Source: Rufibacter glacialis (GTDB taxonomy: Bacteria > Bacteroidota > Bacteroidia > Cytophagales > Hymenobacteraceae). Taken from it: DNA of 64,000 nt. Under the pieces are notes generated by a model that saw only the letters and a list, made by a program, of their open reading frames with translations, was not told the origin of the DNA and did no database searches. The position numbers and the translations under genes were made by a program. This document shows positions 1 through 64,000 of this stretch, piece by piece. The stretch is taken from assembly GCF_008271745.1 (NCBI RefSeq), contig NZ_VKKZ01000010.1, positions 587,677 through 651,676 of the forward strand, written 5' to 3'. Positions within the stretch are counted from its first letter, which is position 1. Every line of letters starts with the position of its first letter.

Positions 1-46
1 TCATCAGCGGGGCTTTTTTATTGGGTTTCTTATTGTCTACCGGGCA

Positions 47-2191
47 TTACCCACGGTCTTCTCTGGAAGAAGAGCCACCACGGGAGGAACGTCCGCTCCG
101 GTTGTGGTCGCTGGAATGGTCATCATGGTCTTGGTTACGTCCGTACTGCGACCGGTTCTCGTAGCCTGAGCCGCCTCCGCCGTAGGATGACTGCCCGCCG
201 CCTTGGCTTCCGCCATAACCACCGCGGGAACCCATGCCTCCGCTAGAAGAAGAACCGTATCCGCTGGAGCCGCCGTAGCTGCTGCCGCCTTGGCCGTACC
301 CGCCCATGCCGTAGTCACGGCTTTGGTCGCCGTAGCCACCACCCGTAGAGGAGCCACCATGGCCGCGGTCCTGGTCACTGTTTCTGGAACCGCCAGAAGA
401 GCCGTAGCCTCCGCGAGATCCCATGTCATTGCCCATGTTGCCGTAGTTGGAGCCTCCAAAACCGCCGCTGTTAGCGCCGCCGTAGTTTCCGCTCTGGGAG
501 CCTTGGCCGGACCCATAAGAAGAGCCTCCGTAATTGCCGCCGCCCTGTGAGCCGGAACCACCGCCTTGTGAGGAACGTGACCCGAAGTCACCCCCTTGGG
601 CATTGTGGGTGCTGTACCCGCCGTAGCCACCGCTTCCGCTGCCACTCATAGAGCCGTAGCCACTGCTGTCATTGCCGCGGCCGCCCCGTGAGCCACCGCC
701 GCTTTGCCAATCCTGGTTACCTCCCTGTGACGAGCCGTAGCCGCCTCTGGAGCCCATGTCTGAATGGCCATAGCCTCCTCTGGAGCCCATGTCATGCGAG
801 CCGTAGTTGCTTCCGCCTTGGCCCCCTTGACCGCCTTGGTTCTGGGTGCTGTACCGGTTTCCGCCTTGGCTGTAGCCGCCATCAAAATCTGAGTTTCCGT
901 CATATCCGCCGCCGTGTGATGAACCACCGCGGGATGATCCACCGCGTGAACCGTATTCTTCACTGTAAGAGCCGCCTCTGGAGCCCATAGAGCCATAAGA
1001 GCCGGGGCTTTGGTTGCTGTAGCCTTGGCTGTAGCCGCCGTGGCCACTGCCCTGGCTGCCGCCATGCATGCCGTAGCCGCTTTCGGTGCCATAACCCATT
1101 TGGTTGCCATAGTACCCTGAGCCGCCGTAGTTGGAATAACCGCCGCGGTCAGACTCTGAACGGCTTGAGTTGCCGGCGTAGCCGCCTTGGGAACTCATGC
1201 CATAGGGGTTGTTGCCCATGCCGGTGTTGCCGCCATAGCCGCCCTGTGAGCCGTAGTTGCCACCACCGCCCATAGAACCGCCGTAGCCGCCTTGTCCGTA
1301 GTTAGAGCCACCTTGGTTACTGTGACCGCCATAGCCGCCTTGGCCATAGTTAGAGCCGCCCTGGGAGCCGTAGTTGCCGCTGCCCCGGTGGCCTTGGTCA
1401 TCATGGTTGTTCCAGGAGTTGCCGCCGCCAAAGCTGCCGCTGTTTCCTTGTGAGCCGCCATAACCGCCTTGGCCGCCGCTTCCGGAGTGACCACCGCCCT
1501 GGGAGCCGTAGCCTCCTTGGTGACGATCGTCAGACTGGTTGCCGCCGCCGCTCATGCCGCTCATAGACGAGCTGCTTTGGTTGCCTTGGTCACCGCCCTG
1601 TGAGCCGCCGTAGCCCATGCCACTGCCCATAGAAGCGGAAGAACCAGCCATAGAGTTATTGTCTGAATCTGAGGAGCCAGAAGATTTGCCGGAACCTGAT
1701 TTCCCCCCTGAAGTTTTAGAGGAAGTGGAAGACCCGGATTTAGAGCCAGCCTTTGGAGTGGAAGAAGTAGAGGCGTCAGAGGTTGATTTGCCGCCGCTGC
1801 TTTTCTTGCCAGAAGAACTGTCTGTGGAAGACATGGAAGAGGAGCCTGTCCCTTTTTTAGAGGAAGAGGAAGACCCCAGGGTGGAGCCGGTGCCCCCGGT
1901 GCTGCCCGCAGAACCAGAGGTGCTGCTGCTGCCCAGGCTGGAAGAGCCGGAAGTACCAGAGGTGCCGGTGCTGCCTGATCCTGAACTTGAACCGAACCCG
2001 CTGCTTTGGCCTGGGGTACCGGATGATGAACCAGAAACGCCTGAAGAACCAGAAGATCCAGAAGAGGCATTTGGGTTTGAGCTATTGCCCATAGCACCTG
2101 ATGAAGAAGAAGCGTTTGTTCCAGTGCTGCCGGTAGAACCAGTTGAAGAGCCCTGGTTATCTTTTTGCTGCTCTTTTTGATTTTCGTTCAT
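47..2191 (-). CDS. Low-complexity Gly/Ser/Tyr-rich protein with RGG motifs
   Basis: Predicted 714-residue protein of unknown function. I chose the ATG at 2191 because an AGGAGA ribosome-binding site lies about 8 bases upstream (2199-2204); an upstream ATG at 2236 would add 15 residues without such a site. After a short polar start (MNENQKEQQKDNQ), residues to about 190 are Ser/Thr/Gly-rich with scattered Lys. The rest is Gly, Ser, Tyr, Gln and Asn with recurring NYGSQGG, QGGYGG and GSRGGYG units and ten RGG tripeptides. There is no signal peptide, membrane segment or recognisable fold. The composition resembles prion-like and RGG segments of eukaryotic RNA-binding proteins such as FUS, but this is compositional similarity only. 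The tail is charged (several D, H and R). Long open frames on both strands here are by-products of the codon bias. The reading frame is well supported; the function is not. Confidence 0.75.
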   Translation of the reverse strand: MNENQKEQQKDNQGSSTGSTGSTGTNASSSSGAMGNSSNPNASSGSSGSSGVSGSSSGTPGQSSGFGSSSGSGSTGTSGTSGSSSLGSSSTSGSAGSTGGTGSTLGSSSSSKKGTGSSSMSSTDSSSGKKSSGGKSTSDASTSSTPKAGSKSGSSTSSKTSGGKSGSGKSSGSSDSDNNSMAGSSASMGSGMGYGGSQGGDQGNQSSSSMSGMSGGGNQSDDRHQGGYGSQGGGHSGSGGQGGYGGSQGNSGSFGGGNSWNNHDDQGHRGSGNYGSQGGSNYGQGGYGGHSNQGGSNYGQGGYGGSMGGGGNYGSQGGYGGNTGMGNNPYGMSSQGGYAGNSSRSESDRGGYSNYGGSGYYGNQMGYGTESGYGMHGGSQGSGHGGYSQGYSNQSPGSYGSMGSRGGSYSEEYGSRGGSSRGGSSHGGGYDGNSDFDGGYSQGGNRYSTQNQGGQGGQGGSNYGSHDMGSRGGYGHSDMGSRGGYGSSQGGNQDWQSGGGSRGGRGNDSSGYGSMSGSGSGGYGGYSTHNAQGGDFGSRSSQGGGSGSQGGGNYGGSSYGSGQGSQSGNYGGANSGGFGGSNYGNMGNDMGSRGGYGSSGGSRNSDQDRGHGGSSTGGGYGDQSRDYGMGGYGQGGSSYGGSSGYGSSSSGGMGSRGGYGGSQGGGQSSYGGGGSGYENRSQYGRNQDHDDHSSDHNRSGRSSRGGSSSREDRG

Positions 2192-2578
2192 GGTTAAATC
2201 TCCTTTGTTAATGGTTAGAGAAAAATTAGTTGCCATGCCTGCCGGTTGAAGCCGAAGGGGTGCCTCTTTTTCTAGACAAGCGTTTATTCTATACGAACAG
2301 GTGTTTGCATGGTTAACTGAACCATTATGATTTTTTAATCCAGAGGGATTAAATAGGAATTTAACTTTAATAAGACAGGAGAAATCTGAGGGTTGATTGC
2401 AAAATTGATTTTTGCCCTACTCTTGGCAGGCCACATCTTTTGTGGACCCATGAAGCAGGGAGAAAGGCATAAAGGAACAGCCCTGAGGAGCGAGGTGAAT
2501 TCGCTGATCAGGGCTGTTTGTACCATTGCTGGAAATAAGAAAGCCGCCTGCGAGGATATCGCTGACGGGTAGCGGCTG
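2192..2578. other. Intergenic region between low-complexity gene and EEP gene
   Basis: This 387-base stretch holds two hairpins (2476-2518 and 2567-2597) downstream of the EEP-family gene and the ribosome-binding site of the low-complexity gene. A 63-codon minus-strand frame at 2335-2526 has no recognisable content. I see no other gene. Confidence 0.6.
2476..2518 (-). terminator. Hairpin, possible terminator of EEP gene
   Basis: An 11-base perfect outer stem (AACAGCCCTGA at 2476-2486 with TCAGGGCTGTT at 2508-2518) encloses a 2x2 mismatch and a 5-base inner stem (AGCGA/TCGCT). The U tract on either strand is weak, so it could be a structured 3' end rather than a classical terminator. Confidence 0.5.
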
Positions 2579-2597
2579 CTAAGAAAGGCCGCTACCC
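2567..2597 (-). terminator. Hairpin overlapping the stop codon of EEP gene
   Basis: GGGTAGCGGC (2567-2576) pairs perfectly with GCCGCTACCC (2588-2597). The hairpin spans the stop codon at 2579-2581 of the minus-strand gene. No U tract follows; it may stabilise the 3' end. Confidence 0.4.
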
Positions 2598-3682
2598 CTT
2601 TGGTAGGAAGCCGATGCCGTTTTAACGGCGGCGGTATTCACGTCTACCTTGTCCATCAATTCCTGGGCATCTTCCTTCTCCTCGGCATCGGGCTCTGGCA
2701 CCTCATGTTCTTCTGCCTCCAGGGGTTCATAATTCAGCCGGATGAACATGGGGAAGTGGTCAGACCCAAAAAAAGGCAGGCGCTTCATTCTGATGAGCCG
2801 GAACGCCGGGTCATAGAAGATGTGGTCCAGGGAGTACCGGAAGAAAGGCACAAACGCATTGTAGGTATTGAAAAAGCCCCGGCCAATACGCGGGTCAAGC
2901 AAGCCGCTTATCTTCCGGAACAGGTTGGTGGTGTAAGACCAGGCCACATCATTCAAATCGCCGATCACAATGCTGGCGTACGGAGACTCTTTGGCCATTT
3001 GGGCCACGGTCAGCAGCTCCGCCTCGCGGGTGTCCGTGTCTTTGTGCAGGTGCGGGGGTTGCGGGTGCACCGTGAACAGGTCAAACTTTTTACCCGTTGG
3101 CAGTTCCACCAGCATATAGAAAGAAGGGATACCTTCTTCAACCAGATACCGCACCTCTGTATGGGCCAGCTTGAACTTACTGTAGAATATCATGCCGTAG
3201 GTGTTCTCAAGGGGCTCTTTGATACAGTAAGGGTACCGGTCATCCAATTCAGAAATAGCCTCGGCCCAGCGGTGGTTGGGTTCATTGATAAGCAGCAGGT
3301 CTGGGTCTGTTTCTCTGACTACCTTCAGGAACCTCTCGTACCGTTTGTTGGACATCCTCACGTTGGAGATCATGATTCCGAAGGAGTTCTTAGGGGCTTT
3401 GAGTTTGGACTTGAGGGCCTGCACGCGCACAAAAGGGGTGAACCGGTACACGTGCACCAACTCATTCACAATGGCCAGCACCAGAAGGCCCGCGAATATC
3501 TTTTGGGTTAGCAGCTCATACCCTACCTGCCAGCCGTAAAAACCCAGAATGAACGTACCCAGCAATGCCACCTGTACCCTTGGGAAATCTAGGATTCTTA
3601 TCCACCAATAGGTGCTTTTCACAAGGGTGAGCAAGGAAGCTAAGATCACAAAGCCACCTAACAGCTCAAGGGCGATTTTCAT
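2579..3682 (-). CDS. Membrane-anchored endonuclease/exonuclease/phosphatase (EEP) family protein
   Basis: The 367-residue protein starts with about three hydrophobic segments (roughly residues 3-21, 36-54 and 61-78) followed by an EEP domain from about 100 to 320. Expected active-site positions are visible: N107 in ISNVRMSN, E134 in LINEPN, H206 in FTVHPQ, D242 and N244 in GDLND, D286-H287 in SLDHIFY and D308-H309 in GSDHFPM. EEP enzymes cleave phosphodiester or phosphate-ester bonds; the substrate (nucleic acid, phosphoinositide-like lipid or other) cannot be read from sequence. The membrane anchor suggests action at the cytoplasmic membrane. The C-terminal tail (about 318-367) is acidic and probably disordered. 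It appears to be a single-gene unit; a PAL36 element lies upstream. Confidence 0.85.
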   Translation of the reverse strand: MKIALELLGGFVILASLLTLVKSTYWWIRILDFPRVQVALLGTFILGFYGWQVGYELLTQKIFAGLLVLAIVNELVHVYRFTPFVRVQALKSKLKAPKNSFGIMISNVRMSNKRYERFLKVVRETDPDLLLINEPNHRWAEAISELDDRYPYCIKEPLENTYGMIFYSKFKLAHTEVRYLVEEGIPSFYMLVELPTGKKFDLFTVHPQPPHLHKDTDTREAELLTVAQMAKESPYASIVIGDLNDVAWSYTTNLFRKISGLLDPRIGRGFFNTYNAFVPFFRYSLDHIFYDPAFRLIRMKRLPFFGSDHFPMFIRLNYEPLEAEEHEVPEPDAEEKEDAQELMDKVDVNTAAVKTASASYQRGSGLS

Positions 3683-3784
3683 AGGTCGAAATCAAATTAG
3701 GTTCGTTCACATACTCTTTTTAAGAGACAGGGTTGCATCCGGTAAAATACGCACGGCCGCCAAGGCCGTTGAAAGACAAAAACC

Positions 3785-3820
3785 GTTTGTAACCTGATTC
3801 GCTAAAATCAGGCCATAAAC
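3785..3820. repeat. PAL36 dispersed palindrome, copy 1
   Basis: Left end GTTTGTAACCTGATT and right end AATCAGGCCATAAAC around a short centre. It lies between gldH (stop at 3852) and the start of the EEP gene. Confidence 0.6.
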
Positions 3821-3851
3821 GGTTTTCACTGGATTTATCTGGTATTTATAG

Positions 3852-4337
3852 CTATTCGGTAGCTTTTTCCACGCGCACGCCAATGGCCATAATGCCTGGC
3901 AAAGGATCTTGGCGCATGTACTGCTGCACCCGCATCTGGTAGTTGCCCAACTGGTTGAACCTGATGTTCTTCAAAGCTCTGAACCGGTGGTCAAAGATAT
4001 CACCGGCGCCTTTGCCTTGGGGCTCGCCGGTCTTGGGGTCCATGAGGAACATCTCATGCAGCATGGAGTTCACCTGCTGGCCGTCTGGGCCTATGAGGTA
4101 ATGCCGCAGGTACAAGTTGTAGAAAGGGTAATGCAGGGCGTTGCGCACCGTGAAAAACACGTTGTACTGCTGGGTGGTGTCTGTGACCTCAAAGGTGAAC
4201 GAAGGGGTCAGTTTTACGGGCCACTGGTTGTCTGGAATGTCCTGCACCTCCTCAAAAACGCGGTTGGCGTCACAGCTAATCAGAAAAAGGCCCAGGCTGC
4301 ACAAAACAGCCAGGAAACGGAAACGCTTTCTCATCAT
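3852..4337 (-). CDS. gldH: Gliding motility lipoprotein GldH
   Basis: The 161-residue protein has a lipoprotein signal peptide ending in LISC (lipidated Cys22). It matches the GldH family by length and by features such as DIPDNQWP, FTVRNALHYPFYNLYLR and a C-terminal YQMRVQQYMR...GIMAIGVRVE region. In Flavobacterium johnsoniae GldH is a lipoprotein required for gliding, a system tied to type IX secretion, so it fits with the two sorting-domain proteins in this window. Its ATG overlaps the ricT stop as ATGA (4334-4337), so the two genes are translationally coupled. The start could be either of two adjacent ATG codons. The assignment is confident; whether this strain glides is not known. Confidence 0.92.
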   Translation of the reverse strand: MMRKRFRFLAVLCSLGLFLISCDANRVFEEVQDIPDNQWPVKLTPSFTFEVTDTTQQYNVFFTVRNALHYPFYNLYLRHYLIGPDGQQVNSMLHEMFLMDPKTGEPQGKGAGDIFDHRFRALKNIRFNQLGNYQMRVQQYMRQDPLPGIMAIGVRVEKATE

Positions 4338-5983
4338 GCTTCAGGTTGGGGGCTAGGAGATCCGCCTTCCGGCGCGCCGGGTTTGCGGTTACGGTGGCCG
4401 CGGTTACGGCTTCGTCTGCCGCGTTGCTCCCCTTCGGGCCTGGGGCCACGCTCTGGCCGGTCAGGGGTGGCCACGGTGGCATTGCCCAGCGCCTGAGCGG
4501 CCATGGGTTGGGGCTTGTTCTGGGGCGGACGCGGGTTCTGGGCGCGCTCCTGGCGGGGAGGACGGTTTCCTTCCCTGGGCGGACGACCTTGGTTCTGCTC
4601 CCGGTCAGCGCGGGGTTCGCGCTCAGGACGCGGCTTGCCTTGCGGCTGTTGGCCTTTGGCCTGGGCTTCACGCTCCGGTCTGGGCTTGTTCTCGCCTCCC
4701 TCTGGCCGGTTCCCGTTTCTCTCTGGCCTTGGTCTGCGCTCTCCGCCGGCTGGTCGGCCGGTGGGCTGGTCTCTGCGTGCTTCTGGGGTGGGGGCACCGG
4801 TGGCCAGGGCCTCGGCCGCTGGGGCCGTGCCTTTGCCTTTTTTCTTGTTGCGTTTTTTCTTGGCTTTGTACTGCTCGTCTAAGCGGTCCAGGTTGCCTTC
4901 CAGTGACTCCACAAAGTCTACCACCTCTGGCAGTTGCTTTTTCACTTCCTCGGCCAGGTTTTCAGGCATGTCGCCGGCGGCGTTCATCTTGAGCACCTCC
5001 TGCACGCGTTCTACCGGAACCGGGAACCAGTTGCTGTCGCCGCGGTACCCGAACCACATGATGCGCCGGAAAATGTCTGTCTTCTGCAGGAACGCGTCGC
5101 CGGCCTTGGTTTGCAAGGGACGGTTCACGTTGGGGATGTCTTTGAGGGCATCCATGTAGGTTTCCAACTCATAGTTCAGGCAGCACTTGAGGCGCCCGCA
5201 CTGGCCCGAAAGCTTGCTGGGGTTCAGAGAAAGGTTCTGGTACCGGGCCGCCGTGGTAGACACGCTCTTGAAATCTGTAAGCCAGGTAGAGCAGCACAGT
5301 TCTCGGCCGCAGGAGCCGATACCGCCCAAGCGTCCGGCCTCGTGCCGCAGGCTGATCTGGCGCATCTCAATCCGGACCTTGAATTCCTCAGCCAGTTTTT
5401 TGATCAATTCCCTGAAATCTACCCGGTCATCTGCTGAATAGAAGAACGTGGCCTTGGTCTTGTCTGCCTGGTACTCCACGTCTGAGAGCTTCATCTTGAG
5501 CTTGAGCTCCTGTACAATGGCGCGGGCACGGTACATGGTGGTGGGTTCCTGCTCGCGGGCGAGGTTGAACTTTTCCATGTCCTTTTCAGTGGCTACCCGG
5601 TAAATGCTCCGGATCTCGTCATTGTTCTGGACTTTCTTCTTGTTCATCTGCAGGCGAACCAGTTCGCCTTTGAGAGACACGTGGCCAATATGGTGCCCGT
5701 TGGGCACGTCTACCACCACGGCGTCACCGGTGATGAGCGGCAAGTGGTTGATGTTGCGGAAAAACTCTTTGCGGCCGCCTTTGAAGCGGACCTCAACTAT
5801 ATCAAACTCTTTGAAAGACACGGGAATTTCCATGTCTGAGAGCCAGTCAAATACATTTAATCGGTTACAGCCTCCCGTGCTGCAACCGCCGTTGCTTTTA
5901 CAGCCCGCTACTACTTCAGTGCCGTCAGGCGAAGAAGTGGTTTTGGAGCCGCAGCCGCCACTAGAACATGAACTACATCCCAC
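4334..5983 (-). CDS. ricT: PSP1/RicT family protein with Cys-rich N-terminus and basic disordered tail
   Basis: A 549-residue PSP1-domain protein. It begins with GTG (5981-5983), preceded by AAGGAA about 8 bases upstream; no better ATG fits the conserved N-terminus. Residues 3-39 carry six Cys (3, 6, 11, 28, 34, 39). The PSP1 core (about 55-285) contains the paired motifs CGRELCC (225-231) and CGRLKCC (262-268). Residues after about 375 are Pro/Arg/Glu/Asn-rich and probably disordered. In Bacillus, RicT (YaaT) works with RicA and RicF, binds iron-sulphur clusters and acts with RNase Y; the role in Bacteroidota is less clear. It is cotranscribed with gldH downstream (4-base overlap). Family assignment is strong; the partners and cluster binding here are inferred. 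Confidence 0.88.
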   Translation of the reverse strand: MGCSSCSSGGCGSKTTSSPDGTEVVAGCKSNGGCSTGGCNRLNVFDWLSDMEIPVSFKEFDIVEVRFKGGRKEFFRNINHLPLITGDAVVVDVPNGHHIGHVSLKGELVRLQMNKKKVQNNDEIRSIYRVATEKDMEKFNLAREQEPTTMYRARAIVQELKLKMKLSDVEYQADKTKATFFYSADDRVDFRELIKKLAEEFKVRIEMRQISLRHEAGRLGGIGSCGRELCCSTWLTDFKSVSTTAARYQNLSLNPSKLSGQCGRLKCCLNYELETYMDALKDIPNVNRPLQTKAGDAFLQKTDIFRRIMWFGYRGDSNWFPVPVERVQEVLKMNAAGDMPENLAEEVKKQLPEVVDFVESLEGNLDRLDEQYKAKKKRNKKKGKGTAPAAEALATGAPTPEARRDQPTGRPAGGERRPRPERNGNRPEGGENKPRPEREAQAKGQQPQGKPRPEREPRADREQNQGRPPREGNRPPRQERAQNPRPPQNKPQPMAAQALGNATVATPDRPERGPRPEGEQRGRRSRNRGHRNRKPGAPEGGSPSPQPEA

Positions 5984-6617
5984 AGGTCAATTTCCTTTAT
6001 ATAGATAATTCTTGTTTTCAATAAAATTATAACTCCCGCTGCCGGCAAGGCCTGGTACATGGTCCCCTGTAAATTGGTGATATTTCTTCCTGACTGTGAA
6101 GGTCTTGATGGGGAAGCCCAGGGGATAATGGACTTTCTAAAGCCTCTCTTCGGCAAAAACCGAGAGCCTAATTAACAAATATAATAACAAATCTGAATAG
6201 CCCGTTACTCTTTGCTGGGTTATCCACAGGCCGAATAGGGGCCGATTTGGTAAAAACGGCCCTCAAACGCCTGAATCCCCCAAACAAAAAAAGCCTTGCC
6301 AACCGTTCCTTTTTGACCATTTTCACCAGGGTATCCCTGAAAGAAAGTGGTTTCCTGCTCCCAAAAGTACCTATTGATACGCAAAAAGTCCTCTGCCGGC
6401 CCTGCCGGAGGCCTAAATCTTGACGGAGGAAGGTCCGGGTGATTAGGGAAGTGGTTTACTTATAGAAAGGAGCCAAGGCCCAGGAAGTCACAATAGCTGG
6501 AAAAGGGCCCACGTGCCAGGGCTACCGGCACCATAGGAGCGGGAGATGCGTTTTTGCGTAGATTTTGATTCTCACCTATGATTTTGTTATTTGGGCCGGA
6601 TTCTACTTGTTGCCCTT
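5984..6617. other. Divergent intergenic region between ricT and GNAT gene
   Basis: A 634-base gap between divergent genes. It holds one PAL36 copy (6233-6268), a single consensus DnaA-box word TTATCCACA (6220-6228), and presumably both promoters. The stretch 6553-6590 contains TTTG followed about 20 bases later by TATGATTTTG, a weak promoter candidate for the GNAT gene. I find no convincing gene. Confidence 0.5.
6233..6268. repeat. PAL36 dispersed palindrome, copy 2
   Basis: Left end GAATAGGGGCCGATTT, right end AAAACGGCCCTCAAAC. It sits between two divergent genes, one of the few copies not next to a stop codon. Confidence 0.5.
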
Positions 6618-7475
6618 ATGACCTTTGCCTTCGCAGAAACGGCTCCTCTTGGCCAGCTTTGTGCGCTTTTCAATGCCGCCTTCGCTGATTACCTCCTGCC
6701 TATGGTGCTCACGGAACCTATCATGGAACTGAAGCTGAAGCGCGACGGCACCAACCTGGCCTTGTCTCCGCTGGCCATGGAAGGTCCTGCCCCGGTAGGT
6801 TTTATCTTCACCAGCCTGGGCGAGTGGAAGGGTAAACGTACCGCCTATAACGGCGGCACCGGGGTACTTCCCCAGGCCAGGGGCCACAGGCTGACAGAAC
6901 AGATGTATCATTTCTGCGTGCCTCTTTTAAAGCAGCAAGGGGTTACGCAATGTCTGCTGGAGGTGATACAGGAGAATACCCGAGCCCTGGCGGTGTATAA
7001 AAAACTAGGGTTTGAGGTGGTGCGCAGCCTGCGGTGTTTCCGTCATCCAAAAGCCGATTTGCAGTGGCACCGGCACGCGCGCCCTGGGCAAGTCTCTTTC
7101 CAGCAGGTCTCTGTGCCCAATTGGGCTTTATACAAGGCATTTTGGGAGGTAGAACCCAGTTGGCAACACCACACGGCGGCTATTGACCGGAGCGCCGGCT
7201 ACGTGCACGTGGTGGAAGCCCAGGCGCAAGGCCAATGTGTGGGCTATGGGGTCATCTATGGCATGACCGGGGCCCTAGCGCAACTGGCGGTAGCACCTGC
7301 CTGGCGCCGGAAAGGAATAGGCCAGGCTCTGGTGCAGGAACTGGTCAACGCCACCACGTCACCTACCATAAGCGTGATCAACGTTGATGGCCGCGGGGAA
7401 AGCCTGCTCCAGTTTTTGCAGAACCGGAAAGCGGAGGAGATTCCAGGGCAATATGAAATGGTCTGGGCAATTTAG
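6618..7475 (+). CDS. Tandem-domain GNAT family N-acetyltransferase
   Basis: A 285-residue protein with two GNAT-like halves. The first carries an acetyl-CoA-binding motif near QARGHRLTEQM (about residues 85-95) followed by NTRALAVYKKLGFEVVRS; the second has APAWRRKGIGQALVQEL (about 225-241). I start it at the ATG at 6618; an upstream in-frame TTG at 6591 would add nine hydrophobic residues and is less likely. GNAT enzymes transfer acetyl groups from acetyl-CoA to amines of small molecules, peptides or proteins; the acceptor is unknown. A PAL36 element begins 8 bases after the stop. No operon partner is evident. The family call is firm, the substrate open. Confidence 0.85.
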   Translation: MTFAFAETAPLGQLCALFNAAFADYLLPMVLTEPIMELKLKRDGTNLALSPLAMEGPAPVGFIFTSLGEWKGKRTAYNGGTGVLPQARGHRLTEQMYHFCVPLLKQQGVTQCLLEVIQENTRALAVYKKLGFEVVRSLRCFRHPKADLQWHRHARPGQVSFQQVSVPNWALYKAFWEVEPSWQHHTAAIDRSAGYVHVVEAQAQGQCVGYGVIYGMTGALAQLAVAPAWRRKGIGQALVQELVNATTSPTISVINVDGRGESLLQFLQNRKAEEIPGQYEMVWAI

Positions 7476-7482
7476 AATGGCT

Positions 7483-7518
7483 GTTTCGGGCCAGTTTTAG
7501 CAGAAAGAACCCTAAATG
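7483..7518. repeat. PAL36 dispersed palindrome, copy 3
   Basis: Left end GTTTCGGGCCAGTTTT, right end GAAAGAACCCTAAATG. It begins 8 bases after the GNAT stop codon. Confidence 0.55.
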
Positions 7519-7574
7519 AAAACAATTCCCTTAAGGAGGGAAAATAAGGTTAGAAATTTAATGAATGCAGTACT

Positions 7575-8024
7575 ATGGTTTTAGATAAACTCTCCAACGC
7601 CTCGCGTTACACCCACATGCACCCCCTGTTTGCACAAGCCTTCCGGTTTTTGCAGGAAGCCGACATCACCCAACTTCCGGTTGGCAAGCATGACATTGCA
7701 GGCGACCAGCTTTTTGCCATGATCTCAGACGGCGAAGGCTTCTCCAAGCAAAAGGCGCGGCTGGAAGCCCATAAAAGGTACATTGACATTCAGTACGTGG
7801 TCACCGGCTGTGACCACATGGGCTGGAAAGACCTGGCCGCCTGTGAGGCCCCCAACGTACCGTATTCAGAAGAAAACGACATCGCCTTTTTCCCAGACCA
7901 GACCAACAGCTGGTTTGACGTTCAAGCCGGCAGCTTTACCATCTTCTTCCCAGATGATGCGCATGCGCCCCTGGGCACGGAAGAGGTAGTTCGTAAGGTA
8001 GTATTGAAGATTGCCGTGCAGTAA
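7575..8024 (+). CDS. YhcH/YjgK/YiaL family protein
   Basis: A 149-residue protein matching the YhcH/YjgK/YiaL (DUF386) cupin-like family across its whole length, with the characteristic LEAHKRYIDIQYVVTG segment (about 64-79), the acidic EENDIAFFPDQ region and FTIFFPDDAHAP near the C-terminus, whose His and Asp/Glu are likely metal ligands. Family members are linked to sialic acid and other sugar metabolism, and one is reported as a sugar anomerase/isomerase-like protein. No sugar-catabolism genes flank it here, so the substrate is not predictable. It appears monocistronic: a PAL36 copy lies between it and the GNAT gene, and strong hairpins follow. Confidence 0.88.
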   Translation: MVLDKLSNASRYTHMHPLFAQAFRFLQEADITQLPVGKHDIAGDQLFAMISDGEGFSKQKARLEAHKRYIDIQYVVTGCDHMGWKDLAACEAPNVPYSEENDIAFFPDQTNSWFDVQAGSFTIFFPDDAHAPLGTEEVVRKVVLKIAVQ

Positions 8025-8075
8025 CCTAATTCTGCCGTTCCTTTATTTAAGTGTTTAAACGGCGGTTTCGATAAA

Positions 8076-8120
8076 AACAAAGAGGGTGAGCTAGCGCTAG
8101 GCAGGTTCACCCTCTTTGTT
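8076..8120. terminator. Terminator hairpin after YhcH-family gene
   Basis: A 14-base perfect stem, AACAAAGAGGGTGA (8076-8089) with TCACCCTCTTTGTT (8107-8120), 17-base loop. Confidence 0.75.
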
Positions 8121-8158
8121 CAACGCCACTTGCTCTTGGCGCCTTGAATGGGTTAAGT

Positions 8159-8194
8159 GATTTAGGGGCTGTTTTTTAAAAACACCTTTTAAAC
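8159..8194. repeat. PAL36 dispersed palindrome, copy 4
   Basis: Left end GATTTAGGGGCTGTTTT, right end AAAACACCTTTTAAAC. It lies between two terminator hairpins in a convergent interval. Confidence 0.6.
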
Positions 8195-8238
8195 AGAACT
8201 CCTTACGCTAAGGCATTTGGTTCTAAAGCAGAACGCAC

Positions 8239-8304
8239 TACACGTGAAAAAAGGAAAACCGGCTGTTTTTGCAAAAACAGCCGGTTTTCCTTTTTTCACG
8301 TGTA
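8239..8304. terminator. 66-base perfect palindrome, bidirectional terminator
   Basis: The two 33-base arms are perfectly complementary with no spacer (centre between 8271 and 8272). The arms contain six A near the base and six T on the other side, giving U tracts in both directions. It lies between convergent genes, ending 6 bases before the stop of the 166-residue protein gene. Confidence 0.85.
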
Positions 8305-8310
8305 TGGTAA

Positions 8311-8811
8311 TTAGTACCCGCGGTCGCGTTTTTTCTTGGCTCTGTAAAAAGCCACCACGCCGTAGCCAATGATGGCGGTAACCGCTATTTGCCTGAGCAA
8401 TCCTGAACGGTTGTATTTCCACTCGGCTTTCATGCCCTTCTCCGCGAAGATATTGGGTACGTGGCCGCTTCTCAGGTCTTCAATGATTCCTTCCACCACA
8501 TTAATGCGGTCTGCCAGAATGAGAGGTAGCCAATGACCGTAATCGTTCTCGGTTTTCTTGAACGCCATGCGCCGGATCATGCCACTCAGGCCCGAGGGTG
8601 GGGTAGAGGTCCCGAAGACGGCCGTCACGTCTGGCCGTTCGTTGGAATGCAGGATCTCTACCGTCTCAGACTGTAGGGTAGGCCTCTCCCAGCTATAGCC
8701 CAGATGTTCCCCGTTGGTGCGGTTTTTCATGGGATAGGTGGGGTCATTCTTAGGATCAGCGTCTATGCCCCACCCTTTGATATGAGAATAGTCTTTTGTT
8801 GTATTTTCCAT
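8311..8811 (-). CDS. Conserved-looking hypothetical protein with C-terminal membrane segment
   Basis: A 166-residue protein I cannot assign. It opens with MENTTKDYSHIKGWGIDADPKN and has one likely membrane helix near the C-terminus (about 138-156, IAVTAIIGYGVVAFY) followed by a basic tail KKKRDRG, as expected for a C-terminal anchor with the tail outside the helix on the cytoplasmic side. There is no signal peptide. It starts 12 bases after the stop of the zinc alcohol dehydrogenase gene, so both form one operon and this protein may act with that enzyme at the membrane; that is inference from context. An AAAGGAGAAAC-type ribosome-binding site precedes the ATG. The transcript ends at the 66-base palindrome. 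Confidence 0.8.
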   Translation of the reverse strand: MENTTKDYSHIKGWGIDADPKNDPTYPMKNRTNGEHLGYSWERPTLQSETVEILHSNERPDVTAVFGTSTPPSGLSGMIRRMAFKKTENDYGHWLPLILADRINVVEGIIEDLRSGHVPNIFAEKGMKAEWKYNRSGLLRQIAVTAIIGYGVVAFYRAKKKRDRGY

Positions 8812-8823
8812 GGTGTTTCTCCT

Positions 8824-9978
8824 TTACATTCCGGCTGATGGTGAGATAAGAATTGGTTTGATGCAGTTATCCAGCTTGGCTGAGAAGATACGGTAGGCAT
8901 CAGAGACTTCTTCCAGCGGGATGCGGTGCGTAATAAGCGCCTTAGGGTTCAAGACTCCGTTCTGCACGTGCTCTATCAATCTAGGCAACAGGCGTTTCAC
9001 AGAGGCCTGGTTGGCCCTGATGGTGATACCCTTGTTTACCACGTTGCCAATGGGCACTAAGTTATCCGTTGGGCCGTACACGCCTACAATAGACACGATG
9101 CCGCCTTTTTTAACGGAGTTGATGGCCCAGTGCAGCGCGGTGGCAGAACCAGCCTGCAACAAGAGCTTTCTACCGGTAATGGTTTGCATGGCGTTACCGG
9201 CGGCCTCGGCGCCTACGGCGTCAATACATACATCGGCTCCCATCCAGTCAGTCGTTTTCTTCAGGAACAGCACGGGGTCCCCGATCTCATTGAAATTGTA
9301 GGCTTCGCACTGGGAGTAGTTGCGGGCAAACTCCAGGCGGTAATCTACCTGGTCAATGATGATCACGCGACCAGCGCCGAACAACCAGGCGCACTTAGCG
9401 GCCATGATGCCTATAGGGCCCGCGCCAAATACCACCACAGTATCACCCTTCTGGATACCGCCCATCTCAGCGGCCTGGTACCCGGTAGGTACCACGTCGG
9501 TCAGGAGCACGGCGTCGTCGGGGTCCATTCCCTCTGGTATTACCGTAGGGCCCACGTTGGCGTACGGCACCCGGGCGTACTCGGCCTGGCCGCCGTTATA
9601 GCCCCCGGCGGTGTGCGAATAGCCGAAGATACCGCCTACGGCCGTGGCCTGGGGATTGGATTCATGGCAGTTGCCGTACATCTCCTGCTTACAGAACACG
9701 CACTCGCCACAGGCTATGTTGAAAGGCACCAACACGTGGTCGCCTACCTTGATCTTGGTTACCTCTGAGCCTACTTCTTCCACCACGCCGGTGAACTCAT
9801 GCCCAAAGGTCATGCCCACGCGGGTGTCTGGCACGGCACCATTATATAAGTGCAAATCAGATCCGCAGATGCAGGAGCGGGTTACCCGTACAATCGCATC
9901 TTGCGGATGCTCAATCTTAGGCATTGGTTTCTGGCTGGCCCGCACCCGTAAGGGGCCGCGGTAATTCATTGCTAGCAT
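8824..9978 (-). CDS. Zinc-dependent alcohol dehydrogenase (MDR superfamily)
   Basis: A 384-residue medium-chain dehydrogenase. Catalytic zinc ligands are C38 (in CICGSD) and H60-E61 (GHE); structural zinc ligands are C90, C93, C96 and C104. The Rossmann motif GAGPIG is at 185-190, followed by D209 at the end of the second strand, which points to NAD(H). The sequence is closest to the COG1063-type dehydrogenases related to glutathione-independent formaldehyde dehydrogenases. The reaction would be oxidation of an alcohol (or reduction of an aldehyde); the substrate is uncertain. The start at 9978 has AAGGAGAA upstream; a second ATG lies three codons in. First gene of an operon with the 166-residue membrane protein. 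Confidence 0.9.
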   Translation of the reverse strand: MLAMNYRGPLRVRASQKPMPKIEHPQDAIVRVTRSCICGSDLHLYNGAVPDTRVGMTFGHEFTGVVEEVGSEVTKIKVGDHVLVPFNIACGECVFCKQEMYGNCHESNPQATAVGGIFGYSHTAGGYNGGQAEYARVPYANVGPTVIPEGMDPDDAVLLTDVVPTGYQAAEMGGIQKGDTVVVFGAGPIGIMAAKCAWLFGAGRVIIIDQVDYRLEFARNYSQCEAYNFNEIGDPVLFLKKTTDWMGADVCIDAVGAEAAGNAMQTITGRKLLLQAGSATALHWAINSVKKGGIVSIVGVYGPTDNLVPIGNVVNKGITIRANQASVKRLLPRLIEHVQNGVLNPKALITHRIPLEEVSDAYRIFSAKLDNCIKPILISPSAGM

Positions 9979-10425
9979 AAGAATTCTCCTTGGAGGTTAA
10001 GGTGAGACATCTGTTATAAGGTTGACTGCTCTTCAGCAATCCTGTTTCTGGTCCGTTTTCAGGAACGAACCCTGAAACGGTATTAGATTGATACTTCTAG
10101 CCGGGCTTTAGGTTTCATCTGCCGCTTTAATCAAAAGTAAATCCGTATTTATACGTAGTTTCTAGCGCAAGTACAATTTTGAACCAGGCACGGGTAGGAA
10201 ATCTTCAACTTAGATGACCAAAAAACCTGGGTAACGGAGGTCGGCTTCCCTTTCGGGGCCTTTTTAGAAAAAGGCGCCTAAAGGGGAAATCACCTGTCTT
10301 CTCTTGAGAAATAGAAAGGAATCTGGTGCGTGCTTCTGCCGGGGTTGTTTACTTTTGTGCGGCGGAAAGGCGCGGGTGCTCCCGGCAAAAAGCCTGCCTG
10401 CGCCAAACGCATAACCTACCAGAGC
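9979..10425. other. Divergent intergenic region upstream of ADH operon and GNAT gene
   Basis: A 447-base gap. It contains a PAL36 copy (10044-10078) and a candidate -7 box TACTTTTG (10350-10357) for the GNAT gene at 10426, without a good -33 element. An open frame extending the GNAT gene upstream to 10330 looks non-coding. Confidence 0.45.
10044..10078. repeat. PAL36 dispersed palindrome, copy 5
   Basis: Left end GTTTCTGGTCCGTTTT, right end GAACCCTGAAAC. It lies upstream of the ADH operon, in a divergent interval. Confidence 0.6.
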
Positions 10426-10938
10426 ATGAGCATCACCGTAAGAGCCATAGAGGAAAAAGACAACCAGGCTTTGGCCAGCCTGATCAGGGAGGTGTTCAGG
10501 GAGTTTGGCATTGACCGGCCCGGCACCGTGTACACAGACCCTACCACCGACCAATTGTTCCAGCTTTTCCAGACGCCGGGCAGCGCCTATCTGGTGGCTC
10601 TGGAAAACGGCAAGATCATTGGCGGGTGCGGGGTGTACCCCACCCAAGGGCTTCCGGCAGGCTGTGCCGAGCTGGTCAAGTTCTACCTGGCGGCAGAAAC
10701 CCGGGGCAGAGGCATCGGCCTTCAGTTGCTGGAAAAGAACTTTGAAATAGCGCGGGCCTTAGGCTATACGCATCTGTACCTGGAGTCTTTCCCTGAACTC
10801 GCCCAGGCGGTGCGCATGTATACCAGAGCCGGCTTTCAGCCCCTGCCCCATGCCTTGGGCAATTCAGGCCACTATGCCTGCACCATCTGGATGCAGAAGG
10901 ACTTGCGGGAAAAAGCAGAAGAGATTGAGGTGAAGTAG
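10426..10938 (+). CDS. GNAT family N-acetyltransferase
   Basis: A 170-residue single-domain GNAT. I start at the ATG at 10426 (MSITVRAIEEKDNQALASL), the typical beginning of this fold; an upstream in-frame ATG at 10330 would add 32 unlikely residues. The acetyl-CoA motif is AAETRGRGIGLQLLEKN (about 87-103), preceded by AELVKFYLA, and followed by the LYLESFPELAQAVRMYTRAGF segment that ends many GNATs. Acceptor unknown. It stands alone; a long hairpin terminator shared with the convergent response-regulator gene follows. Confidence 0.88.
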   Translation: MSITVRAIEEKDNQALASLIREVFREFGIDRPGTVYTDPTTDQLFQLFQTPGSAYLVALENGKIIGGCGVYPTQGLPAGCAELVKFYLAAETRGRGIGLQLLEKNFEIARALGYTHLYLESFPELAQAVRMYTRAGFQPLPHALGNSGHYACTIWMQKDLREKAEEIEVK

Positions 10939-10971
10939 GCGTTTTCAGCCGAGGGTTGATGGACCCTTCCA

Positions 10972-11027
10972 AAGCCAAAGGAGCGAAGAGGCAGCAATAA
11001 TATGCTGTGTCTTCGCTCCTTTGGCTT
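10972..11027. terminator. Bidirectional terminator between convergent genes
   Basis: An 18-base perfect stem (10972-10989 with 11010-11027) encloses a second small stem (CAGCA 10992-10996 with TGCTG 11003-11007). Confidence 0.8.
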
Positions 11028-11030
11028 ATT

Positions 11031-11066
11031 GTTTTATAGCTGTTTTCTGGAAAACAGGCCTGAAAG
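11031..11066. repeat. PAL36 dispersed palindrome, copy 6
   Basis: Left end GTTTTATAGCTGTTTT, right end AAAACAGGCCTGAAAG. It ends 2 bases before the stop codon of the LytTR gene (11069-11071). The right half is close to the consensus. Confidence 0.7.
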
Positions 11067-11068
11067 GG

Positions 11069-11848
11069 TTATTTGCCCAGCCACTCTTTGAAAGCGGCGG
11101 CGCGCTCATTGCTGATGATAATCTCCTTGTCAATGGTGGGCTTCACGTACACCTTCAGGCGGCCCTTGAGGTAAGGGTGAATCTCATCTATGGCGTGTAT
11201 ATGGGAAATAAACTGCCGGTTGAGGCGGCTGAACTGCTCTGGGTCCAGGATTTCCTGCAGCGTATCCAGGGTGTAGTCGGTGATGAAGCGGTGGCCGGCG
11301 GTAGTGATGAGGAAGACGATCTTGTCCTCGGCATAGAAATACGCGATTTCGTCTGTAGAGACCGAGCGTATTTTCTGGCCGCTTTTCACCAAGAACCGGT
11401 TTTTGTAATGAGGCACAGTGGCGGAAGCAGATCCTTTGCTGATGAGCGCCATGATCTGCTGCATGTCCAGGACCGGGGCGGCGGGCTGGCTTTGGTGCAG
11501 GGCCTTGAATTTGTCCATGGCGGCGCCCAGATCCTCATTGCTGATAGGCTTGAGCAGGTAGTCAATGCTGTTGACCTTGAAAGCCTTCACGGCGTACTCA
11601 TCATAGGCCGTGGTAAAGATGATGGGGCATTTTACGTCTACTTTCTGGAAGATCTCAAAGCTGTTTCCGTCAGACAGGTGGATGTCCAGGAAGGCCAGGT
11701 CTGGGGCCGGGTTGGCCTCAAACCACTTCACCGCGTTCCGGATGGAGTCAATGGTGCCCAATACCTCAATGCTGGGATCATAGCGCAACAGTTGGGCTTC
11801 CAATTTCTCAGAAGCCAGGTATTCATCTTCAATCAGCAGGATTTTCAT
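11069..11848 (-). CDS. LytTR-type response regulator
   Basis: A 259-residue regulator: receiver domain at about 1-120 with acidic pocket E7-D8, phospho-acceptor D55 (LAFLDIHL), T79-A80 and K101, then a LytTR DNA-binding domain at about 150-255 (RFLVKSGQKIRSVSTDEIAYFYAEDKIVFLIT...LDPEQFSRLNRQFISHIHAI). It is the partner of the sensor kinase gene upstream, whose TGA stop shares a base with this ATG. LytTR regulators bind paired direct repeats in promoters; the targets are not visible here. A PAL36 copy abuts the stop codon. Confidence 0.93.
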   Translation of the reverse strand: MKILLIEDEYLASEKLEAQLLRYDPSIEVLGTIDSIRNAVKWFEANPAPDLAFLDIHLSDGNSFEIFQKVDVKCPIIFTTAYDEYAVKAFKVNSIDYLLKPISNEDLGAAMDKFKALHQSQPAAPVLDMQQIMALISKGSASATVPHYKNRFLVKSGQKIRSVSTDEIAYFYAEDKIVFLITTAGHRFITDYTLDTLQEILDPEQFSRLNRQFISHIHAIDEIHPYLKGRLKVYVKPTIDKEIIISNERAAAFKEWLGK

Positions 11849-12960
11849 CAGGCGGCACGGTTAAGGAGCGGTAATTTAGCAATGAAATCATGGGCCGTCA
11901 CCTCTACCTCCACCTTTTTATCAGTGATGAACTTGTAGCGGTTAATGATGTTTTTGAGGCCCACGCCGGTAGACTCTTCGCGGCTTTCCCGCAATTGCAG
12001 GTTGTTCTTGATGATGATATAGTCGCCCTCTACATACACATGAATGAAAAGAGGCTCGTCTCGGCTTACAATGTTGTGCTTGATGGCATTCTCCATGAGC
12101 AACTGCATGGTGAGCGGTGCTACCTGGTATTTGAGCAGATGGTCTGGGATGTCCATGTTGACCCGCAGGTTCTCACGGAACCTTATCTTGAGCAGGAACA
12201 GGTAGGAGTGAATGAAGTCCAGTTCCGTATGCAGGGTCACCAGTTCTTTGTCTTTGTTCTCCAGCACGTAGCGGTACACCTTGGAGAGCTGCTCCACGAA
12301 CTTGCCGGCCAGATCCTGGTCTTTGTAGATCAAGGAAGACAGGGCATTGAGGCTGTTGAACAGGAAGTGCGGGTTTACCTGCTGCTTCAAGGACTCAAAC
12401 TGCACCTTGATGGTCTCCTTCTTCAGTTTCTCAGACTGCATGAGGTACCGGTGCCACTGATTGTAAAAATAGATGCCTGACCGGATAAAGTGCACGAACA
12501 GCAGGATGATGCTACCAAACACGAACATCTCCTTCAGGTCTTGCATGGCCAAAGGATCCTGAAAGTCAAAAGCCGGCGCCATCAGTAATAGGCGGGGAGC
12601 TACCTCAAACAAGACCATGACCAGCAGAATATAGAGCTGCACCGCCACCCACTCGTAGACAAACCTGCGGAGGCCATACTCGCGCCAGTCATATTTACGG
12701 CTTAACCGCTTAGAAATGCGGCGGGTACCTTCCAGCACCACGTTCACCATGAGCACGTTGTACAGCAACCTGAACCCGTCCAGAGCTTCCACATCCGTCA
12801 GGCTGGAACTGTGCAGGAAGAAGAAGGTGAGGAAGATAAGCAGCGCAATGCCCGTGTTCGCCAGGTAGCGGAGCAGGTTCTTGTGCTGGAACTTAAATTT
12901 CTTTTTCATAAAGGGCGACTGGACAAACAGCCGGTCCAAAAACTCGGTGGAGAGCAGCAT
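11848..12960 (-). CDS. LytS-like sensor histidine kinase (His_kinase family)
   Basis: A 370-residue membrane sensor. It has about four hydrophobic segments (around 32-50, 64-78, 103-122 and 144-163), a coiled linker (QSEKLKKETIKVQFESLKQQ) and the His_kinase box with H198 in QQVNPHFLFNSLNAL, then an ATPase domain with LLMENAIKHN and GVGLKNIINRY. I use the ATG at 12960; a TTG two codons upstream and an ATG at 12909 are alternatives. No periplasmic sensor domain is obvious, so the signal is probably sensed within the membrane. It is cotranscribed with the LytTR regulator (one-base overlap). Confidence 0.9.
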   Translation of the reverse strand: MLLSTEFLDRLFVQSPFMKKKFKFQHKNLLRYLANTGIALLIFLTFFFLHSSSLTDVEALDGFRLLYNVLMVNVVLEGTRRISKRLSRKYDWREYGLRRFVYEWVAVQLYILLVMVLFEVAPRLLLMAPAFDFQDPLAMQDLKEMFVFGSIILLFVHFIRSGIYFYNQWHRYLMQSEKLKKETIKVQFESLKQQVNPHFLFNSLNALSSLIYKDQDLAGKFVEQLSKVYRYVLENKDKELVTLHTELDFIHSYLFLLKIRFRENLRVNMDIPDHLLKYQVAPLTMQLLMENAIKHNIVSRDEPLFIHVYVEGDYIIIKNNLQLRESREESTGVGLKNIINRYKFITDKKVEVEVTAHDFIAKLPLLNRAA

Positions 12961-13516
12961 AGTCAAAAAGCAAATAAATGCCTTACCGGAAGGAGTGAAG
13001 GAAGGAAAGGCAGTCTGCGCATACGGGTTAAGAAGTTTCGTGTAAGCCGCCTTCTACTGAGCCGTGGAAGAAAGGCCTAGCCCTTTACTGGTTTTCCAAG
13101 TGGTGCAGGAAACCTTCGGCCAAAAGGGCTTCTCTAGTTTCTACCCGAATGGGGCATTTTCCCTCCGCTCCCTATGAAAGGCAAAACCGGGGCGTAACGT
13201 TCAAAGTGCATCCTTGGAAACCGGGAAGCACCCTGCCAGGGGAAGCAGCAGGAGCAGCAATATCTCCTAACGGTGCTTTTCCCTACGTCTATATTCCTAG
13301 TTTTTGCCGGTAAGAGGGCCTGCTAAGGTGGCAAATTGTAATATCCTGTGCAAGCGCGCAAGAAAATCCTGACGGAAACGGAAATCAACGTGCTCAACCT
13401 GTGGTGCCTAGGGCTGAAACATAACTGGCCGTTCCTTTCTTCTGAAGAGAGCACCACCTGCTTGTAGGTATCTGAAACCACCCAGTAGCTGTGCAGTTGG
13501 CATAGAATTCTATGAT

Positions 13517-13784
13517 GCATGCCTTTTGCCATGGCTGGCGTAGTGGCTGCTTTTGACGAGGCCCTTATGCTGGGTTGTTCCATGGCTGCCCTCCGTGCGC
13601 TCACGGCCGCGAGGCCCCGTCTTCCCCTCTCGCACTGCCCTTTTGGCCTGTACTGTCTGTTCTGCTTAGTAGTCGTCTATCTAGGGCCAAAAGCGAGGCG
13701 CGCTCGGGAAAGACTGGAACAGAGGAAAGTTAGTAAAGACGGCGATATGGAACCCCTGTAGAGACAACGGCACCGCCTTGTCTC
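13517..13784 (+). repeat. 268-base intergenic repeat, copy A
   Basis: It shares four identical blocks, in the same order and almost the same spacing, with copy B at 25184-25450: 13517-13543 (27 bases), 13597-13642 (46), 13678-13720 (43) and 13757-13784 (28). Between the blocks the copies differ, including changes that alter every reading frame. The last block can fold as a hairpin (GAGACAA with TTGTCTC). Confidence 0.85.
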
Positions 13785-13875
13785 TTTACTTTACGCATTC
13801 CTTTCTTTTGCTCCTTCGCATTCATTCGTTGTCTCTCACGCATTACCTGTTTTGCTCCCATATATTCCTAATACT

Positions 13876-13891
13876 CCCCCTTTGAAGGGGG
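13876..13891. repeat. Short CCCCCTT/AAGGGGG palindrome
   Basis: CCCCCTT, two bases, AAGGGGG, followed by GCGAAGGGGG. This resembles common dispersed elements, but there is one copy in the window. Confidence 0.4.
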
Positions 13892-14050
13892 CGAAGGGGG
13901 ATGTTTTCACTTTCTGATTAACCCGGCTTGTCTCCAGACCAGCCAAATTGCCTGGCAGGCTGAGCCGCTTCCCTTTCAGCCTGTCAGGGGACCTACCGTG
14001 GATTTGATCTAGGAATAGGTTTTCTCTCCTCCCCAAAACCGCCCGCTCAA

Positions 14051-14088
14051 AAGACCTCGTAGTGTCTGGAAGACCTGCGAGTGTCTCT
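14051..14088 (+). repeat. Two 19-base degenerate tandem repeats
   Basis: AAGACCTCGTAGTGTCTGG (14051-14069) is followed directly by AAGACCTGCGAGTGTCTCT (14070-14088). Confidence 0.45.
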
Positions 14089-14136
14089 GCCAATACGCTT
14101 TTAGCGAGATTTCCTGAAAAGAAGCCGCAAACCAGT

Positions 14137-14991
14137 TTAACGCCAGCGGTAGGCAAAAAGGGAGTCATTGGTGAGCAGGTAGAGGAGCTTGTCGCCGGCC
14201 AGCACCTGGCGGTAGGGCTGTGATTTCTCCGGCAACGGTACCGTGCGGGTCTGAAAGGTGTAAAGATGCTGGAAGTGCAGCTGGTTGTGGGCCAGGTAAT
14301 ACAGCTCATCGCCTAAAAACCCTATGTAGGTGAGGTGGGGCAAGGGGAGCTTTTTCTGGTAGTTGCCCATGTTGTCAAACACGTAGATGCCAGACAGGCG
14401 GTCTACCATGTACAGCTTGTTCTGGTATTCCCGCAGGAAGGTGATGTCATGTTGCCGCCGGTCCAGGAGCAGTTCCAGGGGGTTCTCAAAAACGATCTGG
14501 TTTACGCGGGTGTCTACCTTCAAAAGCCGGAACGTGGTCTCGTCAAAAAGCCAGAGCCGGTCATCAGCGGCCAGGGTGGCCGCCCTAATGGTGCCGTCTG
14601 TGAACTGGCGTAGATCTGCCGTACCTAAGGGCGTGAGAAAACGGTCCAGGAGCTGTACCCGCTGCCGGTCGTCATAGAAAACGGAGATCTTGGCGGGACT
14701 CCAGGCCTCTACCATGGTCACCCGGCCCTGGATGGTGGGCGAGAACCGGTTGGCAACTTTGCCGGTGGTATCCACCTGCAAGATGTTCTGCCGGGCATCG
14801 GCCACATACGCGCGGTCAAACCGGTCAAGGGACAACAAAGCGTGCCCCTGCGCCGGAACCTGGAATTGCAGCGGCCAAGCGGGTGTCTGCGCCCCTGCCA
14901 AAGCGGGGAGGAGCGTCAACCAGGCCATCAGGCCCAGGCAGAAGCTACGCAAGTTGCTCTTCAAAGTAGGTAAGGGTGAGTTCCTGGCCAT
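14137..14991 (-). CDS. Exported beta-propeller-like protein
   Basis: A 284-residue protein with a Sec signal peptide (NLRSFCLGLMAWLTLLPALAGA before Q, about residue 35) and regularly spaced propeller-like blade repeats such as FDRAYVADARQNILQVDTTG, ADDRLWLFDETTFRLLKVD, YQNKLYMVDRLSGIYVFDN and LAGDKLLYLLTNDSLFAYRW. No enzyme motif is visible. It is expected in the periplasm or at the cell surface. The start overlaps the end of lpxH by about 47 bases (ATG at 14991; an ATG four codons earlier is possible), so it is the last gene of the rsfS-ftsH-LUD-lpxH operon. A link to lipid A biology is only suggested by position. Confidence 0.75.
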   Translation of the reverse strand: MARNSPLPTLKSNLRSFCLGLMAWLTLLPALAGAQTPAWPLQFQVPAQGHALLSLDRFDRAYVADARQNILQVDTTGKVANRFSPTIQGRVTMVEAWSPAKISVFYDDRQRVQLLDRFLTPLGTADLRQFTDGTIRAATLAADDRLWLFDETTFRLLKVDTRVNQIVFENPLELLLDRRQHDITFLREYQNKLYMVDRLSGIYVFDNMGNYQKKLPLPHLTYIGFLGDELYYLAHNQLHFQHLYTFQTRTVPLPEKSQPYRQVLAGDKLLYLLTNDSLFAYRWR

Positions 14992-15724
14992 CATATACGG
15001 CATAAGAGCAATAATTAACCCATTCTCCCAGGTTCAGGTACCGGCTACGGTCCCCAATAGGAAGATCCAGCGGTAAGTGCCGGTGCCCGAAGACATAGAA
15101 GTCATGGTGCTGCCTTCCTTCCACGCGCTGGCAATAATGCACCAGCCACTCGTCATCGCCCTTGAATACCTCGTCTTCCTTGGTATTCTGGATGCGGCTG
15201 CGGCGCGACCAGAAATTAGCCAGGCCAATGCCCATGTTGGGGTGGAGCCTGGCAAAAAGCCATTGGCTTACCGGGTTGGCGAACACCCGCTTCAGCACCT
15301 TGTAGGTATAGTCTTTGGGGCCTAAGCCGTCACCGTGCCCAATGTAGAAGGTGTGCGCGCCAATCTTGGTGGAAATGGGTTTCCTCAGAACCGGTATGTT
15401 CAGTTCCTTGGGGAAGTAATCAAACATCCACATATCATGGTTTCCCGTGAAAAGGTAGATGGGAATTCCGCTGTCGGCTATCTCCGCTAGTTTGCCCTGG
15501 AGCCGGATGAACCCCCGCGGGATAGCATGGCGGTACTCAAACCAGAAATCGAAGATATCACCCAGCAGGAAGATGGCGTGCGCGTCTCCTTTCACCTGAT
15601 CCAGCCACCGAACAATCTTTTTCTCTCGCGCCAGGCTTTTCTCCGGGGAAGGTACCCCTAGATGGAAGTCTGAAGCGAAATATACTTTCTTACCAGGCGG
15701 GAGGACGTCAATCGGTGTGATCAT
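14945..15724 (-). CDS. lpxH: UDP-2,3-diacylglucosamine diphosphatase
   Basis: A 259-residue calcineurin-like metallophosphoesterase of the LpxH type. Metal-binding motifs appear in order: DFHLG (about 19-23), GDIFDFWFEY (about 55-64), GNHD (about 93-96), GHGDG (about 127-131) and GHRH (about 213-216). LpxH hydrolyses UDP-2,3-diacylglucosamine to lipid X and UMP at the inner membrane in lipid A synthesis. The Bacteroidota-type protein is slightly longer than the E. coli enzyme. The ATG at 15724 lies inside the end of the upstream LUD gene (17-base overlap), and its own end overlaps the propeller gene. A TTG one codon upstream is an alternative start. Confidence 0.92.
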   Translation of the reverse strand: MITPIDVLPPGKKVYFASDFHLGVPSPEKSLAREKKIVRWLDQVKGDAHAIFLLGDIFDFWFEYRHAIPRGFIRLQGKLAEIADSGIPIYLFTGNHDMWMFDYFPKELNIPVLRKPISTKIGAHTFYIGHGDGLGPKDYTYKVLKRVFANPVSQWLFARLHPNMGIGLANFWSRRSRIQNTKEDEVFKGDDEWLVHYCQRVEGRQHHDFYVFGHRHLPLDLPIGDRSRYLNLGEWVNYCSYAVYDGQELTLTYFEEQLA

Positions 15725-16358
15725 CAACGAGGAACAAGATAAGTTCTTTGGGGCCGTGGGCGCCCATGACTAAGGTTTTCTCAATGTCGGCGGTGCGGCT
15801 GGGGCCGCTGACCATTGACAGCATGGACGGCAACCGGGTGCCGTATTTGCCTTGCACAAACTGTAACGCTTGTTTGATATCAGGCACCAGCTGTGACAGT
15901 TTGGCCACTACCAGGTGCATGGTTGGGTACACAGACAGCCTTCTTCCACTGGCGTTGGCCGAGGAGACCAGAATACTGCCGGTGCGGGCCACCAAGGCTT
16001 CACAGGTGGTCAGGGAGGCTTGGGCCTGTCCTATGAAGTCTTCCTCGGTGCCGTTGAAGTGGATGCCGCCGGCGTGCAGGATCTTCTTGAGCGCCGGTTC
16101 CCACACGTACATATGCTCAATGCCCCGCTCTTTCTTGAACTCAAACAACTGGTCAAAGAAATCTTCCTCGTTCTCACAGTACACAAAGGTGCCACTGTTT
16201 CTGATGAAGGTCTCGGCAAATTGCACCGACAGGTCTTCCAGCAAGGGGCCATAGACCGAGGTGGAGAAGTCGGGGGTAGGAGGCAGAAAAGGCGCTGACT
16301 TAGCCAGCGCCTCTCTTACCTTGCGGAGCACAATCTCTTTGGATTTGGCTTCGTACAT
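15708..16358 (-). CDS. LUD domain (LutC/YkgG-like) protein
   Basis: A 216-residue LUD-domain protein, with family hallmarks TTCEALVARTGSILVSSA (about 120-137), the PTMHLVVAK segment and SGPSRTADIEKTLVMGAHGPKELILFLV near the C-terminus. LutC is part of the LutABC lactate-oxidising complex of Bacillus, but no lutA or lutB is nearby. Bacteroidota often carry a lone copy next to ftsH, so the role here may differ. It follows ftsH by 38 bases and overlaps lpxH. The family is certain, the function is not. Confidence 0.88.
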   Translation of the reverse strand: MYEAKSKEIVLRKVREALAKSAPFLPPTPDFSTSVYGPLLEDLSVQFAETFIRNSGTFVYCENEEDFFDQLFEFKKERGIEHMYVWEPALKKILHAGGIHFNGTEEDFIGQAQASLTTCEALVARTGSILVSSANASGRRLSVYPTMHLVVAKLSQLVPDIKQALQFVQGKYGTRLPSMLSMVSGPSRTADIEKTLVMGAHGPKELILFLVDDHTD

Positions 16359-16369
16359 GTTACTTTATC

Positions 16370-16404
16370 GTTTTAGACCTGCTTTTCAGAAAAGACCTAC
16401 GAAT
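16370..16404. repeat. PAL36 dispersed palindrome, copy 7
   Basis: Left end GTTTTAGACCTGCTTTT, right end AAAAGACCTACGAAT. It overlaps the ftsH stop codon (16397-16399) and lies in the ftsH-LUD gap, so this copy is inside a probable operon. Confidence 0.55.
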
Positions 16405-18505
16405 TGTAGGTGGTGCCTTCTCCGGTGGAAGAAGGGGCACCCGTTGGTTCAGCCGCCGTTGGCGTGTCTTCCAGGTTTTGCTGGGCACCGGTTGGCGCGA
16501 TGATATGGTTTTCACCCGCCACCTCGCTTTGCGTCTTGCTGCGGTCTGTACCAGCCGTGTGGGCCTGGTAATTGGTTAAACCCTCAAAAGGCCTTGGTCC
16601 TACCAGACGTTCCAGGTCGCTTTGGAAGATGATCTCCTTCTGCAACAACTCCTGGGCCACTAATTCCAGTTCCGGGCGTTTCTGCGTGAGTAACTGAATG
16701 GTGCGGGTGTACGCGTCACTCACCAGCAAACGCACCTCAGAGTCTATCGTTTCAGCGGTAGTTTCTGAATAAGGCTTGGTAAACGTGTTGTCTGGCTGCT
16801 TAGAGTCATAGAAAGACAGGTTTCCAATGCGCTCGTTCATGCCGTACATGGTCACAATGCTATAGGCCATCTTGGTAATGCGCTCCAGGTCACTCAAGGC
16901 ACCCGTAGAGATTTTACCAAAGACAATCTGCTCTGCAGCCCGACCACCCAAGGCCATACACATTTCGTCTATCAACTGCTCTGTGTTGTACAGGAACTGT
17001 TCTTTGGGTAAATACTGCGCATATCCTAAGGCAGCTACGCCACGCGGTACAATGCTCACTTTCACCAACGGGTCACAGTGCTCCAGGAACCAGCCGGCAA
17101 TCGCGTGCCCGGCTTCGTGGTACGCCACGATTTTCTTTTCCTGCGGCGAGATGATCTTGTTTTTCTTCTCCAAACCACCAATCACACGGTCAATGGCATC
17201 GTTGAAGTCTTGCATCTCCACGGCCTTCTTGTTCCGGCGGGCGGCGATCAGGGCAGCTTCGTTACACACGTTCGCAATCTCGGCACCGGCGAAACCAGGG
17301 GTCTGGGCAGCTAACTTTTTGGCGTCTACGTCTCCAGACAAGGTCAAAGGCCCCAAGTGCACGCCAAAGATATGGGTACGGCCGTTGATGTCTGGTTTGT
17401 CAATGCTGATCTGGCGGTCGAAACGACCTGGGCGCAATAACGCAGAGTCCAAAATGTCTGGGCGGTTGGTAGCAGCCAGGATAATTACCCCAGAATCTGT
17501 GGCGAAACCGTCCATCTCTACCAGCAGGGAGTTCAGGGTGTTCTCGCGCTCATCGTTACCGCCGGGCATCTGCCCGCGGCTACGGCTACGGCCAATGGCG
17601 TCAATCTCATCAATGAAGATGATACAGGGCGCTTTGGCCTTGGCTTGCTTGAACAGGTCACGCACACGGGCGGCACCTACCCCCACAAACATCTCCACGA
17701 AGTCTGAACCAGACAGGGAGAAGAAGGGCACATCGGCTTCACCCGCCACGGCTTTCGCCAGTAAGGTTTTACCGGTACCCGGAGGACCTACCAGCAAGGC
17801 ACCCTTCGGGATTTTACCGCCCAGAATGGTGAATTTGGTGGGGTTCTTCAGGAATTCCACAATCTCCTGGATCTCTTCTTTGGCTTCTTCCAGGCCGGCT
17901 ACGTCTTTGAAGGTGATTTTCACCTTGTTCTCCGCGTCAAAAAGGGCGGCGCGTGACTTGCCTATGTTGAAGATCTGTCCGCCGGCTCCACCGGTGGCCA
18001 TACGGCGCATCAGGAACCAGAAGCCCACCATCAACAAGATGAAGAAAGGCCAGCCCATGAGCAGTTCCAGGAGTCCGGTGCGTTTCTCAATCTCCAGGGG
18101 TACGCGTTGCTCACGCGGTACCTCCGCCTGCATCTTGTCCAAGTCCTGCTTGAAACTTTCTGCGGTAATGATAGGGAAGTGGTAGTGGGCGCCTTGGGTG
18201 TTCATGCTGAAACTCCCGCGGCTCTCCAGTTCTGTCCGGTACTTCTCGTTTTTGAGGGCTTCCTCTTTCAAGGTCACCTCGGCCACGTTGTTATTGACCA
18301 CGGCCACTTTCTTCACATCCTGCGCCAGAAGCATTTCTTCAAAGCGCGGCTGTCTGATCTCAACCGTGGCGTTCAGGTTGTTATAGTAGGTAAGTCCGAA
18401 AATGAAAAGCACAAGTGCCGCCAGAACCCAGATCTGCATGGTAGGTCTAGGCGGGGTGGTGGGTATTATCTTTCTTTTTCTCTTTTTTTCTGGTTTTTCT
18501 GTCAT
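16397..18505 (-). CDS. ftsH: ATP-dependent zinc metalloprotease FtsH
   Basis: A 702-residue membrane protease. Transmembrane helices lie at about 23-41 and 147-167, with the periplasmic domain between. The AAA module has Walker A GPPGTGKT (240-247), Walker B IIFIDE (DE 299-300) and an SRH region around RPGRFDRQI; the zinc site is HEAGH (463-467). FtsH degrades membrane and short-lived cytosolic proteins, including lipid A enzymes in other bacteria, which makes lpxH in the same operon noteworthy but not proof of a link. The tail after about 645 is Thr/Ala/Gly-rich. It lies 46 bases after rsfS. Confidence 0.97.
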
Positions 18506-18551
18506 GGGTTGTTCTCTTCAATAAAGGTAAACCTCAGGGCGGTTTTTTTGT

Positions 18552-18950
18552 TTAGACCACGGCTGAGGTAGAGCCTTCAGTAGACTCTACATGCGTAATC
18601 TCGGCATCGCCCCAGAGTTCTTCCAGTGCGTAGAAATTACGTTTCTCCTTGAGGAAGATGTGGGCCACTACGTCTACGTAGTCCAGCACCACCCATTCAC
18701 GGTTTGTGCGGCCTTCACTCTGCCACGGATTTTCTTTGGTTAGCTTGAAAACTTCTTCCTCAATAGACGTGGCTATGGCATCTAGCTGCGTATCTGAGGT
18801 GGCAGAGCTAATGATAAAGTAGTCTGAGACGGCGTTCTTCAAAGATTTCAGGTTGAGAATGACAATATCAGCCGCTTTTCTTTCTTGCATGCCTTTTACC
18901 ACCAGTTCTGCCAATATGTCGGAATTGTCCTGAATCGTGTTGTGTTTCAT
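18552..18950 (-). CDS. rsfS: Ribosome silencing factor RsfS
   Basis: A 132-residue RsfS/Iojap protein. I start at the ATG at 18950 (MKHNTIQDNSDILAELVVKG); the frame stays open upstream into birA but that part is the opposite-strand gene. Hallmarks are KAADIVILNLKSLKNAVSDYFIISSA, HIF at about 97-99 and the RNFYALEELWGDA C-terminus. RsfS binds L14 on the 50S subunit and blocks joining with 30S in starvation. First gene of the rsfS-ftsH-LUD-lpxH-propeller run; divergent from birA with only 40 bases between starts. A candidate -7 box TATTTTTG lies on the minus strand at 18974-18981. Confidence 0.93.
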   Translation of the reverse strand: MKHNTIQDNSDILAELVVKGMQERKAADIVILNLKSLKNAVSDYFIISSATSDTQLDAIATSIEEEVFKLTKENPWQSEGRTNREWVVLDYVDVVAHIFLKEKRNFYALEELWGDAEITHVESTEGSTSAVV

Positions 18951-18968
18951 TTGGGAAATATAAATTTG
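18940..18968 (+). promoter_or_regulatory. Candidate birA promoter
   Basis: TTG (18940-18942), 18 bases, TAAATTTG (18961-18968), matching the Bacteroidota -33/-7 pattern. It would start transcription near 18975, 16 bases before the birA TTG start. It overlaps the first codons of rsfS. Confidence 0.4.
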
Positions 18969-18990
18969 ATCTTCAAAAATACTAAAGTCT

Positions 18991-19749
18991 TTGCAAAAAA
19001 ATTCACCGAACACCCTTTTTGTAGGCCAACAGTTGGTTTTTATGCCAGAATGTGCCTCTACCAACACAGAGGCACACCTGCTTCTTAACAAAAATGGCGC
19101 CACGGACGGTTGTGTCATAGTGGCGGGTGCCCAAACCGGCGGACGCGGCCAACGTGGCAATGTCTGGGAGGTGGAGCCTGACAAAAACATTACGTTGTCT
19201 GCCATATTGAAGCCCACCTTTCTGGAGGCGCAGCACCAGTTTTCCCTTAACGTGGCCGTTTCCCTGGCCGCGCTGGACTTGCTGCGGGAATATGTGCCTA
19301 CCGGCGCCCGGCTAAAATGGCCCAATGACCTATATGTGCAGGACCAGAAGGCCGGGGGCATCCTGATTGAGAACACCATCAGCGGCCACCGGTTACAGCA
19401 CAGCGTGATTGGCATTGGCATCAACGTGAACCAAGTGACCTTTGCCTATCCGCAGGCCACTTCGCTGGCCTTGGTCACCGGCCGGCAATTGCCGCTTGCC
19501 CGGCTGATTGATAGGTTGTTGGAGAACCTGGAGCACCGATACCTGGCCTTGCGCAGCGGGGGGGCAGAGGCGCAGAAAAGGGAATACCTGCAGCACCTGT
19601 ACCGGTACCAGGAATGGCATAGGTTTGAGGTGAAGGGGCAGGTAGTTCAAGGGCAAATTGCAGGGGTAGACACAACCGGACGGCTGGCGGTACTCATTGA
19701 ACAGAAATTGGAGTTCTTCCAGTTCCAGGAAATCAAGTTTGTACTGTAG
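18991..19749 (+). CDS. birA: Biotin--[acetyl-CoA-carboxylase] ligase
   Basis: A 252-residue monofunctional biotin protein ligase without the N-terminal repressor domain. Key motifs: STNTEA (about 23-28), QTGGRGQRGNVWEV (about 48-61, biotinoyl-AMP loop), KWPNDLYV (about 109-116) and GIGINVNQ (about 143-150). It attaches biotin to the acetyl-CoA carboxylase carrier protein. The start is TTG at 18991: the NTLFVGQQLVFMPECASTN segment before the first ATG is the normal N-terminus of this family, so a start at that ATG would remove it. Divergent from rsfS. A PAL36 element starts 7 bases after the stop. Confidence 0.93.
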   Translation: MQKNSPNTLFVGQQLVFMPECASTNTEAHLLLNKNGATDGCVIVAGAQTGGRGQRGNVWEVEPDKNITLSAILKPTFLEAQHQFSLNVAVSLAALDLLREYVPTGARLKWPNDLYVQDQKAGGILIENTISGHRLQHSVIGIGINVNQVTFAYPQATSLALVTGRQLPLARLIDRLLENLEHRYLALRSGGAEAQKREYLQHLYRYQEWHRFEVKGQVVQGQIAGVDTTGRLAVLIEQKLEFFQFQEIKFVL

Positions 19750-19756
19750 GTTTCTT

Positions 19757-19792
19757 GATTCTGGCCTAGTTATTGTGAAAAGACCTGGAATT
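19757..19792. repeat. PAL36 dispersed palindrome, copy 8
   Basis: Left end GATTCTGGCCTAGTTAT, right end GAAAAGACCTGGAATT. A diverged copy just after the birA stop codon. Confidence 0.45.
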
Positions 19793-19860
19793 GGCTTGGA
19801 TCTTTGAAAGGCACGATTGTTTTTTTTAGTGAAATAGATAGTGAAAAGTATATTATTCTC

Positions 19861-19891
19861 TTGGTGGTTTGCTACCGGGCTGTTATATTTG
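19861..19891 (+). promoter_or_regulatory. Candidate promoter of the 210-residue T9SS protein
   Basis: TTG (19861-19863), 20 bases, TATATTTG (19884-19891), a full match to TAnnTTTG. Predicted transcription start near 19898, about 37 bases before the ATG. Confidence 0.5.
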
Positions 19892-19934
19892 GAACATTCT
19901 GAAAATAGTCACCAACCTTCTTGGCATATATGGT

Positions 19935-20567
19935 ATGAAAATTTTTACACGTGTTTTCCTGGGGGTTCTTACCCTGGGAATGGTTTTAGGAAGCAAAGCT
20001 GCCTCTTTGGGGGTGATACCGGGTGGTTTGCCGGTGGGCACCCGTACCGTTGAAACGACCAAGTCAGATACCGTATTTCTGAACTGGCGCACTCCTACGG
20101 GATTAACGGTGACAGATTTAGGGATATTGCCCGCGCTCAACTTTCCTTCTTACAACCCCAACGCTAAAAAATATTCCCCCTTTCTTTACCTGACCAAGAA
20201 ATCTGATAGATTAGCCATCAAACCCGGGGTGCAGCATGTGTCTGCGTCTACTGCCGGTGCCAGAAAAACCTTTTTCCTGAATCAGGGAAACAAAGAGTCT
20301 AAGCTGATCCCGTCGCTCAATGCGTACCCCAACCCCTCCAGAGGCATCACCAAGATTTCCTTGAATGCGCTGGGTGATGAGAACTACAAGATCCGCATCT
20401 CCAATGCCATTGGCAAGGTGTACAAAGAGATTCCGGTCATGCAGCCTTCGGTGACAGAGACCATTGTGGTAGACCTTTCCCCGCTTCCCGCCGGTATCTA
20501 TTTCTACAGCTTGCTGGTGAACGAGAAAATGGTGGAAACCAAGCGTCTTATCCTGCAGCAGCAATAA
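19935..20567 (+). CDS. Small secreted protein with T9SS C-terminal sorting domain
   Basis: A 210-residue protein with a signal peptide (MKIFTRVFLGVLTLGMVLGSKA) and a type A T9SS sorting domain from about 127: LNAYPNPSRGITKISL, then DLSPLPAGIYFYSLLVNEKMVETKRLIL. The middle (about 25-125) is a short Thr/Pro/Lys-containing passenger with no known domain. It should be exported by Sec, then carried to the surface or released by type IX secretion. I chose the ATG at 19935 because it starts the signal peptide; in-frame sequence upstream to 19869 is probably leader. It is monocistronic with its own promoter and terminator. Confidence 0.85.
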   Translation: MKIFTRVFLGVLTLGMVLGSKAASLGVIPGGLPVGTRTVETTKSDTVFLNWRTPTGLTVTDLGILPALNFPSYNPNAKKYSPFLYLTKKSDRLAIKPGVQHVSASTAGARKTFFLNQGNKESKLIPSLNAYPNPSRGITKISLNALGDENYKIRISNAIGKVYKEIPVMQPSVTETIVVDLSPLPAGIYFYSLLVNEKMVETKRLILQQQ

Positions 20568-20590
20568 GTTGCGCCTGCTTTAGTTATAGG

Positions 20591-20618
20591 AGAGCCAGCA
20601 TTTGCTGGCTCTTTTTTT
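20591..20618 (+). terminator. Rho-independent terminator
   Basis: AGAGCCAGC (20591-20599), 4-base loop, GCTGGCTCT (20604-20612), then a run of seven T. It ends the 210-residue T9SS protein gene. Confidence 0.9.
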
Positions 20619-20690
20619 ATTTATTGGGGTTGGCAAGAGGCTATACGTTTAGAAAATTGCTAATTTCGAGGGTTCAATCATAAACACATC

Positions 20691-23600
20691 ATGTTGCAAT
20701 ACAATCGGATCAACAATCTGGTGGGTTGGCTGGTATTCGCGGTGGCCACCATCGTGTATGTCCTTACCCTGGAGCCTACCGCCAGTTTCTGGGACAGTGG
20801 AGAGTTCATCGCCAGTTCATACAAACTCTTGGTTCCTCACCCGCCGGGTGCTCCCTTTTACCTGTTACTGGGCCGTATTTTCTCCATGTTTGCGGGTGAT
20901 CCTTCACAGGTGGCTTGGTGGGTAAACCTGCTTTCAGCCTTATCCAGTTCTTTCACCGTCCTGTTCCTTTTCTGGACCATCACCATCCTGGCCCGTAAAA
21001 TACTGGTACCCTCCGTAGCCGCCACTTCCAGAGTCTCTGCCACCGCAGAGGTGGTAGACGCCGCCGTGGCACCTACCCTGAGCCAGACCATCGCCATTAT
21101 GGGTGCTGGGGCCGTGGGTGCCTTGGCTTTCACGTTTTCAGACTCTTTCTGGTTTTCTGCGGTAGAAGCAGAGGTGTATGCCATGTCTTCGTTCTTCACC
21201 GCCTTTGTGGTGTGGGCCATGCTCCGCTGGGAAAGCCGCGCGCATGAGGCGGTGTCAGACAAGTGGCTGGTCCTGATCGCGTACATGGTGGGTCTCTCCA
21301 TTGGAGTCCATTTGCTGAACCTGGTGGCTATTCCGGCCCTGGCGTTTATCTTCTTCTTCCGCCTTAGAAAGTACTCCAACAAAGGCGCTATCCTGACCCT
21401 GGTAGTGAGTGCCCTCATTCTGGGCATTGTGCTGGTGGGAGTTATCCCGGGTCTGCCTTCTATTGCCGGTTGGTTTGAGGTATTGTTCGTGAACAGCTTC
21501 GGGATGCCATTTGGCGCTGGGGTGATTTTCTTTGTGGCGCTGTTCATTGGCGGAATCGTGTGGGCGGTGCGCCATGCCATACGTACGGGTAATCGCGTGC
21601 TGCATACTGCGCTGTTGAGCTTTATCTTCGTGTTGATCGGATATTCTTCGTACCTGATCATCCCTATCCGGTCTGGGTATGACCCTACCATTGACGAGAA
21701 CGACCCTGAGAACATTGTGAGCTTTGTGTCTTACCTCAAGCGTGAGCAGTACGGGGACCGTCCGTTGTTGTTTGGGCCGCAGTTCAACGCTGAGCCGGTA
21801 GACCAGAAAGAGGGCGCTGCCCAATACATCAAAGGAAAAGACAAGTACATTGAGGTAGGCCGTAAGGTGGAGCCGGTGTATGACTCCAAAGACAAAACCC
21901 TGTTGCCGCGTCTGTACAGTAACCAGCCGGGGCACATTGTGCAATACAAGAAATGGGTAGACATCCAGGATGGCAAGATGCCTAGCTTCGGCGATAACCT
22001 GAGCTTCCTGTTCCGTTACCAGATGGGCCATATGTTCTGGCGCTATTTCGGGTGGAACTTCATTGGCCGCGAAGGCGATATCCAGCAGTCTGGCGTGTTA
22101 TGGCCTTGGGAGAGTAGCGACGGGCTGCCGGAGCGCGTGGCCCAAAGCAAAGCCCGCAACAACTTCCTGATGCTTCCTCTGGCCCTGGGTATTCTGGGCT
22201 TGGTCTTCCAACTGAGAAGAAAACAGCGCGATGCCTTTGTGGTGGGTCTGCTTTTCTTCTTCACCGGTCTGGCCATTGTGATTTACCTGAACCAGCCACC
22301 CATTGAGCCCCGGGAGCGGGATTACACCTTTGCGGGTGCCTTCTACGCGTATTGCATCTGGATTGGCCTGGGCGTGTTGGCCATTGCCGATTTCCTGCGC
22401 AAAACCCTGAAATCTGATGTGATGGCGGGTGTCATTGCCACGGTGGTAGGCTTGCTGATTCCGGGTATCATGGCGGCCGAGGGCTGGGATGACCATGACC
22501 GCTCAGACCGTTACCATTCCGTAGACTCTGCTAAGAACCTGCTGAGCTCCGTAGCGCCCAACGCCATCCTGTTCACCAACGGCGACAATGACACTTTCCC
22601 GCTGTGGTATGCCCAGGAGGTGGAAGGGTTCCGGACCGATGTGCGCGTAGCCGTATTGAGCTACATGAACACCGACTGGTACCTGGATCAGATGAAACGC
22701 CAGGCGTACCTGTCTGCGCCGTTCCCTATGAGCCTGGAGAACGAGAACTACCGCCAGGGCATCAATGACTACCTGCCCTACGTGGAGCGCCCAGAGGTGG
22801 CCAGCGGCATTGACCTGAAACAGTACATCCAGTTGGTGAAGCAGAACCACCAGGCGCTGCAGATAGGAGACCGGGCCGGACGTACGTACCTGTCTTTCCC
22901 TACCAAGAACTTCTTCCTGAACGTAGACAAGAACGCGGTTCTGGCGGCCAACGCCGTAGCCCCGGCGTACCGGGACTCTGTGGTAAGCCAGATGCGCTGG
23001 ACCATTGACAAAAGCGGCCTGGAGAAAAAGCACTTGGCTATTCTTGACCTGCTGGCCAACAACAACTGGCAGCGCCCGGTGTATTTCTCTACCACGGCAG
23101 ACAATTCTGACTTCATGGGCTTAGAGAACTACCTGCAGCTGGAAGGCCTGGCCTACCGCGTAGTGCCGGTGCAAAGCACTTCCTCTGACCACATGGGTTA
23201 CATTGCCCGTGACATCATGTATGACAACATGATGAACAAGTTCTCCTGGCGCAACCTGGACCGTACAGATATCTTCTATGACGAGAATTACCTGCGCTTC
23301 CCGGCCAACGCCCGTGACAAGTTCTACCAACTCACCCTGGAGTACCTGAAAGCCGGAGACAAGGCCACCGCCAAGAAGATCATGGACCACTGCTTCACCC
23401 AGTTGCCAGACAAATCCATTCCGTATGACTACTATATACCACCGTTTGTGGTGCCGTTGTACGAGGTAGGGGAGCAGAAGCGCGCCCAGGAGATTGTGAA
23501 CACCATGGCCAACCGGGCCGACAATTCGCTGCGGTACTACTTCACGCAAGGCTCTTTGTTTGAGACCGAGATCCGGATCAACCTCTTCATCATGCAGCAG

Positions 23601-23693
23601 CTGATCCAGGTAGCCCGCCAGGTGGGCATGACGGAAAAAGCCACTGAGATTGAGCAGAAGTTCATGCAGTTCTATGGCCAGATGAACCGCTAA
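20691..23693 (+). CDS. DUF2723 multi-pass membrane protein, probable glycosyltransferase
   Basis: A 1000-residue DUF2723-family protein. The N-terminal part is the typical LEPTASFWDSGEFIASSYKLLVPHPPGAPFYLLLGR motif region (about 27-63, with an acidic pair-like DSGE), followed by about ten or more membrane helices up to about residue 590, then a soluble C-terminal half with DNDTFPLWYAQEVEG (about 638-652) and helical repeats at the end. The family is related to the eukaryotic TMEM260 O-mannosyltransferase, which suggests transfer of a sugar from a lipid carrier to protein on the outer face of the membrane; this is inference. The gene stands alone after a terminator and is followed by a hairpin and three PAL36 copies. 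Confidence 0.85.
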   Translation: MLQYNRINNLVGWLVFAVATIVYVLTLEPTASFWDSGEFIASSYKLLVPHPPGAPFYLLLGRIFSMFAGDPSQVAWWVNLLSALSSSFTVLFLFWTITILARKILVPSVAATSRVSATAEVVDAAVAPTLSQTIAIMGAGAVGALAFTFSDSFWFSAVEAEVYAMSSFFTAFVVWAMLRWESRAHEAVSDKWLVLIAYMVGLSIGVHLLNLVAIPALAFIFFFRLRKYSNKGAILTLVVSALILGIVLVGVIPGLPSIAGWFEVLFVNSFGMPFGAGVIFFVALFIGGIVWAVRHAIRTGNRVLHTALLSFIFVLIGYSSYLIIPIRSGYDPTIDENDPENIVSFVSYLKREQYGDRPLLFGPQFNAEPVDQKEGAAQYIKGKDKYIEVGRKVEPVYDSKDKTLLPRLYSNQPGHIVQYKKWVDIQDGKMPSFGDNLSFLFRYQMGHMFWRYFGWNFIGREGDIQQSGVLWPWESSDGLPERVAQSKARNNFLMLPLALGILGLVFQLRRKQRDAFVVGLLFFFTGLAIVIYLNQPPIEPRERDYTFAGAFYAYCIWIGLGVLAIADFLRKTLKSDVMAGVIATVVGLLIPGIMAAEGWDDHDRSDRYHSVDSAKNLLSSVAPNAILFTNGDNDTFPLWYAQEVEGFRTDVRVAVLSYMNTDWYLDQMKRQAYLSAPFPMSLENENYRQGINDYLPYVERPEVASGIDLKQYIQLVKQNHQALQIGDRAGRTYLSFPTKNFFLNVDKNAVLAANAVAPAYRDSVVSQMRWTIDKSGLEKKHLAILDLLANNNWQRPVYFSTTADNSDFMGLENYLQLEGLAYRVVPVQSTSSDHMGYIARDIMYDNMMNKFSWRNLDRTDIFYDENYLRFPANARDKFYQLTLEYLKAGDKATAKKIMDHCFTQLPDKSIPYDYYIPPFVVPLYEVGEQKRAQEIVNTMANRADNSLRYYFTQGSLFETEIRINLFIMQQLIQVARQVGMTEKATEIEQKFMQFYGQMNR

Positions 23694-23706
23694 ACGGAAA
23701 TGGCTT

Positions 23707-23756
23707 GAGGCAAAAAGAAAGGCCGGTTAGAAATAACGGGCCTTTCTTTTTGCCTC
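23707..23756 (+). terminator. Terminator of the DUF2723 gene
   Basis: An 18-base perfect stem, 23707-23724 with 23739-23756, with five A and five T placed within the stem. Confidence 0.8.
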
Positions 23757-23781
23757 TTTTTTCTAAAAACGGCACTTAAAC
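23746..23781. repeat. PAL36 dispersed palindrome, copy 9
   Basis: A diverged copy whose left end overlaps the terminator arm; right end AAAAACGGCACTTAAAC. Confidence 0.4.
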
Positions 23782-23812
23782 CAGCTAGCCAGATCGTTTT
23801 TATCAATACCCT

Positions 23813-23848
23813 GTATTAGGCCTGTTTTAAGGAAATAAGGCCTGAATC
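23813..23848. repeat. PAL36 dispersed palindrome, copy 10
   Basis: Left end GTATTAGGCCTGTTTT, right end AAATAAGGCCTGAATC. Both GGCCT cores are intact. Confidence 0.65.
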
Positions 23849-24072
23849 GGAGGATGAACTAGCTTAACAAAGTTGTAACGGCCTGGCTTTCCAGATAACA
23901 TTCTTGAGCCGCCACTGGAGCGATACCCCTCCCTAAAGGCTTGGCTTCTTTGGCTGGTGGAGAGGTCAAATCTCAGCAGTAAGTTTCTGCTGAGATCTGT
24001 TGAAAACGCTGGGCAAAAGGCAACCAGCAGGCTTAAACAACGGTGGGCAATTCCGTAGGATTAGAGGGTTCC

Positions 24073-24106
24073 GTTTAGGCCGTTTTACCAAAAAGGGCCG
24101 GTAAAC
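24073..24106. repeat. PAL36 dispersed palindrome, copy 11
   Basis: Left end GTTTAGGCCGTTTT, right end AAAAGGGCCGGTAAAC. CCGTTTA and TAAACGG extend the pairing by two bases on each side (24071-24108). Confidence 0.65.
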
Positions 24107-24160
24107 GGCTGGTAGGAGACGGCCTGCAAATCAACTGGTAGATTTCTGCTGAAATACGGC

Positions 24161-24168
24161 TACCTTTG
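24161..24168 (+). promoter_or_regulatory. Candidate -7 box for rlmB
   Basis: TACCTTTG fits TAnnTTTG; no clear -33 element at the expected distance. Predicted start near 24175, about 42 bases before the ATG. Confidence 0.3.
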
Positions 24169-24216
24169 CAGGCAATTTAAATGAGCAGGTAACCTGCAGA
24201 TCAACGCATAACATCC

Positions 24217-25029
24217 ATGGAGAACAGAAATAACAGAGATAGAGACGGCGGCGGAAAGCCAAGGCATTACACCCAGCCAAAGGTAGATAAAATGGAGATG
24301 GTGTTCGGCCTACGGCCGATACTTGAAGCCTTGCACGCCGGCAAGACCATGGAGAAGATCTACCTGCTCAAAGGCACCAAGCACAGCATCAGCCAGGAAA
24401 TCACCGAGCTGGCCAAAGAAGCCCAGATTCCTATCTCTTTGGTGCCGGTGGAGAAACTAGACCAGCTTACCCGCAAGAACCACCAGGGCGCGGTAGGGTA
24501 CCTGTCGGCTATCTCTTATTCCCCCCTGGATGAGATTGTGGCCTCTATTTTTGAAAAGGGCAAAGATCCGTTGCTGCTGGTGCTGGACCGCATCACCGAC
24601 GTACGGAACTTCGGGGCCATTGCCCGTAACGCCGAGTGTATGGGCGTGGACGCCATTGTGATCCCCAGCCGCGGAGCCGCCCAGATCAACGCCGATGCCC
24701 TTAAAACCTCAGCCGGTGCTTTGAGCCTGATTCCGGTGTGCCGCGAGACCAACCTCAAAGACACCCTGCAGTTCCTGCGGCAGTCGGGTATCCGGGTAGT
24801 GGCCTGTACTGAGAAAGCTGAGGATAACTTAACTGACACTGCCGTGGATTTGACCGGTCCGGTGGCCGTACTCATGGGCAGTGAGGAAGACGGCATCTCG
24901 CCGGAATACCTGAAGAGAGCCGATGTGCGGGTGAAGATCCCGATGGTAGGGCAGGTGCAGTCCCTGAACGTGTCGGTGGCCAGTGGCATCATTCTGTATG
25001 AAGCCCTAAGACAGCGTCAAGCCCAATAA
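24217..25029 (+). CDS. rlmB: 23S rRNA (guanosine-2'-O-)-methyltransferase RlmB
   Basis: A 270-residue SpoU/TrmH-family enzyme. A charged N-terminus (residues 1-25) precedes the substrate-binding domain (EMVFGLRPILEAL, about 27-39). The knotted SAM domain shows motif 1 DRITDVRNFGAIARNAE (about 126-142), motif 2 VLMGSEEDGIS (about 217-227) and motif 3 IPMVGQVQSLNVSVA (about 239-253). It methylates a 23S rRNA guanosine; RlmB and related TrmH-type enzymes are similar, so the exact target is by family analogy. Monocistronic; its terminator coincides with a PAL36 copy. Confidence 0.9.
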   Translation: MENRNNRDRDGGGKPRHYTQPKVDKMEMVFGLRPILEALHAGKTMEKIYLLKGTKHSISQEITELAKEAQIPISLVPVEKLDQLTRKNHQGAVGYLSAISYSPLDEIVASIFEKGKDPLLLVLDRITDVRNFGAIARNAECMGVDAIVIPSRGAAQINADALKTSAGALSLIPVCRETNLKDTLQFLRQSGIRVVACTEKAEDNLTDTAVDLTGPVAVLMGSEEDGISPEYLKRADVRVKIPMVGQVQSLNVSVASGIILYEALRQRQAQ

Positions 25030-25050
25030 ATTTAATTAGTCTCTGCCTTG

Positions 25051-25099
25051 AAGCCTTTCGGGTCTGTTTTCTGTAAAACAAGCCCGAAAGGCTTTTTTT
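25051..25099 (+). terminator. rlmB terminator built on a PAL36 copy
   Basis: AAGCCTTTCGGG (25051-25062) pairs with CCCGAAAGGCTT (25083-25094), followed by a run of seven T (25093-25099). The interior is TCTGTTTTCTGTAAAACAAG, the PAL36 core, so this is PAL36 copy 12 (25055-25090). Confidence 0.85.
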
Positions 25100-25183
25100 A
25101 ATACCCCTGGTAGCTAAAGCATTGATGGGTAGGTGTATGCCTTTGGCTGTTACCATGGCTTGTTTTCTTTCTCCCGTAGGTGT

Positions 25184-25450
25184 GCATGCCTTTTGCCATG
25201 GCTGGCGTAGCGGATGCTGTCTGCGAGGCCCTTATGCCTGGTCTTTGCATAGCTGCCCTCCGAGCGCTCACGGCCGCGAGGCCCCGTCTTCCCCTCTCGC
25301 ACTGCCCTTTCGGCCTGAAGAGTTCTTCTCTCATAGTTGCTGCTTATCTAGGGCCAAAAGCGAGGCGCGCTCGGGAAAGACTGGAACGGGGAAAGTAGCA
25401 TTACTGGTGATGATGAACCTCTTGTAGAGACAACGGCACCGCCTTGTCTC
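25184..25450 (+). repeat. 268-base intergenic repeat, copy B
   Basis: Same orientation as copy A. Identical blocks lie at 25184-25210, 25264-25309, 25345-25387 and 25423-25450, total length 267 bases against 268. Confidence 0.85.
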
Positions 25451-25464
25451 CCACGCTTGCCTAT

Positions 25465-25560
25465 CTTTTGCTCCTTGACATTGCTTTCTTTTGCTCCCTC
25501 GCATTCCTTCCTCTTTTGTCTTCCAGGCATTGCTACCTTTTGTTCCTTCGCATTCTTTTC
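25465..25560 (+). repeat. Degenerate 24-base tandem repeat
   Basis: Four units, each starting CTTTTG(C/T)TCC or close to it and containing CATT, at 25465, 25488, 25512 and 25537. A related unit follows copy A near 13808. Confidence 0.5.
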
Positions 25561-25746
25561 CCTTGCTAAGGGGATCCTAACGGCATATTTCATTCCTTGG
25601 GCGTTGGTGTCGCTTACTACCATTTTCTTCCCTTAGGCAGATGGGATTTAAAGAACGGTGAAACCATTTTCTCTATTCGGAATAAAAATCCAATACCTGA
25701 TGCAGCCCTTAGGCTATAGGATGGGTCTTACGTAAAAAGATAGGCC

Positions 25747-26163
25747 ATGAAAAATAAAGTACTTCTTCTGTTTCTGGCGTTCCTCTCCTTTTCCTGCTTT
25801 GAGGAAGAGGAAGACGCTCCCGGGGTGCTGCCCAGCGGCACCTACGTAGGCACCTTTACCCGCTCCAGCCCCACGGCTCTTTACCCTTCCTCAGACGTGA
25901 CGCTGGTCTTGCAGGACCAATCGTTCTCGGGCAGCAGCAGCCTTCCTCAGTACCCCGCCATAGGCAAGGGAACCTACCGCGTGCAAGGGCAGGAAGTGGT
26001 TTTTAAAGACGAATCCTTCTGGACGGCTAACTTTGACTGGACTCTGATCCTGGACGGCACCTTCACCCTGGCCACTGACGCGCAAGGCGGCATTACCCTC
26101 ACCCGCCGCCGAGGTGACATCTCAGATGTATACATGCTTACCAGGCAACCAGGAGGTAAATAA
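25747..26163 (+). CDS. Small lipoprotein of unknown function
   Basis: A 138-residue lipoprotein: signal peptide MKNKVLLLFLAFLSFSC with lipidated Cys17, followed by the acidic run FEEEEDAP, which in Bacteroidota often acts as a surface-export signal next to the Cys. The rest (about 30-135) is a small all-beta-like domain (GTYVGTFTRSSP, VTLVLQDQSFSGSSS, GKGTYRVQGQEVVFKDES), resembling lipocalin-like or similar small barrels; I cannot name the family. Expected at the outer membrane, possibly outward facing. Monocistronic and convergent with manC. Confidence 0.82.
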   Translation: MKNKVLLLFLAFLSFSCFEEEEDAPGVLPSGTYVGTFTRSSPTALYPSSDVTLVLQDQSFSGSSSLPQYPAIGKGTYRVQGQEVVFKDESFWTANFDWTLILDGTFTLATDAQGGITLTRRRGDISDVYMLTRQPGGK

Positions 26164-26177
26164 CTCCTCTTTTTAAG

Positions 26178-26245
26178 AAAGTAGCCCCAAAAGGAAAGCG
26201 GGCACCCTGAGTTCAGGGTGCCCGCTTTCCTTTTGGGGCTACTTT
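26178..26245. terminator. Long palindrome, bidirectional terminator
   Basis: Two 33-base perfectly complementary arms (26178-26210 and 26213-26245) with two central bases, between the convergent lipoprotein and manC genes. AAA at one end and TTT at the other give U tracts in both directions. Confidence 0.85.
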
Positions 26246-26252
26246 TATGATT

Positions 26253-27329
26253 CTACATGAAATTCTGGCCTTTCATGGCCTTGGCATCGGCCACAAAGTC
26301 TTTTACTTTCTGCTCGTCTTCGCGGCGGCACACCATGAAGACGTTGTCATGGGCGGCCACAATATAGTCTTCCAGGCCCTGGAGCACCACCAGTTGGTTC
26401 TGGGGCGTCTTGACAATGCAGTTTTTCACGTCATAGGTGAGCACGTTGCCGTCTATCACGTTGCCTTCGGGGGTTTTCTCTGAGAGGCTGTAGAGTGAGT
26501 CCCAGCTACCCAGGTCAGACCAGCCAAAATCACCTAAGATCACGAACACGTTGTCTGCCTTTTCCATGATACCATAGTCAATGGAGATGTTGGGGCAGTG
26601 CGAGTAAGCGCGGTTGATGAATCTTTCCTCGTCGTCTGTGTCCAAAACCGGAATGCCTTCTTCAAAGGTTTCGGCCATGTCACCCAGGTATTGGTGGAAT
26701 GCCTTGATAATGGCTTGGGCGTTCCAGATGAAGATACCGGCGTTCCAGACAAACTCCCCGCTGTCCAGAAACATTTGGGCAATCTCCAGTGAAGGTTTTT
26801 CGGTGAACGTTTTCACCTTCTTGAGGGCTTGGCCTTCCTCGCCAATGAACTGGATATACCCGTAACCGGTATGGGGCCGGGTAGGCTTGATGCCCAGGGT
26901 AACCAGTATCTCGCTGGCAGCGGTGGCTTTCAAGGCTTCTTTGATGCAGGTTTTGAAGGCCTCTTCGCGTAGGATCACATGGTCTGCCGGGGCAATCACA
27001 ATGTTGGCGTTGGGGTTGCGCTTGGCTATCTTGAAGCAGGCGTAGGCAATGCAGGGGGCGGTGTTGCGGCCAATGGGTTCTTGCAGGATCTGGTTTTCTG
27101 TGAGGTCTGGCAGGTGTTCCCGCACCAGGTAAGCATAGTCACGGTGCGTCACCACAAAGATGTTCTCCGGCGGGCAGATGCCCTCAAAGCGTTTAACAGT
27201 GGTTTGGATCATGCTTTCGCCAATGCCCAGCACATCATGGAATTGTTTAGGATGGTTTACCCGGCTAAACGGCCAGAAGCGGCTCCCAATGCCACCTGCC
27301 ATGATCACTACGTACGTGTTGTCGTTCAT
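26253..27329 (-). CDS. manC: Mannose-1-phosphate guanylyltransferase
   Basis: A 358-residue nucleotidyltransferase converting mannose-1-phosphate and GTP to GDP-mannose. The N-terminus has the signature VIMAGGIGSRFWPFSR (about 8-23) and PKQF (about 27-30); further on are EPIGRNTAPCIAYA, APADHVI (metal-binding Asp), FTEKP, NAGIFIWNA and SIDYGIMEKA...GDFGWSDLGSW. It lacks the C-terminal isomerase domain of bifunctional enzymes. It lies 5 bases after kdsD, forming a sugar-nucleotide operon for envelope glycans. Confidence 0.93.
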   Translation of the reverse strand: MNDNTYVVIMAGGIGSRFWPFSRVNHPKQFHDVLGIGESMIQTTVKRFEGICPPENIFVVTHRDYAYLVREHLPDLTENQILQEPIGRNTAPCIAYACFKIAKRNPNANIVIAPADHVILREEAFKTCIKEALKATAASEILVTLGIKPTRPHTGYGYIQFIGEEGQALKKVKTFTEKPSLEIAQMFLDSGEFVWNAGIFIWNAQAIIKAFHQYLGDMAETFEEGIPVLDTDDEERFINRAYSHCPNISIDYGIMEKADNVFVILGDFGWSDLGSWDSLYSLSEKTPEGNVIDGNVLTYDVKNCIVKTPQNQLVVLQGLEDYIVAAHDNVFMVCRREDEQKVKDFVADAKAMKGQNFM

Positions 27330-27334
27330 GTATT

Positions 27335-28303
27335 TTATACTAATCCTTCTTTCAGTAAATCATGCAGGTGCACAAACCCTGCAAACGAACCTTCTTTGGT
27401 CACTATAAGCTGGGTGATGTTCTTTTTCTGCATGGTCACCAAGGCTTCTACGGCATATTCATCACAATCGATGGTAAGCGGGGAGGGCGTCATGATGGCA
27501 GCTGCCGTGATACCAGTCAAATTCTCAAAATTAGAGAGCATCCGCCGTAAATCCCCGTCTGTGATAATACCGGTTAAGTTACCAGAATTATCCAGAACCG
27601 CAGTAGCGCCCAGGCGTTTTGAGGAGATTTCAATGATGATCTCTTTGAGGGTGGCGTCTGTCTGCACCTGCGGGGCGGCGTTGAGGCTGTAAATATCACC
27701 TACTTTCAGGTAAAGCCGCTTGCCTAAAGAGCCACCCGGGTGCAAAGCGCCAAAATCCTCTTTGCTGAAGTTGCGGGACTCCAGCAGGCAGACGGCCAGG
27801 GCATCGCCCAGGGCCAGGTGGGCGGTGGTGCTGGTGGTGGGAGCCAGGTTGTTGGGGCAAGCCTCGCGTTCAATGGTGGCGTTCAGCACAAAGTCAGACT
27901 GCTGGGCCAGGTAAGAATCTACGTTAGACACCAGGGCCGCCAGTTTGGTGCCTTTGCGCTTGAGCAGCGGTACCAGCACCTTTATTTCAGGCGTGTTTCC
28001 GCTTTTAGAGAGGCAAATCACGAAATCATCGGCTTGGATCATGCCCAGGTCTCCGTGGATGGCATCAGCGGCGTGCATAAACAAAGCCGGGGTGCCGGTA
28101 GAGTTGAGCGTGGCCACGATTTTGGAGGCTATGTTGGCGCTCTTGCCTATGCCTGTGACCACCACACGGCCTTTTATGGCCAATATTGCCTCCACGCAGG
28201 CCTGAAATTCGTCATTGATATAGTCCGCGAGTTGCAGAATAGCGGCGGCTTCTTCCTGCAGCACTTTTTTTGCGGTGCTTTTGATATTTTTCGTGATATT
28301 CAA
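27335..28303 (-). CDS. kdsD: Arabinose-5-phosphate isomerase (KpsF/GutQ family)
   Basis: A 322-residue SIS-plus-two-CBS protein. The SIS domain (about 35-185) has VTGIGKSANIASKIVATLNSTG, HGDLGMI, SKSGNTPEI and HPGGSLGKRL; CBS domains cover about 205-262 and 270-322. It interconverts ribulose-5-phosphate and arabinose-5-phosphate, the first step to Kdo for lipopolysaccharide. KpsF/GutQ paralogues share the same layout, so the precise name is by family. First gene of the kdsD-manC operon and divergent from recQ (70 bases between starts). Confidence 0.92.
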   Translation of the reverse strand: MNITKNIKSTAKKVLQEEAAAILQLADYINDEFQACVEAILAIKGRVVVTGIGKSANIASKIVATLNSTGTPALFMHAADAIHGDLGMIQADDFVICLSKSGNTPEIKVLVPLLKRKGTKLAALVSNVDSYLAQQSDFVLNATIEREACPNNLAPTTSTTAHLALGDALAVCLLESRNFSKEDFGALHPGGSLGKRLYLKVGDIYSLNAAPQVQTDATLKEIIIEISSKRLGATAVLDNSGNLTGIITDGDLRRMLSNFENLTGITAAAIMTPSPLTIDCDEYAVEALVTMQKKNITQLIVTKEGSFAGFVHLHDLLKEGLV

Positions 28304-28373
28304 GTTAGATTTGTATTAGACAAGACAACAAAAGAAAGTACAAACCCTTGTTTCTCGACAACAAGCATATTAC

Positions 28374-30551
28374 ATGTTAGTAAAACAAGAATCATTAAAG
28401 AACAAATTAAAGGAAGTTTTCGGCTATAGTCAATTCAGGGGCAACCAGGAGGCGATTATAGAGAACATCCTGTCGGGCAAGAACACGTTCGTGATCATGC
28501 CCACGGGAGCCGGAAAATCACTTTGCTACCAACTCCCGGCCCTGGCCATGGAGGGAACGGCTATTGTGATTTCTCCGCTCATCGCGCTGATGAAAAACCA
28601 GGTAGACCAATTGAACGCCTTTGGGGTAAACGCCCAGTTCCTGAACTCTACCTTGTCAAAAGCGGAGATGAACAAGGTGAAGAAGGAGACCGTGAGCGGG
28701 GAGGTGAAACTGCTGTACGTGGCTCCGGAGTCCTTGACCAAAGAAGACACCCTTGATTTCCTGAAACAAGCGAAGATCGCGTTCGTGGCCATTGACGAGG
28801 CGCACTGTATCTCTGAGTGGGGCCATGACTTCCGGCCCGAGTACCGCAAGATCAGAGGCATCATTGACAACATCGGCAACCTGCCCATCATTGCCCTGAC
28901 CGCCACGGCCACGCCCAAAGTGCAGCTGGACATCCAGAAGAACCTGCAGATGGATGATGCCTCCGTGTTTAAGTCCTCCTTTAATCGTACAAATTTGTAT
29001 TATGAGGTAAGACCTAAGCACAATACCAAAAAGCAGCTCATCCAGTACATCAAAAAGCACAAGGGCAAAAGCGGCATCATCTATTGCCTCAGCCGCAAAA
29101 AAGTAGAGGAGATTGCCGAACTGCTGCAGGTGAATGACGTGAAGGCCTTGCCTTACCACGCTGGCCTGGACGCCCAGGTGCGCATGGCCAACCAAGACGC
29201 CTTCCTCAACGAAGACGTGGACGTGATTGTGGCCACCATCGCGTTCGGCATGGGGATTGACAAGCCCGATGTCCGGTTCGTGATCCACTATGACACCCCT
29301 AAATCCATTGAAGGCTATTACCAGGAAACCGGCCGCGGCGGACGCGACGGGTTAGAAGGCAACTGCCTCATGTTCTATAGCTATGATGACATCCTGAAAC
29401 TGGAGAAATTCAGCAAGGACAAACCCGTCACCGAGCGCGACAACTCCAAGCTCCTGTTGCAGGAGATGGCCTCTTACGCGGATTCAGCCGTTTGCCGCCG
29501 CCGCCAGTTGCTGCATTACTTTGGCGAGCAGTATGACAAAGACTGCGGTTTCTGTGACAACTGCACCCACCCCAAAGAGAAATTTGAGGCCGAACAGGAA
29601 CTGACCTATGCCCTGAAAGCCGCGGTGCAGACCGGCCAGCGCTTCGCCATTGACCACTTGGTGCACGTGCTCATTGGCCTGAAAGACCAGTACGTAGACA
29701 GCTACGGGCATGACCAGCTGGAGGTGTTTGGCGTGGGCAAAGAGCAGGAGCCCCAGTACTGGAACTCCATTGTGCGGCAGGCCCTGCTGTTTGACTACCT
29801 GGAGAAAGACATTGAGAACATAGGTACCCTCAAGATCACCGAGAAAGGCGAGAAGTTCCTGCAGAGCCCGCACCCTATCAAGTTCTCCAAAGACCATAAC
29901 TTTGACGAGGAGGTACAGCAGGAAGAGGAGAAAGAGGAAACCCAGGCCGCGGCCGGGCATGACGCCGTTCTCTTTGACATGCTCAAGGCCTTGCGCAAGA
30001 AGCTGGCCAAGGAGATGAACCTGCCGCCGTACGTGCTGTTCCAGGACCCCTCTATCAAGGAGATGGCCACCACGTATCCTACCACCAAAGAAGACCTGGC
30101 ACACATTGCCGGGGTGGGTATGGGCAAGGTGCAGAAGTTCGGGAAGCCGTTTTTGGAGCTGATCTCTAAATATGTGGAGGAAAACGACATTGTCACCGCC
30201 GCCGATGTGGTGGTCAAAACCACGGTGAACAAGTCCAAGCTCAAGATCTACGTGATTCAGCAGATAGACAAAAAGATGGACCTGGAAGAGATTGCCTCTT
30301 CCAAGGGCATCACCATGCCTGAGCTCATTGAGGAAATAGAGCACATCTGCTACTCCGGCACCAAGCTCAACCTGGACTACTACATCAACGGGGTACTGGA
30401 CGAGGACCGTCAGCAGGAGGTGATTGACTATTTCATGCGCTCCACCACAGACAACATGGCCGAAGCCATCAAGGAACTAGGCACCGATGATTATACCGAG
30501 GATGACCTGCGGCTGATGCGCATCAAGTTCCTCTCTAAATACGCGAATTAA
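28374..30551 (+). CDS. recQ: ATP-dependent DNA helicase RecQ
   Basis: A 725-residue RecQ. Helicase core: Walker A MPTGAGKS (42-49), DEAH (141-144), TATATP around 184-189, and the motif VI region YYQETGRGGRDG. The zinc-binding and RQC part has CRRRQLLHYFGEQYDKDCGFCDNC (about 365-390). An HRDC domain lies at about 540-610, followed by an extra helical C-terminal region (to 725) common in Bacteroidota RecQ. It unwinds DNA with 3' to 5' polarity in recombination and fork repair. Monocistronic, followed by a clear terminator. Confidence 0.95.
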   Translation: MLVKQESLKNKLKEVFGYSQFRGNQEAIIENILSGKNTFVIMPTGAGKSLCYQLPALAMEGTAIVISPLIALMKNQVDQLNAFGVNAQFLNSTLSKAEMNKVKKETVSGEVKLLYVAPESLTKEDTLDFLKQAKIAFVAIDEAHCISEWGHDFRPEYRKIRGIIDNIGNLPIIALTATATPKVQLDIQKNLQMDDASVFKSSFNRTNLYYEVRPKHNTKKQLIQYIKKHKGKSGIIYCLSRKKVEEIAELLQVNDVKALPYHAGLDAQVRMANQDAFLNEDVDVIVATIAFGMGIDKPDVRFVIHYDTPKSIEGYYQETGRGGRDGLEGNCLMFYSYDDILKLEKFSKDKPVTERDNSKLLLQEMASYADSAVCRRRQLLHYFGEQYDKDCGFCDNCTHPKEKFEAEQELTYALKAAVQTGQRFAIDHLVHVLIGLKDQYVDSYGHDQLEVFGVGKEQEPQYWNSIVRQALLFDYLEKDIENIGTLKITEKGEKFLQSPHPIKFSKDHNFDEEVQQEEEKEETQAAAGHDAVLFDMLKALRKKLAKEMNLPPYVLFQDPSIKEMATTYPTTKEDLAHIAGVGMGKVQKFGKPFLELISKYVEENDIVTAADVVVKTTVNKSKLKIYVIQQIDKKMDLEEIASSKGITMPELIEEIEHICYSGTKLNLDYYINGVLDEDRQQEVIDYFMRSTTDNMAEAIKELGTDDYTEDDLRLMRIKFLSKYAN

Positions 30552-30568
30552 TTCTGTGAGAGAAGTAG

Positions 30569-30596
30569 AAAAGCAGGTGGCAACACCTGCTTTTTT
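30569..30596 (+). terminator. recQ terminator
   Basis: AAAAGCAGGTG (30569-30579), 4-base loop, CACCTGCTTTT (30584-30594), six T in a row. Confidence 0.9.
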
Positions 30597-30615
30597 GTTT
30601 TCTTTGTGGGGCGTT

Positions 30616-30651
30616 GTTTAGGGCTACTTTTCCGGGAAACAGAGGGAAAAC
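30616..30651. repeat. PAL36 dispersed palindrome, copy 13
   Basis: Left end GTTTAGGGCTACTTTT, right end AAACAGAGGGAAAAC, right after the recQ terminator. Confidence 0.55.
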
Positions 30652-30707
30652 CCATTACTCCGCCACCGTCACCTGCCTGGGCCTTGCCCAGCATAATCTT
30701 TGCTAGT

Positions 30708-32015
30708 ATGAACGTTTTGATAATAGGAGCGGGCGGCCGTGAGCACGCCCTGGCCTGGAAAATCAGCCAAAGCCCTTATTGTGAGAGAATCTTCGTGGCC
30801 CCCGGTAACGCCGGAACGGCCCAGATCGCTACTAACGTAGACATTTCTACCACCAATTTTGAGGAACTGGCCAAATTCGCCACAGACTTCAACATCATGA
30901 TGCTGGTGGTGGGTCCAGAAGACCCTTTGGTAGCTGGTATCGTTGATTATTTCGCGGAAAGAGATTACCTGCAGCACATTCTGGTGGTTGGGCCGCAGAA
31001 AGCCGGTGCCCAGCTGGAAGGCAGCAAAGACTTCTCCAAGCAGTTCATGCTGAAGCACGGAATCCCCACGGCCCAGTACCAGACGTTCACCGCTACTACC
31101 TTTGACCAAGCCCTGGCCTACCTGCAGCAACACACGTACCCCGTGGTCTTGAAAGCCGATGGTCTGGCCGCCGGCAAAGGCGTGGTCATTGCCCAGAATT
31201 ATGACGAAGCCAGCGAAGCCATTACCGGCATGCTCAAGAACAACCAGTTTGGGAGCGCGGGCAGCAAAGTGGTGGTAGAGCAGTTCCTGCAAGGCATAGA
31301 GCTCTCGGCCTTCATTCTAACCGATGGCCAGGACTACGTGCTGCTGCCCGAGGCCAAGGATTACAAGCGCATTGGCGAAGGCGATACCGGGCTGAACACC
31401 GGGGGCATGGGCGCTATTTCCCCGGTGCCGTTCGCAGACAAGGCCTTCATGGACAAAGTGCGCGAGCGCGTGATTCTGCCTACCTTGCAAGGCCTTCGGC
31501 AGGAGGGAATCCACTATAGCGGCTTCCTGTTCATCGGGCTCATGAACACCAACGGTGACCCCTACGTGATTGAGTACAACGTACGTCTGGGTGACCCGGA
31601 AACAGAGGCCATCCTGCCCCGCATCAAGTCTGATTTGTTTGAGCTCTTCAAGGCGCTGCATGACCATGAACTGGGGCAGTTCCAACTGGAGGTAGATCCC
31701 CGGTCGGCCACTACCATTTTCCTGGTATCTGGCGGTTACCCGGGAGACTATGAGAAAGGCAAAGAAATCAAAGGGCTGGAGACGGCCTTGCCAGAGAATA
31801 CCCTTTGTTTCCAGGCTGGTACCAAGCAAACGGAGGAGGGCCACGTGGTCAACGATGGCGGAAGGGTCATTGCCGTTACGGGCTTAGGCCAGGACATGGA
31901 AGAAGCCCTGGCGAAAGCCAACGCCGCCGCCGCACAAATCACCTGGGAAGGCCGTAATTTCCGCCGTGACATTGGCTTTGACCTGAAGCAGTACCTGACC
32001 ACGCCTTCGCGGTAA
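30708..32015 (+). CDS. purD: Phosphoribosylamine--glycine ligase
   Basis: A 435-residue GAR synthetase. I start at the ATG at 30708 because MNVLIIGAGGREHALAWKI is the family N-terminus; the open frame upstream is not coding. Other hallmarks are GPEDPL, the ATP-grasp stretch GSKDFSKQFMLKHGIPTA, VLKADGLAAGKGVVIA, YNVRLGDPETEA and the C-terminal FQAGTK...GRVIAVTGLG. It catalyses the second step of purine synthesis. The sequence TAATCTTTG (30694-30702) is a near match to a -7 box; if real it would place the transcript start at or next to the ATG. It stands alone between terminators. Confidence 0.96.
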   Translation: MNVLIIGAGGREHALAWKISQSPYCERIFVAPGNAGTAQIATNVDISTTNFEELAKFATDFNIMMLVVGPEDPLVAGIVDYFAERDYLQHILVVGPQKAGAQLEGSKDFSKQFMLKHGIPTAQYQTFTATTFDQALAYLQQHTYPVVLKADGLAAGKGVVIAQNYDEASEAITGMLKNNQFGSAGSKVVVEQFLQGIELSAFILTDGQDYVLLPEAKDYKRIGEGDTGLNTGGMGAISPVPFADKAFMDKVRERVILPTLQGLRQEGIHYSGFLFIGLMNTNGDPYVIEYNVRLGDPETEAILPRIKSDLFELFKALHDHELGQFQLEVDPRSATTIFLVSGGYPGDYEKGKEIKGLETALPENTLCFQAGTKQTEEGHVVNDGGRVIAVTGLGQDMEEALAKANAAAAQITWEGRNFRRDIGFDLKQYLTTPSR

Positions 32016-32046
32016 AGCGGCTGGTTTCCGTAAAACACCCCAAAAA
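32014..32046. repeat. PAL36 dispersed palindrome, copy 14 (diverged)
   Basis: Starts inside the purD stop codon; CGGCTGGTTTCCGTAAAAC is the recognisable core. Confidence 0.4.
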
Positions 32047-32084
32047 TGACAAAGGCCAGCCACCACGCTGGCCTTTGTCATTTT
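32043..32084 (+). terminator. purD terminator
   Basis: An 18-base perfect stem (32043-32060 with 32067-32084), 6-base loop, ending in TTTT. Confidence 0.9.
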
Positions 32085-32155
32085 CAAGCCATGGGAGAAG
32101 ATTGATCTTTGCGCCGCATTTCCGTAAAAGCAACATCACTAAGCAAGAACTACCC

Positions 32156-33439
32156 ATGTCTCATCTACCTGACTATACCACTCCTGAGGAAGCCGTTAAA
32201 CTAATCAAATCCGGGGACCGGGTTTTTGTCCACGGCGCAGCCATGACCCCGCTGCGGCTCGTGAACGCCGTCTCGGCCCGCGCCTCAGAGCTGCGCGAGG
32301 TGGAGTTCATCCACATGCACACCGAAGGCCCAGCCCCCTATACTTACCCGGAGAACGCCGGTAGCTTTAAGACCAACGCCTGTTTTGTGGGGGGTAACAT
32401 CCGGCAGGCGCTCAAGGAAGGCACCGCTGATTACATCCCTATTTTCCTGAGCGAGATCTCGCTTTTGTTCCGCCGTAACATTCTGCCCCTGGATGTGGCC
32501 CTGGTGCAGGTGTCGCCGCCCGATGCCCACGGGTTCTGTAGCCTGGGTGCCTCGGTTGACGTCACCTTGTCTGCCGTGGAGACCGCCAAGATCCTCATTG
32601 CCGAAGTGAACCCGCGGGTTCCCCGCTCGCACGGCGATGGGGTGGTGCACATCAGTAAGTTCCACGCGAAGGTGGCCGTAGACGAGCCCCTGCCCGAACA
32701 CACCAACAAACCAGCCGGGGAAGTGGAGACGAAGATAGGGCAGTTGGTGGCTTCTCTGGTGGAGGACGGGGCTACCCTGCAGATGGGTATTGGCGGTATT
32801 CCAGACGCGGTGCTGGCGCAATTGGGTAACCACAAAGATTTGGGTATCCATACCGAGATGTTCTCAGACGGGATCATCCCCCTGGTGGAGAAAGGCGTGA
32901 TCACGGGCGCCCGGAAGAAGGTGTTGAAGCACAAGATCGTGTCCTGTTTTGTGAACGGCTCGCAGAAGGTCTTTGATTTCCTGCATGACAACCCGGCCGT
33001 GGTCATGAAAGAGACCGTGTTCACCAATGATACGGCCATCATCCGGCAGAACCCCAAAACCACCGCCATCAACAGCGCCATAGAGGTAGACCTCACCGGC
33101 CAGGTCTGCGCCGACAGCATTGGCATGTACCAATTCTCCGGGGTAGGCGGACAGATGGACTTTATGCGCGGCGCGGCCTTGTCAGAAGGCGGAAAACCCA
33201 TCATCGCGCTGCCCTCCATCACCAATAAGGGCGAATCAAAGATTGTGAACATCCTCAAGCCCGGAGCCAGCGTGACCACCACCCGTGCCCACGTGCGCTA
33301 CATTGTCACGGAGTTCGGGATTGCGGATCTGTACGGCAAGAACCTCCGGCAACGCGCCAAGGAACTTATCCAGATCGCGCACCCTACGCACCAGGAGGAA
33401 CTGGAACGCCTGGCCTTTGACCGGTTCAAGGTGCTATAG
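32156..33439 (+). CDS. Acetyl-CoA hydrolase/CoA-transferase family protein
   Basis: A 427-residue protein of the 4-hydroxybutyrate CoA-transferase/acetyl-CoA hydrolase family. I start at the ATG at 32156 (MSHLPDYTTPEEAVKLIKSGDRVFVHGAA), the usual N-terminus; sequence upstream overlaps the purD terminator. Visible are QVSPPDAHGFCSLGASVD (about 118-135), the LQMGIGGIPDAVLAQL segment (about 202-217), the catalytic Glu region THTEM-like IHTEMFSDG (about 226-234) and VGGQMDFMRGAALSEGGKPIIAL near the C-terminus. It moves CoA between short-chain acids, or hydrolyses it; direction and substrate are uncertain. Monocistronic. Confidence 0.9.
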   Translation: MSHLPDYTTPEEAVKLIKSGDRVFVHGAAMTPLRLVNAVSARASELREVEFIHMHTEGPAPYTYPENAGSFKTNACFVGGNIRQALKEGTADYIPIFLSEISLLFRRNILPLDVALVQVSPPDAHGFCSLGASVDVTLSAVETAKILIAEVNPRVPRSHGDGVVHISKFHAKVAVDEPLPEHTNKPAGEVETKIGQLVASLVEDGATLQMGIGGIPDAVLAQLGNHKDLGIHTEMFSDGIIPLVEKGVITGARKKVLKHKIVSCFVNGSQKVFDFLHDNPAVVMKETVFTNDTAIIRQNPKTTAINSAIEVDLTGQVCADSIGMYQFSGVGGQMDFMRGAALSEGGKPIIALPSITNKGESKIVNILKPGASVTTTRAHVRYIVTEFGIADLYGKNLRQRAKELIQIAHPTHQEELERLAFDRFKVL

Positions 33440-33455
33440 CTGGGTTTAGTTGCGA

Positions 33456-33539
33456 GGGATTAGTTTTTAGTGATTAGTTGTTGGTGATTAGTTGTTGGTG
33501 ATTAGTTTTTAGTGATTAGTTGTTGGTGATTAGTTGTTT
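33456..33539 (+). repeat. 14-base tandem repeat, six units
   Basis: Six contiguous units of consensus GTGATTAGTTGTTG; units 1 and 4 end in TTTTTA instead. An inverted partial unit ACTAATCAC occurs near 33806. Confidence 0.85.
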
Positions 33540-33633
33540 GTTGTTAGGAACTGATTGAGGCGCTATAGGTAAAGGTGGAGTTCTTTAGATAAAAGAAAAA
33601 TAAGGCCCTCAAGGGAAGGAAAGACGCAAGGCT

Positions 33634-33674
33634 GTAGGCATGAGTCTGGCGCGCGTCTCCTGACTCGTGCCTAC
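33634..33674. repeat. GTAG...CTAC hairpin element
   Basis: GTAGGCATGAGTC (33634-33646) pairs with GACTCGTGCCTAC (33662-33674), 13 pairs including one G-T, with a 15-base loop. A single copy in the window. Confidence 0.55.
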
Positions 33675-33753
33675 AGATAAAAGGGTAGTCTCTGGCTATC
33701 CTCGCTGCCTTGCAGCGAGAGGCGGCTTGCTGGTCGTCTCTCACAGGCTTCCT

Positions 33754-33788
33754 GTTTTACCCCTCTTTTTCAAGAATCGGCCTAAAAC
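33754..33788. repeat. PAL36 dispersed palindrome, copy 15
   Basis: Left end GTTTTACCCCTCTTTTT, right end GAATCGGCCTAAAAC. Confidence 0.55.
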
Positions 33789-33886
33789 AACTAACCCCTT
33801 AATTAACTAATCACAAAGCGCAAGAAGTTATATATCTCCATAATGCCCCTAGCCCATGCTTGCTGAAACACCTGACTGGCAAGCAA

Positions 33887-33919
33887 AAACCTGTGAGGTT
33901 TTCAAAACCTCACAGGTTT
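33887..33919. terminator. Perfect hairpin, probable terminator
   Basis: A 16-base perfect inverted repeat (33887-33902 and 33904-33919; AAACCTGTGAGGTTTT) with a single central base, between convergent genes. Confidence 0.6.
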
Positions 33920-33922
33920 CAC

Positions 33923-33958
33923 GTTTATAACCTGTTCTCCATAAACCAGCCTTAAAAC
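33923..33958. repeat. PAL36 dispersed palindrome, copy 16
   Basis: Left end GTTTATAACCTGTTCT, right end AAACCAGCCTTAAAAC. It lies between two terminator hairpins and overlaps the second by five bases. Confidence 0.65.
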
Positions 33959-33997
33959 AGCAGCGCCTGACTTGAGAAAGTCAGGCGCTGCTGTTTT
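33954..33997 (-). terminator. Bacilliredoxin gene terminator
   Basis: A 20-base perfect stem (33954-33973 with 33978-33997), GAGA loop, AAAA/TTTT ends. Confidence 0.85.
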
Positions 33998-34017
33998 AAG
34001 GGAATAGCGGCTATATG

Positions 34018-34440
34018 TTAGCAGTACTCTTCAAAGGCTCCTTGCAGGTTGTCTACAATTCGGGTCAGGTCATTGCCTTCAATGTGGTGGCGCTCAATCA
34101 CGTGCACCAACTCGCCATCTTTGAACAAGGCGATGGAAGGGGAAGACGGAGGGTAGGGGAGCATGAACTCCCGTACTTTGGCCACGGCTTCGGTTTCCAT
34201 GCCGGCAAACACCGTTACTAATTTTGACGGCTTCTGCTCGCTGCTGGCCACCGCCATTTTAAGGGCCGGGCGGGCTTTGGCGGCAGCGCAACCACAAACA
34301 GAGTTCACGGCTACCAACACGGTGCCTTCTTTCTGCGTCAATACCGACTCTACTTCTTCGGGCGTCATCAATTGCTCAAAGCCAACAGAGGTTAGGTCTT
34401 CCCTGATCGGGGCGACCATATATTCAGGATACATTGCCAT
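34018..34440 (-). CDS. BrxA/BrxB family bacilliredoxin
   Basis: A 140-residue thioredoxin-fold protein of the YphP/YqiW (BrxA/BrxB) family with the signature CGC active site (C49-G50-C51 in VNSVCGCAAAKARPAL), EKPSK-like and FAGME segments, and the PPSSPSIALFKDGELVHVIERHHIEG stretch. In Bacillus these proteins remove bacillithiol from protein thiols; Bacteroidota may use another thiol, so the low-molecular-weight partner is not certain. Monocistronic with two hairpins after it. Confidence 0.93.
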   Translation of the reverse strand: MAMYPEYMVAPIREDLTSVGFEQLMTPEEVESVLTQKEGTVLVAVNSVCGCAAAKARPALKMAVASSEQKPSKLVTVFAGMETEAVAKVREFMLPYPPSSPSIALFKDGELVHVIERHHIEGNDLTRIVDNLQGAFEEYC

Positions 34441-34762
34441 GGGTATGGGTGAATTTTAAGGTGGATTCTATTTCTGGGGTAAAATTACGAAATCAAGTGT
34501 AAAACACCGCAGTTACCTTTCTGGTTTCCAAAAGCATACTAATTCTCCCCTTAGAAAGCGATACAGATTCTTTTCAGGCTGTTCTTCAGCCGGCAGGAGA
34601 AACACCAGTGCCACCAGGGAATACTAAAGGAGTGTTAGGCTTGCATTAGTAAAGGGAAAAGACACTTAACAACTCCTTTAAGCCCAATGGGAACCGCAGG
34701 GCTAGGACCGAGGCTGCTTTGCCTGCTGGTGGCAGCCGTTCCCCGAAAACTTTTGTTTGAAA

Positions 34763-34797
34763 TTTGTAGAGCGGGTTTTATAGAAATGTTACCTTTG
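34763..34797 (+). promoter_or_regulatory. Second, weaker promoter candidate upstream of rpsT
   Basis: TTTG (34763-34766) and TACCTTTG (34790-34797) are separated by 23 bases, longer than usual. It would give a leader of about 165 bases. Confidence 0.3.
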
Positions 34798-34891
34798 TAC
34801 CGCAGAACAGCAACAGAGCATAGCTTGGGCCGCTGGGTATCCCTAATATGGGCGCCGGGCGACAGAGTTTGATTAATTTTAAGAAAGTTTC

Positions 34892-34922
34892 TTGCAATTA
34901 ATCCATTAAGCTTGTAGTTTTG
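34892..34922 (+). promoter_or_regulatory. rpsT promoter
   Basis: TTG (34892-34894), 20 bases, TAGTTTTG (34915-34922), a full match to the -33/-7 pattern. Start near 34929, about 42 bases before the ATG. Confidence 0.6.
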
Positions 34923-34970
34923 CAAACTCATTTAGAATCAGAGTTACAGCATTTATCTATATTCACAACC

Positions 34971-35228
34971 ATGGCTAACCATAAGTCAGCATTAAAGAGA
35001 ATCAGATCTAACAACGCGAAACGCTTGCTGAATCGCTATCAGGCGAAAACCACCCGTACCTTTGTAAAACGTTTGAAATCCACGACTGACAAAGCCGAGG
35101 CGCAGGAATTGTTCAAGACGGTATCTGGTATGCTAGACAAGTTGGCCAAGAAGAACGTGATTCATAAGAACAAAGCAGCCAACAACAAATCTAAATTGGC
35201 TCGTTTTGTCAACAACTTAGCTGCCTAG
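34971..35228 (+). CDS. rpsT: 30S ribosomal protein S20
   Basis: An 85-residue bS20 starting [23 protein letters not shown], the conserved N-terminus; the open frame continues upstream but that is leader. The rest ([41 protein letters not shown]) is typical. There is no Shine-Dalgarno sequence, as is common in this phylum. S20 binds 16S rRNA early in 30S assembly. It is followed by a hairpin. Confidence 0.97.
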
Positions 35229-35260
35229 TCTTTAGGTAGTATTTATTTCTTAGGTAATGT

Positions 35261-35289
35261 AAGAAGCCTTGCTATCAGCAAGGCTTCTT
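35261..35289 (+). terminator. rpsT terminator
   Basis: AAGAAGCCTTGCT (35261-35273), 3-base loop, AGCAAGGCTTCTT (35277-35289). The U tract is short. Confidence 0.75.
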
Positions 35290-35508
35290 GTGTTGTAGGT
35301 AGTGCTACCACATAGATTGGTTTCCTTAATAGCAAAGGCTTGTCATAGAAAGCGAAACCCACGCGGGAGAAGATCCCAGAGGAGAGAGCCCAACTTTTCA
35401 GGGTGCCCGCTGCTTGGCCTCCCGGCATTGCGCTTCAGAAAAGTTGCCTTGGCCAACAATGCTTGGTCTCTGAAAAGAGAGGGAACTTGAAGTCAATCAG
35501 CGAGAAAG

Positions 35509-35543
35509 GTTCTGAGCCCATTTTCGTGAAATGCCCCTTAAAC
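35509..35543. repeat. PAL36 dispersed palindrome, copy 17
   Basis: Left end GTTCTGAGCCCATTTT, right end GAAATGCCCCTTAAAC, abutting the pyk terminator. Confidence 0.5.
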
Positions 35544-35579
35544 AAAGAGGCCCCGCTATGGTTAGCGGGGCCTCTTTGT
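35542..35579 (-). terminator. pyk terminator
   Basis: A 16-base perfect stem (35542-35557 with 35564-35579; ACAAAGAGGCCCCGCT), 6-base loop. Confidence 0.85.
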
Positions 35580-35600
35580 GTCTATATAAGAGAGTTGGTA

Positions 35601-37031
35601 CTAGTGTACTATACTCAGTTTGATCATGTTGGCGCGTTTCTTTTCCATCACCGGCATGGAGCCGATGTTGATGAAAACGTCACCCGACTCCAGGTGTCCT
35701 TCTTTGATCAGGATGTCTTTCAGGTCGGTGATGGTTTCATCAGTAGAAACGAAGCGGTCATAATAGAACCCTCTGATGCCCCAAACCAGGTTCAAGGTGT
35801 TCAACAAAGCTCTGTTGTCAGTGAAGATGAAAATGCTGGCCTTGGGGCGGTGCTTGGCAATCTGGAAAGCGGTATAGCCAGACTTGGTCAAACCAATCAA
35901 AGCGCGCGCATTGGTATCACGGGCCAGGTTAACGGCATTGGCGACCACGGTGTCGTTCAGGAAGGTGTCTGCCTCTGAATGGAACACAAAGTTGCGGTGG
36001 AACACCGGCGCCTGCGACTCCACGGATTGGATGGTGCGCACCATGCTCCGGATAGTCTCAATAGGGTAGGCCCCGGCGGCGGTCTCAGCGCTCAGCATGA
36101 GCGTGTCGGCCCCGTCCATTACGGCGTTGGCAATGTCGTTGGTCTCGGCGCGGGTAGGGCGGGGGTTCGTGATCATGCTTTCCATCATCTGGGTAGCAAT
36201 AATCACTGGTTTGCCTAAGGCGGTACATTTCTCCACAATCATCTTCTGGAGCATAGGCACTTCTTCCATGCCTATCTCCACCCCAAGGTCACCCCGGGCA
36301 ACCATCACGGCATCTGTGGCGGCAATGATAGAGTCAATGTTGCGGATAGCCTCAGGTTTCTCAATCTTGGCCACCACGCGGGTGTCTTTGCCACGCTCGG
36401 CAATGATGCGCTTGATCTCATGGATGTCTTCTACCTTTCTTACAAAGGAAAGGGCCACCCACTCCACGTTGTTGTCCAGGCCGAAGTGCAAGTCTTGCAG
36501 GTCTTTCTCTGTGAGGGAAGGAGCCGTCACTACGGTGTCTGGCAGGTTCATGCCCTTGCGGGGTTTCACCACGCCACCGTAAATGACCTCGGTCAACACC
36601 TTGTTCACGCCGTCTGAGCTGATCACGCGTACCTCCAGTTTGCCGTCGTCAATCAGTATGGCATCACCGGGGCGAACATCCTGGGCCAGGCGCGAGTAGC
36701 TGTGTGACAGGCGTTGGGGCGTACCCATTGACTTGTCGCAGACGAAGGTGAGTTGCTGGCCTTCCACTATCTCAATGGCGCCATCTTCCACATCATTGAT
36801 CCGAATCTTAGGACCCTGAAGGTCCTGCAGGAGGCATATATTGAAACCCTCAGTGGCGTTGATAGCCCGCACGTGCTCAATTACTTTAAGGTGCTCTGGG
36901 TGCGTACCGTGAGAGAAATTAAGGCGGAAAACGTCAACCCCTTCCTGGATAAGTGCGCGAAGACGCTCAGGGGTGTTGCTGGCGGGGCCAACAGTGGCAA
37001 TAATCTTGGTGTTGTTGAAATGGATAGCCAT
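35601..37031 (-). CDS. pyk: Pyruvate kinase
   Basis: A 476-residue pyruvate kinase. It starts MAIHFNNTKIIATVGPASNTPE and shows FRLNFSHG (about 35-42), the DLQGPKIRI segment, SFVRKVEDI, the substrate/metal signature VAKIEKPEAIRNIDSI and VMVARGDLGVEI (about 232-243), then PTRAETNDIANAVMDGADTLMLSAETA. The C-terminal allosteric domain follows from about 345. It converts phosphoenolpyruvate and ADP to pyruvate and ATP. It lies 3 bases after the IPExxxVDY-family gene, with which it is surely cotranscribed. Confidence 0.97.
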   Translation of the reverse strand: MAIHFNNTKIIATVGPASNTPERLRALIQEGVDVFRLNFSHGTHPEHLKVIEHVRAINATEGFNICLLQDLQGPKIRINDVEDGAIEIVEGQQLTFVCDKSMGTPQRLSHSYSRLAQDVRPGDAILIDDGKLEVRVISSDGVNKVLTEVIYGGVVKPRKGMNLPDTVVTAPSLTEKDLQDLHFGLDNNVEWVALSFVRKVEDIHEIKRIIAERGKDTRVVAKIEKPEAIRNIDSIIAATDAVMVARGDLGVEIGMEEVPMLQKMIVEKCTALGKPVIIATQMMESMITNPRPTRAETNDIANAVMDGADTLMLSAETAAGAYPIETIRSMVRTIQSVESQAPVFHRNFVFHSEADTFLNDTVVANAVNLARDTNARALIGLTKSGYTAFQIAKHRPKASIFIFTDNRALLNTLNLVWGIRGFYYDRFVSTDETITDLKDILIKEGHLESGDVFINIGSMPVMEKKRANMIKLSIVH

Positions 37032-37034
37032 GCG

Positions 37035-37460
37035 CTAAAAAAGCAGGTTTTCTTTATAACGTAAACAATGCGGGTCAAAGGAACGCACGTACTGCACAAG
37101 GGGCACGGCGTTCAGGGTCTGTAAGAGCTCTTGCTGCAGATGGCTGAGCCCGCCAGATACCTGTATTATATAATCATATTCTTTGATGTCAGGAACCAGG
37201 AAAGGGGAGGTCAGGGAACTGGTGCCTACAGAACGGTTCCGGAACAAGCGTAGAGAGCCGTGCTCTGCGCGGTGCAGATAATTAGAGATCACCAACCGGC
37301 CCTTGTTCAGGAAGTCAATGCACAGATCAGTCTGTTTCACCAATCTAATGCGGAAGTACTTATTCAACGCCCAAGCCAGCGTATGTTCCTTGCTGGAAGA
37401 CACCACTCCATATAAGTCGAAATCAAAATCGTATTCTACGTCTAGACGGAAAGATTTCAT
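37035..37460 (-). CDS. IPExxxVDY-family protein with an altered signature
   Basis: A 141-residue protein of unknown function, recognised from its place directly upstream of pyk and its general sequence (MKSFRLDVEYDFDFDLYGV...KEHTLAWALNKYF). The family is named for an IPE...VDY motif; the matching site here is VPDIKEYDY (about 108-116), so the Ile, Glu and Val are replaced. No signal peptide or membrane segment is seen, so it should be cytosolic. Conserved pairing with pyk in Bacteroidota suggests a link to that enzyme, but none is shown here. Assignment depends partly on context. Confidence 0.78.
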   Translation of the reverse strand: MKSFRLDVEYDFDFDLYGVVSSSKEHTLAWALNKYFRIRLVKQTDLCIDFLNKGRLVISNYLHRAEHGSLRLFRNRSVGTSSLTSPFLVPDIKEYDYIIQVSGGLSHLQQELLQTLNAVPLVQYVRSFDPHCLRYKENLLF

Positions 37461-37575
37461 GGATGAGGGTACTCTGGTAAAAGTTGCTGTTGGGTTGGCA
37501 ATTTAAAGAAGACAAACGGAATCTCAAGTTAACTTCTGATAAAACTATCAGAATAAAACTATTGCTGCTGATTTG

Positions 37576-37607
37576 TTTGACATTGTGTTCCCAAATCCAT
37601 TTCTTTG
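37576..37607 (+). promoter_or_regulatory. Candidate acpP promoter
   Basis: TTTG (37576-37579), 20 bases, TTTCTTTG (37600-37607); the second base of the -7 box is T rather than A. Start near 37613, about 24 bases before the ATG. Confidence 0.4.
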
Positions 37608-37636
37608 CATTGTGTTTTAAAAAACTTCTATAAAAA

Positions 37637-37873
37637 ATGTCAGAAATCGCAGAAAAAGTAAGAGCTATCATCATTGACAAATTAGGCGTTGAAGAATCTG
37701 AGGTAACGCCTGAGGCTAGCTTTACAAACGACCTGGGTGCCGACTCTCTTGATACCGTAGAATTGATCATGGAATTTGAGAAAGAATTCAATGTGTCTAT
37801 TCCAGACGACCAAGCGGAGAATATTGCTACGGTAGGCCAAGCGATCAGCTACCTGGAAGAGCACGCTAAGTAA
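37637..37873 (+). CDS. acpP: Acyl carrier protein
   Basis: A 78-residue acidic carrier protein with the phosphopantetheine site S37 in GADSLD. Its helices and length are standard for fatty-acid ACP, and fabF follows 75 bases downstream, so it serves type II fatty acid synthesis. The acpP-fabF-rnc order is common in bacteria. The start [17 protein letters not shown] has no strong ribosome-binding site. Confidence 0.97.
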
Positions 37874-37948
37874 TCTCCTCCCTCTTTTTTAATTTATCGA
37901 TCCAAATTTACCTAATCAATACAGGTTCTTTTCCTCTACTAGCAGCGT

Positions 37949-39202
37949 ATGGAGCTTAAGAGAGTTGTAGTAACAGGCCTTGGTGCGCTTACCCCTCTGG
38001 GGAAAACCGTTTCTGAATATTGGGATGGCCTCGTGAACGGGGTGAGTGGGGCAGCGCCCATTACTCGCTTTGATGCCTCAAAATTTAAAACCCAATTCGC
38101 CTGCGAAGTTAAAGGGTATGATCCTGAGCAATACTTTGAGCGTAAAGAGGCCCGTAAGATGGACCTCTTTACGCAATTTGCTGTTATTGTAGCAGACCAG
38201 GCCGTACAAGATGCCAACCTGCTAGATGAGTCTTTAGACAAAGACCGCATTGGCGTTATCTGGGGTTCTGGCATTGGCGGTCTGCGCACCTTTCAGGAAG
38301 AATGCGTGAACTTCGCCAACGGCGACGGAACACCACGCTTCAATCCTTTCTTTATCCCTAAAATGATCGCCGACATCAGCGCCGGTCATATCTCTATCAA
38401 ATACGGTTTCAGAGGCCCTAACTTCGTCACCGTTTCAGCCTGCGCCTCTGCCACCAACGCCTTGATTGACTCTTTCAACTATATCCGCTTGGGTATGGTA
38501 GACATAGTAGTAAGCGGTGGTTCTGAAGCTGCCGTGACTGAAGCGGGGGTAGGTGGTTTCAATGCCCTGAAAGCCCTTTCTGAGCGTAACGATTCTCCAG
38601 AGACGGCTTCCCGTCCGTTTGACAAAGACCGTGATGGGTTCGTGTTAGGCGAAGGAGCAGCTGCCATTGTGCTGGAAGAGTATGAGCACGCCAAAGCCCG
38701 GGGTGCCAAAATTTACGCTGAGATCATCGGTGGCGGCATGTCTGCCGATGCCTACCACATCACAGCGCCGCACCCAGAAGGATTGGGCGCCCGCAACGTG
38801 ATGCAGAACGCGCTGAAAGATGCAGGCATCAAGCCGGAAGACGTAGACTACATCAACGTGCACGGTACCTCCACGCCCCTGGGCGATGTGGGGGAAGCCA
38901 AAGCCATTGAGCACGTGTTTGGTGACCATGCCTACAACCTCAACATCAGTTCTACCAAGTCTATGACAGGTCACCTGTTGGGGGCGGCCGGAGCCATTGA
39001 GGCAGTAGCGTCTATTCTGGCTATCCAGAACGGGATCATTCCGCCTACCATCAACCACCTCACAGATGATGAGCAGTTCAACCCTAAGTTGAACTTTACT
39101 TTCAACAAAGCTCAAGAGCGCGAAGTGAACATTGCCCTCAGCAATACCTTCGGATTTGGCGGACACAACACCTCTGTGATTTTCAAAAAATTCAGTGAGT
39201 AG
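37949..39202 (+). CDS. fabF: Beta-ketoacyl-ACP synthase II
   Basis: A 417-residue condensing enzyme. The catalytic triad is Cys164 (VSACASATNA), His305 (YINVHGTSTPLGD) and His342 (KSMTGHLLGAAGA), in the order typical of KAS II. It elongates acyl-ACP with malonyl-ACP. Its TAG stop shares one base with the GTG start of rnc, which is strong evidence for cotranslation. Confidence 0.97.
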   Translation: MELKRVVVTGLGALTPLGKTVSEYWDGLVNGVSGAAPITRFDASKFKTQFACEVKGYDPEQYFERKEARKMDLFTQFAVIVADQAVQDANLLDESLDKDRIGVIWGSGIGGLRTFQEECVNFANGDGTPRFNPFFIPKMIADISAGHISIKYGFRGPNFVTVSACASATNALIDSFNYIRLGMVDIVVSGGSEAAVTEAGVGGFNALKALSERNDSPETASRPFDKDRDGFVLGEGAAAIVLEEYEHAKARGAKIYAEIIGGGMSADAYHITAPHPEGLGARNVMQNALKDAGIKPEDVDYINVHGTSTPLGDVGEAKAIEHVFGDHAYNLNISSTKSMTGHLLGAAGAIEAVASILAIQNGIIPPTINHLTDDEQFNPKLNFTFNKAQEREVNIALSNTFGFGGHNTSVIFKKFSE

Positions 39203-39957
39203 TGTTGAGCCCGATCAGACCGGTCTTTCGCGCAATCCATAAATTCTTTTACAAAGACAAGGCGTTTGTGAATGCCATTACCCACATCACGGGAATGGCA
39301 CCAGACAACCTGCACTTGTATCAGTTGGCCTTCACGCACACCTCGTTTGTGCGCCAGAACCTGAAGGGGAACCAGGAAACAAACGAGCGGCTGGAGTTTC
39401 TGGGCGACGCCATTCTGGGTTCGGTAATAGCGGAATACCTGTTCAAGAAGTACCCCTACAAAGACGAAGGTTTCCTGACGGAGATCCGGTCCCGCATGGT
39501 GAACCGCGAGTCACTAAACAGCCTGGCCGTGAAGGTGGGGCTGCACTCGCTTATCAAAGTAGACAATGTCTCTGGCGTGACCCGCCACAAGTTCATCAAC
39601 GGCAACGCCCTGGAGGCGCTGGTAGGAGCCGTGTACCTGGACAAAGGCTATGAAGACACCAAAAGCTTCATCCTGAAGAAACTGGTGAAACCGCACTTTG
39701 ACCTGCACGAAATTACCACCACTACCAGCAACTTCAAAAGCAAACTCATTGAGTGGGCCCAAGGGCAGAACCGCAGCATCAGGTTTGAGATTGTGGGCCA
39801 GAAACAATCGGGTAGCACCACTGAATTTACCGCCGCCGTGGTGGTAGACAATGATATTGTTGCCTCTGGCAGCGGCCTCTCCAAGAAGAAAGCAGAGCAA
39901 GCCGCTGCGGAGAAAAGCATGGAGGCCCTTAGAGCCGCTGGTGCCATTCTCCCGTAA
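39202..39957 (+). CDS. rnc: Ribonuclease III
   Basis: A 251-residue double-strand-specific endoribonuclease. It starts with GTG at 39202, overlapping the fabF stop (TAGTG). The signature NERLEFLGDAIL gives metal-binding E65 and D69; the second catalytic site lies in NGNALEALVGAVYLDKG (E138 region). A dsRNA-binding domain covers about 180-248 and ends in GLSKKKAEQAAAEKSMEAL. It processes rRNA and structured transcripts. A PAL36 copy begins 12 bases after the stop; whether such hairpins are substrates is a question, not a finding. Confidence 0.95.
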   Translation: MLSPIRPVFRAIHKFFYKDKAFVNAITHITGMAPDNLHLYQLAFTHTSFVRQNLKGNQETNERLEFLGDAILGSVIAEYLFKKYPYKDEGFLTEIRSRMVNRESLNSLAVKVGLHSLIKVDNVSGVTRHKFINGNALEALVGAVYLDKGYEDTKSFILKKLVKPHFDLHEITTTTSNFKSKLIEWAQGQNRSIRFEIVGQKQSGSTTEFTAAVVVDNDIVASGSGLSKKKAEQAAAEKSMEALRAAGAILP

Positions 39958-39969
39958 TCCTCCCTTCCC

Positions 39970-40005
39970 ATTTAAAGTGCTTTTTCCTGAAAGCTGCCTA
40001 AAAAC
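39970..40005. repeat. PAL36 dispersed palindrome, copy 18
   Basis: Left end ATTTAAAGTGCTTTTT, right end GAAAGCTGCCTAAAAAC, starting 12 bases after the rnc stop. Confidence 0.5.
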
Positions 40006-40030
40006 GGCAGGAGCATACCAATAGGTAACA

Positions 40031-40106
40031 GTAGGGGCAATCCCTTGTGGTTGCCCTTTACGGTTGCACCATTGGTAAAAAGGCAACTACAACGGATTGC
40101 CTCTAC
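40031..40106. repeat. 76-base hairpin element (GTAGGGGCAATC type)
   Basis: Arms 40031-40055 and 40082-40106 form 24 of 25 pairs, two of them G-T, with a 26-base loop. The outer ends read GTAGGGGCAATC and GATTGCCTCTAC. It lies upstream of the nadE promoter and has no U tract, so it looks like a repeat element rather than a terminator. Confidence 0.7.
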
Positions 40107-40165
40107 CATTCCATTTCCAGGTGATAGTTTCAGGGTTTTCCCTACCTAGTTTATCCCGCTGATTT

Positions 40166-40196
40166 TTGCTCCTTCTGGTAAGGTTCTTAGCTTTGC
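40166..40196 (+). promoter_or_regulatory. nadE promoter
   Basis: TTTG (40166-40169), 19 bases, TAGCTTTG (40189-40196), an exact match to the Bacteroidota consensus. Start near 40203, leaving a leader of about 87 bases. Confidence 0.6.
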
Positions 40197-40289
40197 GGGT
40201 GCTCTGCCCACGTGTTTCACGCAGGGGAGAAGCCGTATTTCTAACTCACAGGCCCGTTCCTGCGTTAAAAAGCCTTAACAGTACAGACT

Positions 40290-42152
40290 ATGAAACTTGC
40301 CGGCGCCGCCCTTAACCAAACTCCCCTTGATTGGGAAAACAACCTCCGTAACATCAAATCGGCTATTGAACAGGCCAAAGAAGAGCACGTAGACATTCTC
40401 TGCCTGCCTGAGATGAGTATTCCAGGGTATGGTTGTGAAGACCTGTTCCTGAGCGAGTGGGTGAGTGTGGAGTGTTTTGAGCGGCTGCTGGAGATAAAGG
40501 AATGGTGCGAGGGTGTGATCGTGTGCGTGGGTTTGCCCATTAGGCTGAACAACACCACCTACAACGCCGCCTGCGTCATCAAAAACAAAGAGATCCTGGG
40601 TTTCACGGCCAAGCAGTTCCTGGCTAATGACGGGGTGCACTATGAGCCGCGCTGGTTCAGTTCCTGGGTGCCCAACACCATTGAAGAGTTTGAAGCCTTT
40701 GGCCAGACCTACCAGATAGGGGACATCATCTATGAGCACCAAGGCATCAAGTTCGCCTTTGAGATCTGCGAAGACGCCTGGCGCAATGAGCACCGCCCGG
40801 CGTATCGGCATAAAGAGAAAGGTGTTCAGCTCATCATCAACCCCAGCGCCAGCCACTTTGCCATGAGCAAGACCGATGTACGCTACCGCTTGGTGGTAGA
40901 TGCGTCCCGGCAATTTGAGTGCACGTACCTGTACGTGAACCTGCTGGGCAACGAGGCCGGTAAGATGATCTATGACGGCGAGATCCTCATTGCGCAGAAT
41001 GGGTACGTTGTGCTCAGAAACCAGCTGCTTTCCTTCAAGAGCGTGGACTTTGAGTGCGCCGAAGTCTCTTTTGACGCGCCGCTGCCGCCTGAGACTGTGG
41101 ATTTGCTACCCGTAGACGAGAACCTGGAGTTCATTGCCGCTATTTCCCTGGCCTTATTTGATTATCTGCGCAAAAGCCGGAGCCGCGGGTTTGTGCTTTC
41201 CTTGAGCGGCGGGGCCGATTCTTCGCTGGTGGCCGTAGCCGTGGCCGAGATGGTGCGCCGGGCGGTGACCGAGATCGGGTTGGAGGAATTCGCCCGCAAG
41301 ACCAATTGCCTTACCCCCAATGAGGTCTCTGATTACAGCCAACTTTCCGGAAACGAGCTCAGAAACGTGGTGGTGAGCAAACTCTTGGTCACGGCGTACC
41401 AAGGCACCGTCAATTCCTCAGATGATACCTACCGCTCTGCGGAGGAACTGGCCAAATCTATTGGCGCCGTGTTCTACAACTGGACCATTGACGAGGAAGT
41501 GAAAAGCTACCAGGGCAAAATTGAGCACGCCATTGGCCGTACCCTCACTTGGGAACACGATGACATTACGCTACAGAACATTCAGGCCCGCGTAAGGGCT
41601 CCCGGCATCTGGATGCTGGCCAACCTCCGGAATTCCCTTTTGCTGGCTACCTCTAACCGGTCCGAAGCCTCTGTGGGCTACGCCACCATGGATGGCGACA
41701 CGGCCGGCAGCATCTCGCCCATTGCGGGCGTAGACAAATCCTTCATCAGGCAATGGCTGGTGTGGGCCCAGTTGGAACTAGGCTATGAAGGGCTGCAGTA
41801 CGTGAACAACCTGCAACCCTCTGCTGAGTTACGGCCCCTGGAAAACACCCAGACCGACGAGGAAGACCTCATGCCGTACCCGCTCCTGAACCAGATTGAG
41901 CGGCTAGCCTTCTATGAGCGTTTGTCGCCACAACAGGTTTTCGAGAAACTCAAAGGCACCTACCCAGATGACCAGTTGCGCCAGTTCGTGCAACGGTTCT
42001 ACACCCTCTGGAGCCGCAACCAATGGAAACGCGAACGCTATGCCCCGGCCTTCCACCTGGACGACTACAACGTGGATCCACGTAGTTGGCTCCGATTCCC
42101 TATCCTGAGTGGGAGCTTCCGGCAGGAGCTAAGTGAATTAGGGAATGCTTAG
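40290..42152 (+). CDS. nadE: Glutamine-dependent NAD+ synthetase
   Basis: A 620-residue two-domain enzyme. The N-terminal nitrilase-type amidase has the triad E41 (LPEMSIPGYGCED), K108 (FTAKQF) and C160 (FEICEDAW). The C-terminal synthetase has the P-loop SGGADSS (306-312) and, later, RAPGIWMLANLRNSLLLATSNRSEASVGYATMDGD. Ammonia released from glutamine is used to amidate deamido-NAD. Length and domain order fit the glutaminase-fused NadE class. It is monocistronic with its own promoter and terminator. Confidence 0.96.
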   Translation: MKLAGAALNQTPLDWENNLRNIKSAIEQAKEEHVDILCLPEMSIPGYGCEDLFLSEWVSVECFERLLEIKEWCEGVIVCVGLPIRLNNTTYNAACVIKNKEILGFTAKQFLANDGVHYEPRWFSSWVPNTIEEFEAFGQTYQIGDIIYEHQGIKFAFEICEDAWRNEHRPAYRHKEKGVQLIINPSASHFAMSKTDVRYRLVVDASRQFECTYLYVNLLGNEAGKMIYDGEILIAQNGYVVLRNQLLSFKSVDFECAEVSFDAPLPPETVDLLPVDENLEFIAAISLALFDYLRKSRSRGFVLSLSGGADSSLVAVAVAEMVRRAVTEIGLEEFARKTNCLTPNEVSDYSQLSGNELRNVVVSKLLVTAYQGTVNSSDDTYRSAEELAKSIGAVFYNWTIDEEVKSYQGKIEHAIGRTLTWEHDDITLQNIQARVRAPGIWMLANLRNSLLLATSNRSEASVGYATMDGDTAGSISPIAGVDKSFIRQWLVWAQLELGYEGLQYVNNLQPSAELRPLENTQTDEEDLMPYPLLNQIERLAFYERLSPQQVFEKLKGTYPDDQLRQFVQRFYTLWSRNQWKRERYAPAFHLDDYNVDPRSWLRFPILSGSFRQELSELGNA

Positions 42153-42742
42153 CGCACTTCCTTCTTTTTTGCCGGGAACTGTTTTACGGGCCTTTCTACC
42201 AAACTAAAGCAAAAACGCCATCCTTTAATAGGGTGGCGTTTTTACTGAAAACTATATTAGTTAGACCACGACAATTGCCACGTCTTTATCATTTCGCTCT
42301 AATAAGGCAAAATCGGTCACACCCATCAGAATCTGAAATTCCCGGTTTACCAGGGGCAGCAAAGCATTCGCCTTCCCCAAGGGCTTCATTTGCCTTATAG
42401 AAAGTGTGCCTCCTACTTAAATAGGGGATCTTCAGGGAAGTCCGTGAAGGACAGCTATATAGTAAATATCCAAAAAGTCTATATTCCAGAGTAAGCGCCC
42501 GCTTTCCCAAAAACTAGTTATTTTTTTGTGTTGCTAAAATACAAAGGACGAAGCCAAACCCGCATAAAAGGGCGTTGAAGGGGTGCTTTTGCCCTAAAAT
42601 TGTTATCCTGTAAAGATTTTAAATTACTATAATTAGAAATAAAAGGAATGTCATTGAATTATTTTTCAAATTTTTGGTTGTAACTTTTACACATCATGTC
42701 TTACCTGGTTTATAACCAGCCACTAATCAAACACAATATTTT
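42153..42742. other. Intergenic region upstream of the S8 protease
   Basis: A 590-base gap. It holds the nadE terminator and a possible degraded PAL36 copy near 42180-42203. The last 200 bases are AT-rich and probably contain the protease promoter (TAACTTTT near 42681 is a weak -7 candidate). A 73-codon minus-strand frame at 42289-42510 is not supported. Confidence 0.5.
42211..42243 (+). terminator. nadE terminator
   Basis: A 14-pair stem with one G-T (42211-42224 with 42230-42243), 5-base loop, ending in five T. Confidence 0.9.
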
Positions 42743-45700
42743 ATGAAGAAAAATTACTTTGTGAGGGGCTTGCTTGGGCTTTTTCTGGCTGGGCAAGTTT
42801 TAAGTACAAATGCGCAGGAACTGGAGGAGGTACAGCTTACTTCCGCCAACACCGCCAACCAAACTCCAGATGAAAAAGCCTACCACGATGACAAGATTTT
42901 CGTGAAGTTCCGGCAACAGGAAACCGGCAACGCCCTTGAATTCAACGGCAAAAGCGAGAGAGCCAGAAAATTCAAGGAAGACAAAATAAGCAAGGCCTTG
43001 CTGAAGGCAGATGCCCGGCTTATGCGCCAGGCAGCGGGCAAAGGGTTTAGCCAGAATGTCTCCCGTATTTTTCAGGTGGAACTAGATGGCTCCAGAGCTT
43101 CGGTAAAGCAATTGATTAGTGAGCTGAAGGCCATGCCCGAGGTGGAGTACGCGGAGCTGGTGCCTATCTACTACATCCATGCGGCGCCCAGTGACCAGCA
43201 ATACACCGCCGGTAACCAGTATGCGCTGAATATTACCAAGGCCGTACAGGCCTATGATGCCTTCAATGGCAACAGTGCCCCCATAAGGGTAGCCATTGTG
43301 GATGACGCCGTGCTTATTTCCCACCCCGACCTGAAAGCCAATATCTGGACGAACCCCGGTGAGACGGGCATAGATGCTACCGGGAAAAACAAAGCATCTA
43401 ACGGCATTGATGACGACGGCAACGGCTACATTGATGATGTGAACGGCTGGGATGCCGCCGACCGTGACAATAACCCCAACCCGCCGGTAGACACGGTAGG
43501 TACCGGGCACCGGAACCTGGCCGGTCCTAACAACTTTTCGCACGGCACGCATTGCGCGGGCATAGCCGGCGCGGTCACCAACAACGGTGCCGGGGTGGCT
43601 TCCATCAGTAACAACCGGGTGCAGATTGTGCCGGTAAAATGTACGTATAACAACGCCGCCAACACCAGAAGTATCTATACCTCTTTTGACGGCCTGGCAT
43701 ACGCTATCCGGGGCGCCAAGGCAAATGTGGTGTCCATGTCCTTCGGGGGCTCGGGCTACTCGCAGGCCTTCCAGGACCTTATCGCAGAAGGTGCTGCCAT
43801 GGGAACCGTTTTTATCGGTTCTGCTGGAAACAACAACAATAACATAGAGCAGTACCCTGCCAATTACCAGCATGTTATCTCGGTGTCTAACACAGATGCC
43901 GGTGATAAGAAAAGCAGCTCTTCCTCCTTCGGGAACTGGGTAACCATTGCGGCGCCGGGTACCAACATCCTAAGCACCGTGGCCGGCTCCGGTACTGCCA
44001 GCCAGATTGCCAATGGTTCCTACATCAACTATACCGGTACTTCCATGTCAGGGCCAATGGTGGCAGGCATGGTAGGTTATATCAAGGCCCAGAACCCTTC
44101 CCTGACCCCGGCCCAGATAAAGCAGATTCTGGTGTCTACCTCTGATAACGTAGATGTGCTGAATGCCGGCTACGAAGGCTTGTTAGGGGCAGGACGCATC
44201 AACGCCTACCAGGCCATTGTGGCCGCCGGCGGTACTGCCCTGGCACCCACCGTTGACTTCATCTCCAACAAGACAACCGCCGTGATAGGGGAAGAGGTAG
44301 CGTTCGCGAACCGTTCCACGGGAGATAACCTGACTTATGCCTGGACCTTCCAAAACGCGAACATCGCCACTTCTACTGCTAAAAACCCGGTGGTGAAATT
44401 CACTTCGGCCGGATTGCATGAGGTAACCCTTTCCATCAACGGCGGTGCTTCCAAAACAGTGAAAATCAGTGTGGCCGGTACTACCGCCCTTGATATCCTG
44501 GGCCTGCCCGTTACCGGGGCCATCAGTGCCTCTGCCATCAACGGCCACAGCGCCAATAACATCCCGGCCTTTGCCAATTCCTTTAAGTATGCGGCTACGC
44601 ACCTTATCTCTGGGGTGAGCATCTCCTTCCGGATGGCCGTTGCCGGTACGCCTACCTCTACCATCCGCGTGAAGGTGTGGGCCAGCGAAAGAGGAGCTCC
44701 CGGCCGCGTGCTGCACACCCAGGTGGTGAAAATCAGCGACCTGGTGGCCAGCACGGCCAATGCTACGCTTCGGCCTAATTACTTCTACTTTGACAAGCCC
44801 GTACCCGTACCCGCCGACAATCAGTTCTTTGTAGGCTATGAGATTGACTATGGCAAAAAGGACAATGTATACATCCACCATTCCGCTTCCAACGGGGCCA
44901 ACTCCATGCTGTTCTTCAACAACAGCTGGCAGGTAAACGGCCAGGTGGGAGCCGCCTGGACCTTTGCCATGTTCCCTATCTTAGCGGATGCGGCTGAATT
45001 TCCTGCCGGAAAGATTGCGGTCTCTACCACAGAGGCCTGTCTTGACAGTGCGGTGGCCTTTAACGCTACCGGCGTGAACAACGCCTCGGCGTACCGCTGG
45101 AATTTCGGTAATGGGGCTACTTCTGTAGACGCGGTTACCTCCGCCACCTATACCGCTGCCGGTACTTTCACCCCTACCTTGGTAGCCACCCGTCCCATGA
45201 ACATCACCAAAGGCACTGCCGTTTATCCGGTGGAGCTGCGCCAGTCCTTCTCTCAAATGGTGCGGGTAGCTGATTGTGCCGTGGCTCCGCTGGCGGCCTT
45301 TGAGGCCTCTGCGTTGTCAGCGAATGTAGGCTCAACCATCACCTTCACCAACAGCACCAAGAACGCCACCAGCTACGAGTGGTTGATTTCTCAGGGCGGA
45401 ACGAAAATAACCTCCGCGGAGGAAAGCCCGGTGGTGACCTTCAACACCAAAGGCAAGTATGACGTGACCCTGATTACCCGTAACCCGGGCGGCGAGGTGT
45501 CTCAGTCTTCCAAGAAGCAGTATGTAGAGATTTTCACGGCTGGTCAGGATTGCGGCACCGTGGACTTCCCTTTCCCTGCCCGTCTGACCGGTTTCGGAAC
45601 CGCGGCCGGTGGTACTTTCTCCGGGCACAATGGCTATAGAATGGCCACCTATGCCAAGGCCTTTGACTTGACGGCCGGTACGGTGGTCACCAAAGCCATG

Positions 45701-46693
45701 CTGAATATTCTCACCGCCGCGGCCGCGGCGCCAACCGCCTCGTTTATCACGGTAAATGTCTGGAATGCCGCCGGTCCGGAGGGCGCTCCTGGCCAGATTA
45801 TCAGCTCTGCGCAGGTATCTTACACCAAACTGATGCAGGCAGTGGCTTCCAACGGAGGCAACCTGGAAGTGGTGCTTGACCAGCATGTGGTGGTTCCGGC
45901 CGAAGGCCGCATCTACGTAGGCTTCACCATTAACTACATCGCCGGCGACAACATGGCCGTAGGCTCTAAGCTGGCGGGCCCTGCCATGGGCGACCGCTCT
46001 CTGATTTTCTACGGAGGCGCCTGGTATTCGCTGAAAGACCTGGTGGGCCTGCAGACCGATTACGCTATTGGCGTAGGCACCTTTGAGAACATTGACAAGC
46101 TTCCGGTTGCTAACTTCACCGCCTCTGCCACTACGGTAGCGGTAGGCGAGGCCCTCCAGTTGGATGCCAGCCAGAGCAAGAAAGCACAAATCTACAACTG
46201 GCAGGTAAGCGGCGGAACTTTGGCCCGGATGGGAGAAAATGTCTCTTCTGCCGTGTATGACCCTACAAAAGCCGCCGTGGTGTTCTCCAAAGCAGGCACG
46301 TACACTATCACCTTGGTAGTAGCCGGTAATTGCGATGCTAAAGTGGCCACCAAAGCCATGCAAGTGGTGGTGACGGCCCCTGCCACGGTCTCTGTTACCT
46401 CTTCTGAAGAAAGTAAAGCCGCCGACGGAACCGACCTTAGCCTGAACGAAGCGGTGGTGTATCCGAACCCTTCCAACGGCCAGTACAATGTGGTGCTGAA
46501 GGGCGAGGCGCAGCAGAAAGTGATGGTGAGCGTTTCTGATATGACCGGGAAGGAAGTATCCCGGAAGAACGTGACCCTGAGCAGCAGCAGCGAAGTGCAC
46601 CAGATGAACTTGGGTAGCAATCCGGCAGGTCTGTACCTGCTGCGTATTACTACCGGGAACAAAGTGCAGGTCCTTAAAATCGTGAAAAGATAA
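42743..46693 (+). CDS. S8 subtilisin-like protease with PKD-type domains and T9SS sorting domain
   Basis: A 1316-residue secreted protease. A signal peptide (to about residue 25) is followed by an inhibitor-like propeptide (about 40-140) and the catalytic domain (about 150-495). The triad is D187 (AIVDDAV), H267 (SHGTHCAG) and S434 (GTSMSGP). The aspartate motif is DDA rather than the usual D-T/S-G. PKD-like domains follow at about 500-575, 765-830, 850-920 and 1125-1205. Two similar modules at about 595-755 and 940-1115 share a TxxxVxVWxxxxxxGAPGxxxxxxxV core and V(P)A(D/E)xxxxVGxxIxY. The C-terminus from about 1240 is a type A T9SS sorting domain (VVYPNPSNGQYNV...NPAGLYLLRI). Expected at the surface or outside the cell; the substrate is unknown. 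Monocistronic. Confidence 0.92.
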   Translation: MKKNYFVRGLLGLFLAGQVLSTNAQELEEVQLTSANTANQTPDEKAYHDDKIFVKFRQQETGNALEFNGKSERARKFKEDKISKALLKADARLMRQAAGKGFSQNVSRIFQVELDGSRASVKQLISELKAMPEVEYAELVPIYYIHAAPSDQQYTAGNQYALNITKAVQAYDAFNGNSAPIRVAIVDDAVLISHPDLKANIWTNPGETGIDATGKNKASNGIDDDGNGYIDDVNGWDAADRDNNPNPPVDTVGTGHRNLAGPNNFSHGTHCAGIAGAVTNNGAGVASISNNRVQIVPVKCTYNNAANTRSIYTSFDGLAYAIRGAKANVVSMSFGGSGYSQAFQDLIAEGAAMGTVFIGSAGNNNNNIEQYPANYQHVISVSNTDAGDKKSSSSSFGNWVTIAAPGTNILSTVAGSGTASQIANGSYINYTGTSMSGPMVAGMVGYIKAQNPSLTPAQIKQILVSTSDNVDVLNAGYEGLLGAGRINAYQAIVAAGGTALAPTVDFISNKTTAVIGEEVAFANRSTGDNLTYAWTFQNANIATSTAKNPVVKFTSAGLHEVTLSINGGASKTVKISVAGTTALDILGLPVTGAISASAINGHSANNIPAFANSFKYAATHLISGVSISFRMAVAGTPTSTIRVKVWASERGAPGRVLHTQVVKISDLVASTANATLRPNYFYFDKPVPVPADNQFFVGYEIDYGKKDNVYIHHSASNGANSMLFFNNSWQVNGQVGAAWTFAMFPILADAAEFPAGKIAVSTTEACLDSAVAFNATGVNNASAYRWNFGNGATSVDAVTSATYTAAGTFTPTLVATRPMNITKGTAVYPVELRQSFSQMVRVADCAVAPLAAFEASALSANVGSTITFTNSTKNATSYEWLISQGGTKITSAEESPVVTFNTKGKYDVTLITRNPGGEVSQSSKKQYVEIFTAGQDCGTVDFPFPARLTGFGTAAGGTFSGHNGYRMATYAKAFDLTAGTVVTKAMLNILTAAAAAPTASFITVNVWNAAGPEGAPGQIISSAQVSYTKLMQAVASNGGNLEVVLDQHVVVPAEGRIYVGFTINYIAGDNMAVGSKLAGPAMGDRSLIFYGGAWYSLKDLVGLQTDYAIGVGTFENIDKLPVANFTASATTVAVGEALQLDASQSKKAQIYNWQVSGGTLARMGENVSSAVYDPTKAAVVFSKAGTYTITLVVAGNCDAKVATKAMQVVVTAPATVSVTSSEESKAADGTDLSLNEAVVYPNPSNGQYNVVLKGEAQQKVMVSVSDMTGKEVSRKNVTLSSSSEVHQMNLGSNPAGLYLLRITTGNKVQVLKIVKR

Positions 46694-46728
46694 GGCAACC
46701 CGCTAAACGCGCATCTCCTTATTCCCTG

Positions 46729-46757
46729 AAAAGCCTGGCCCCGTGCCAGGCTTTTTT
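46729..46757 (+). terminator. S8 protease terminator
   Basis: AAAAGCCTGGC (46729-46739), 5-base loop, GCCAGGCTTTT, six T. Confidence 0.9.
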
Positions 46758-46842
46758 GTTTTAAAGGGAGAAGGCTTTCACCCTTGCAATGCTTGGTAGG
46801 GTTTTCTGACCGGTGATGGCTTTTTCTTAAAGGGGAATAACT

Positions 46843-46878
46843 GTTTCAGGCCCGTTTTCCGTAAAACAGCCCTGAAAC
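46843..46878. repeat. PAL36 dispersed palindrome, copy 19 (best full copy)
   Basis: Left half GTTTCAGGCCCGTTTT and right half AAAACAGCCCTGAAAC form 14 of 16 pairs around a CCGT centre. This copy defines the outer GTTTCAGG/CCTGAAAC arms and the inner GTTTT/AAAAC arms. Confidence 0.8.
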
Positions 46879-46927
46879 GCCCTCGGCCCCACCCAGGGCC
46901 CTGGCCCACGCTTATACCCGATGCCGC

Positions 46928-47557
46928 ATGGAATACCTGGAATGCCCTTTGTTTTTGAATGCGCTGGAGCAGAAGGTGTGGCGGTTTGCCGTGGTCGCCC
47001 ACGGTGAGCAGCGGCGGAAATACCACCAGGAGCCGTATGTGAAGCACCTGGAACGCGTGGCGCAGACTGTGATGGCCTACGGCGGCACCACCGGCATGGT
47101 CATGGGGGCGCTCCTGCACGATGTGCTGGAAGACACGCCCGTGACCGAAAAGGAATTACAGGCTTTTCTGGAAGAAGTGTGTCAGGGGACCATTGTGAAA
47201 CCCGCCCAGGTACTGCAACTGGTCATCGACCTCACTGACCAGTTCACCAAACAACAGGCGCCCGGGCACAACCGCAAACGCAGGAAACAGATGGAAGTAG
47301 AACGCCTGTCCCGGATTTCGGCCCGGGCCCAGACCATTAAACTTGCCGACATCATTGACAACACCAGAGACATCCTGGAGCACGACTTCAGCTTCGCGCG
47401 CGTGTACATCCCGGAGATTGTGGCTTTGCTGGAAGTACTTAAGAAAGCGGAGCCGTTCAGGCTGTACCTGCTGGCCTGCTACGAGGTGCAGAAGGCGCTA
47501 TACAAACTGGAGGAAGACCGGATCAACAGGGCGTTTGAAGACCCAGATGCGGCGTAA
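46928..47557 (+). CDS. Small HD-domain hydrolase (Mesh1/SpoT hydrolase-like)
   Basis: A 209-residue single-domain HD phosphohydrolase. Metal ligands expected for the SpoT/Mesh1 group are visible: H40 (YVKHLERVA), H64-D65 (ALLHDVLEDT) and D141 (IKLADIIDNT). No synthetase, TGS or ACT domain is present, so if it acts on (p)ppGpp it can only degrade it; related HD proteins act on other nucleotides. It could be a small alarmone hydrolase. Monocistronic: PAL36 copies lie on both sides. The domain call is firm, the substrate inferred. Confidence 0.85.
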   Translation: MEYLECPLFLNALEQKVWRFAVVAHGEQRRKYHQEPYVKHLERVAQTVMAYGGTTGMVMGALLHDVLEDTPVTEKELQAFLEEVCQGTIVKPAQVLQLVIDLTDQFTKQQAPGHNRKRRKQMEVERLSRISARAQTIKLADIIDNTRDILEHDFSFARVYIPEIVALLEVLKKAEPFRLYLLACYEVQKALYKLEEDRINRAFEDPDAA

Positions 47558-47565
47558 ACCCACCA

Positions 47566-47600
47566 GTTTTGGGCTTGCTTTTCAAAAAACAGGCCTGAAG
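47566..47600. repeat. PAL36 dispersed palindrome, copy 20
   Basis: Left end GTTTTGGGCTTGCTTTT, right end AAAACAGGCCTGAAG, beginning 8 bases after the HD hydrolase stop. Confidence 0.7.
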
Positions 47601-47634
47601 GAGATGTTACAGACAAATTAAAAGTAAACTGCCT

Positions 47635-50070
47635 TTATTTGCCACCGCCGGCGGCATCATCATTCTGAATGGCTTTTTTCTGCCGCTGGCTGGCCTGCAT
47701 TTTCCCGAAGTTCCAGTCAAAGGTAAGGCGGACAGTGCGGTTGTAGTTGAAGTGATGGCTTTCCTGCACGTACTGGGGTGTTTCATAGGTAGAGCTGTAA
47801 GTAAGGGTTTTGGTGAATGGGTTGGTAACGCCAAAACTGATGCTGCCTTTTTCCTTCATGATTTTCTTGCGCACTGACAAATTGGAGTAGTGGTTCGCAC
47901 CCCTTTCGCCCTGCAGGGTACGCGTGCCAGAGTAATAGGAGGCATAGGCCTGGGCAGACCAGCCTTTGCCAATTTCATAGCTGGTGTTCAGGTTGGCATT
48001 GTACTGCAGGCCTTTGTTTCTGAGGGAGTCGCTTTTGATGACCAGATAGGTCACATTCACGCTGGGGCTGATAGTCCAGGCCGGAAAAGGCTTGGTAGAG
48101 CCCGATAAGCTAAACCCAACCGCCCTGTTCTTCGCCACATTATCATAGGTGACCAACAATACATCGCGCTCTATACCATCTATCATTATTTTCTCAGGCC
48201 GGGCCACGGTCTGGATGTCATTGTCTGTCTGGCGTAGGTACAGGGCTGCATTCAGGGAGGTGGTTTTGAAATAGGTGCTGTACCCCAGTTCAAAGGAGTG
48301 GGTGAGCTCTGCATCAAGGGTAGGGTTACCCCGGAACGCATTGTTGAAGTCTTCCAGCTGCAAGAACGGGTTCAGGATAAAAATCTGCGGCCGTTGTATG
48401 CGCTGAGTGTAACTGGCCCGCACCGTATGGATGGAATCAAGGGTGCGCGATACCGTCAGACTGGGAATAACATTCTTGTACAGATCTTGGAAGAAACTGT
48501 TCACCAGGCGGCTTGACTTGGTTTCCTTCTCCCATTCCGTGTTCAGGAAAAGTCCTTTGTAAGCGGTGCGCTCATACCGGGTACCCAGGTGAAAATTGTA
48601 TTTCTTCCGGACTTTGAACGCATAGGTGACATAGGCTGCCGCCACATGCTGGTAATAGTCAAAGTTATTGATAACCACAGAGTCTTGCCTGGCCAGGAAG
48701 GAATAATTGTAGGTGGTATTGCTGCGGGCATCACGTAAAATGGTCTTGGCCCCTACCTCCAGTTTGCTTTCATTGGCAAACGTGCGGTTGTAGTCTATCT
48801 GTACGGTGGTCTCCCGGGTGGGCGAGAGGTTATCATTGGCCTGGTCTAGCAGCTGGGCATCTTCTGCGGTGAACTGTTGGTTGTGGTACAGGTCATGGGA
48901 GTTGTTATAACTGAGCTGGGCCAGAAGGGAGAGCTCGTGCTGGGGCTTAAATGTGTGGGTATACCCAAGGTTAAGGTCATGGCCAGAGGAATTCCAGAGA
49001 TTCTCCAGGTAAGAGAGGAACTGGTTCTGCCGGTCAAAGGTGCGCTGGTTTGACCGGCTGGTGTAAAAGCTGCGGTACAGGGTTCCGCTCAGGTGGAAGG
49101 CATTGAGCGTGTCTGGGTCAAAGGTAAGCTCGGTCTGGCCGTAGAACCCATGGTTGCTCGTTTTTCCGGTGGCTTCCTGCCGGAAGAAGTCTCCCCCGGT
49201 ACGTTCCACCAAAGAGCCTCTGCCGAAGCGGCTTTCATAGATAGAAGCCTGGGTGTTCACCCCAAACTTGCCTTTGCGCACGTTCAGGGTTCCGTTGGCG
49301 GTGTTGGACCGGTTACCTACCGTGGCGCCCAATTTGCCGTTCAGGCCTTCCAGGGTATTTTTTTTGGTGATGATGTTGATGATGCCCGCGGTGCCTTCGG
49401 CGTCATATTTGGCGGAGGGGCTGGTAATGACTTCAATGCTTTTGATGATATCAGCCGGAATCTGTTTGAGCGCCTCGGCCAGGTTATTGGCCAGAATACT
49501 GGAGGGTCTGCCATCCATCAAAACCCTGAAATTGCTGCTACCCCGTAATTGCACGTTCCCTTCCCCATCTACCGTGACAGAGGGCGCTTTCCGGAGCACA
49601 TCAGAGGCGGTGGTGCCCCGGTTGGTGAGGTCCTGCTCGGCGTTGTACACCAGGCGGTCCCCTTTGTCTTCCACCAGAGGCTTTTGACCTACCACGGTTA
49701 TTTCCTGAAGCTTGGTGGGGTTGGCCCGCAGCAGGATCCTGACAAAGGTTACTTCCGGTTTTTGGGGCGAAAGGGTGAAAGCGGACAGAGAATTGGCTGC
49801 GTACCCCAGGTAACTGACGGTGACGGAATAGGTGCCAAAAGTTACTTTAGAGAAGGTGAAGCTGCCTTTGCCATTGGTGAGGGTGCCGTCTATGGGTTGA
49901 CCGGTGGTAGTACTGGTGAGGGTTACGGTAGCAAACTCCACCGGTTTAGAGGAGGCGGAGTCCAGTACCAGGCCGGTAATAGTTCCGGTAGGGGCCTGGG
50001 CAGAAACCACGCGCGGGAAAGAAACAAAGAGAGCCACCGCTGCCGCTGCGAAGAGGAAAAGTAGACGCAT
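47635..50070 (-). CDS. Outer membrane beta-barrel protein, paralogue 1 (TonB-receptor-like)
   Basis: An 811-residue outer membrane protein. Signal peptide to about residue 24 (MRLLFLFAAAAVALFVSFPRVVSA), then a carboxypeptidase-regulatory-like domain (TGTITGLVLDSASSKPVEFATVTL, about 28-110), a plug (LQEITVVGQKPLVEDKGDRLVYNAEQDL... VEVITSPSAKYDAEGTAGIINIITKKN-type, about 115-235), and an OMP_b-brl_3-like barrel to about 790. It ends in a tail AIQNDDAAGGGK after the last strand. The barrel is TonB-dependent-receptor-like but has no SusD partner, so a glycan role is not supported; the substrate is unknown. Paralogous to the genes at 50436 and 55643 in a same-strand array. Confidence 0.88.
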   Translation of the reverse strand: MRLLFLFAAAAVALFVSFPRVVSAQAPTGTITGLVLDSASSKPVEFATVTLTSTTTGQPIDGTLTNGKGSFTFSKVTFGTYSVTVSYLGYAANSLSAFTLSPQKPEVTFVRILLRANPTKLQEITVVGQKPLVEDKGDRLVYNAEQDLTNRGTTASDVLRKAPSVTVDGEGNVQLRGSSNFRVLMDGRPSSILANNLAEALKQIPADIIKSIEVITSPSAKYDAEGTAGIINIITKKNTLEGLNGKLGATVGNRSNTANGTLNVRKGKFGVNTQASIYESRFGRGSLVERTGGDFFRQEATGKTSNHGFYGQTELTFDPDTLNAFHLSGTLYRSFYTSRSNQRTFDRQNQFLSYLENLWNSSGHDLNLGYTHTFKPQHELSLLAQLSYNNSHDLYHNQQFTAEDAQLLDQANDNLSPTRETTVQIDYNRTFANESKLEVGAKTILRDARSNTTYNYSFLARQDSVVINNFDYYQHVAAAYVTYAFKVRKKYNFHLGTRYERTAYKGLFLNTEWEKETKSSRLVNSFFQDLYKNVIPSLTVSRTLDSIHTVRASYTQRIQRPQIFILNPFLQLEDFNNAFRGNPTLDAELTHSFELGYSTYFKTTSLNAALYLRQTDNDIQTVARPEKIMIDGIERDVLLVTYDNVAKNRAVGFSLSGSTKPFPAWTISPSVNVTYLVIKSDSLRNKGLQYNANLNTSYEIGKGWSAQAYASYYSGTRTLQGERGANHYSNLSVRKKIMKEKGSISFGVTNPFTKTLTYSSTYETPQYVQESHHFNYNRTVRLTFDWNFGKMQASQRQKKAIQNDDAAGGGK

Positions 50071-50252
50071 GCTATTTCTATGAAAGGAGGGATAAGTTCA
50101 AGTGATGCAATCTTGCCCAATACCTTAAAGCAGAGGTGCAGGGTACCTTCATGCGCCATGCCAAGCTTCGGGGGGCAGGAACAAGGCAGCCTAGCCGTGT
50201 GACCAATTCCAGTTCTTGAAAACTGACTGTGCAGGCTTGGGTAAGCTGCACC

Positions 50253-50288
50253 GTTTTTACCTTGGTTTTTGCAAAACAAGACCAAAGC
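50253..50288. repeat. PAL36 dispersed palindrome, copy 21
   Basis: Left end GTTTTTACCTTGGTTTT, right end AAAACAAGACCAAAGC; upstream of paralogue 1. Confidence 0.6.
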
Positions 50289-50375
50289 GTTCCTGAAGGC
50301 CATGGAAGGGGCGGCGAGAGATTCCATGCGTAACCGTAAAAGTCTCTGGTGCTCAGGTCGTTGCGTTTTGTTTTA

Positions 50376-50426
50376 AGAGAGTTTTCTTAGAAACACCGTA
50401 AAAAGGTGCTTCTAAGAAAACTCTCT
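50376..50426 (-). terminator. Terminator of outer membrane paralogue 2
   Basis: A 15-base perfect outer stem (50376-50390 with 50412-50426) continues, after one mismatch, into CACC/GGTG; 7-base loop. Confidence 0.85.
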
Positions 50427-50435
50427 CCAGCCAGG

Positions 50436-52937
50436 TTATTCCCCCGCTTTGGCGTCATCATTCCGGATGGATCGCTTGCGGCGCGGCTGCTGGTTCATCT
50501 CCATTTTCCCGAAACGGTACGAGAAGCTCACCCGCACGTTGCGGTTGTAGTTCTGGTTCAGCGTAGTCTGCCGGAAGTAATCATTGGCCAGTTCAGATTT
50601 GAAGGAGATGGTCTTGCTGAAGGGATTGTCTATGCCCAGGCTCACGCTGCCTTTCTTTTTCCAGAGTTCCTTGCGGACGCTGAAACTGGAGTAATAATAA
50701 CCGGAGAATTTCCCTTGGATGGTAGGCCTTGGAGAACTGAACGACCCGAAGAACTGCGCTGCCAGCCCTTTCCCGAAGTCATAGCCGGAGTTTACGTTCA
50801 CGTTGTACTGCATGGCAGAATTGCTTTGGATCGTGCTCCGGAGGGAGATATAGTTCAGGTTGAAAGACCCACCAACGTTCCACTTGGGCACGGGCTTGGT
50901 GTTCCCTGAGAGGCTAAGCCCGTAGGTGGCATTTCTGCCGATGTTGAGGTACGTGGTGTAGGAAACACCGGGCTGCTCCCATGTCTCGTCTAGGACATCA
51001 TCTTCTCCCACAATGCTCCGGAAAGACTCAATGGCGTTGTTGGTCTGTCTCCAGTACAAAGACACGTTGATGGAACTGGTCTTGAAGTAATTACTATACC
51101 CCAGTTCATATGCGTGGGATAACTCAGGTTCCAGCTCTGGGTTACCAAAAGCTACGTTCTTCGCATCAATGATATTCACGTACGGGTTCAGGTACCAGAT
51201 CTGCGGCCGCTGGATGCGTTGCGTGTACCCTACCCTGAAGGTCTGGCTTTTAAAGGTTCGGGAGATAAGGATATTGGGGATGAAGTTGTAGTAATTGTCA
51301 GTGAACGGGTCTTGGTAGGGTTGTATGTATTGGCCGTCAATGTTGGTATACTCAAAACGTGCTCCTGATTTAACGTTGTAGTTCTTGCGCAATTTGAACC
51401 CATAAGAAGCATAGGTGGAATACACATCCTGGTCATAGCTGAACTCATTGGGGCGTAATTCTTCGGCCTGGGTGGACAATCGTAACCTGCGATACATGGC
51501 GTCACTTTCGGCGTGGCGCAGAATGCCCTTGGTACCCACCTCTAACTGAGTTTTGTTCTGGAACGGGTGCACGTAATCCACCTGAAACGTCATCTCTCGG
51601 TTCATACCTTCATTGGTATTGCGCAGCAGCGTGTCCAGGAAGTAGTCCCGGTTCAGGTAGATGTCCTGGTCGGTGGTGCTGTTGTTAAAACCTTTGTTCC
51701 ATTGGGCCAGCACAGATAGCTCTTGCTGGGGTTTGAAGATGTGGGTATACCCCATGTTCATGTCAACAGAGGCATTTTTGTTTTTGCCCCGGCTGTTATT
51801 TTCGATCTCCTGCAGGGGGGTACTGGCGCTTTGGGTAAGGGACTGCTGAATTCCCTGATTTCTGTGATTCCCTTGGTAAAAATTGATACCCGCGTTGATG
51901 CTGTTAGAGGAATCAATATCTGCATCAAAGCCTACCTGACCGTACAGGCCGCCACCGCGCCGTTTAGATTCGCCTAACTGTTCCAAGAAAGTATCATAGT
52001 TTTCTAGATTGGGAAGGCTTTTGGTGGAGCGGTTCAGCTCACTCTCGTTTTTGTTGTTGTACTGCTGGTGCGTGCCCATGCTGGCGTTGAAGCCTACTTT
52101 GCCACGGCGCACATTCACGTTGCCGTTGCCGTTGGAGCTGCGGGAACCCACTGAGGTGCTCACGCTCCCGTTCACGCCATACAGGGTGTTCTTCTTGGTG
52201 ATGATGTTGATGATACCGGCGGTGCCTTCAGCGTCATATTTGGCGGAGGGGCTGGTGATCACCTCTACCGTTTTGATCATATCTGAAGGAATCTGCTTCA
52301 AAGCATCTGCCACGCTGTTGGCCATGATGCTGGAGGGTTTGTTGTTGATGAGCACCCGCACGTTAGAAGACCCGCGTAACTGTACGTTCCCGTCTAGGTC
52401 TACCGTAAGGGAAGGCACCTTCTTGAGCACATCTGAGGCGTTGCCGCCAATGTTGGTGATGTCCTGGTCCGCGTTGTAGACCATGCGGTCAACCTTGTCT
52501 TCCACCAGCGGCTTCTGGCCCACCACGGTTACTTCCTTTAGTTTATTTTGGATGGGTTTGAGCACGATCCGGCCTAATTCCACCTCGGGGTCTTTCTCAG
52601 AGACCGTGAAAGTGGATCGGGTAAAAGTCTCATAGCCAATAAAACTCACCGTCATGGAGTACGTGCCCATGGCTACCTTAGACAAGGTAAACCGGCCCCG
52701 GTCATCAGTGACAGTGCCGTCAACGGGTTTGCCGGTGGCCGCGCTAATGAGAGAGATAGTTGCAAACTCCACTGGCTTGCTGGTAGAGGAATCAGTGACT
52801 ATCCCGGTGATCTTGCCGGAGCCACGTTGAATGCTTCCGGTTGGGACAACGGAAGAAGATGGGGGAGCAGGAGCCTGGGCTCGCAGAGAAAATGCGGTGG
52901 CCACGCAAAGCAGGGCTGTTAAGAAAGGGTAACGCAT
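50436..52937 (-). CDS. Outer membrane beta-barrel protein, paralogue 2
   Basis: An 833-residue outer membrane protein with the same layout as paralogue 1: signal peptide (about 1-20, ending LRAQA), a Pro/Ser linker, a regulatory-like domain (GKITGIVTDSSTSKPVEFATISL, about 43-120), a plug (about 130-255, ending SAKYDAEGTAGIINIITKK) and a barrel up to SFSYRFGKMEM. The C-terminus is basic and ends in SIRNDDAKAGE. Sequence is closer to paralogue 3 than to paralogue 1 by eye in the plug and tail. It has its own terminator and an upstream gap of over 300 bases, so it is probably its own unit. Ligand unknown. Confidence 0.9.
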   Translation of the reverse strand: MRYPFLTALLCVATAFSLRAQAPAPPSSSVVPTGSIQRGSGKITGIVTDSSTSKPVEFATISLISAATGKPVDGTVTDDRGRFTLSKVAMGTYSMTVSFIGYETFTRSTFTVSEKDPEVELGRIVLKPIQNKLKEVTVVGQKPLVEDKVDRMVYNADQDITNIGGNASDVLKKVPSLTVDLDGNVQLRGSSNVRVLINNKPSSIMANSVADALKQIPSDMIKTVEVITSPSAKYDAEGTAGIINIITKKNTLYGVNGSVSTSVGSRSSNGNGNVNVRRGKVGFNASMGTHQQYNNKNESELNRSTKSLPNLENYDTFLEQLGESKRRGGGLYGQVGFDADIDSSNSINAGINFYQGNHRNQGIQQSLTQSASTPLQEIENNSRGKNKNASVDMNMGYTHIFKPQQELSVLAQWNKGFNNSTTDQDIYLNRDYFLDTLLRNTNEGMNREMTFQVDYVHPFQNKTQLEVGTKGILRHAESDAMYRRLRLSTQAEELRPNEFSYDQDVYSTYASYGFKLRKNYNVKSGARFEYTNIDGQYIQPYQDPFTDNYYNFIPNILISRTFKSQTFRVGYTQRIQRPQIWYLNPYVNIIDAKNVAFGNPELEPELSHAYELGYSNYFKTSSINVSLYWRQTNNAIESFRSIVGEDDVLDETWEQPGVSYTTYLNIGRNATYGLSLSGNTKPVPKWNVGGSFNLNYISLRSTIQSNSAMQYNVNVNSGYDFGKGLAAQFFGSFSSPRPTIQGKFSGYYYSSFSVRKELWKKKGSVSLGIDNPFSKTISFKSELANDYFRQTTLNQNYNRNVRVSFSYRFGKMEMNQQPRRKRSIRNDDAKAGE

Positions 52938-53268
52938 GTAGAGGGTTTATAGGAGGTAGAATAAAAGGTTAGATTAAAGATTGAAGGGAGGCGAATTGAT
53001 AAATTATTTTATAAAATGTACTGCTGTAAACGGGTGAAAAAGCATAGGTAATTAGGCACAGAGAAGCTGGCTGAAAAGAAGAAAGAATGGGCCTTCTGGG
53101 CAAAACAGGTAAGCATAAGACCTCTGCCATCCCATTACCTTCGCCTCATAGACACGCATAAAAGGGAAAAGTTGCTTTTAGGAGGGTCGTTTTCTTATTT
53201 TGGACTTGTTTACCTAAAAGTAAGACAAAAACAGCAGTTCCTGGTAAGTGTTTCCAACATTAAATGGC
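52938..53268. other. Intergenic region upstream of paralogue 2
   Basis: A 331-base gap, AT-rich near 52990-53020. A stretch at 53175-53220 (CTTTTAGG ... CCTAAAAG) has PAL36-like outer arms with a longer interior, perhaps a diverged copy. No gene seen. Confidence 0.45.
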
Positions 53269-54189
53269 TTACTTCTCGCGCTGTACTAACACGTTCATGC
53301 CCATGCCTGCCGCCGGTATTTTTTGCCATTTAGATTGACTGGCGTCTTTATGAAAAGCAGTCTGTAAACCAGGCATAGCCGCCGGAATTGAGAGGCTCGT
53401 GGAATGGGTTTTAGGTCGGCAGTCAATCCATTCCAGCGAGATGACAAAATCCTGTTCCACGTAAATATCATACGGTTCCAGGTCTACCTGTATCCAGCCT
53501 GTTTTCCGGTTTTTCACGGTCACGTAGATGTCTTTTGGGAGTAGGTTTTGGTGGGGTCTGCCATTCTTGAGGTCATACACATTCAGCCTGAACCGTACCA
53601 GATCATACCTGTTTGATTTCAGGCAGAAATTCAGTTTGCTCAGGAAAGATAACTTTTGGCCGTTGTTGATGTGGATCCCGATCTCCCGCCCCAGATTCGC
53701 CTGTATAGGCCTGGGGTTGATGATAAAGCTATGGGCAAATTTGGAGTTAGGGCCCAACGTGCCGCCCAGTTCCTTTGTAACCCAGTTTTTAGGGCTCACC
53801 TTTACCTCGGCCAAGGCCACAGGTTTAGAGGGTAAGGCCACGGTAACCAGCCCGGTTTTGGTACCCATTGCCAAAAGGTCTTTTACTTTGATCTCCCGCG
53901 CTTCATGCCCTAGCGCCGATATTCTTACCGTCTGCTCCTGGTGGCCCGCCGGAATAGGCAAGGAAAAGGCCCCCTCTTCACTTGAAATGGTTCCTATTGA
54001 CCCGTTCAGGATTCCCACACTAGCATAGGCGATCGGTTCCTCGGTGTCTTGGGCAATCACTCTGCCGGTAATAATTGTCTTTTCAGCAGGAAGACCTTGT
54101 TGGGTTTCAAGCGGGTTTTTAGAAACAGTCTGGAAAGCCGAGGCCTGCAAGACAACCAGCAAGAGGAGGGGGAAAACTTTGTTTTTCAT
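53269..54189 (-). CDS. Secreted carboxypeptidase-regulatory-like domain protein, copy 1
   Basis: A 306-residue exported protein with a signal peptide (about 1-18), a regulatory-like beta domain (ITGRVIAQDTEEPIAYASVGIL, about 40-125) and a C-terminal domain (about 135-300) that I cannot name. The latter shows KELGG, NLGREIGIHINN, KLNFCLKSNRYDLVRFRLNVYDL, GWIQVDLEPYDIYVEQDFVISLEWIDC, including two Cys (in LNFCL and WIDC) conserved in its neighbour. The ending GMGMNVLVQREK is shared almost exactly with the next gene. Both are probably products of a tandem duplication. The location is between two outer membrane paralogues, so the envelope is the likely site of action. Confidence 0.82.
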   Translation of the reverse strand: MKNKVFPLLLLVVLQASAFQTVSKNPLETQQGLPAEKTIITGRVIAQDTEEPIAYASVGILNGSIGTISSEEGAFSLPIPAGHQEQTVRISALGHEAREIKVKDLLAMGTKTGLVTVALPSKPVALAEVKVSPKNWVTKELGGTLGPNSKFAHSFIINPRPIQANLGREIGIHINNGQKLSFLSKLNFCLKSNRYDLVRFRLNVYDLKNGRPHQNLLPKDIYVTVKNRKTGWIQVDLEPYDIYVEQDFVISLEWIDCRPKTHSTSLSIPAAMPGLQTAFHKDASQSKWQKIPAAGMGMNVLVQREK

Positions 54190-54344
54190 ACCGGTAGAGG
54201 AGGGTTTTATAGTTCAATTTTAGATTTCCAGGGGAATAGGAAGGTTACAAAAAATGGGCAATACTGGGGGCAGAGCAATATTTTGCTAAGCTGAAGTATT
54301 TCTTCAACCACTTGGTTGCGTATAGCCACCTGATTAGGCGGGTG

Positions 54345-54379
54345 GTAGTTGGCTTCTTTTCAAAAAACAGAACAGAAAC
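54345..54379. repeat. PAL36 dispersed palindrome, copy 22
   Basis: Left end GTAGTTGGCTTCTTTT, right end AAAACAGAACAGAAAC, downstream of the second secreted protein gene. Confidence 0.5.
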
Positions 54380-54400
54380 CGGTTGGCTTCCTTTGTCGGG

Positions 54401-55312
54401 TTACTTCTCCCGCTGCACCACCACGTTCATGCCCATACCAATTGAAGACATCTTGTCCCAAGTGGCCTGGCTGGCGTCTTTGTAGAAGGTGGTATGGAAA
54501 CCGGGCAGGGAAGCGGCTATGGTCAGGCTATTGTCTTGAGATCTGGGAGCGCAGTCTACCCATTCCAGGGCTATGGCAAAATCCTGGTCTACGTACAGGT
54601 TGTAAGGCTCCAGGTTTACCTGTATCCAACCCTTTTGCTTGTTCTTGACCGTGTGCAAGATGTTGGAAGGAGTGATGTTTTGGGCTGGTTTTCCCTCTTG
54701 CAGGGTATAGATCTTTACCCTAAAGGTTACCTGGTCATATTTGTTGGAGGTGAGGCAGAAGTTGAGTTTGCTGATAAAGGAAACCTTGTCTCTGTTATGG
54801 ATGAAGATGCCTAATTCCCTGCCCAGGTTTTCCTCAATAGGGCGCTGGAACACCCCGAAATTGTGATGGAAAAAGGTGATGGGCCCGGCATTTCCGCCAA
54901 GTTCTTTGGTCTTCCAGGTTTTTGCTTTTACCTGTACCTCGGGCAGCGGCACAGCGGTAGGAACCAACTCTAGTAACAGCGTTTGGGAACCGGTTGTAAG
55001 CAATTCTTCTATTGCCAATTCCCTTGCCTCATATCCAATAGCTGATATTCTCACAATACCACTTTTCTGGTTGGTCGGTAGAGAAAAACGGAAGACCCCC
55101 TTAGCGTTTGAGATAGTGCCTTTCGCTTCCTGTAAAAGACCAATGCTGGCGTAGGCAATGGGTTCTTTGGTCTGGCTATTCTGGATCAAACCAGAGACAG
55201 TGAAACTACTGTCCGTCTGCTTTTTTGCCAAAACCGGGTTTGAAAAAGCAGGGGAGCTTGTCCCGGAATTTTGGAAAAAAAGGAAAGCAAAAGCCAGGCA
55301 GAATTGCTTCAT
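54401..55312 (-). CDS. Secreted carboxypeptidase-regulatory-like domain protein, copy 2
   Basis: A 303-residue paralogue of the preceding gene. It has a signal peptide (about 1-22), a regulatory-like domain (VSGLIQNSQTKEPIAYASIGLLQ, about 39-120) and the same C-terminal domain, with KELGGNAGP, NLGRELGIFIHN, KLNFCLTSNKYDQVTFRVKIYTL, GWIQVNLEPYNLYVDQDFAIALEWVDC and the end SSIGMGMNVVVQREK. The two Cys are kept. A gap of about 210 bases with a PAL36 copy separates it from copy 1, so each may be transcribed alone. Function unknown; the domain pairing suggests a carbohydrate- or protein-binding role, but that is speculative. Confidence 0.82.
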   Translation of the reverse strand: MKQFCLAFAFLFFQNSGTSSPAFSNPVLAKKQTDSSFTVSGLIQNSQTKEPIAYASIGLLQEAKGTISNAKGVFRFSLPTNQKSGIVRISAIGYEARELAIEELLTTGSQTLLLELVPTAVPLPEVQVKAKTWKTKELGGNAGPITFFHHNFGVFQRPIEENLGRELGIFIHNRDKVSFISKLNFCLTSNKYDQVTFRVKIYTLQEGKPAQNITPSNILHTVKNKQKGWIQVNLEPYNLYVDQDFAIALEWVDCAPRSQDNSLTIAASLPGFHTTFYKDASQATWDKMSSIGMGMNVVVQREK

Positions 55313-55535
55313 GATAGGGTGAATTCTTGCACAAGATACCGGGGGTTATCTCATGCAAGAAGAGTTTAGGATAACAGTATAAAATATGAGATAGAAATGA
55401 TTTCGGTCAAGGAACCAGTGTGTGGCCAGTGCCTAGAGCCGGTGTTTTGTCAGAATCAAAATGAAAACGGACTGAATATTGCAATAGTATATATAGCCGA
55501 AATAATTTATTTATATGCCTTTCTATTTAAGCTTT

Positions 55536-55571
55536 GTTGATGACGTTTCTTATTGAAAACAGCCTGAAAAC
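55536..55571. repeat. PAL36 dispersed palindrome, copy 23
   Basis: The right half GAAAACAGCCTGAAAAC fits well; the left half is diverged. Confidence 0.5.
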
Positions 55572-55575
55572 AAAC

Positions 55576-55619
55576 GAAAAAAGAACGCCAAGACGGGTTT
55601 GTCCTGGCGTTCCTTTTTC
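55576..55619 (-). terminator. Terminator of outer membrane paralogue 3
   Basis: A 15-base stem with one mismatch (55576-55590 with 55605-55619), core GAACGCCA, with A and T tracts outside. Confidence 0.85.
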
Positions 55620-55642
55620 TCATGATAGGAGGTGGTTAAGCT

Positions 55643-58225
55643 TTATTGAGCGCTGTTTCCATCACCTTGTTTGGCGTCATCATTTCTGATGGATTTCTTG
55701 CGTTTAGGCGGACCTTGCTGTTGCAACTTTCCAAACCGGTATTCAAAGCTCATTCTGAACCCACGGTTGTACTGGGTCACCAGCGCCGTCGTGCTGAAGG
55801 GGAGACCGGTGCCTTGGTTATAGCCAACAATTCGGTTGTCAAATTTCATGGCTTTCCTGAACGGGTTGTCCATGCCCAGGCTAATGGCTCCTTTCTTCTC
55901 AAACAGCTCTTTCTTGATGGCCAGGTTATGGTAAGAGAAAGCAGAGTTATGGCCTTGTAAGGAGATTCGGTCAGAGTTGAAACCGCCGGAGAATTGGGCG
56001 CTCACCCCTTTGCCAAAGGTATAGCCGGAGCTTACGTTGATGTTGTACATCATGCCTGAGTTAGAGGCAATGGGTGCGTTCAATTCCACGTAGTACAGGT
56101 TCACGTTTCCGTTCACGTTCCAGGCAGGAACCGGCTTGGTGGAGCCTGACAAGGTAATGCCATACGTCTTGTTTTTGGCGATGTTGTTGAACGTGACATA
56201 GGTGATGTTCTCTTCCACATCAGACACCTGCTCAATGGCGTTGTCGGTGATGCGCATGTAGGCCGAGGCGTTGATAGAAGTAGTCTTGAAGAAGGTGCTG
56301 TAGTTGATCTCGTAAGAATCGGTCAGTTCGGCATCAAGGGTAGGGTTACCATACACGATCAGGTTATCTCCCTGTCTCTGGCGGTAAGGGTTCAGGAAAA
56401 ACAACTGGGGCCGCTGAATCCGCTGGGTGAAAGTGGTGCGAAGCTTCATATTAGGCTTCAAGTCATAGGCCAGCGTGATGTTAGGGATGAAGTTGTCATA
56501 ACTGTTGGAGAAGTCCTGAGAAGGGTCTATAAAATCTCCGGCCACCTTTGTGAATTCATAGCGACCCCCAAATTTCAGGGCAGTTTTCTTGTTCAGGTTG
56601 AAACCATATGACACATAAGAGGCCATTACGTTCTGGTCATAATCGAAATCGCTGTTCAGATCAACTCCATTATACAATGATTCGCTTGAAACGTCACGCA
56701 GGATGGCTTTGGAGCCGATTTCCAACAAGGTGTTTTTGGGCATGGGGTGCGCATAATCTGCCTGGAAGGTCAGTTCCTGGTTTAACCCTTCGTTTTCATT
56801 GAGGGTGATAGAGCGTAGCGGGCCTTCCAGCTCAAACCTGTTTTGGTTGACGGTGTTGTCCTGCTGCGTTTGGCTGTAGAGGGCCAGCAAGGTTAGTTCT
56901 TGCTGTGGTTTCTTGAATTGGTGGGTGTAGTCCAGGTTCAGGTCCATGCTCAGCCGTTGGTTGTTGTTCTTCATAGACAACCTGTATTCGTCCACCAGCC
57001 GCGGGTCGGTGAACCCGGTTCGGGCTTCGTTCTGGTCTGCCTGGGTGAAGCTGGCCAATTGATGGGACCGCATTTTAAAGCTCCCGGTATTGACCCTGAT
57101 GCCAGCTGCCAGGCTGTTCTTCTCGTTAATGTCATACTCCAGGCCTAACTGCCCAAACCCGAACATACCGTCTACGGTGCTGGTACCCAACTGGGAGTTG
57201 GTGTTCTCCACGGTCCTTGCTTTCTCCAGGAACAAGGTATTAGGGTTATCTCCTTCTTCACGGAGTGTTTCGGGATCGTCTTTCAGAATAGCTTGGTTCA
57301 TTTGGGTCATGTTCATGCCCCCTTTGCTGTAGAACCGGTTGGCACCGGCATTCACGTTGATGCCTAGCTTGCCTTGCTTAATGCCTACGTTCGCGTTCCC
57401 GTTGCTGGCTCTGGTGCCACCGGTAAGGGAAACGGAACCAGTCACCCCCTGCAGGGCATTCTTCTTGGTCACGATGTTGATGATACCTGCCGTTCCCTCC
57501 GCGTCATACTTGGCCGAAGGGCTGGTAATCACCTCTACGCTTTTGATTACATCGGCTGGAATCTGCTTCAGGGCATCTGCTACGCTACCCGCCATCACGG
57601 AAGATGGTTTGCCGTTGATGAGCACGCGCACGTTGGAACTTCCGCGCATCTGGATGTTGCCATCCTGGTCTAGGGCAATGGAGGGGACTTTTTGCATCAC
57701 ATCTGCCGCCGTTCCGCCGGTGTTGGTCAGGTCTTTGTCTGCGTTATAGACCAAGCGGTCTACCTTGTCTTCAATCAATGGCTTTTCACCCACCACGGTT
57801 ACTTCCTGCAGTTTGGTTTGGGCGGGGCTCAAGGCTACCTTGTTCAGGTTCACATTCTGGTCTCCTGCGGAAATGGTCACCTGTTTCATCTCCTTGGTTT
57901 CATAGCCAATGAAGCTGATGTTGAGGGTGTAGGAACCGTTGGCCACGCGGTTCAGGGTGAAACGGCCTTTGTCATCGGTGACGGTGCCGTCTACGGTTTT
58001 TCCGATAGTGGCATTGATCAAGGCAATAGTGGCGAACTCAACCGGCTTGGATGATTCTGAGTCCACTACGGTGCCGGTAATTCTTCCGGTTCCCTGGGCC
58101 GCTGGTGCGGCTGGGGCAGTGCTGGTGGGAGCGCCCTGCGGACGTGGGGTATTCACTGGGTTCTGTGCCCATAATGGGGCAGAGGAGGCGCAGCTTAACA
58201 AGGTTAAGAGCAGAAGTTTTTTCAT
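55643..58225 (-). CDS. Outer membrane beta-barrel protein, paralogue 3
   Basis: An 860-residue outer membrane protein. Signal peptide to about 20 (LLLLTLLSCASSAPLWAQ), a Pro/Ala linker, a regulatory-like domain (GRITGTVVDSESSKPVEFATIALI, about 47-125), a plug (LQEVTVVGEKPLIEDKVDRLVYNADKDL... SAKYDAEGTAGIINIVTKK, about 135-260) and a barrel to about 830. The tail is KKKSIRNDDAKQGDGNSAQ-like after FGKLQQQ. It is first in the minus-strand array after a PAS-LuxR regulator gene and has a gap of 513 bases in front, so its promoter could be that regulator's target. Ligand unknown. Confidence 0.9.
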   Translation of the reverse strand: MKKLLLLTLLSCASSAPLWAQNPVNTPRPQGAPTSTAPAAPAAQGTGRITGTVVDSESSKPVEFATIALINATIGKTVDGTVTDDKGRFTLNRVANGSYTLNISFIGYETKEMKQVTISAGDQNVNLNKVALSPAQTKLQEVTVVGEKPLIEDKVDRLVYNADKDLTNTGGTAADVMQKVPSIALDQDGNIQMRGSSNVRVLINGKPSSVMAGSVADALKQIPADVIKSVEVITSPSAKYDAEGTAGIINIVTKKNALQGVTGSVSLTGGTRASNGNANVGIKQGKLGINVNAGANRFYSKGGMNMTQMNQAILKDDPETLREEGDNPNTLFLEKARTVENTNSQLGTSTVDGMFGFGQLGLEYDINEKNSLAAGIRVNTGSFKMRSHQLASFTQADQNEARTGFTDPRLVDEYRLSMKNNNQRLSMDLNLDYTHQFKKPQQELTLLALYSQTQQDNTVNQNRFELEGPLRSITLNENEGLNQELTFQADYAHPMPKNTLLEIGSKAILRDVSSESLYNGVDLNSDFDYDQNVMASYVSYGFNLNKKTALKFGGRYEFTKVAGDFIDPSQDFSNSYDNFIPNITLAYDLKPNMKLRTTFTQRIQRPQLFFLNPYRQRQGDNLIVYGNPTLDAELTDSYEINYSTFFKTTSINASAYMRITDNAIEQVSDVEENITYVTFNNIAKNKTYGITLSGSTKPVPAWNVNGNVNLYYVELNAPIASNSGMMYNINVSSGYTFGKGVSAQFSGGFNSDRISLQGHNSAFSYHNLAIKKELFEKKGAISLGMDNPFRKAMKFDNRIVGYNQGTGLPFSTTALVTQYNRGFRMSFEYRFGKLQQQGPPKRKKSIRNDDAKQGDGNSAQ

Positions 58226-58738
58226 AAAGGTGTTAAAGGGTAGAAGTCTGGCAACTAATTAGAAGAAGGAAGCAAGCTGTGGGGCCTCGGCCGGAATCAA
58301 GCTTCCACAGGGCGCTTCGTATCTATCAAGTTGTTGCATTAGTATGAGCAGGCAGAGGATTATTACAGGAGGCTGCCTAAAAAGGAGAGTTTTAACAAAA
58401 TATTAACTTTCTATATACTTGGAGGGAAGTACTAAGCCTAAGGGTATGAGTGGTTTGTCCCGTAAAAGGCATGAAAAGCGTTGGAAATTCTCCAAGGAAG
58501 TTTTAATGGGTCTTTCCCAAAATGGAGATTGATCTGTTCATCCGCCAGCGCAAGAAAACAGCGGGATTGTTTAACCGGCATTAGAAGCAGGCGCGGGCAA
58601 GGCCATCAGGCATGCCGAGTGCGCTTCTCCATCTTGTTTAGGAGAATTCAGTAGTGAGAAAACCTATTAGCCCAAACAAGCCTTGGGCACAGGGTTAAGG
58701 TTTTCCGGCGGTTTTCAGGAAAAGAGGGATAAAACGGA
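58226..58738. other. Intergenic region between paralogue 3 and the LuxR-type gene
   Basis: A 513-base gap. PAL36 copy 24 sits at its right edge, directly after the regulator gene. The rest must contain the paralogue 3 promoter, but I see no clear box. No gene seen. Confidence 0.5.
58700..58735. repeat. PAL36 dispersed palindrome, copy 24
   Basis: Left end GTTTTCCGGCGGTTTT, right end AAAAGAGGGATAAAAC. It ends 3 bases before the stop codon of the LuxR-type gene (58739-58741). Confidence 0.6.
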
Positions 58739-59503
58739 CTACAGCCAGCCTTCGCGCACGGCCCTGGCCACCAGTTCTGAGGTGGTAGCCGCTCCGGTTT
58801 TGGCCAGGATATTCCTGCGGTGGGTATTGACGGTGTGCTGGCTGATGAAGAGTTTCTCGCCTATCTGGGAGCTGTGGTGACCGGCAATGAGCAAGCCCAG
58901 GATCTCCTTCTCGCGTTTGCTCAGGATTCCCTTGTCTGAGGAGAAAATAGCCTTTACGTTCACGTCCAGGTAAGACGGTTCTCCATCCAAACCAATGAAA
59001 GATAATACAGGCTTCCCGTCTTGTTTCAGGTGCGAGATATCTGTGTGTACCCCCAAGGTGCGTAACACGCCGCTGGTCTCGTCGGTTTGGATAGTGACTA
59101 CCTGCTGAAGGATGCGGAGGTAGTCACCGTTGGTTTTTCTGATCCGGTAGTCATAGCGCACCTTGTACTTGAGGCATTTGCCGGGCGGTAACTGAAGGAA
59201 GAACTGGGTAACGGCATTCTCAAAGTTCAGGAACCAGGGCAAGTCATCTGGGTGCATGTGGTCCATGATGTTGGGAACGTTGAACTCATGGGGCTGGAAG
59301 CCCAGTACCGCGGTGACGTTTTCATGTACGTACTCAATGGCGGCCTCCTGGCAATTGAAGATGTAATAGTAATAATCCCCTACCTGGAAGATATTGAGAA
59401 GCCTTTTATGGATCTCCAGCTCAAACTTGAGCTCTGGCACCGTGCTTTCTTTAGAGATTTGCTTCCATATTTTCTGCGCTTCCTTAAAGGCAAGTAATTC
59501 CAT
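58739..59503 (-). CDS. PAS-LuxR family transcriptional regulator
   Basis: A 254-residue regulator. A PAS fold covers about 45-165 (YYYYIFNCQEAAIEYVHENVTAVLGF, HPDDLPWF, VRYDYRIRKTNGDYLRILQQ, LGVHTDIS), followed by a LuxR-type helix-turn-helix at about 190-254 (LSKREKEILGLLIAGHHSSQIGEKLFISQHTVNTHRRNILAKTGA). There is no receiver domain or membrane segment, so it probably senses a cytoplasmic ligand or redox state. It stands at the head of the outer membrane protein array, all on the same strand; regulation of that array is a reasonable but untested inference. Confidence 0.9.
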   Translation of the reverse strand: MELLAFKEAQKIWKQISKESTVPELKFELEIHKRLLNIFQVGDYYYYIFNCQEAAIEYVHENVTAVLGFQPHEFNVPNIMDHMHPDDLPWFLNFENAVTQFFLQLPPGKCLKYKVRYDYRIRKTNGDYLRILQQVVTIQTDETSGVLRTLGVHTDISHLKQDGKPVLSFIGLDGEPSYLDVNVKAIFSSDKGILSKREKEILGLLIAGHHSSQIGEKLFISQHTVNTHRRNILAKTGAATTSELVARAVREGWL

Positions 59504-59675
59504 TCGTCAGGTAAGGTTAAAACAATAGAATCTGGAACAGGGCTTTTGGGTATTGTATGGAAGATACGCACTTATCAAGAAATACAGCTTTTTGAATGAA
59601 AAAAAGTTTAAAAGTAACATTTTGGTCATGAAGCCGCCTATTGCATGTAGTGAACAAAAGCAGAAGCAGCCGTTG

Positions 59676-59711
59676 GTTTAGCGGCTGTTTTCCTTAGAAT
59701 GGCCCAGAAAC
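59676..59711. repeat. PAL36 dispersed palindrome, copy 25
   Basis: Left end GTTTAGCGGCTGTTTT, right end GAATGGCCCAGAAAC, next to the ferredoxin operon terminator. Confidence 0.6.
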
Positions 59712-59713
59712 GA

Positions 59714-59753
59714 AAAGCCCTGGCCTTTCCTGCAAGGAAAGAACCAGGGCTTT
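59714..59753 (-). terminator. Ferredoxin operon terminator
   Basis: AAAGCCCTGG (59714-59723) pairs with CCAGGGCTTT (59744-59753), with an inner CTTTCC/GGAAAG stem and a TTTT run on the minus strand. Confidence 0.85.
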
Positions 59754-59772
59754 ATAATAAGGTGGTAAAGAC

Positions 59773-60096
59773 CTAGTGGTCAGACATCAGGCGTAGCACC
59801 GTGCCGTCCAATTCTGGGGTGATCTTGATCTGGCAAGAGAGGCGGCTACCGTCTCGCAGATTGGGCAGGTTCTCCAGCATGTACAGTTCATCATCTGAGG
59901 GCTCTGGCAGCTCCGGGGCTTCCACCAGTTCCACGTGGCAGGTGGCGCAAAGGGCCATTCCGCCGCAGGTGGCCAGAATATCGAACTCGTTCGCCTTCAG
60001 GGCTTCCATCAGGCTCAACCCCATGTCAGTGGGTACGGGAACGGCAACGCGTTCGCCGGCGGCATTCTCTACGTAAACGGTGATGTCTTCTTGCAT
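59773..60096 (-). CDS. 2Fe-2S ferredoxin
   Basis: A 107-residue adrenodoxin-like ferredoxin with cluster ligands C44, C50, C53 and C88 (ATCGGMALCATC and RLSCQI). The loop between the first Cys has five residues, as in the isc/adrenodoxin type. It lies 4 bases after a ferredoxin-NADP reductase-like gene and is surely its electron-transfer partner. The final acceptor is not visible here. Cytosolic, no signal peptide. Confidence 0.92.
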   Translation of the reverse strand: MQEDITVYVENAAGERVAVPVPTDMGLSLMEALKANEFDILATCGGMALCATCHVELVEAPELPEPSDDELYMLENLPNLRDGSRLSCQIKITPELDGTVLRLMSDH

Positions 60097-60100
60097 GGCA

Positions 60101-61114
60101 TTACAGGGTTGGCACTCCGTTCACGGTAGTGTATTTCAGTACGAACTTCTTGTCTGGGTAAATGAAGGAATAGGCACTCTGGGCCATCAGGGCCGCCTCA
60201 TGGTAACCGCACAAGATCAGTTTCAGCTTGCCCGGGTAGGTGTTGATATCGCCAATGGCGTAGATGCCGGGTATGTTGGTGCTGTAATCTACGGTGTTCA
60301 CCACAATGGCAGATTTCTCCAGTTCCAGGCCCCAGTTCTCCAATGGGCCCAATTTAGGCACCAACCCGAAGAGCGGGATAAAGTAATCTGTCTCTATCTG
60401 GTAAGCCTCTGACCCGTCTGGTACCAGCGTCACGGACTCCAGTTTACCGTCCCCGTGTACCTCGGTCACGTTTGATTTCAGCAACAGGCGCATGTGGCCT
60501 TCTTCGGCCAGGCTGGCCACGCGGGCGGCAGATTCCGGTGCGCCTCTAAAGGTGGTACCACGGTGCACCAGGGTGAGTTCTTTGGCCACATCGGCTAAGA
60601 AGATGGCCCAGTCCAGGGCAGAATCACCACCACCGGCCAGTACTACGCGCTTGTCACGGTAAAACTCGGGGTCCAGGATCATGTAGTTCACGCCTTTGCC
60701 GCCTTCATAGTGGGCCAGGTTGTCAATGGCGGGTTTACGGGGCTCAAAAGAACCAAGGCCGCCGGCAATGACCACTACCTTGCAGTAGATCTCCGTGTTC
60801 TCAGAGGTCACCAGCCGGAAAGAGCCGTCCTCCAGTTTTTCCAGGTCCTCCACCCGTTCCCCCAGGGTGAAGGTAGGGTGGAAAGGAGCGATCTGCTCCA
60901 TCTGGTTTTTGATCAGCTCACCGGCCAGGATAGACGGGAAGCCGGGTATGTCATAGATGGGTTTCTTGGGATAGATCTCGGAAAGCTGGCCGCCTACCTG
61001 GGGCAGGGCGTCTACCACGTGGCACCTCATTTTAAGGAGGCCTGCTTCAAACACAGCGAAAAGCCCTACCGGCCCAGCGCCAATTATACAGATATCAGTA
61101 GTTACAGTTGACAT
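60101..61114 (-). CDS. Ferredoxin--NADP reductase (thioredoxin-reductase-like)
   Basis: A 337-residue FAD/NAD(P)-binding protein of the YumC/TrxR-like FNR class. I start at the ATG at 61114 (MSTVTTDICIIGAGPVGLFAVFEAG); a frame extension of 26 residues upstream is probably not translated. GAGPVG (12-17) binds FAD, VVLAGGGDSALDWAIF (about 155-170) binds NADP, and IPGIYAIGDINTYPGKLKLILCGYHEAALMA near the C-terminus is the class hallmark. There is no CxxC pair as in thioredoxin reductase. It passes electrons between NADPH and the ferredoxin encoded 4 bases downstream. Confidence 0.92.
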   Translation of the reverse strand: MSTVTTDICIIGAGPVGLFAVFEAGLLKMRCHVVDALPQVGGQLSEIYPKKPIYDIPGFPSILAGELIKNQMEQIAPFHPTFTLGERVEDLEKLEDGSFRLVTSENTEIYCKVVVIAGGLGSFEPRKPAIDNLAHYEGGKGVNYMILDPEFYRDKRVVLAGGGDSALDWAIFLADVAKELTLVHRGTTFRGAPESAARVASLAEEGHMRLLLKSNVTEVHGDGKLESVTLVPDGSEAYQIETDYFIPLFGLVPKLGPLENWGLELEKSAIVVNTVDYSTNIPGIYAIGDINTYPGKLKLILCGYHEAALMAQSAYSFIYPDKKFVLKYTTVNGVPTL

Positions 61115-61170
61115 AAATGGTTTAGTAATTCTAACTGGCAGGCGGGCATCTGCTTTTCTGCCACTATAGG

Positions 61171-61200
61171 TCGCGCGCGCGCCTGAAAACAACTTTCAGG
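61171..61200. other. CG-alternating tract and small hairpin
   Basis: CGCGCGCGCGCC is followed by CCTGAAA/TTTCAGG (61182-61188 with 61194-61200). It lies between the FNR gene and lgt, which are divergent. Confidence 0.4.
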
Positions 61201-61270
61201 TTTGCGCCCACAAAGTAACATCATTTTCCGCTAAAGTGTTTCCCAAGAAGCTGAAGTGATGAAGTGATTC

Positions 61271-61300
61271 TTGTCACTCCTAGATTAAATTGTAATTTTA
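61271..61300 (+). promoter_or_regulatory. Candidate lgt promoter
   Basis: TTG (61271-61273), 19 bases, TAATTTTA (61293-61300); the final G of TAnnTTTG is A. Start near 61306, about 15 bases before the ATG. Confidence 0.4.
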
Positions 61301-61320
61301 GCCCCACTAACTGTTTCTAC

Positions 61321-62148
61321 ATGCTGAACTATATCACCTGGGATGTTTCGCCCGATATTTTCTCGCTGGGGCCTGTGACGGTACGCTGGTACGGTCTGCT
61401 GTTTGCCATGGCGTTTGTGCTCACGCAACCCATTGAGAAGTACATTTACCGCAAAGATGGCCGTACCGATGAGGACGTGGACATTCTGACCATGTACATG
61501 ATCATTGGCACCGTGATTGGCGCCCGCCTGGGGCACTGCCTGTTCTATGACCCCGGCTATTACCTTTCTAACCCGCTGGAGATCCTCAAGATCTGGGAAG
61601 GCGGCCTGGCCAGCCACGGCGGAACCCTGGGTATTTTGCTGGCCCTGTACATGTTCTGCCGCAAATACAAGTTTGATTACCTGTGGGTGCTGGACCGTAT
61701 TGTGATTGTGGTAGCCGTGGGCGGAGCCTGTATCAGGTTAGGAAACCTGATGAACTCAGAGATCATTGGCCGCCCCACTGATGTGCCGTGGGCATTCAAA
61801 TTCGTCCGGAACACGGAGATATTCAACGGCGTGCCGGCGTATATAGACCCGCGCCACCCCACGCAGCTGTATGAAAGCCTTTTCTGCGTGTTCCTCTTTG
61901 TTCTGCTGTACTTTCTCTGGAAACGAGGCGCCGGGCAGATCAGAGGCTTGCTGTTTGGTTTGTTTGTGACGTTGCTGTTCAGCTTCCGGTTTCTGGTGGA
62001 GTTCCTGAAAGAAAACCAGGAGGACTTTGAGAATGCCCTGCCGCTGAACATGGGTCAGTGGCTGAGTATTCCGTTGGTAGTGGTGGGCGTTGGCGTCTTG
62101 ATCTACGCGGCCCGGCAGCCCAGAACGCCTAACAAGATACCTGCTTAA
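61321..62148 (+). CDS. lgt: Prolipoprotein diacylglyceryl transferase
   Basis: A 275-residue inner membrane enzyme with about seven membrane helices. I start at the ATG at 61321 (MLNYITWDVSPDIFSLGPVTVRWYGL), the usual Lgt beginning; an in-frame ATG at 61264 lies before the promoter candidate. Signature elements are GARLGHCLFYDPGYY, WEGGLASHGG (catalytic His region), RLGNLMNSEIIGRPTDVPWAF and PRHPTQLYE. It adds diacylglycerol to the lipobox Cys of prolipoproteins; GldH, the MsrB and the 138-residue lipoprotein in this window are probable substrates. Confidence 0.96.
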   Translation: MLNYITWDVSPDIFSLGPVTVRWYGLLFAMAFVLTQPIEKYIYRKDGRTDEDVDILTMYMIIGTVIGARLGHCLFYDPGYYLSNPLEILKIWEGGLASHGGTLGILLALYMFCRKYKFDYLWVLDRIVIVVAVGGACIRLGNLMNSEIIGRPTDVPWAFKFVRNTEIFNGVPAYIDPRHPTQLYESLFCVFLFVLLYFLWKRGAGQIRGLLFGLFVTLLFSFRFLVEFLKENQEDFENALPLNMGQWLSIPLVVVGVGVLIYAARQPRTPNKIPA

Positions 62149-62150
62149 CC

Positions 62151-62186
62151 TAATTCAAGCTCCTTTTAAGAAAATAGCTTATAAAC
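62151..62186. repeat. PAL36 dispersed palindrome, copy 26 (diverged)
   Basis: Right end AAAATAGCTTATAAAC; directly after the lgt stop codon and overlapping the terminator by seven bases. Confidence 0.4.
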
Positions 62187-62229
62187 AGGAAAGCCCCGCA
62201 GCCATGGTTGCGGGGCTTTCCTGTTTATA
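62180..62229. terminator. Bidirectional terminator after lgt
   Basis: A 21-base perfect stem (62180-62200 with 62209-62229; core AGGAAAGCCCCGCA) with an 8-base loop, between convergent genes. Confidence 0.85.
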
Positions 62230-62254
62230 AAGAGGCCTGATTTGTTCTCTCAGC

Positions 62255-63097
62255 TTACAGCGAGAATTTGAACAGGTTGCCTTCTTCATTGGTGATGATC
62301 AGGTTCTTGTTGTCTTTGAACAGAACGGCTTCGGCTTGGCCGCCCTCTATCAATTCCAGAACCTTCGGAGTTTGGGTCAGGAACTGGCCCACTCCTTTAG
62401 AAGTAGGGAATAGGTACAGCTTGCCATAGGATAATACGGCCAGGTGCTTCCCGTCGGGACTCAGGTCAGCGGAGGTGACCATGCCGGGCAGTTCTTTCTT
62501 GCCCAGCAGTTTGGCCGTGTGGGTGCCGGCGTCGTCTGAAAGTTCGTACAGTTTGGCGTAGCGGCCCGCGCCACGGTCTTTGGAGATCAGGTACAGCTTG
62601 CCGTTGGCCCAGAAAAAAGCCTCGCAGTCAAAGTTTCGGGCTTCTTTGGGAATCTTGCCGGCCGGAAGGTCACTGTAGGTGAAGTTTATCTCCTGGGGCT
62701 TGAACCCGTTTTTCAGGGCTACCTTGTAGATGCGCAGGTTTTGCCGTTTGTTGCTGTTGTTGCCCATGTCTCCAATGTAAAGGTTGCCCTGGGTGTCACG
62801 GGCCAGGTCTTCCCAGTCTATGTTGGTGGCACCGGGCACGGCTATCTCCTGCAGCAACTTTCCTTTCTCGTTTATCTTGTAAAGCACTGGGGCATTGCCA
62901 GCATCATTATGGGTCCAGTAGGTGTGGGGTTCATCGGCTAGTTCCAGGCCAGAGCTCTCTACCACGGCGCTGGGCAGTTTAGCCAAGCGGGTAAGCGTGT
63001 TGGCCGCCGGGGCGAAGGCTGGCGCTGCACTACTGAGGGTAAACGCTAACGGAAGACTCAAAAAGAAACACCCTTTGAAAGAGGCGAAACGGTTCAT
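62255..63097 (-). CDS. Exported propeller-like protein of unknown function
   Basis: A 280-residue protein with a signal peptide (about 1-28, ending SSAAPAFA) and propeller-type strands: SGLELADEPHTYWTHNDAGNAPVLYKINEKG, IDWEDLARDTQGNLYIGDMGNNSNKRQNLRIYKV, FDCEAFFWANGKLYLISKDRG, VTSADLSPDGKHLAVLSYGKLYLF and the ending NKNLIITNEEGNLFKFSL. The NIDWEDLA-type and IGDMGNN motifs recall SdiA-regulated-like and other calcium-type propellers. No catalytic motif stands out; a hydrolase or binding role is possible. Monocistronic and exported to the periplasm or beyond. Confidence 0.78.
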   Translation of the reverse strand: MNRFASFKGCFFLSLPLAFTLSSAAPAFAPAANTLTRLAKLPSAVVESSGLELADEPHTYWTHNDAGNAPVLYKINEKGKLLQEIAVPGATNIDWEDLARDTQGNLYIGDMGNNSNKRQNLRIYKVALKNGFKPQEINFTYSDLPAGKIPKEARNFDCEAFFWANGKLYLISKDRGAGRYAKLYELSDDAGTHTAKLLGKKELPGMVTSADLSPDGKHLAVLSYGKLYLFPTSKGVGQFLTQTPKVLELIEGGQAEAVLFKDNKNLIITNEEGNLFKFSL

Positions 63098-63199
63098 GAA
63101 GTAAGGTATTAGGGGGAATACGACATCTTTTCGGCTGGGCCGTGCCCATTTTTAACGCAAAGCCTTTCCTTTGGTTAACCTGAGTTAGGTACCAGTCTT

Positions 63200-63234
63200 G
63201 TTTCTGGCCTGTTCTAAGAAAAGACGCCTAAAAG
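63200..63234. repeat. PAL36 dispersed palindrome, copy 27
   Basis: Left end GTTTCTGGCCTGTTCT, right end AAAAGACGCCTAAAAG, followed by the msrB terminator. Confidence 0.6.
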
Positions 63235-63238
63235 AAAA

Positions 63239-63266
63239 GCCCCGCCTCTTGTAAAGAGAACGGGGC
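63239..63266 (-). terminator. msrB terminator
   Basis: GCCCCG (63239-63244) with CGGGGC (63261-63266) plus an inner CTCTT/AAGAG stem. Confidence 0.7.
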
Positions 63267-63289
63267 CTGTACATAACCACCTGCCTGAA

Positions 63290-63871
63290 TCAATGGACCT
63301 GGAAGGCACCGGCCAAAGGTTCAAAGTCCAGGGCGATGGAGTTCATGCAGTAGCGTTTGCCGGTAGGGGGCGGGCCATCATCAAACACATGGCCCAGGTG
63401 CCCGTCACAGCGGCCGCAAAGCACCTCTATGCGCTCCATGTCCAGGGTCAGGTCTTCCTGGTACACCACGGCGTTTTTCCGGATGGTCTCAAAAAAGCTG
63501 GGCCAGCCGCAGTCACTCGCGAATTTGGCATCTGACTTGAACAGCTTGTTGCCGCAGGCGGCGCAGTAGTAGGTACCCCGGCCCGTGAAATTCCAGAGTT
63601 TACCGGTGAAAGCCCGTTCCGTGCCCTTCTTGCGGGAGATATAGTACACATCTTCGGGCAGCACTTTCTTCCACTCAGCGTCTGAGACGTGCAATTTGGC
63701 CGTGTCAGTGCGGGAGTAATACGGGTTTTTGGTCTGCTGCGGCGCTAGTGCCACTTTCTGCGAGGTCGTTATCACGGGAGCCTGGTCAGGTAAGGCGGCC
63801 TGAGGAGTGCTCCGCTGGCAGCTTAACATGGGCAGCAGCAGAAGAGCGTATAGAAGGAAGGTGTATTTCAT
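63290..63871 (-). CDS. msrB: Lipoprotein peptide-methionine (R)-S-oxide reductase MsrB
   Basis: A 193-residue MsrB with a lipoprotein signal peptide (MKYTFLLYALLLLPMLSC, lipidated Cys18) and a Pro/Gln-rich linker (about 20-50). The SelR domain (about 60-190) has two zinc-binding CxxC pairs (CAAC and CGRC), DCGWPSF, GHVFDDGP and the catalytic Cys in KRYCMNSIAL. I start at the ATG at 63871; a frame extension of 14 residues upstream would spoil the signal peptide. It reduces oxidised methionine in envelope proteins. Monocistronic. Confidence 0.92.
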   Translation of the reverse strand: MKYTFLLYALLLLPMLSCQRSTPQAALPDQAPVITTSQKVALAPQQTKNPYYSRTDTAKLHVSDAEWKKVLPEDVYYISRKKGTERAFTGKLWNFTGRGTYYCAACGNKLFKSDAKFASDCGWPSFFETIRKNAVVYQEDLTLDMERIEVLCGRCDGHLGHVFDDGPPPTGKRYCMNSIALDFEPLAGAFQVH

Positions 63872-63970
63872 TAGGCGGAAAAAATGGAAAAGAGGCTTGT
63901 ATGGCCAGAACAATCTGGTTCCTTATAAAGTTTGCAGGATTTTGCCGGGGCGCCAAATCAACGGGCTTCT

Positions 63971-64000
63971 GTTTAGGCCCTGCTTTTCATAAAACAGCAC
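63971..64000. repeat. PAL36 dispersed palindrome, copy 28 (cut by the window end)
   Basis: Left half GTTTAGGCCCTGCTTTT, then AAAACAGCAC up to the last base. Confidence 0.55.

Follow-up and report, generated by a model that had tools for sequence, protein, structure and literature searches.

PAL36, a high-copy palindrome at gene 3′ ends in Rufibacter, is a candidate site for an abundant symmetric DNA-binding protein

A 36-bp palindrome, PAL36, recurs throughout the genome of Rufibacter glacialis, where it is built from symmetric half-sites with fixed spacing and prefers the 3′ ends of genes. In the one region compared, its positions are retained across the genus while its spelling changes among species in the form of dialects. 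We infer a binding protein, the contacts that it makes with DNA and a boundary role, and we judge it about an even matter that PAL36 is a duplex DNA site for a putative abundant symmetric DNA-binding protein, most likely acting as a boundary at transcription-unit 3′ ends.

Abundance and architecture

A matrix scan of the window (the whole 64-kb stretch of DNA that was analysed) yields 40 sites scoring 12 bits or more, compared with two in the reversed window. A first-pass annotation had described the palindrome from about 28 copies. The element is real, since its ten best copies and another at 25051 are found within 0–4 bases of the positions given, and the confirmed observation is larger than was first reported, with about 34 intergenic copies in the window. 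That annotation held that no copy lies inside a coding region, which is true of 34 of the 40 sites; the other six fall in called genes. Gene coordinates are from a hexamer-based gene caller made for this analysis, and starts are therefore approximate. The sites are as follows, in window coordinates and with no strand assigned; fractions give the relatives in which the gap or site is occupied.

3785–3820: PAL36 site, 30.8 bits; gap occupied in 7/7 relatives compared
6233–6268: PAL36 site in long divergent gap, 27.6 bits; 9/9 relatives compared
7483–7518: PAL36 site, 7 bp past stop, 27.0 bits
8159–8194: PAL36 site in convergent gap, 31.6 bits
10043–10078: PAL36 site, 23.6 bits
10249–10284: PAL36 site, 26.8 bits
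11031–11066: PAL36 site, convergent, stop 2 bp away, 38.2 bits; 8/8 relatives compared
14097–14132: PAL36 site, stop 4 bp away, 24.8 bits
16370–16405: PAL36 site overlapping stop, 26.1 bits; 11/14 relatives compared
19757–19792: PAL36 site, 7 bp past stop, 16.0 bits; 15/15 relatives
23746–23781: PAL36 site, 29.9 bits
23813–23848: PAL36 site, 32.9 bits
24071–24106: PAL36 site, 22.9 bits
25055–25090: PAL36 site within longer hairpin, then T run, in flanking sequence, 31.6 bits
26158–26193: PAL36 site overlapping stop, 22.2 bits; gap occupied in only 1/9 relatives compared
30616–30651: PAL36 site, terminator-like hairpin and T run upstream, 27.2 bits; 15/15 relatives
32012–32047: PAL36 site overlapping stop, 25.4 bits
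33754–33789: PAL36 site in convergent gap, 29.9 bits
33923–33958: PAL36 site in convergent gap, 31.1 bits; gap occupied in 14/14 relatives compared
34470–34505: PAL36 site, 50 bp upstream of PF06491-matching gene, 19.6 bits; 10/11 relatives compared
35508–35543: PAL36 site in convergent gap, 21.8 bits
39970–40005: PAL36 site, 12 bp past stop, 28.8 bits; 13/13 relatives compared
41331–41366: PAL36 site inside 620-aa ORF, 24.8 bits; at least 12 bits in 7/13 relatives
42181–42216: PAL36 site, 25.8 bits
46843–46878: PAL36 site, best copy in the window, 49 bp upstream of HD-domain gene, 41.3 bits
47566–47601: PAL36 site, convergent, 8 bp past stop, 33.1 bits
50253–50288: PAL36 site, 27.9 bits
50370–50405: PAL36 site, 25.9 bits
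53197–53232: PAL36 site, 26.3 bits
54344–54379: PAL36 site, 21.8 bits
55536–55571: PAL36 site, 23.4 bits
58700–58735: PAL36 site, stop 3 bp away, 32.9 bits
59676–59711: PAL36 site, 30.2 bits
62151–62186: PAL36 site, 2 bp past stop, 24.5 bits
63199–63234: PAL36 site, 24.6 bits
The other five window sites, all inside called genes, score 13.0–19.3 bits.

The density sampled in the R. glacialis genome, 0.5–0.6 sites per kb with a mean spacing of ~1.6 kb, extrapolates to roughly 3,000 copies, and PAL36 can be classed as a high-copy extragenic palindrome of 20–40 bp. That the copies are not due to chance is borne out by 273 gaps of this genome (91 kb with 20-bp margins), which hold 219 sites scoring 15 bits or more, whereas 20 dinucleotide shuffles of the same gaps average 1.2 and never exceed 3. 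Likewise, 200 kb of the genome outside the matrix training set contains 104 sites, and none in the reversed sequence. Sites are also spaced more evenly than expected from random placement in gaps (coefficient of variation 0.93 versus 1.47).

The consensus GTTT-N2-GGSCTGTTTT-N4-AAAACAGSCC-N2-AAAC is symmetric, as are its base frequencies, with the strongest conservation in the T and A tracts and a signal that fades beyond yGTTT/AAACr. Among inverted half-site pairs with gaps of 3–5 nucleotides, the gap is 4 in 150 of 192 pairs in R. glacialis and in 225 of 230 pairs in R. ruber. The 192 inverted pairs account for the excess of 379 half-sites over the reversed control in R. glacialis, and single half-sites show no detectable surplus in this search. 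Symmetric half-sites, fixed spacing and near-independent arms are what is expected of a protein-binding site, the exception being a minority of perfectly paired copies.

Placement relative to genes

Most convergent gaps of R. glacialis contain PAL36 (49 of 55), followed by tandem gaps (104 of 203) and divergent gaps (22 of 57), as expected from the reported bias toward gene 3′ ends. In gaps under 1 kb the corresponding densities are 4.99, 2.68 and 1.37 sites per kb. The same order is repeated in four of five further genomes, the exception being genome G006, in which tandem gaps rank above convergent ones. When a gap of 60–1000 bp lies 3′ of a gene, it holds PAL36 in 146 of 210 cases. Density peaks directly past stop codons, reaching 20.8 sites per kb at 20–30 bp from convergent stops and 1.3–3.7 per kb at 100–250 bp. 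In the window, 11 of the 34 intergenic copies overlap a stop or lie within 15 bp of one, so the earlier figure of at least a dozen was about right, and the positions said to touch stop codons, 16397 and 32013, fall in the sites at 16370–16405 and 32012–32047. Short operon-type gaps are devoid of PAL36 here and in relatives, in agreement with the absence inside operons noted before.

There are 46 sites within called genes among the 279 sites in 464 kb of the R. glacialis genome. These genic sites exceed chance: 21 reach 20 bits or more within genes that are at least 100 amino acids long, and shuffled genes yield none even at 15 bits. Five other genomes carry 0–3 genic sites each. Such sites are a poor fit to a pure boundary role.

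Conservation within the genus

PAL36 is present in all 16 Rufibacter-group genomes examined. Selection on the element, as suggested earlier, is supported, and the element is found genome-wide and in related genomes. Each of 43 other genomes of the family or order and 117 genomes drawn across the phylum gives 0–4 pattern hits. A comparison of orthologous gaps in one 45-kb region across 15 genomes found 164 occupied in both R. glacialis and the relative, 19 only in R. glacialis, 4 only in the relative and 124 in neither; with the R. glacialis matrix alone and 10 genomes, the counts are 122, 11, 0 and 85. The 13 gap pairs available outside this region divide into 8 occupied in both, 4 in neither and 1 in the relative only.

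Orthologous sites are most alike in the tracts (identity 0.92), with 0.44 at variable positions and 0.40 in the flanks. Species dialects occur at orthologous positions; in genome G013, 12 of 14 half-sites carry CA, and a site in a coding region has the dialect form there. Another genus of the family, g2, carries a different high-copy motif whose orientation is unbiased with respect to genes (22 opposite, 19 same strand). Where tested, PAL36 tends to keep its place at orthologous gene ends throughout the genus despite its differing spelling, which points to a putative DNA-binding partner.

Arm pairing and terminators

Another reading is that PAL36 works as a hairpin in RNA at the 3′ ends of mRNAs, or as a bidirectional terminator. 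In stretches chosen independently of the motif, arm pairing is 0.526 versus 0.515 for permuted arms in R. glacialis (z 2.5) and 0.728 versus 0.727 in R. ruber, and z ranges from −1.7 to 2.3 in genomes G013, G007, G006 and G009. Overall pairing reaches z 3.7–7.0 in 8 of 13 genome sets, which counts against a duplex binding site, although all eight of these sets include stretches fetched by exact match. When exact-match seeds are removed, spacer position −1:24 still shows a z of about 3–4 in several species. At stem positions z stays below 2 in 8 of the 13 sets, and the other five all include exact-match stretches. Perfect hairpins are a minority of copies, but they exceed the null, which favours an RNA role and counts against a duplex binding site (4 of 320 versus 0.03 expected in R. 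glacialis; 10 of 102 versus 1.7 in R. ruber stretches chosen independently of the motif). The earlier proposal of selection on structure is better read as selection on the symmetric DNA sequence.

Some further observations speak for RNA. The site at 25055–25090 is embedded in its longer hairpin with a T run, and 11 of 279 R. glacialis sites have at least six further consecutive pairs beyond the core, versus about 0.1 expected. Compensatory changes between orthologues number 1040, versus 583 with arms swapped between species, although symmetric dialect change would give the same signal. PAL36 also resembles intrinsic terminators in being an inverted repeat at gene 3′ ends that is common to convergent genes. 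However, the consensus has T in its 5′ arm and A in its 3′ arm, which is the wrong way round for a terminator, and it lacks a GC-rich stem followed by a 3′ T run; a small number of copies are nevertheless joined to terminator-like hairpins. No terminator is detectable in most of the gaps that contain PAL36, and in tandem gaps holding both, PAL36 lies beyond the terminator in 24 of 33 pairs. Terminators are not depleted, being equally frequent in genera without PAL36. PAL36 presence is independent of terminators in tandem (p 0.70) and convergent (p 0.35) gaps, a point against the boundary reading proposed below. The absence of strand bias for the g2 motif also counts against an RNA role. Arm pairing close to that of permuted arms and the position beyond terminators weaken the idea of a 3′-end RNA signal, which we regard as quite improbable.

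Mobile repeats and uptake sequences

The size, palindromy and copy number of PAL36, as well as its preference for convergent and unidirectional gaps, are those of REP elements (PMC3733652). The first-pass annotation had suggested such a mobile element and a search for a RAYT-type transposase. Y1_Tnp (RAYT-type) matches are indeed found in 15 of 16 genomes, but such a match is missing from genome G007 despite its 697 pattern hits. A site lies within 300 bp of 11 of 14 RAYT-like ORFs examined (raw count; 14 of 18 loci examined); these sites are 89–288 bp away and not at the ORF ends. Compared with the GTAG- and CGTC-tagged REPs and BIMEs of TnpA-REP/RAYT systems, which are likewise extragenic palindromes of 20–40 bp in high copy, PAL36 is fully symmetric, has arms that hardly co-vary and carries neither tag, as judged on the consensus and not copy by copy. 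The missing tag is not decisive, because one report (PMC6006769) describes a Bacteroidetes RAYT subclass with atypical hairpins in place of tagged REPs.

Mobility is further disfavoured by vertical inheritance, in that sites share orthologous positions throughout the genus in the tested region and differ in dialect there. Within R. glacialis, pairs of similar copies are just slightly more numerous than expected (54 versus 34 with at least 28 of 36 positions identical; maximum 30, null maximum 31). R. ruber nonetheless has an excess of near-identical copies, with 13 pairs of at least 34/36 identity versus 1.5 in stretches chosen independently of the motif, and genome G001 gives 1,685 pattern hits. 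We consider it improbable, if slightly less so than an RNA signal, that PAL36 is a REP-like family once moved by a RAYT-type transposase and now mostly decayed and partly domesticated.

The main rival to a protein-binding site is a mark of self-DNA like the DUS of Neisseriaceae, spread by biased uptake and recombination into permissive DNA, with dialects that reflect receptor changes. PMC3630211 and PMC2397512 describe high copy number, species dialects and mostly intergenic sites with some in coding regions, all of which apply to PAL36. Both classes have thousands of copies (for PAL36 by extrapolation from sampled density), a spacing of about 1–1.6 kb and frequent inverted pairs, and the even spacing of PAL36 and the different motif in another genus of the family also fit. 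All 16 genomes encode ComEC, but it is equally frequent in motif-free relatives (34 of 35). PF00437, the type IV pilus/type II secretion ATPase, exceeds the cut-off in none of the 16 (sub-threshold matches in 8; controls over cut-off in 13 of 14). Unlike DUS and USS, PAL36 is a 36-bp palindrome with a fixed 4-bp centre and no surplus of single half-sites. Within long convergent gaps, moreover, sites are sparser in the middle, which is presumably permissive, than close to the stops. An uptake mark is therefore unlikely, though better placed than a mobile repeat.

If PAL36 did serve in uptake, it would, going by a literature search, be the first known mark of this kind in Bacteroidota and without type IV pili.

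A proposed boundary site

A protein-binding site is the best supported of the three guesses made in the first-pass annotation, whose interpretation as a whole is partly supported. Perhaps a putative symmetric protein, dimeric or tetrameric, recognises double-stranded PAL36 by contacting its four A/T tracts, with GTTT and GTTTT boxes about 11 bp apart in each half-site and half-sites inverted around 4 bp. A site would be retained at the 3′ end of most transcription units, as a rule after the stop codon or terminator and before the following unit. Bound protein would most likely form a boundary that isolates neighbouring units, either as a nucleoid anchor, a supercoil barrier or a fail-safe roadblock. 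Dialects might arise as the specificity of the protein drifts and the sites follow in place. The binding protein was not found among 85 genes with promoter-proximal sites, which are mostly unannotated and include two conserved cases (the PF06491 and HD-domain proteins) and one PadR-like regulator at a single locus.

We take the sites of nucleoid-associated or domain-organising proteins, such as parS, matS and those of Noc and SlmA, to be a candidate comparison class. These, too, are palindromes in double-stranded DNA that are conserved symmetrically, whereas PAL36 is present at roughly 3,000 copies per genome, is tied to gene 3′ ends and is found in one genus. Going by a literature search, no REP, uptake sequence or site of a nucleoid protein is known to combine a copy at most gene ends with genus-wide retention and dialects at the same positions.

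Because five other genera of the family (one genome each) have no comparable PAL36 density, the role would not be universal. A more specific and tentative idea, to which we give distinctly less credence than to the binding site itself, is a lineage-specific insulator wherein one protein acts on thousands of palindromes with drifting dialects at 3′ boundaries, and another genus of the family uses a different motif at many of the same boundaries. If a protein does bind PAL36, these sites would constitute a dense bacterial boundary system, and their dialects would reveal co-evolution between a protein and thousands of its sites.

Abundance and architecture of PAL36

The window contains 40 sites for the PAL36 palindrome that score 12 bits or more, of which 34 are intergenic, and the reversed window has two. 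The copies named in the first-pass annotation were found; the palindrome it described is real and its number is higher than the estimated 28 or so. The scan model is a symmetric 40-bp matrix trained on the genome of Rufibacter glacialis. At a 15-bit threshold it identifies 278-279 sites over 464 kb of this genome, versus 7 when the sequence is reversed, and 200 kb that took no part in training carries 104 (none reversed). A chance origin is rejected by these controls and by shuffling, since 273 gaps between genes hold 219 sites, and 20 dinucleotide shuffles of them average 1.2. The density is 0.5-0.6 per kb in this genome, and extrapolation from sampled density gives about 3,000 sites per genome.

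The consensus is yGTTT NN GGSCTGTTTT YNNR AAAACAGSCC NN AAACr, with the information on four tracts: outer TT(T), inner TTT, inner AAA and outer AA(A). Each half-site consists of a GTTT box and a GTTTT box located 11 bp apart. Among inverted half-site pairs with gaps of 3-5, the gap is 4 in 150 of 192 (R. glacialis) and 225 of 230 (R. ruber). Apart from the internal 11-bp register, few pairs are direct or everted, and the inverted pairs explain the surplus of half-sites over control. Rfam and tRNA scans of the window returned no matches. No description of PAL36 was found in the literature on Rufibacter with palindromes and related terms, in searches that had most subscription journals outside their coverage and returned partly best matches only.

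Phylogenetic distribution

An exact-core scan of 84,980 species returned at least 118 stretches and, among the matches listed, all are from Rufibacter or Sabulibacter ruber, both Hymenobacteraceae. The wider scan that the first-pass annotation had proposed, of this and related genomes, places PAL36 in all 16 genomes of the genus. Whole-genome counts of the core pattern with up to three mismatches are 167 for R. glacialis and 38 to 1,685 for the 15 others (control 0-1). Low counts within the genus are due to a species dialect (genome G013) or to weak sites (G009), and matrices retrained by species give 0.42-0.80 sites per kb in 13 sampled genomes of the genus. Outside the genus, 21 genomes from the family and 22 from the order have 0-4 matches each to the pattern (control 0-1), as do 117 genomes drawn across the phylum, a few of which are also in the family and order set (control 0-3).

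R. ruber (G001) has the 1,685 matches and also an excess of near-identical 36-mers (sampled stretches L153-L160 and L239-L240), which would fit stronger selection or copying in that species. Other repeats were also encountered. G017, of genus g3, carries in L201-L204 some 15-16 copies of several fixed-gap inverted pairs, such as ACTGT-N31-ACAGT and CGGTC-N8-GACCG, which are probably a repeat array. In two genomes of the same phylum (G061 and G066), a GGCCTGTTTG...CAAAAAGGCC-type repeat that may belong to an unrelated family occurs in a few near-identical copies.

Inheritance and species dialects

The first 45 kb of the window were compared with 15 genomes of the genus, giving 311 orthologous gap-by-genome cells. 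Both genomes have a site in 164 cells, only R. glacialis in 19, only the relative in 4 and neither in 124; the cells share descent, and therefore no p value is claimed, and part of the sequence had also served to train the species matrices. The R. glacialis matrix alone, applied to 10 genomes, agrees (122, 11, 0 and 85). Two gaps carry a site in every one of the 16 genomes. Outside this region, 13 gap pairs comprise eight with both sites, four with neither and one with the relative's only. Genomes of other genera (three compared) lack a site in all 21 cells, of which R. glacialis occupies eight. Identity at orthologous single sites falls from 0.92 in the tracts to 0.44 in the variable columns and 0.40 in ungapped flanks; over the 28 informative columns it is 0.72. 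Thus, within the 45-kb region the positions are old and the sequence has been held while the surroundings turned over.

Some species have their own version of the motif. G013 uses CTCATTT...AAATGAG versus CTGTTTT...AAAACAG in most others, G005 uses GTTTAGGGG, and G007 and G014 share GTTTTTGG. At orthologous positions, 12 of 14 G013 half-sites have CA and those of R. glacialis mostly GT or GA, and TT is present at -2 and -1 in 13 of 16 (G007) and 12 of 14 (G014). The sites are therefore spelled by species, in both arms, and the simplest reading is that they changed in place. The site at 41331-41366, within a 620-aa ORF, behaves like these shared-position sites: the 12-bit threshold is reached in 7 of 13 relatives and missed in the remaining six, with 38.3 bits in R. 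ruber and 30.9 in G013, there in the G013 dialect. Three weaker intragenic matches that were tested look like coding conservation or chance.

Location relative to genes and terminators

The proposed bias toward gene 3' ends, including the suggested enrichment at stop codons, was borne out: density peaks at the stop, and convergent gaps are most often occupied. With genes called by a purpose-written script, R. glacialis gaps shorter than 1 kb are occupied in 49 of 55 cases when convergent (4.99 sites per kb), 104 of 203 when tandem (2.68) and 22 of 57 when divergent (1.37); called genes contain 46 of the 279 sites. The same order of density is found in R. ruber, G013, G007 and G005. In G006 the tandem density (3.20/kb) exceeds the convergent (2.59/kb), and convergent occupancy is still highest (7/8). 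In-gene sites number 3/101, 3/48, 1/33, 0/21 and 3/34 in these five genomes.

The density maximum corresponds to a site adjoining the stop codon, at 20.8/kb in convergent gaps (centre at 20-30 bp) and 9.7/kb in tandem gaps. Convergent gaps reach a further maximum of 12.1/kb at 60-80 bp, and between 100 and 250 bp their density is 1.3-3.7/kb. Tandem gaps of 200-700 bp (81 gaps) have 40 sites within 100 bp of the stop, 10 within 100 bp of the following start and 28 between these two end zones.

Where tandem gaps contain both elements, an intrinsic terminator is upstream of the site in 24 pairs, downstream in eight and overlapping in one. Among occupied tandem gaps of 40-1000 bp, 75 of 100 lack a detectable terminator, and the presence of PAL36 in tandem gaps is not associated with that of a terminator (p 0.70). 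A role as substitute for intrinsic terminators is unsupported, because four Rufibacter samples have 24-31 of these per 100 kb, versus 12-28 in the motif-free genera g3-g6 (37 in g2).

Two promoter-proximal copies each lie about 50 bp ahead of a gene: the one at 34470-34505 precedes a PF06491 gene, with a similar distance at 12 Rufibacter loci, and the one at 46843-46878 an HD-domain gene, with a similar distance at nine. A search through such sites for an autoregulated binding-protein gene gave no convincing candidate among the minority of these genes that were annotated. Low GC content (36-37%, in a sample of 52%) marks two stretches, L011:16001-20000 and L012:1-16000, which together span about 20 kb, have few called genes and carry 3 and 2 PAL36 sites per 10 kb; they are possibly acquired DNA.

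A high-copy motif in genus g2

Genus g2 (G016 and G021), also of the Hymenobacteraceae, has a different, asymmetric high-copy motif, ACTTTTt-N6-AAAACgaTASCGTTTT, with A/T tracts 11-12 bp apart. The reversed control is invalid for palindromes in the EM motif search of other genera; the g2 motif rests on a whole-genome pattern count and a matrix, each with its control. The core pattern occurs 608 times in G016, 95 times in G021 and 0-9 times in the other 57 genomes (control 0-9). The matrix finds 161 sites versus 6 controls in 140 kb of G016 (about 1 per kb) and 29 versus 3 in 40 kb of G021 (stretches L170, L211-L214, L243-L246 and L267-L276). In G016 the motif occupies 11/13 convergent, 31/55 tandem and 7/12 divergent gaps, 54 of 129 sites are in called genes, and there is no strand bias relative to genes (22 opposite, 19 same).

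Occupancy agrees in 27 of 35 g2 gaps orthologous to Rufibacter gaps (13 both, 6 g2 only, 2 Rufibacter only, 14 neither; p 0.0016), some gaps being counted in both g2 genomes. Length-matched gaps give 4/2/0/7 (p 0.02) and tandem gaps 7/4/2/8 (p 0.08). Smaller samples gave 9/1/0/11 (p 3e-5) and 3/0/2/5 (p 0.17), and the largest sample takes precedence over them. This agreement suggests that the two motifs may perform the same job.

Hairpin, mobile element, uptake sequence or protein-binding site

If PAL36 formed a hairpin, partners in its arms would be expected to co-vary within a genome. They hardly do so in sequence not selected for the motif: the arms are 0.526 paired versus 0.515 when permuted among copies in R. 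glacialis (z 2.5; stem positions z 1.6), z is -1.7 to 2.3 in G013, G007, G006 and G009, and the values are 0.728 versus 0.727 in R. ruber, whose tests were repeated on stretches taken by place. The other eight genome sets have z of 3.7-7.0, and all include stretches fetched by exact match (L035-L152), which are biased to perfect copies and are present in the similar-pair and 13-set pairing tests. When these seeds are left out, the excess persists mainly at spacer positions. Perfectly paired copies number 4 of 320 in R. glacialis (0.03 expected) and 10 of 102 in R. ruber (1.7 expected), and in 11 of 279 R. glacialis sites the pairing extends beyond the core by at least six pairs (expectation about 0.1), some of these sites being terminator-like. 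Compensatory changes between orthologues (1040 versus 583) are confounded by symmetric dialect change. An RNA hairpin or terminator, including the 3'-end RNA signal considered in the first-pass annotation, is weakened as an explanation by the near-permuted pairing and by terminators that are not depleted and, in tandem gaps containing both, are mostly upstream of the site. Template-switch correction acts on quasi-palindromes, and we read PAL36 as a duplex site of which a minority may have been turned into hairpins by co-option or by such correction.

A REP element driven by a RAYT-type transposase, another first-pass proposal, is disfavoured; it fails on a visible tag and on the RAYT link. In the suggested search for the transposase, 11 of 14 RAYT-like ORFs examined have a site within 300 bp (at 89-288 bp, not at the ORF ends), and PAL36-rich G007, with 697 pattern matches, has no match to the transposase domain Y1_Tnp in its genome. 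The comparison drew on portions of PMC3733652, PMC6006769, PMC12306157 and PMC8049555, and the tag test is weakened because atypical REPs are reported in Bacteroidetes in the portion of PMC6006769 used. DNA uptake sequences, in the portions of PMC3630211 and PMC2397512 used, lie mostly between genes and sometimes directly after stop codons; PAL36 differs in that its half-sites show no lone surplus. PAL36 fails as a member of that class on this ground and on the type IV pilus ATPase (PF00437); ComEC is uninformative. Phased A-tracts are treated in PMC3940949, and no evidence here rests on it.

The best remaining reading is that PAL36 is a symmetric duplex site for a putative protein whose specificity would have drifted among species. 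The density peak at gene 3' ends suggests a function at gene boundaries. The coding sites suggest that the putative protein tolerates or needs other positions as well, as would be expected of a nucleoid protein or an uptake mark.
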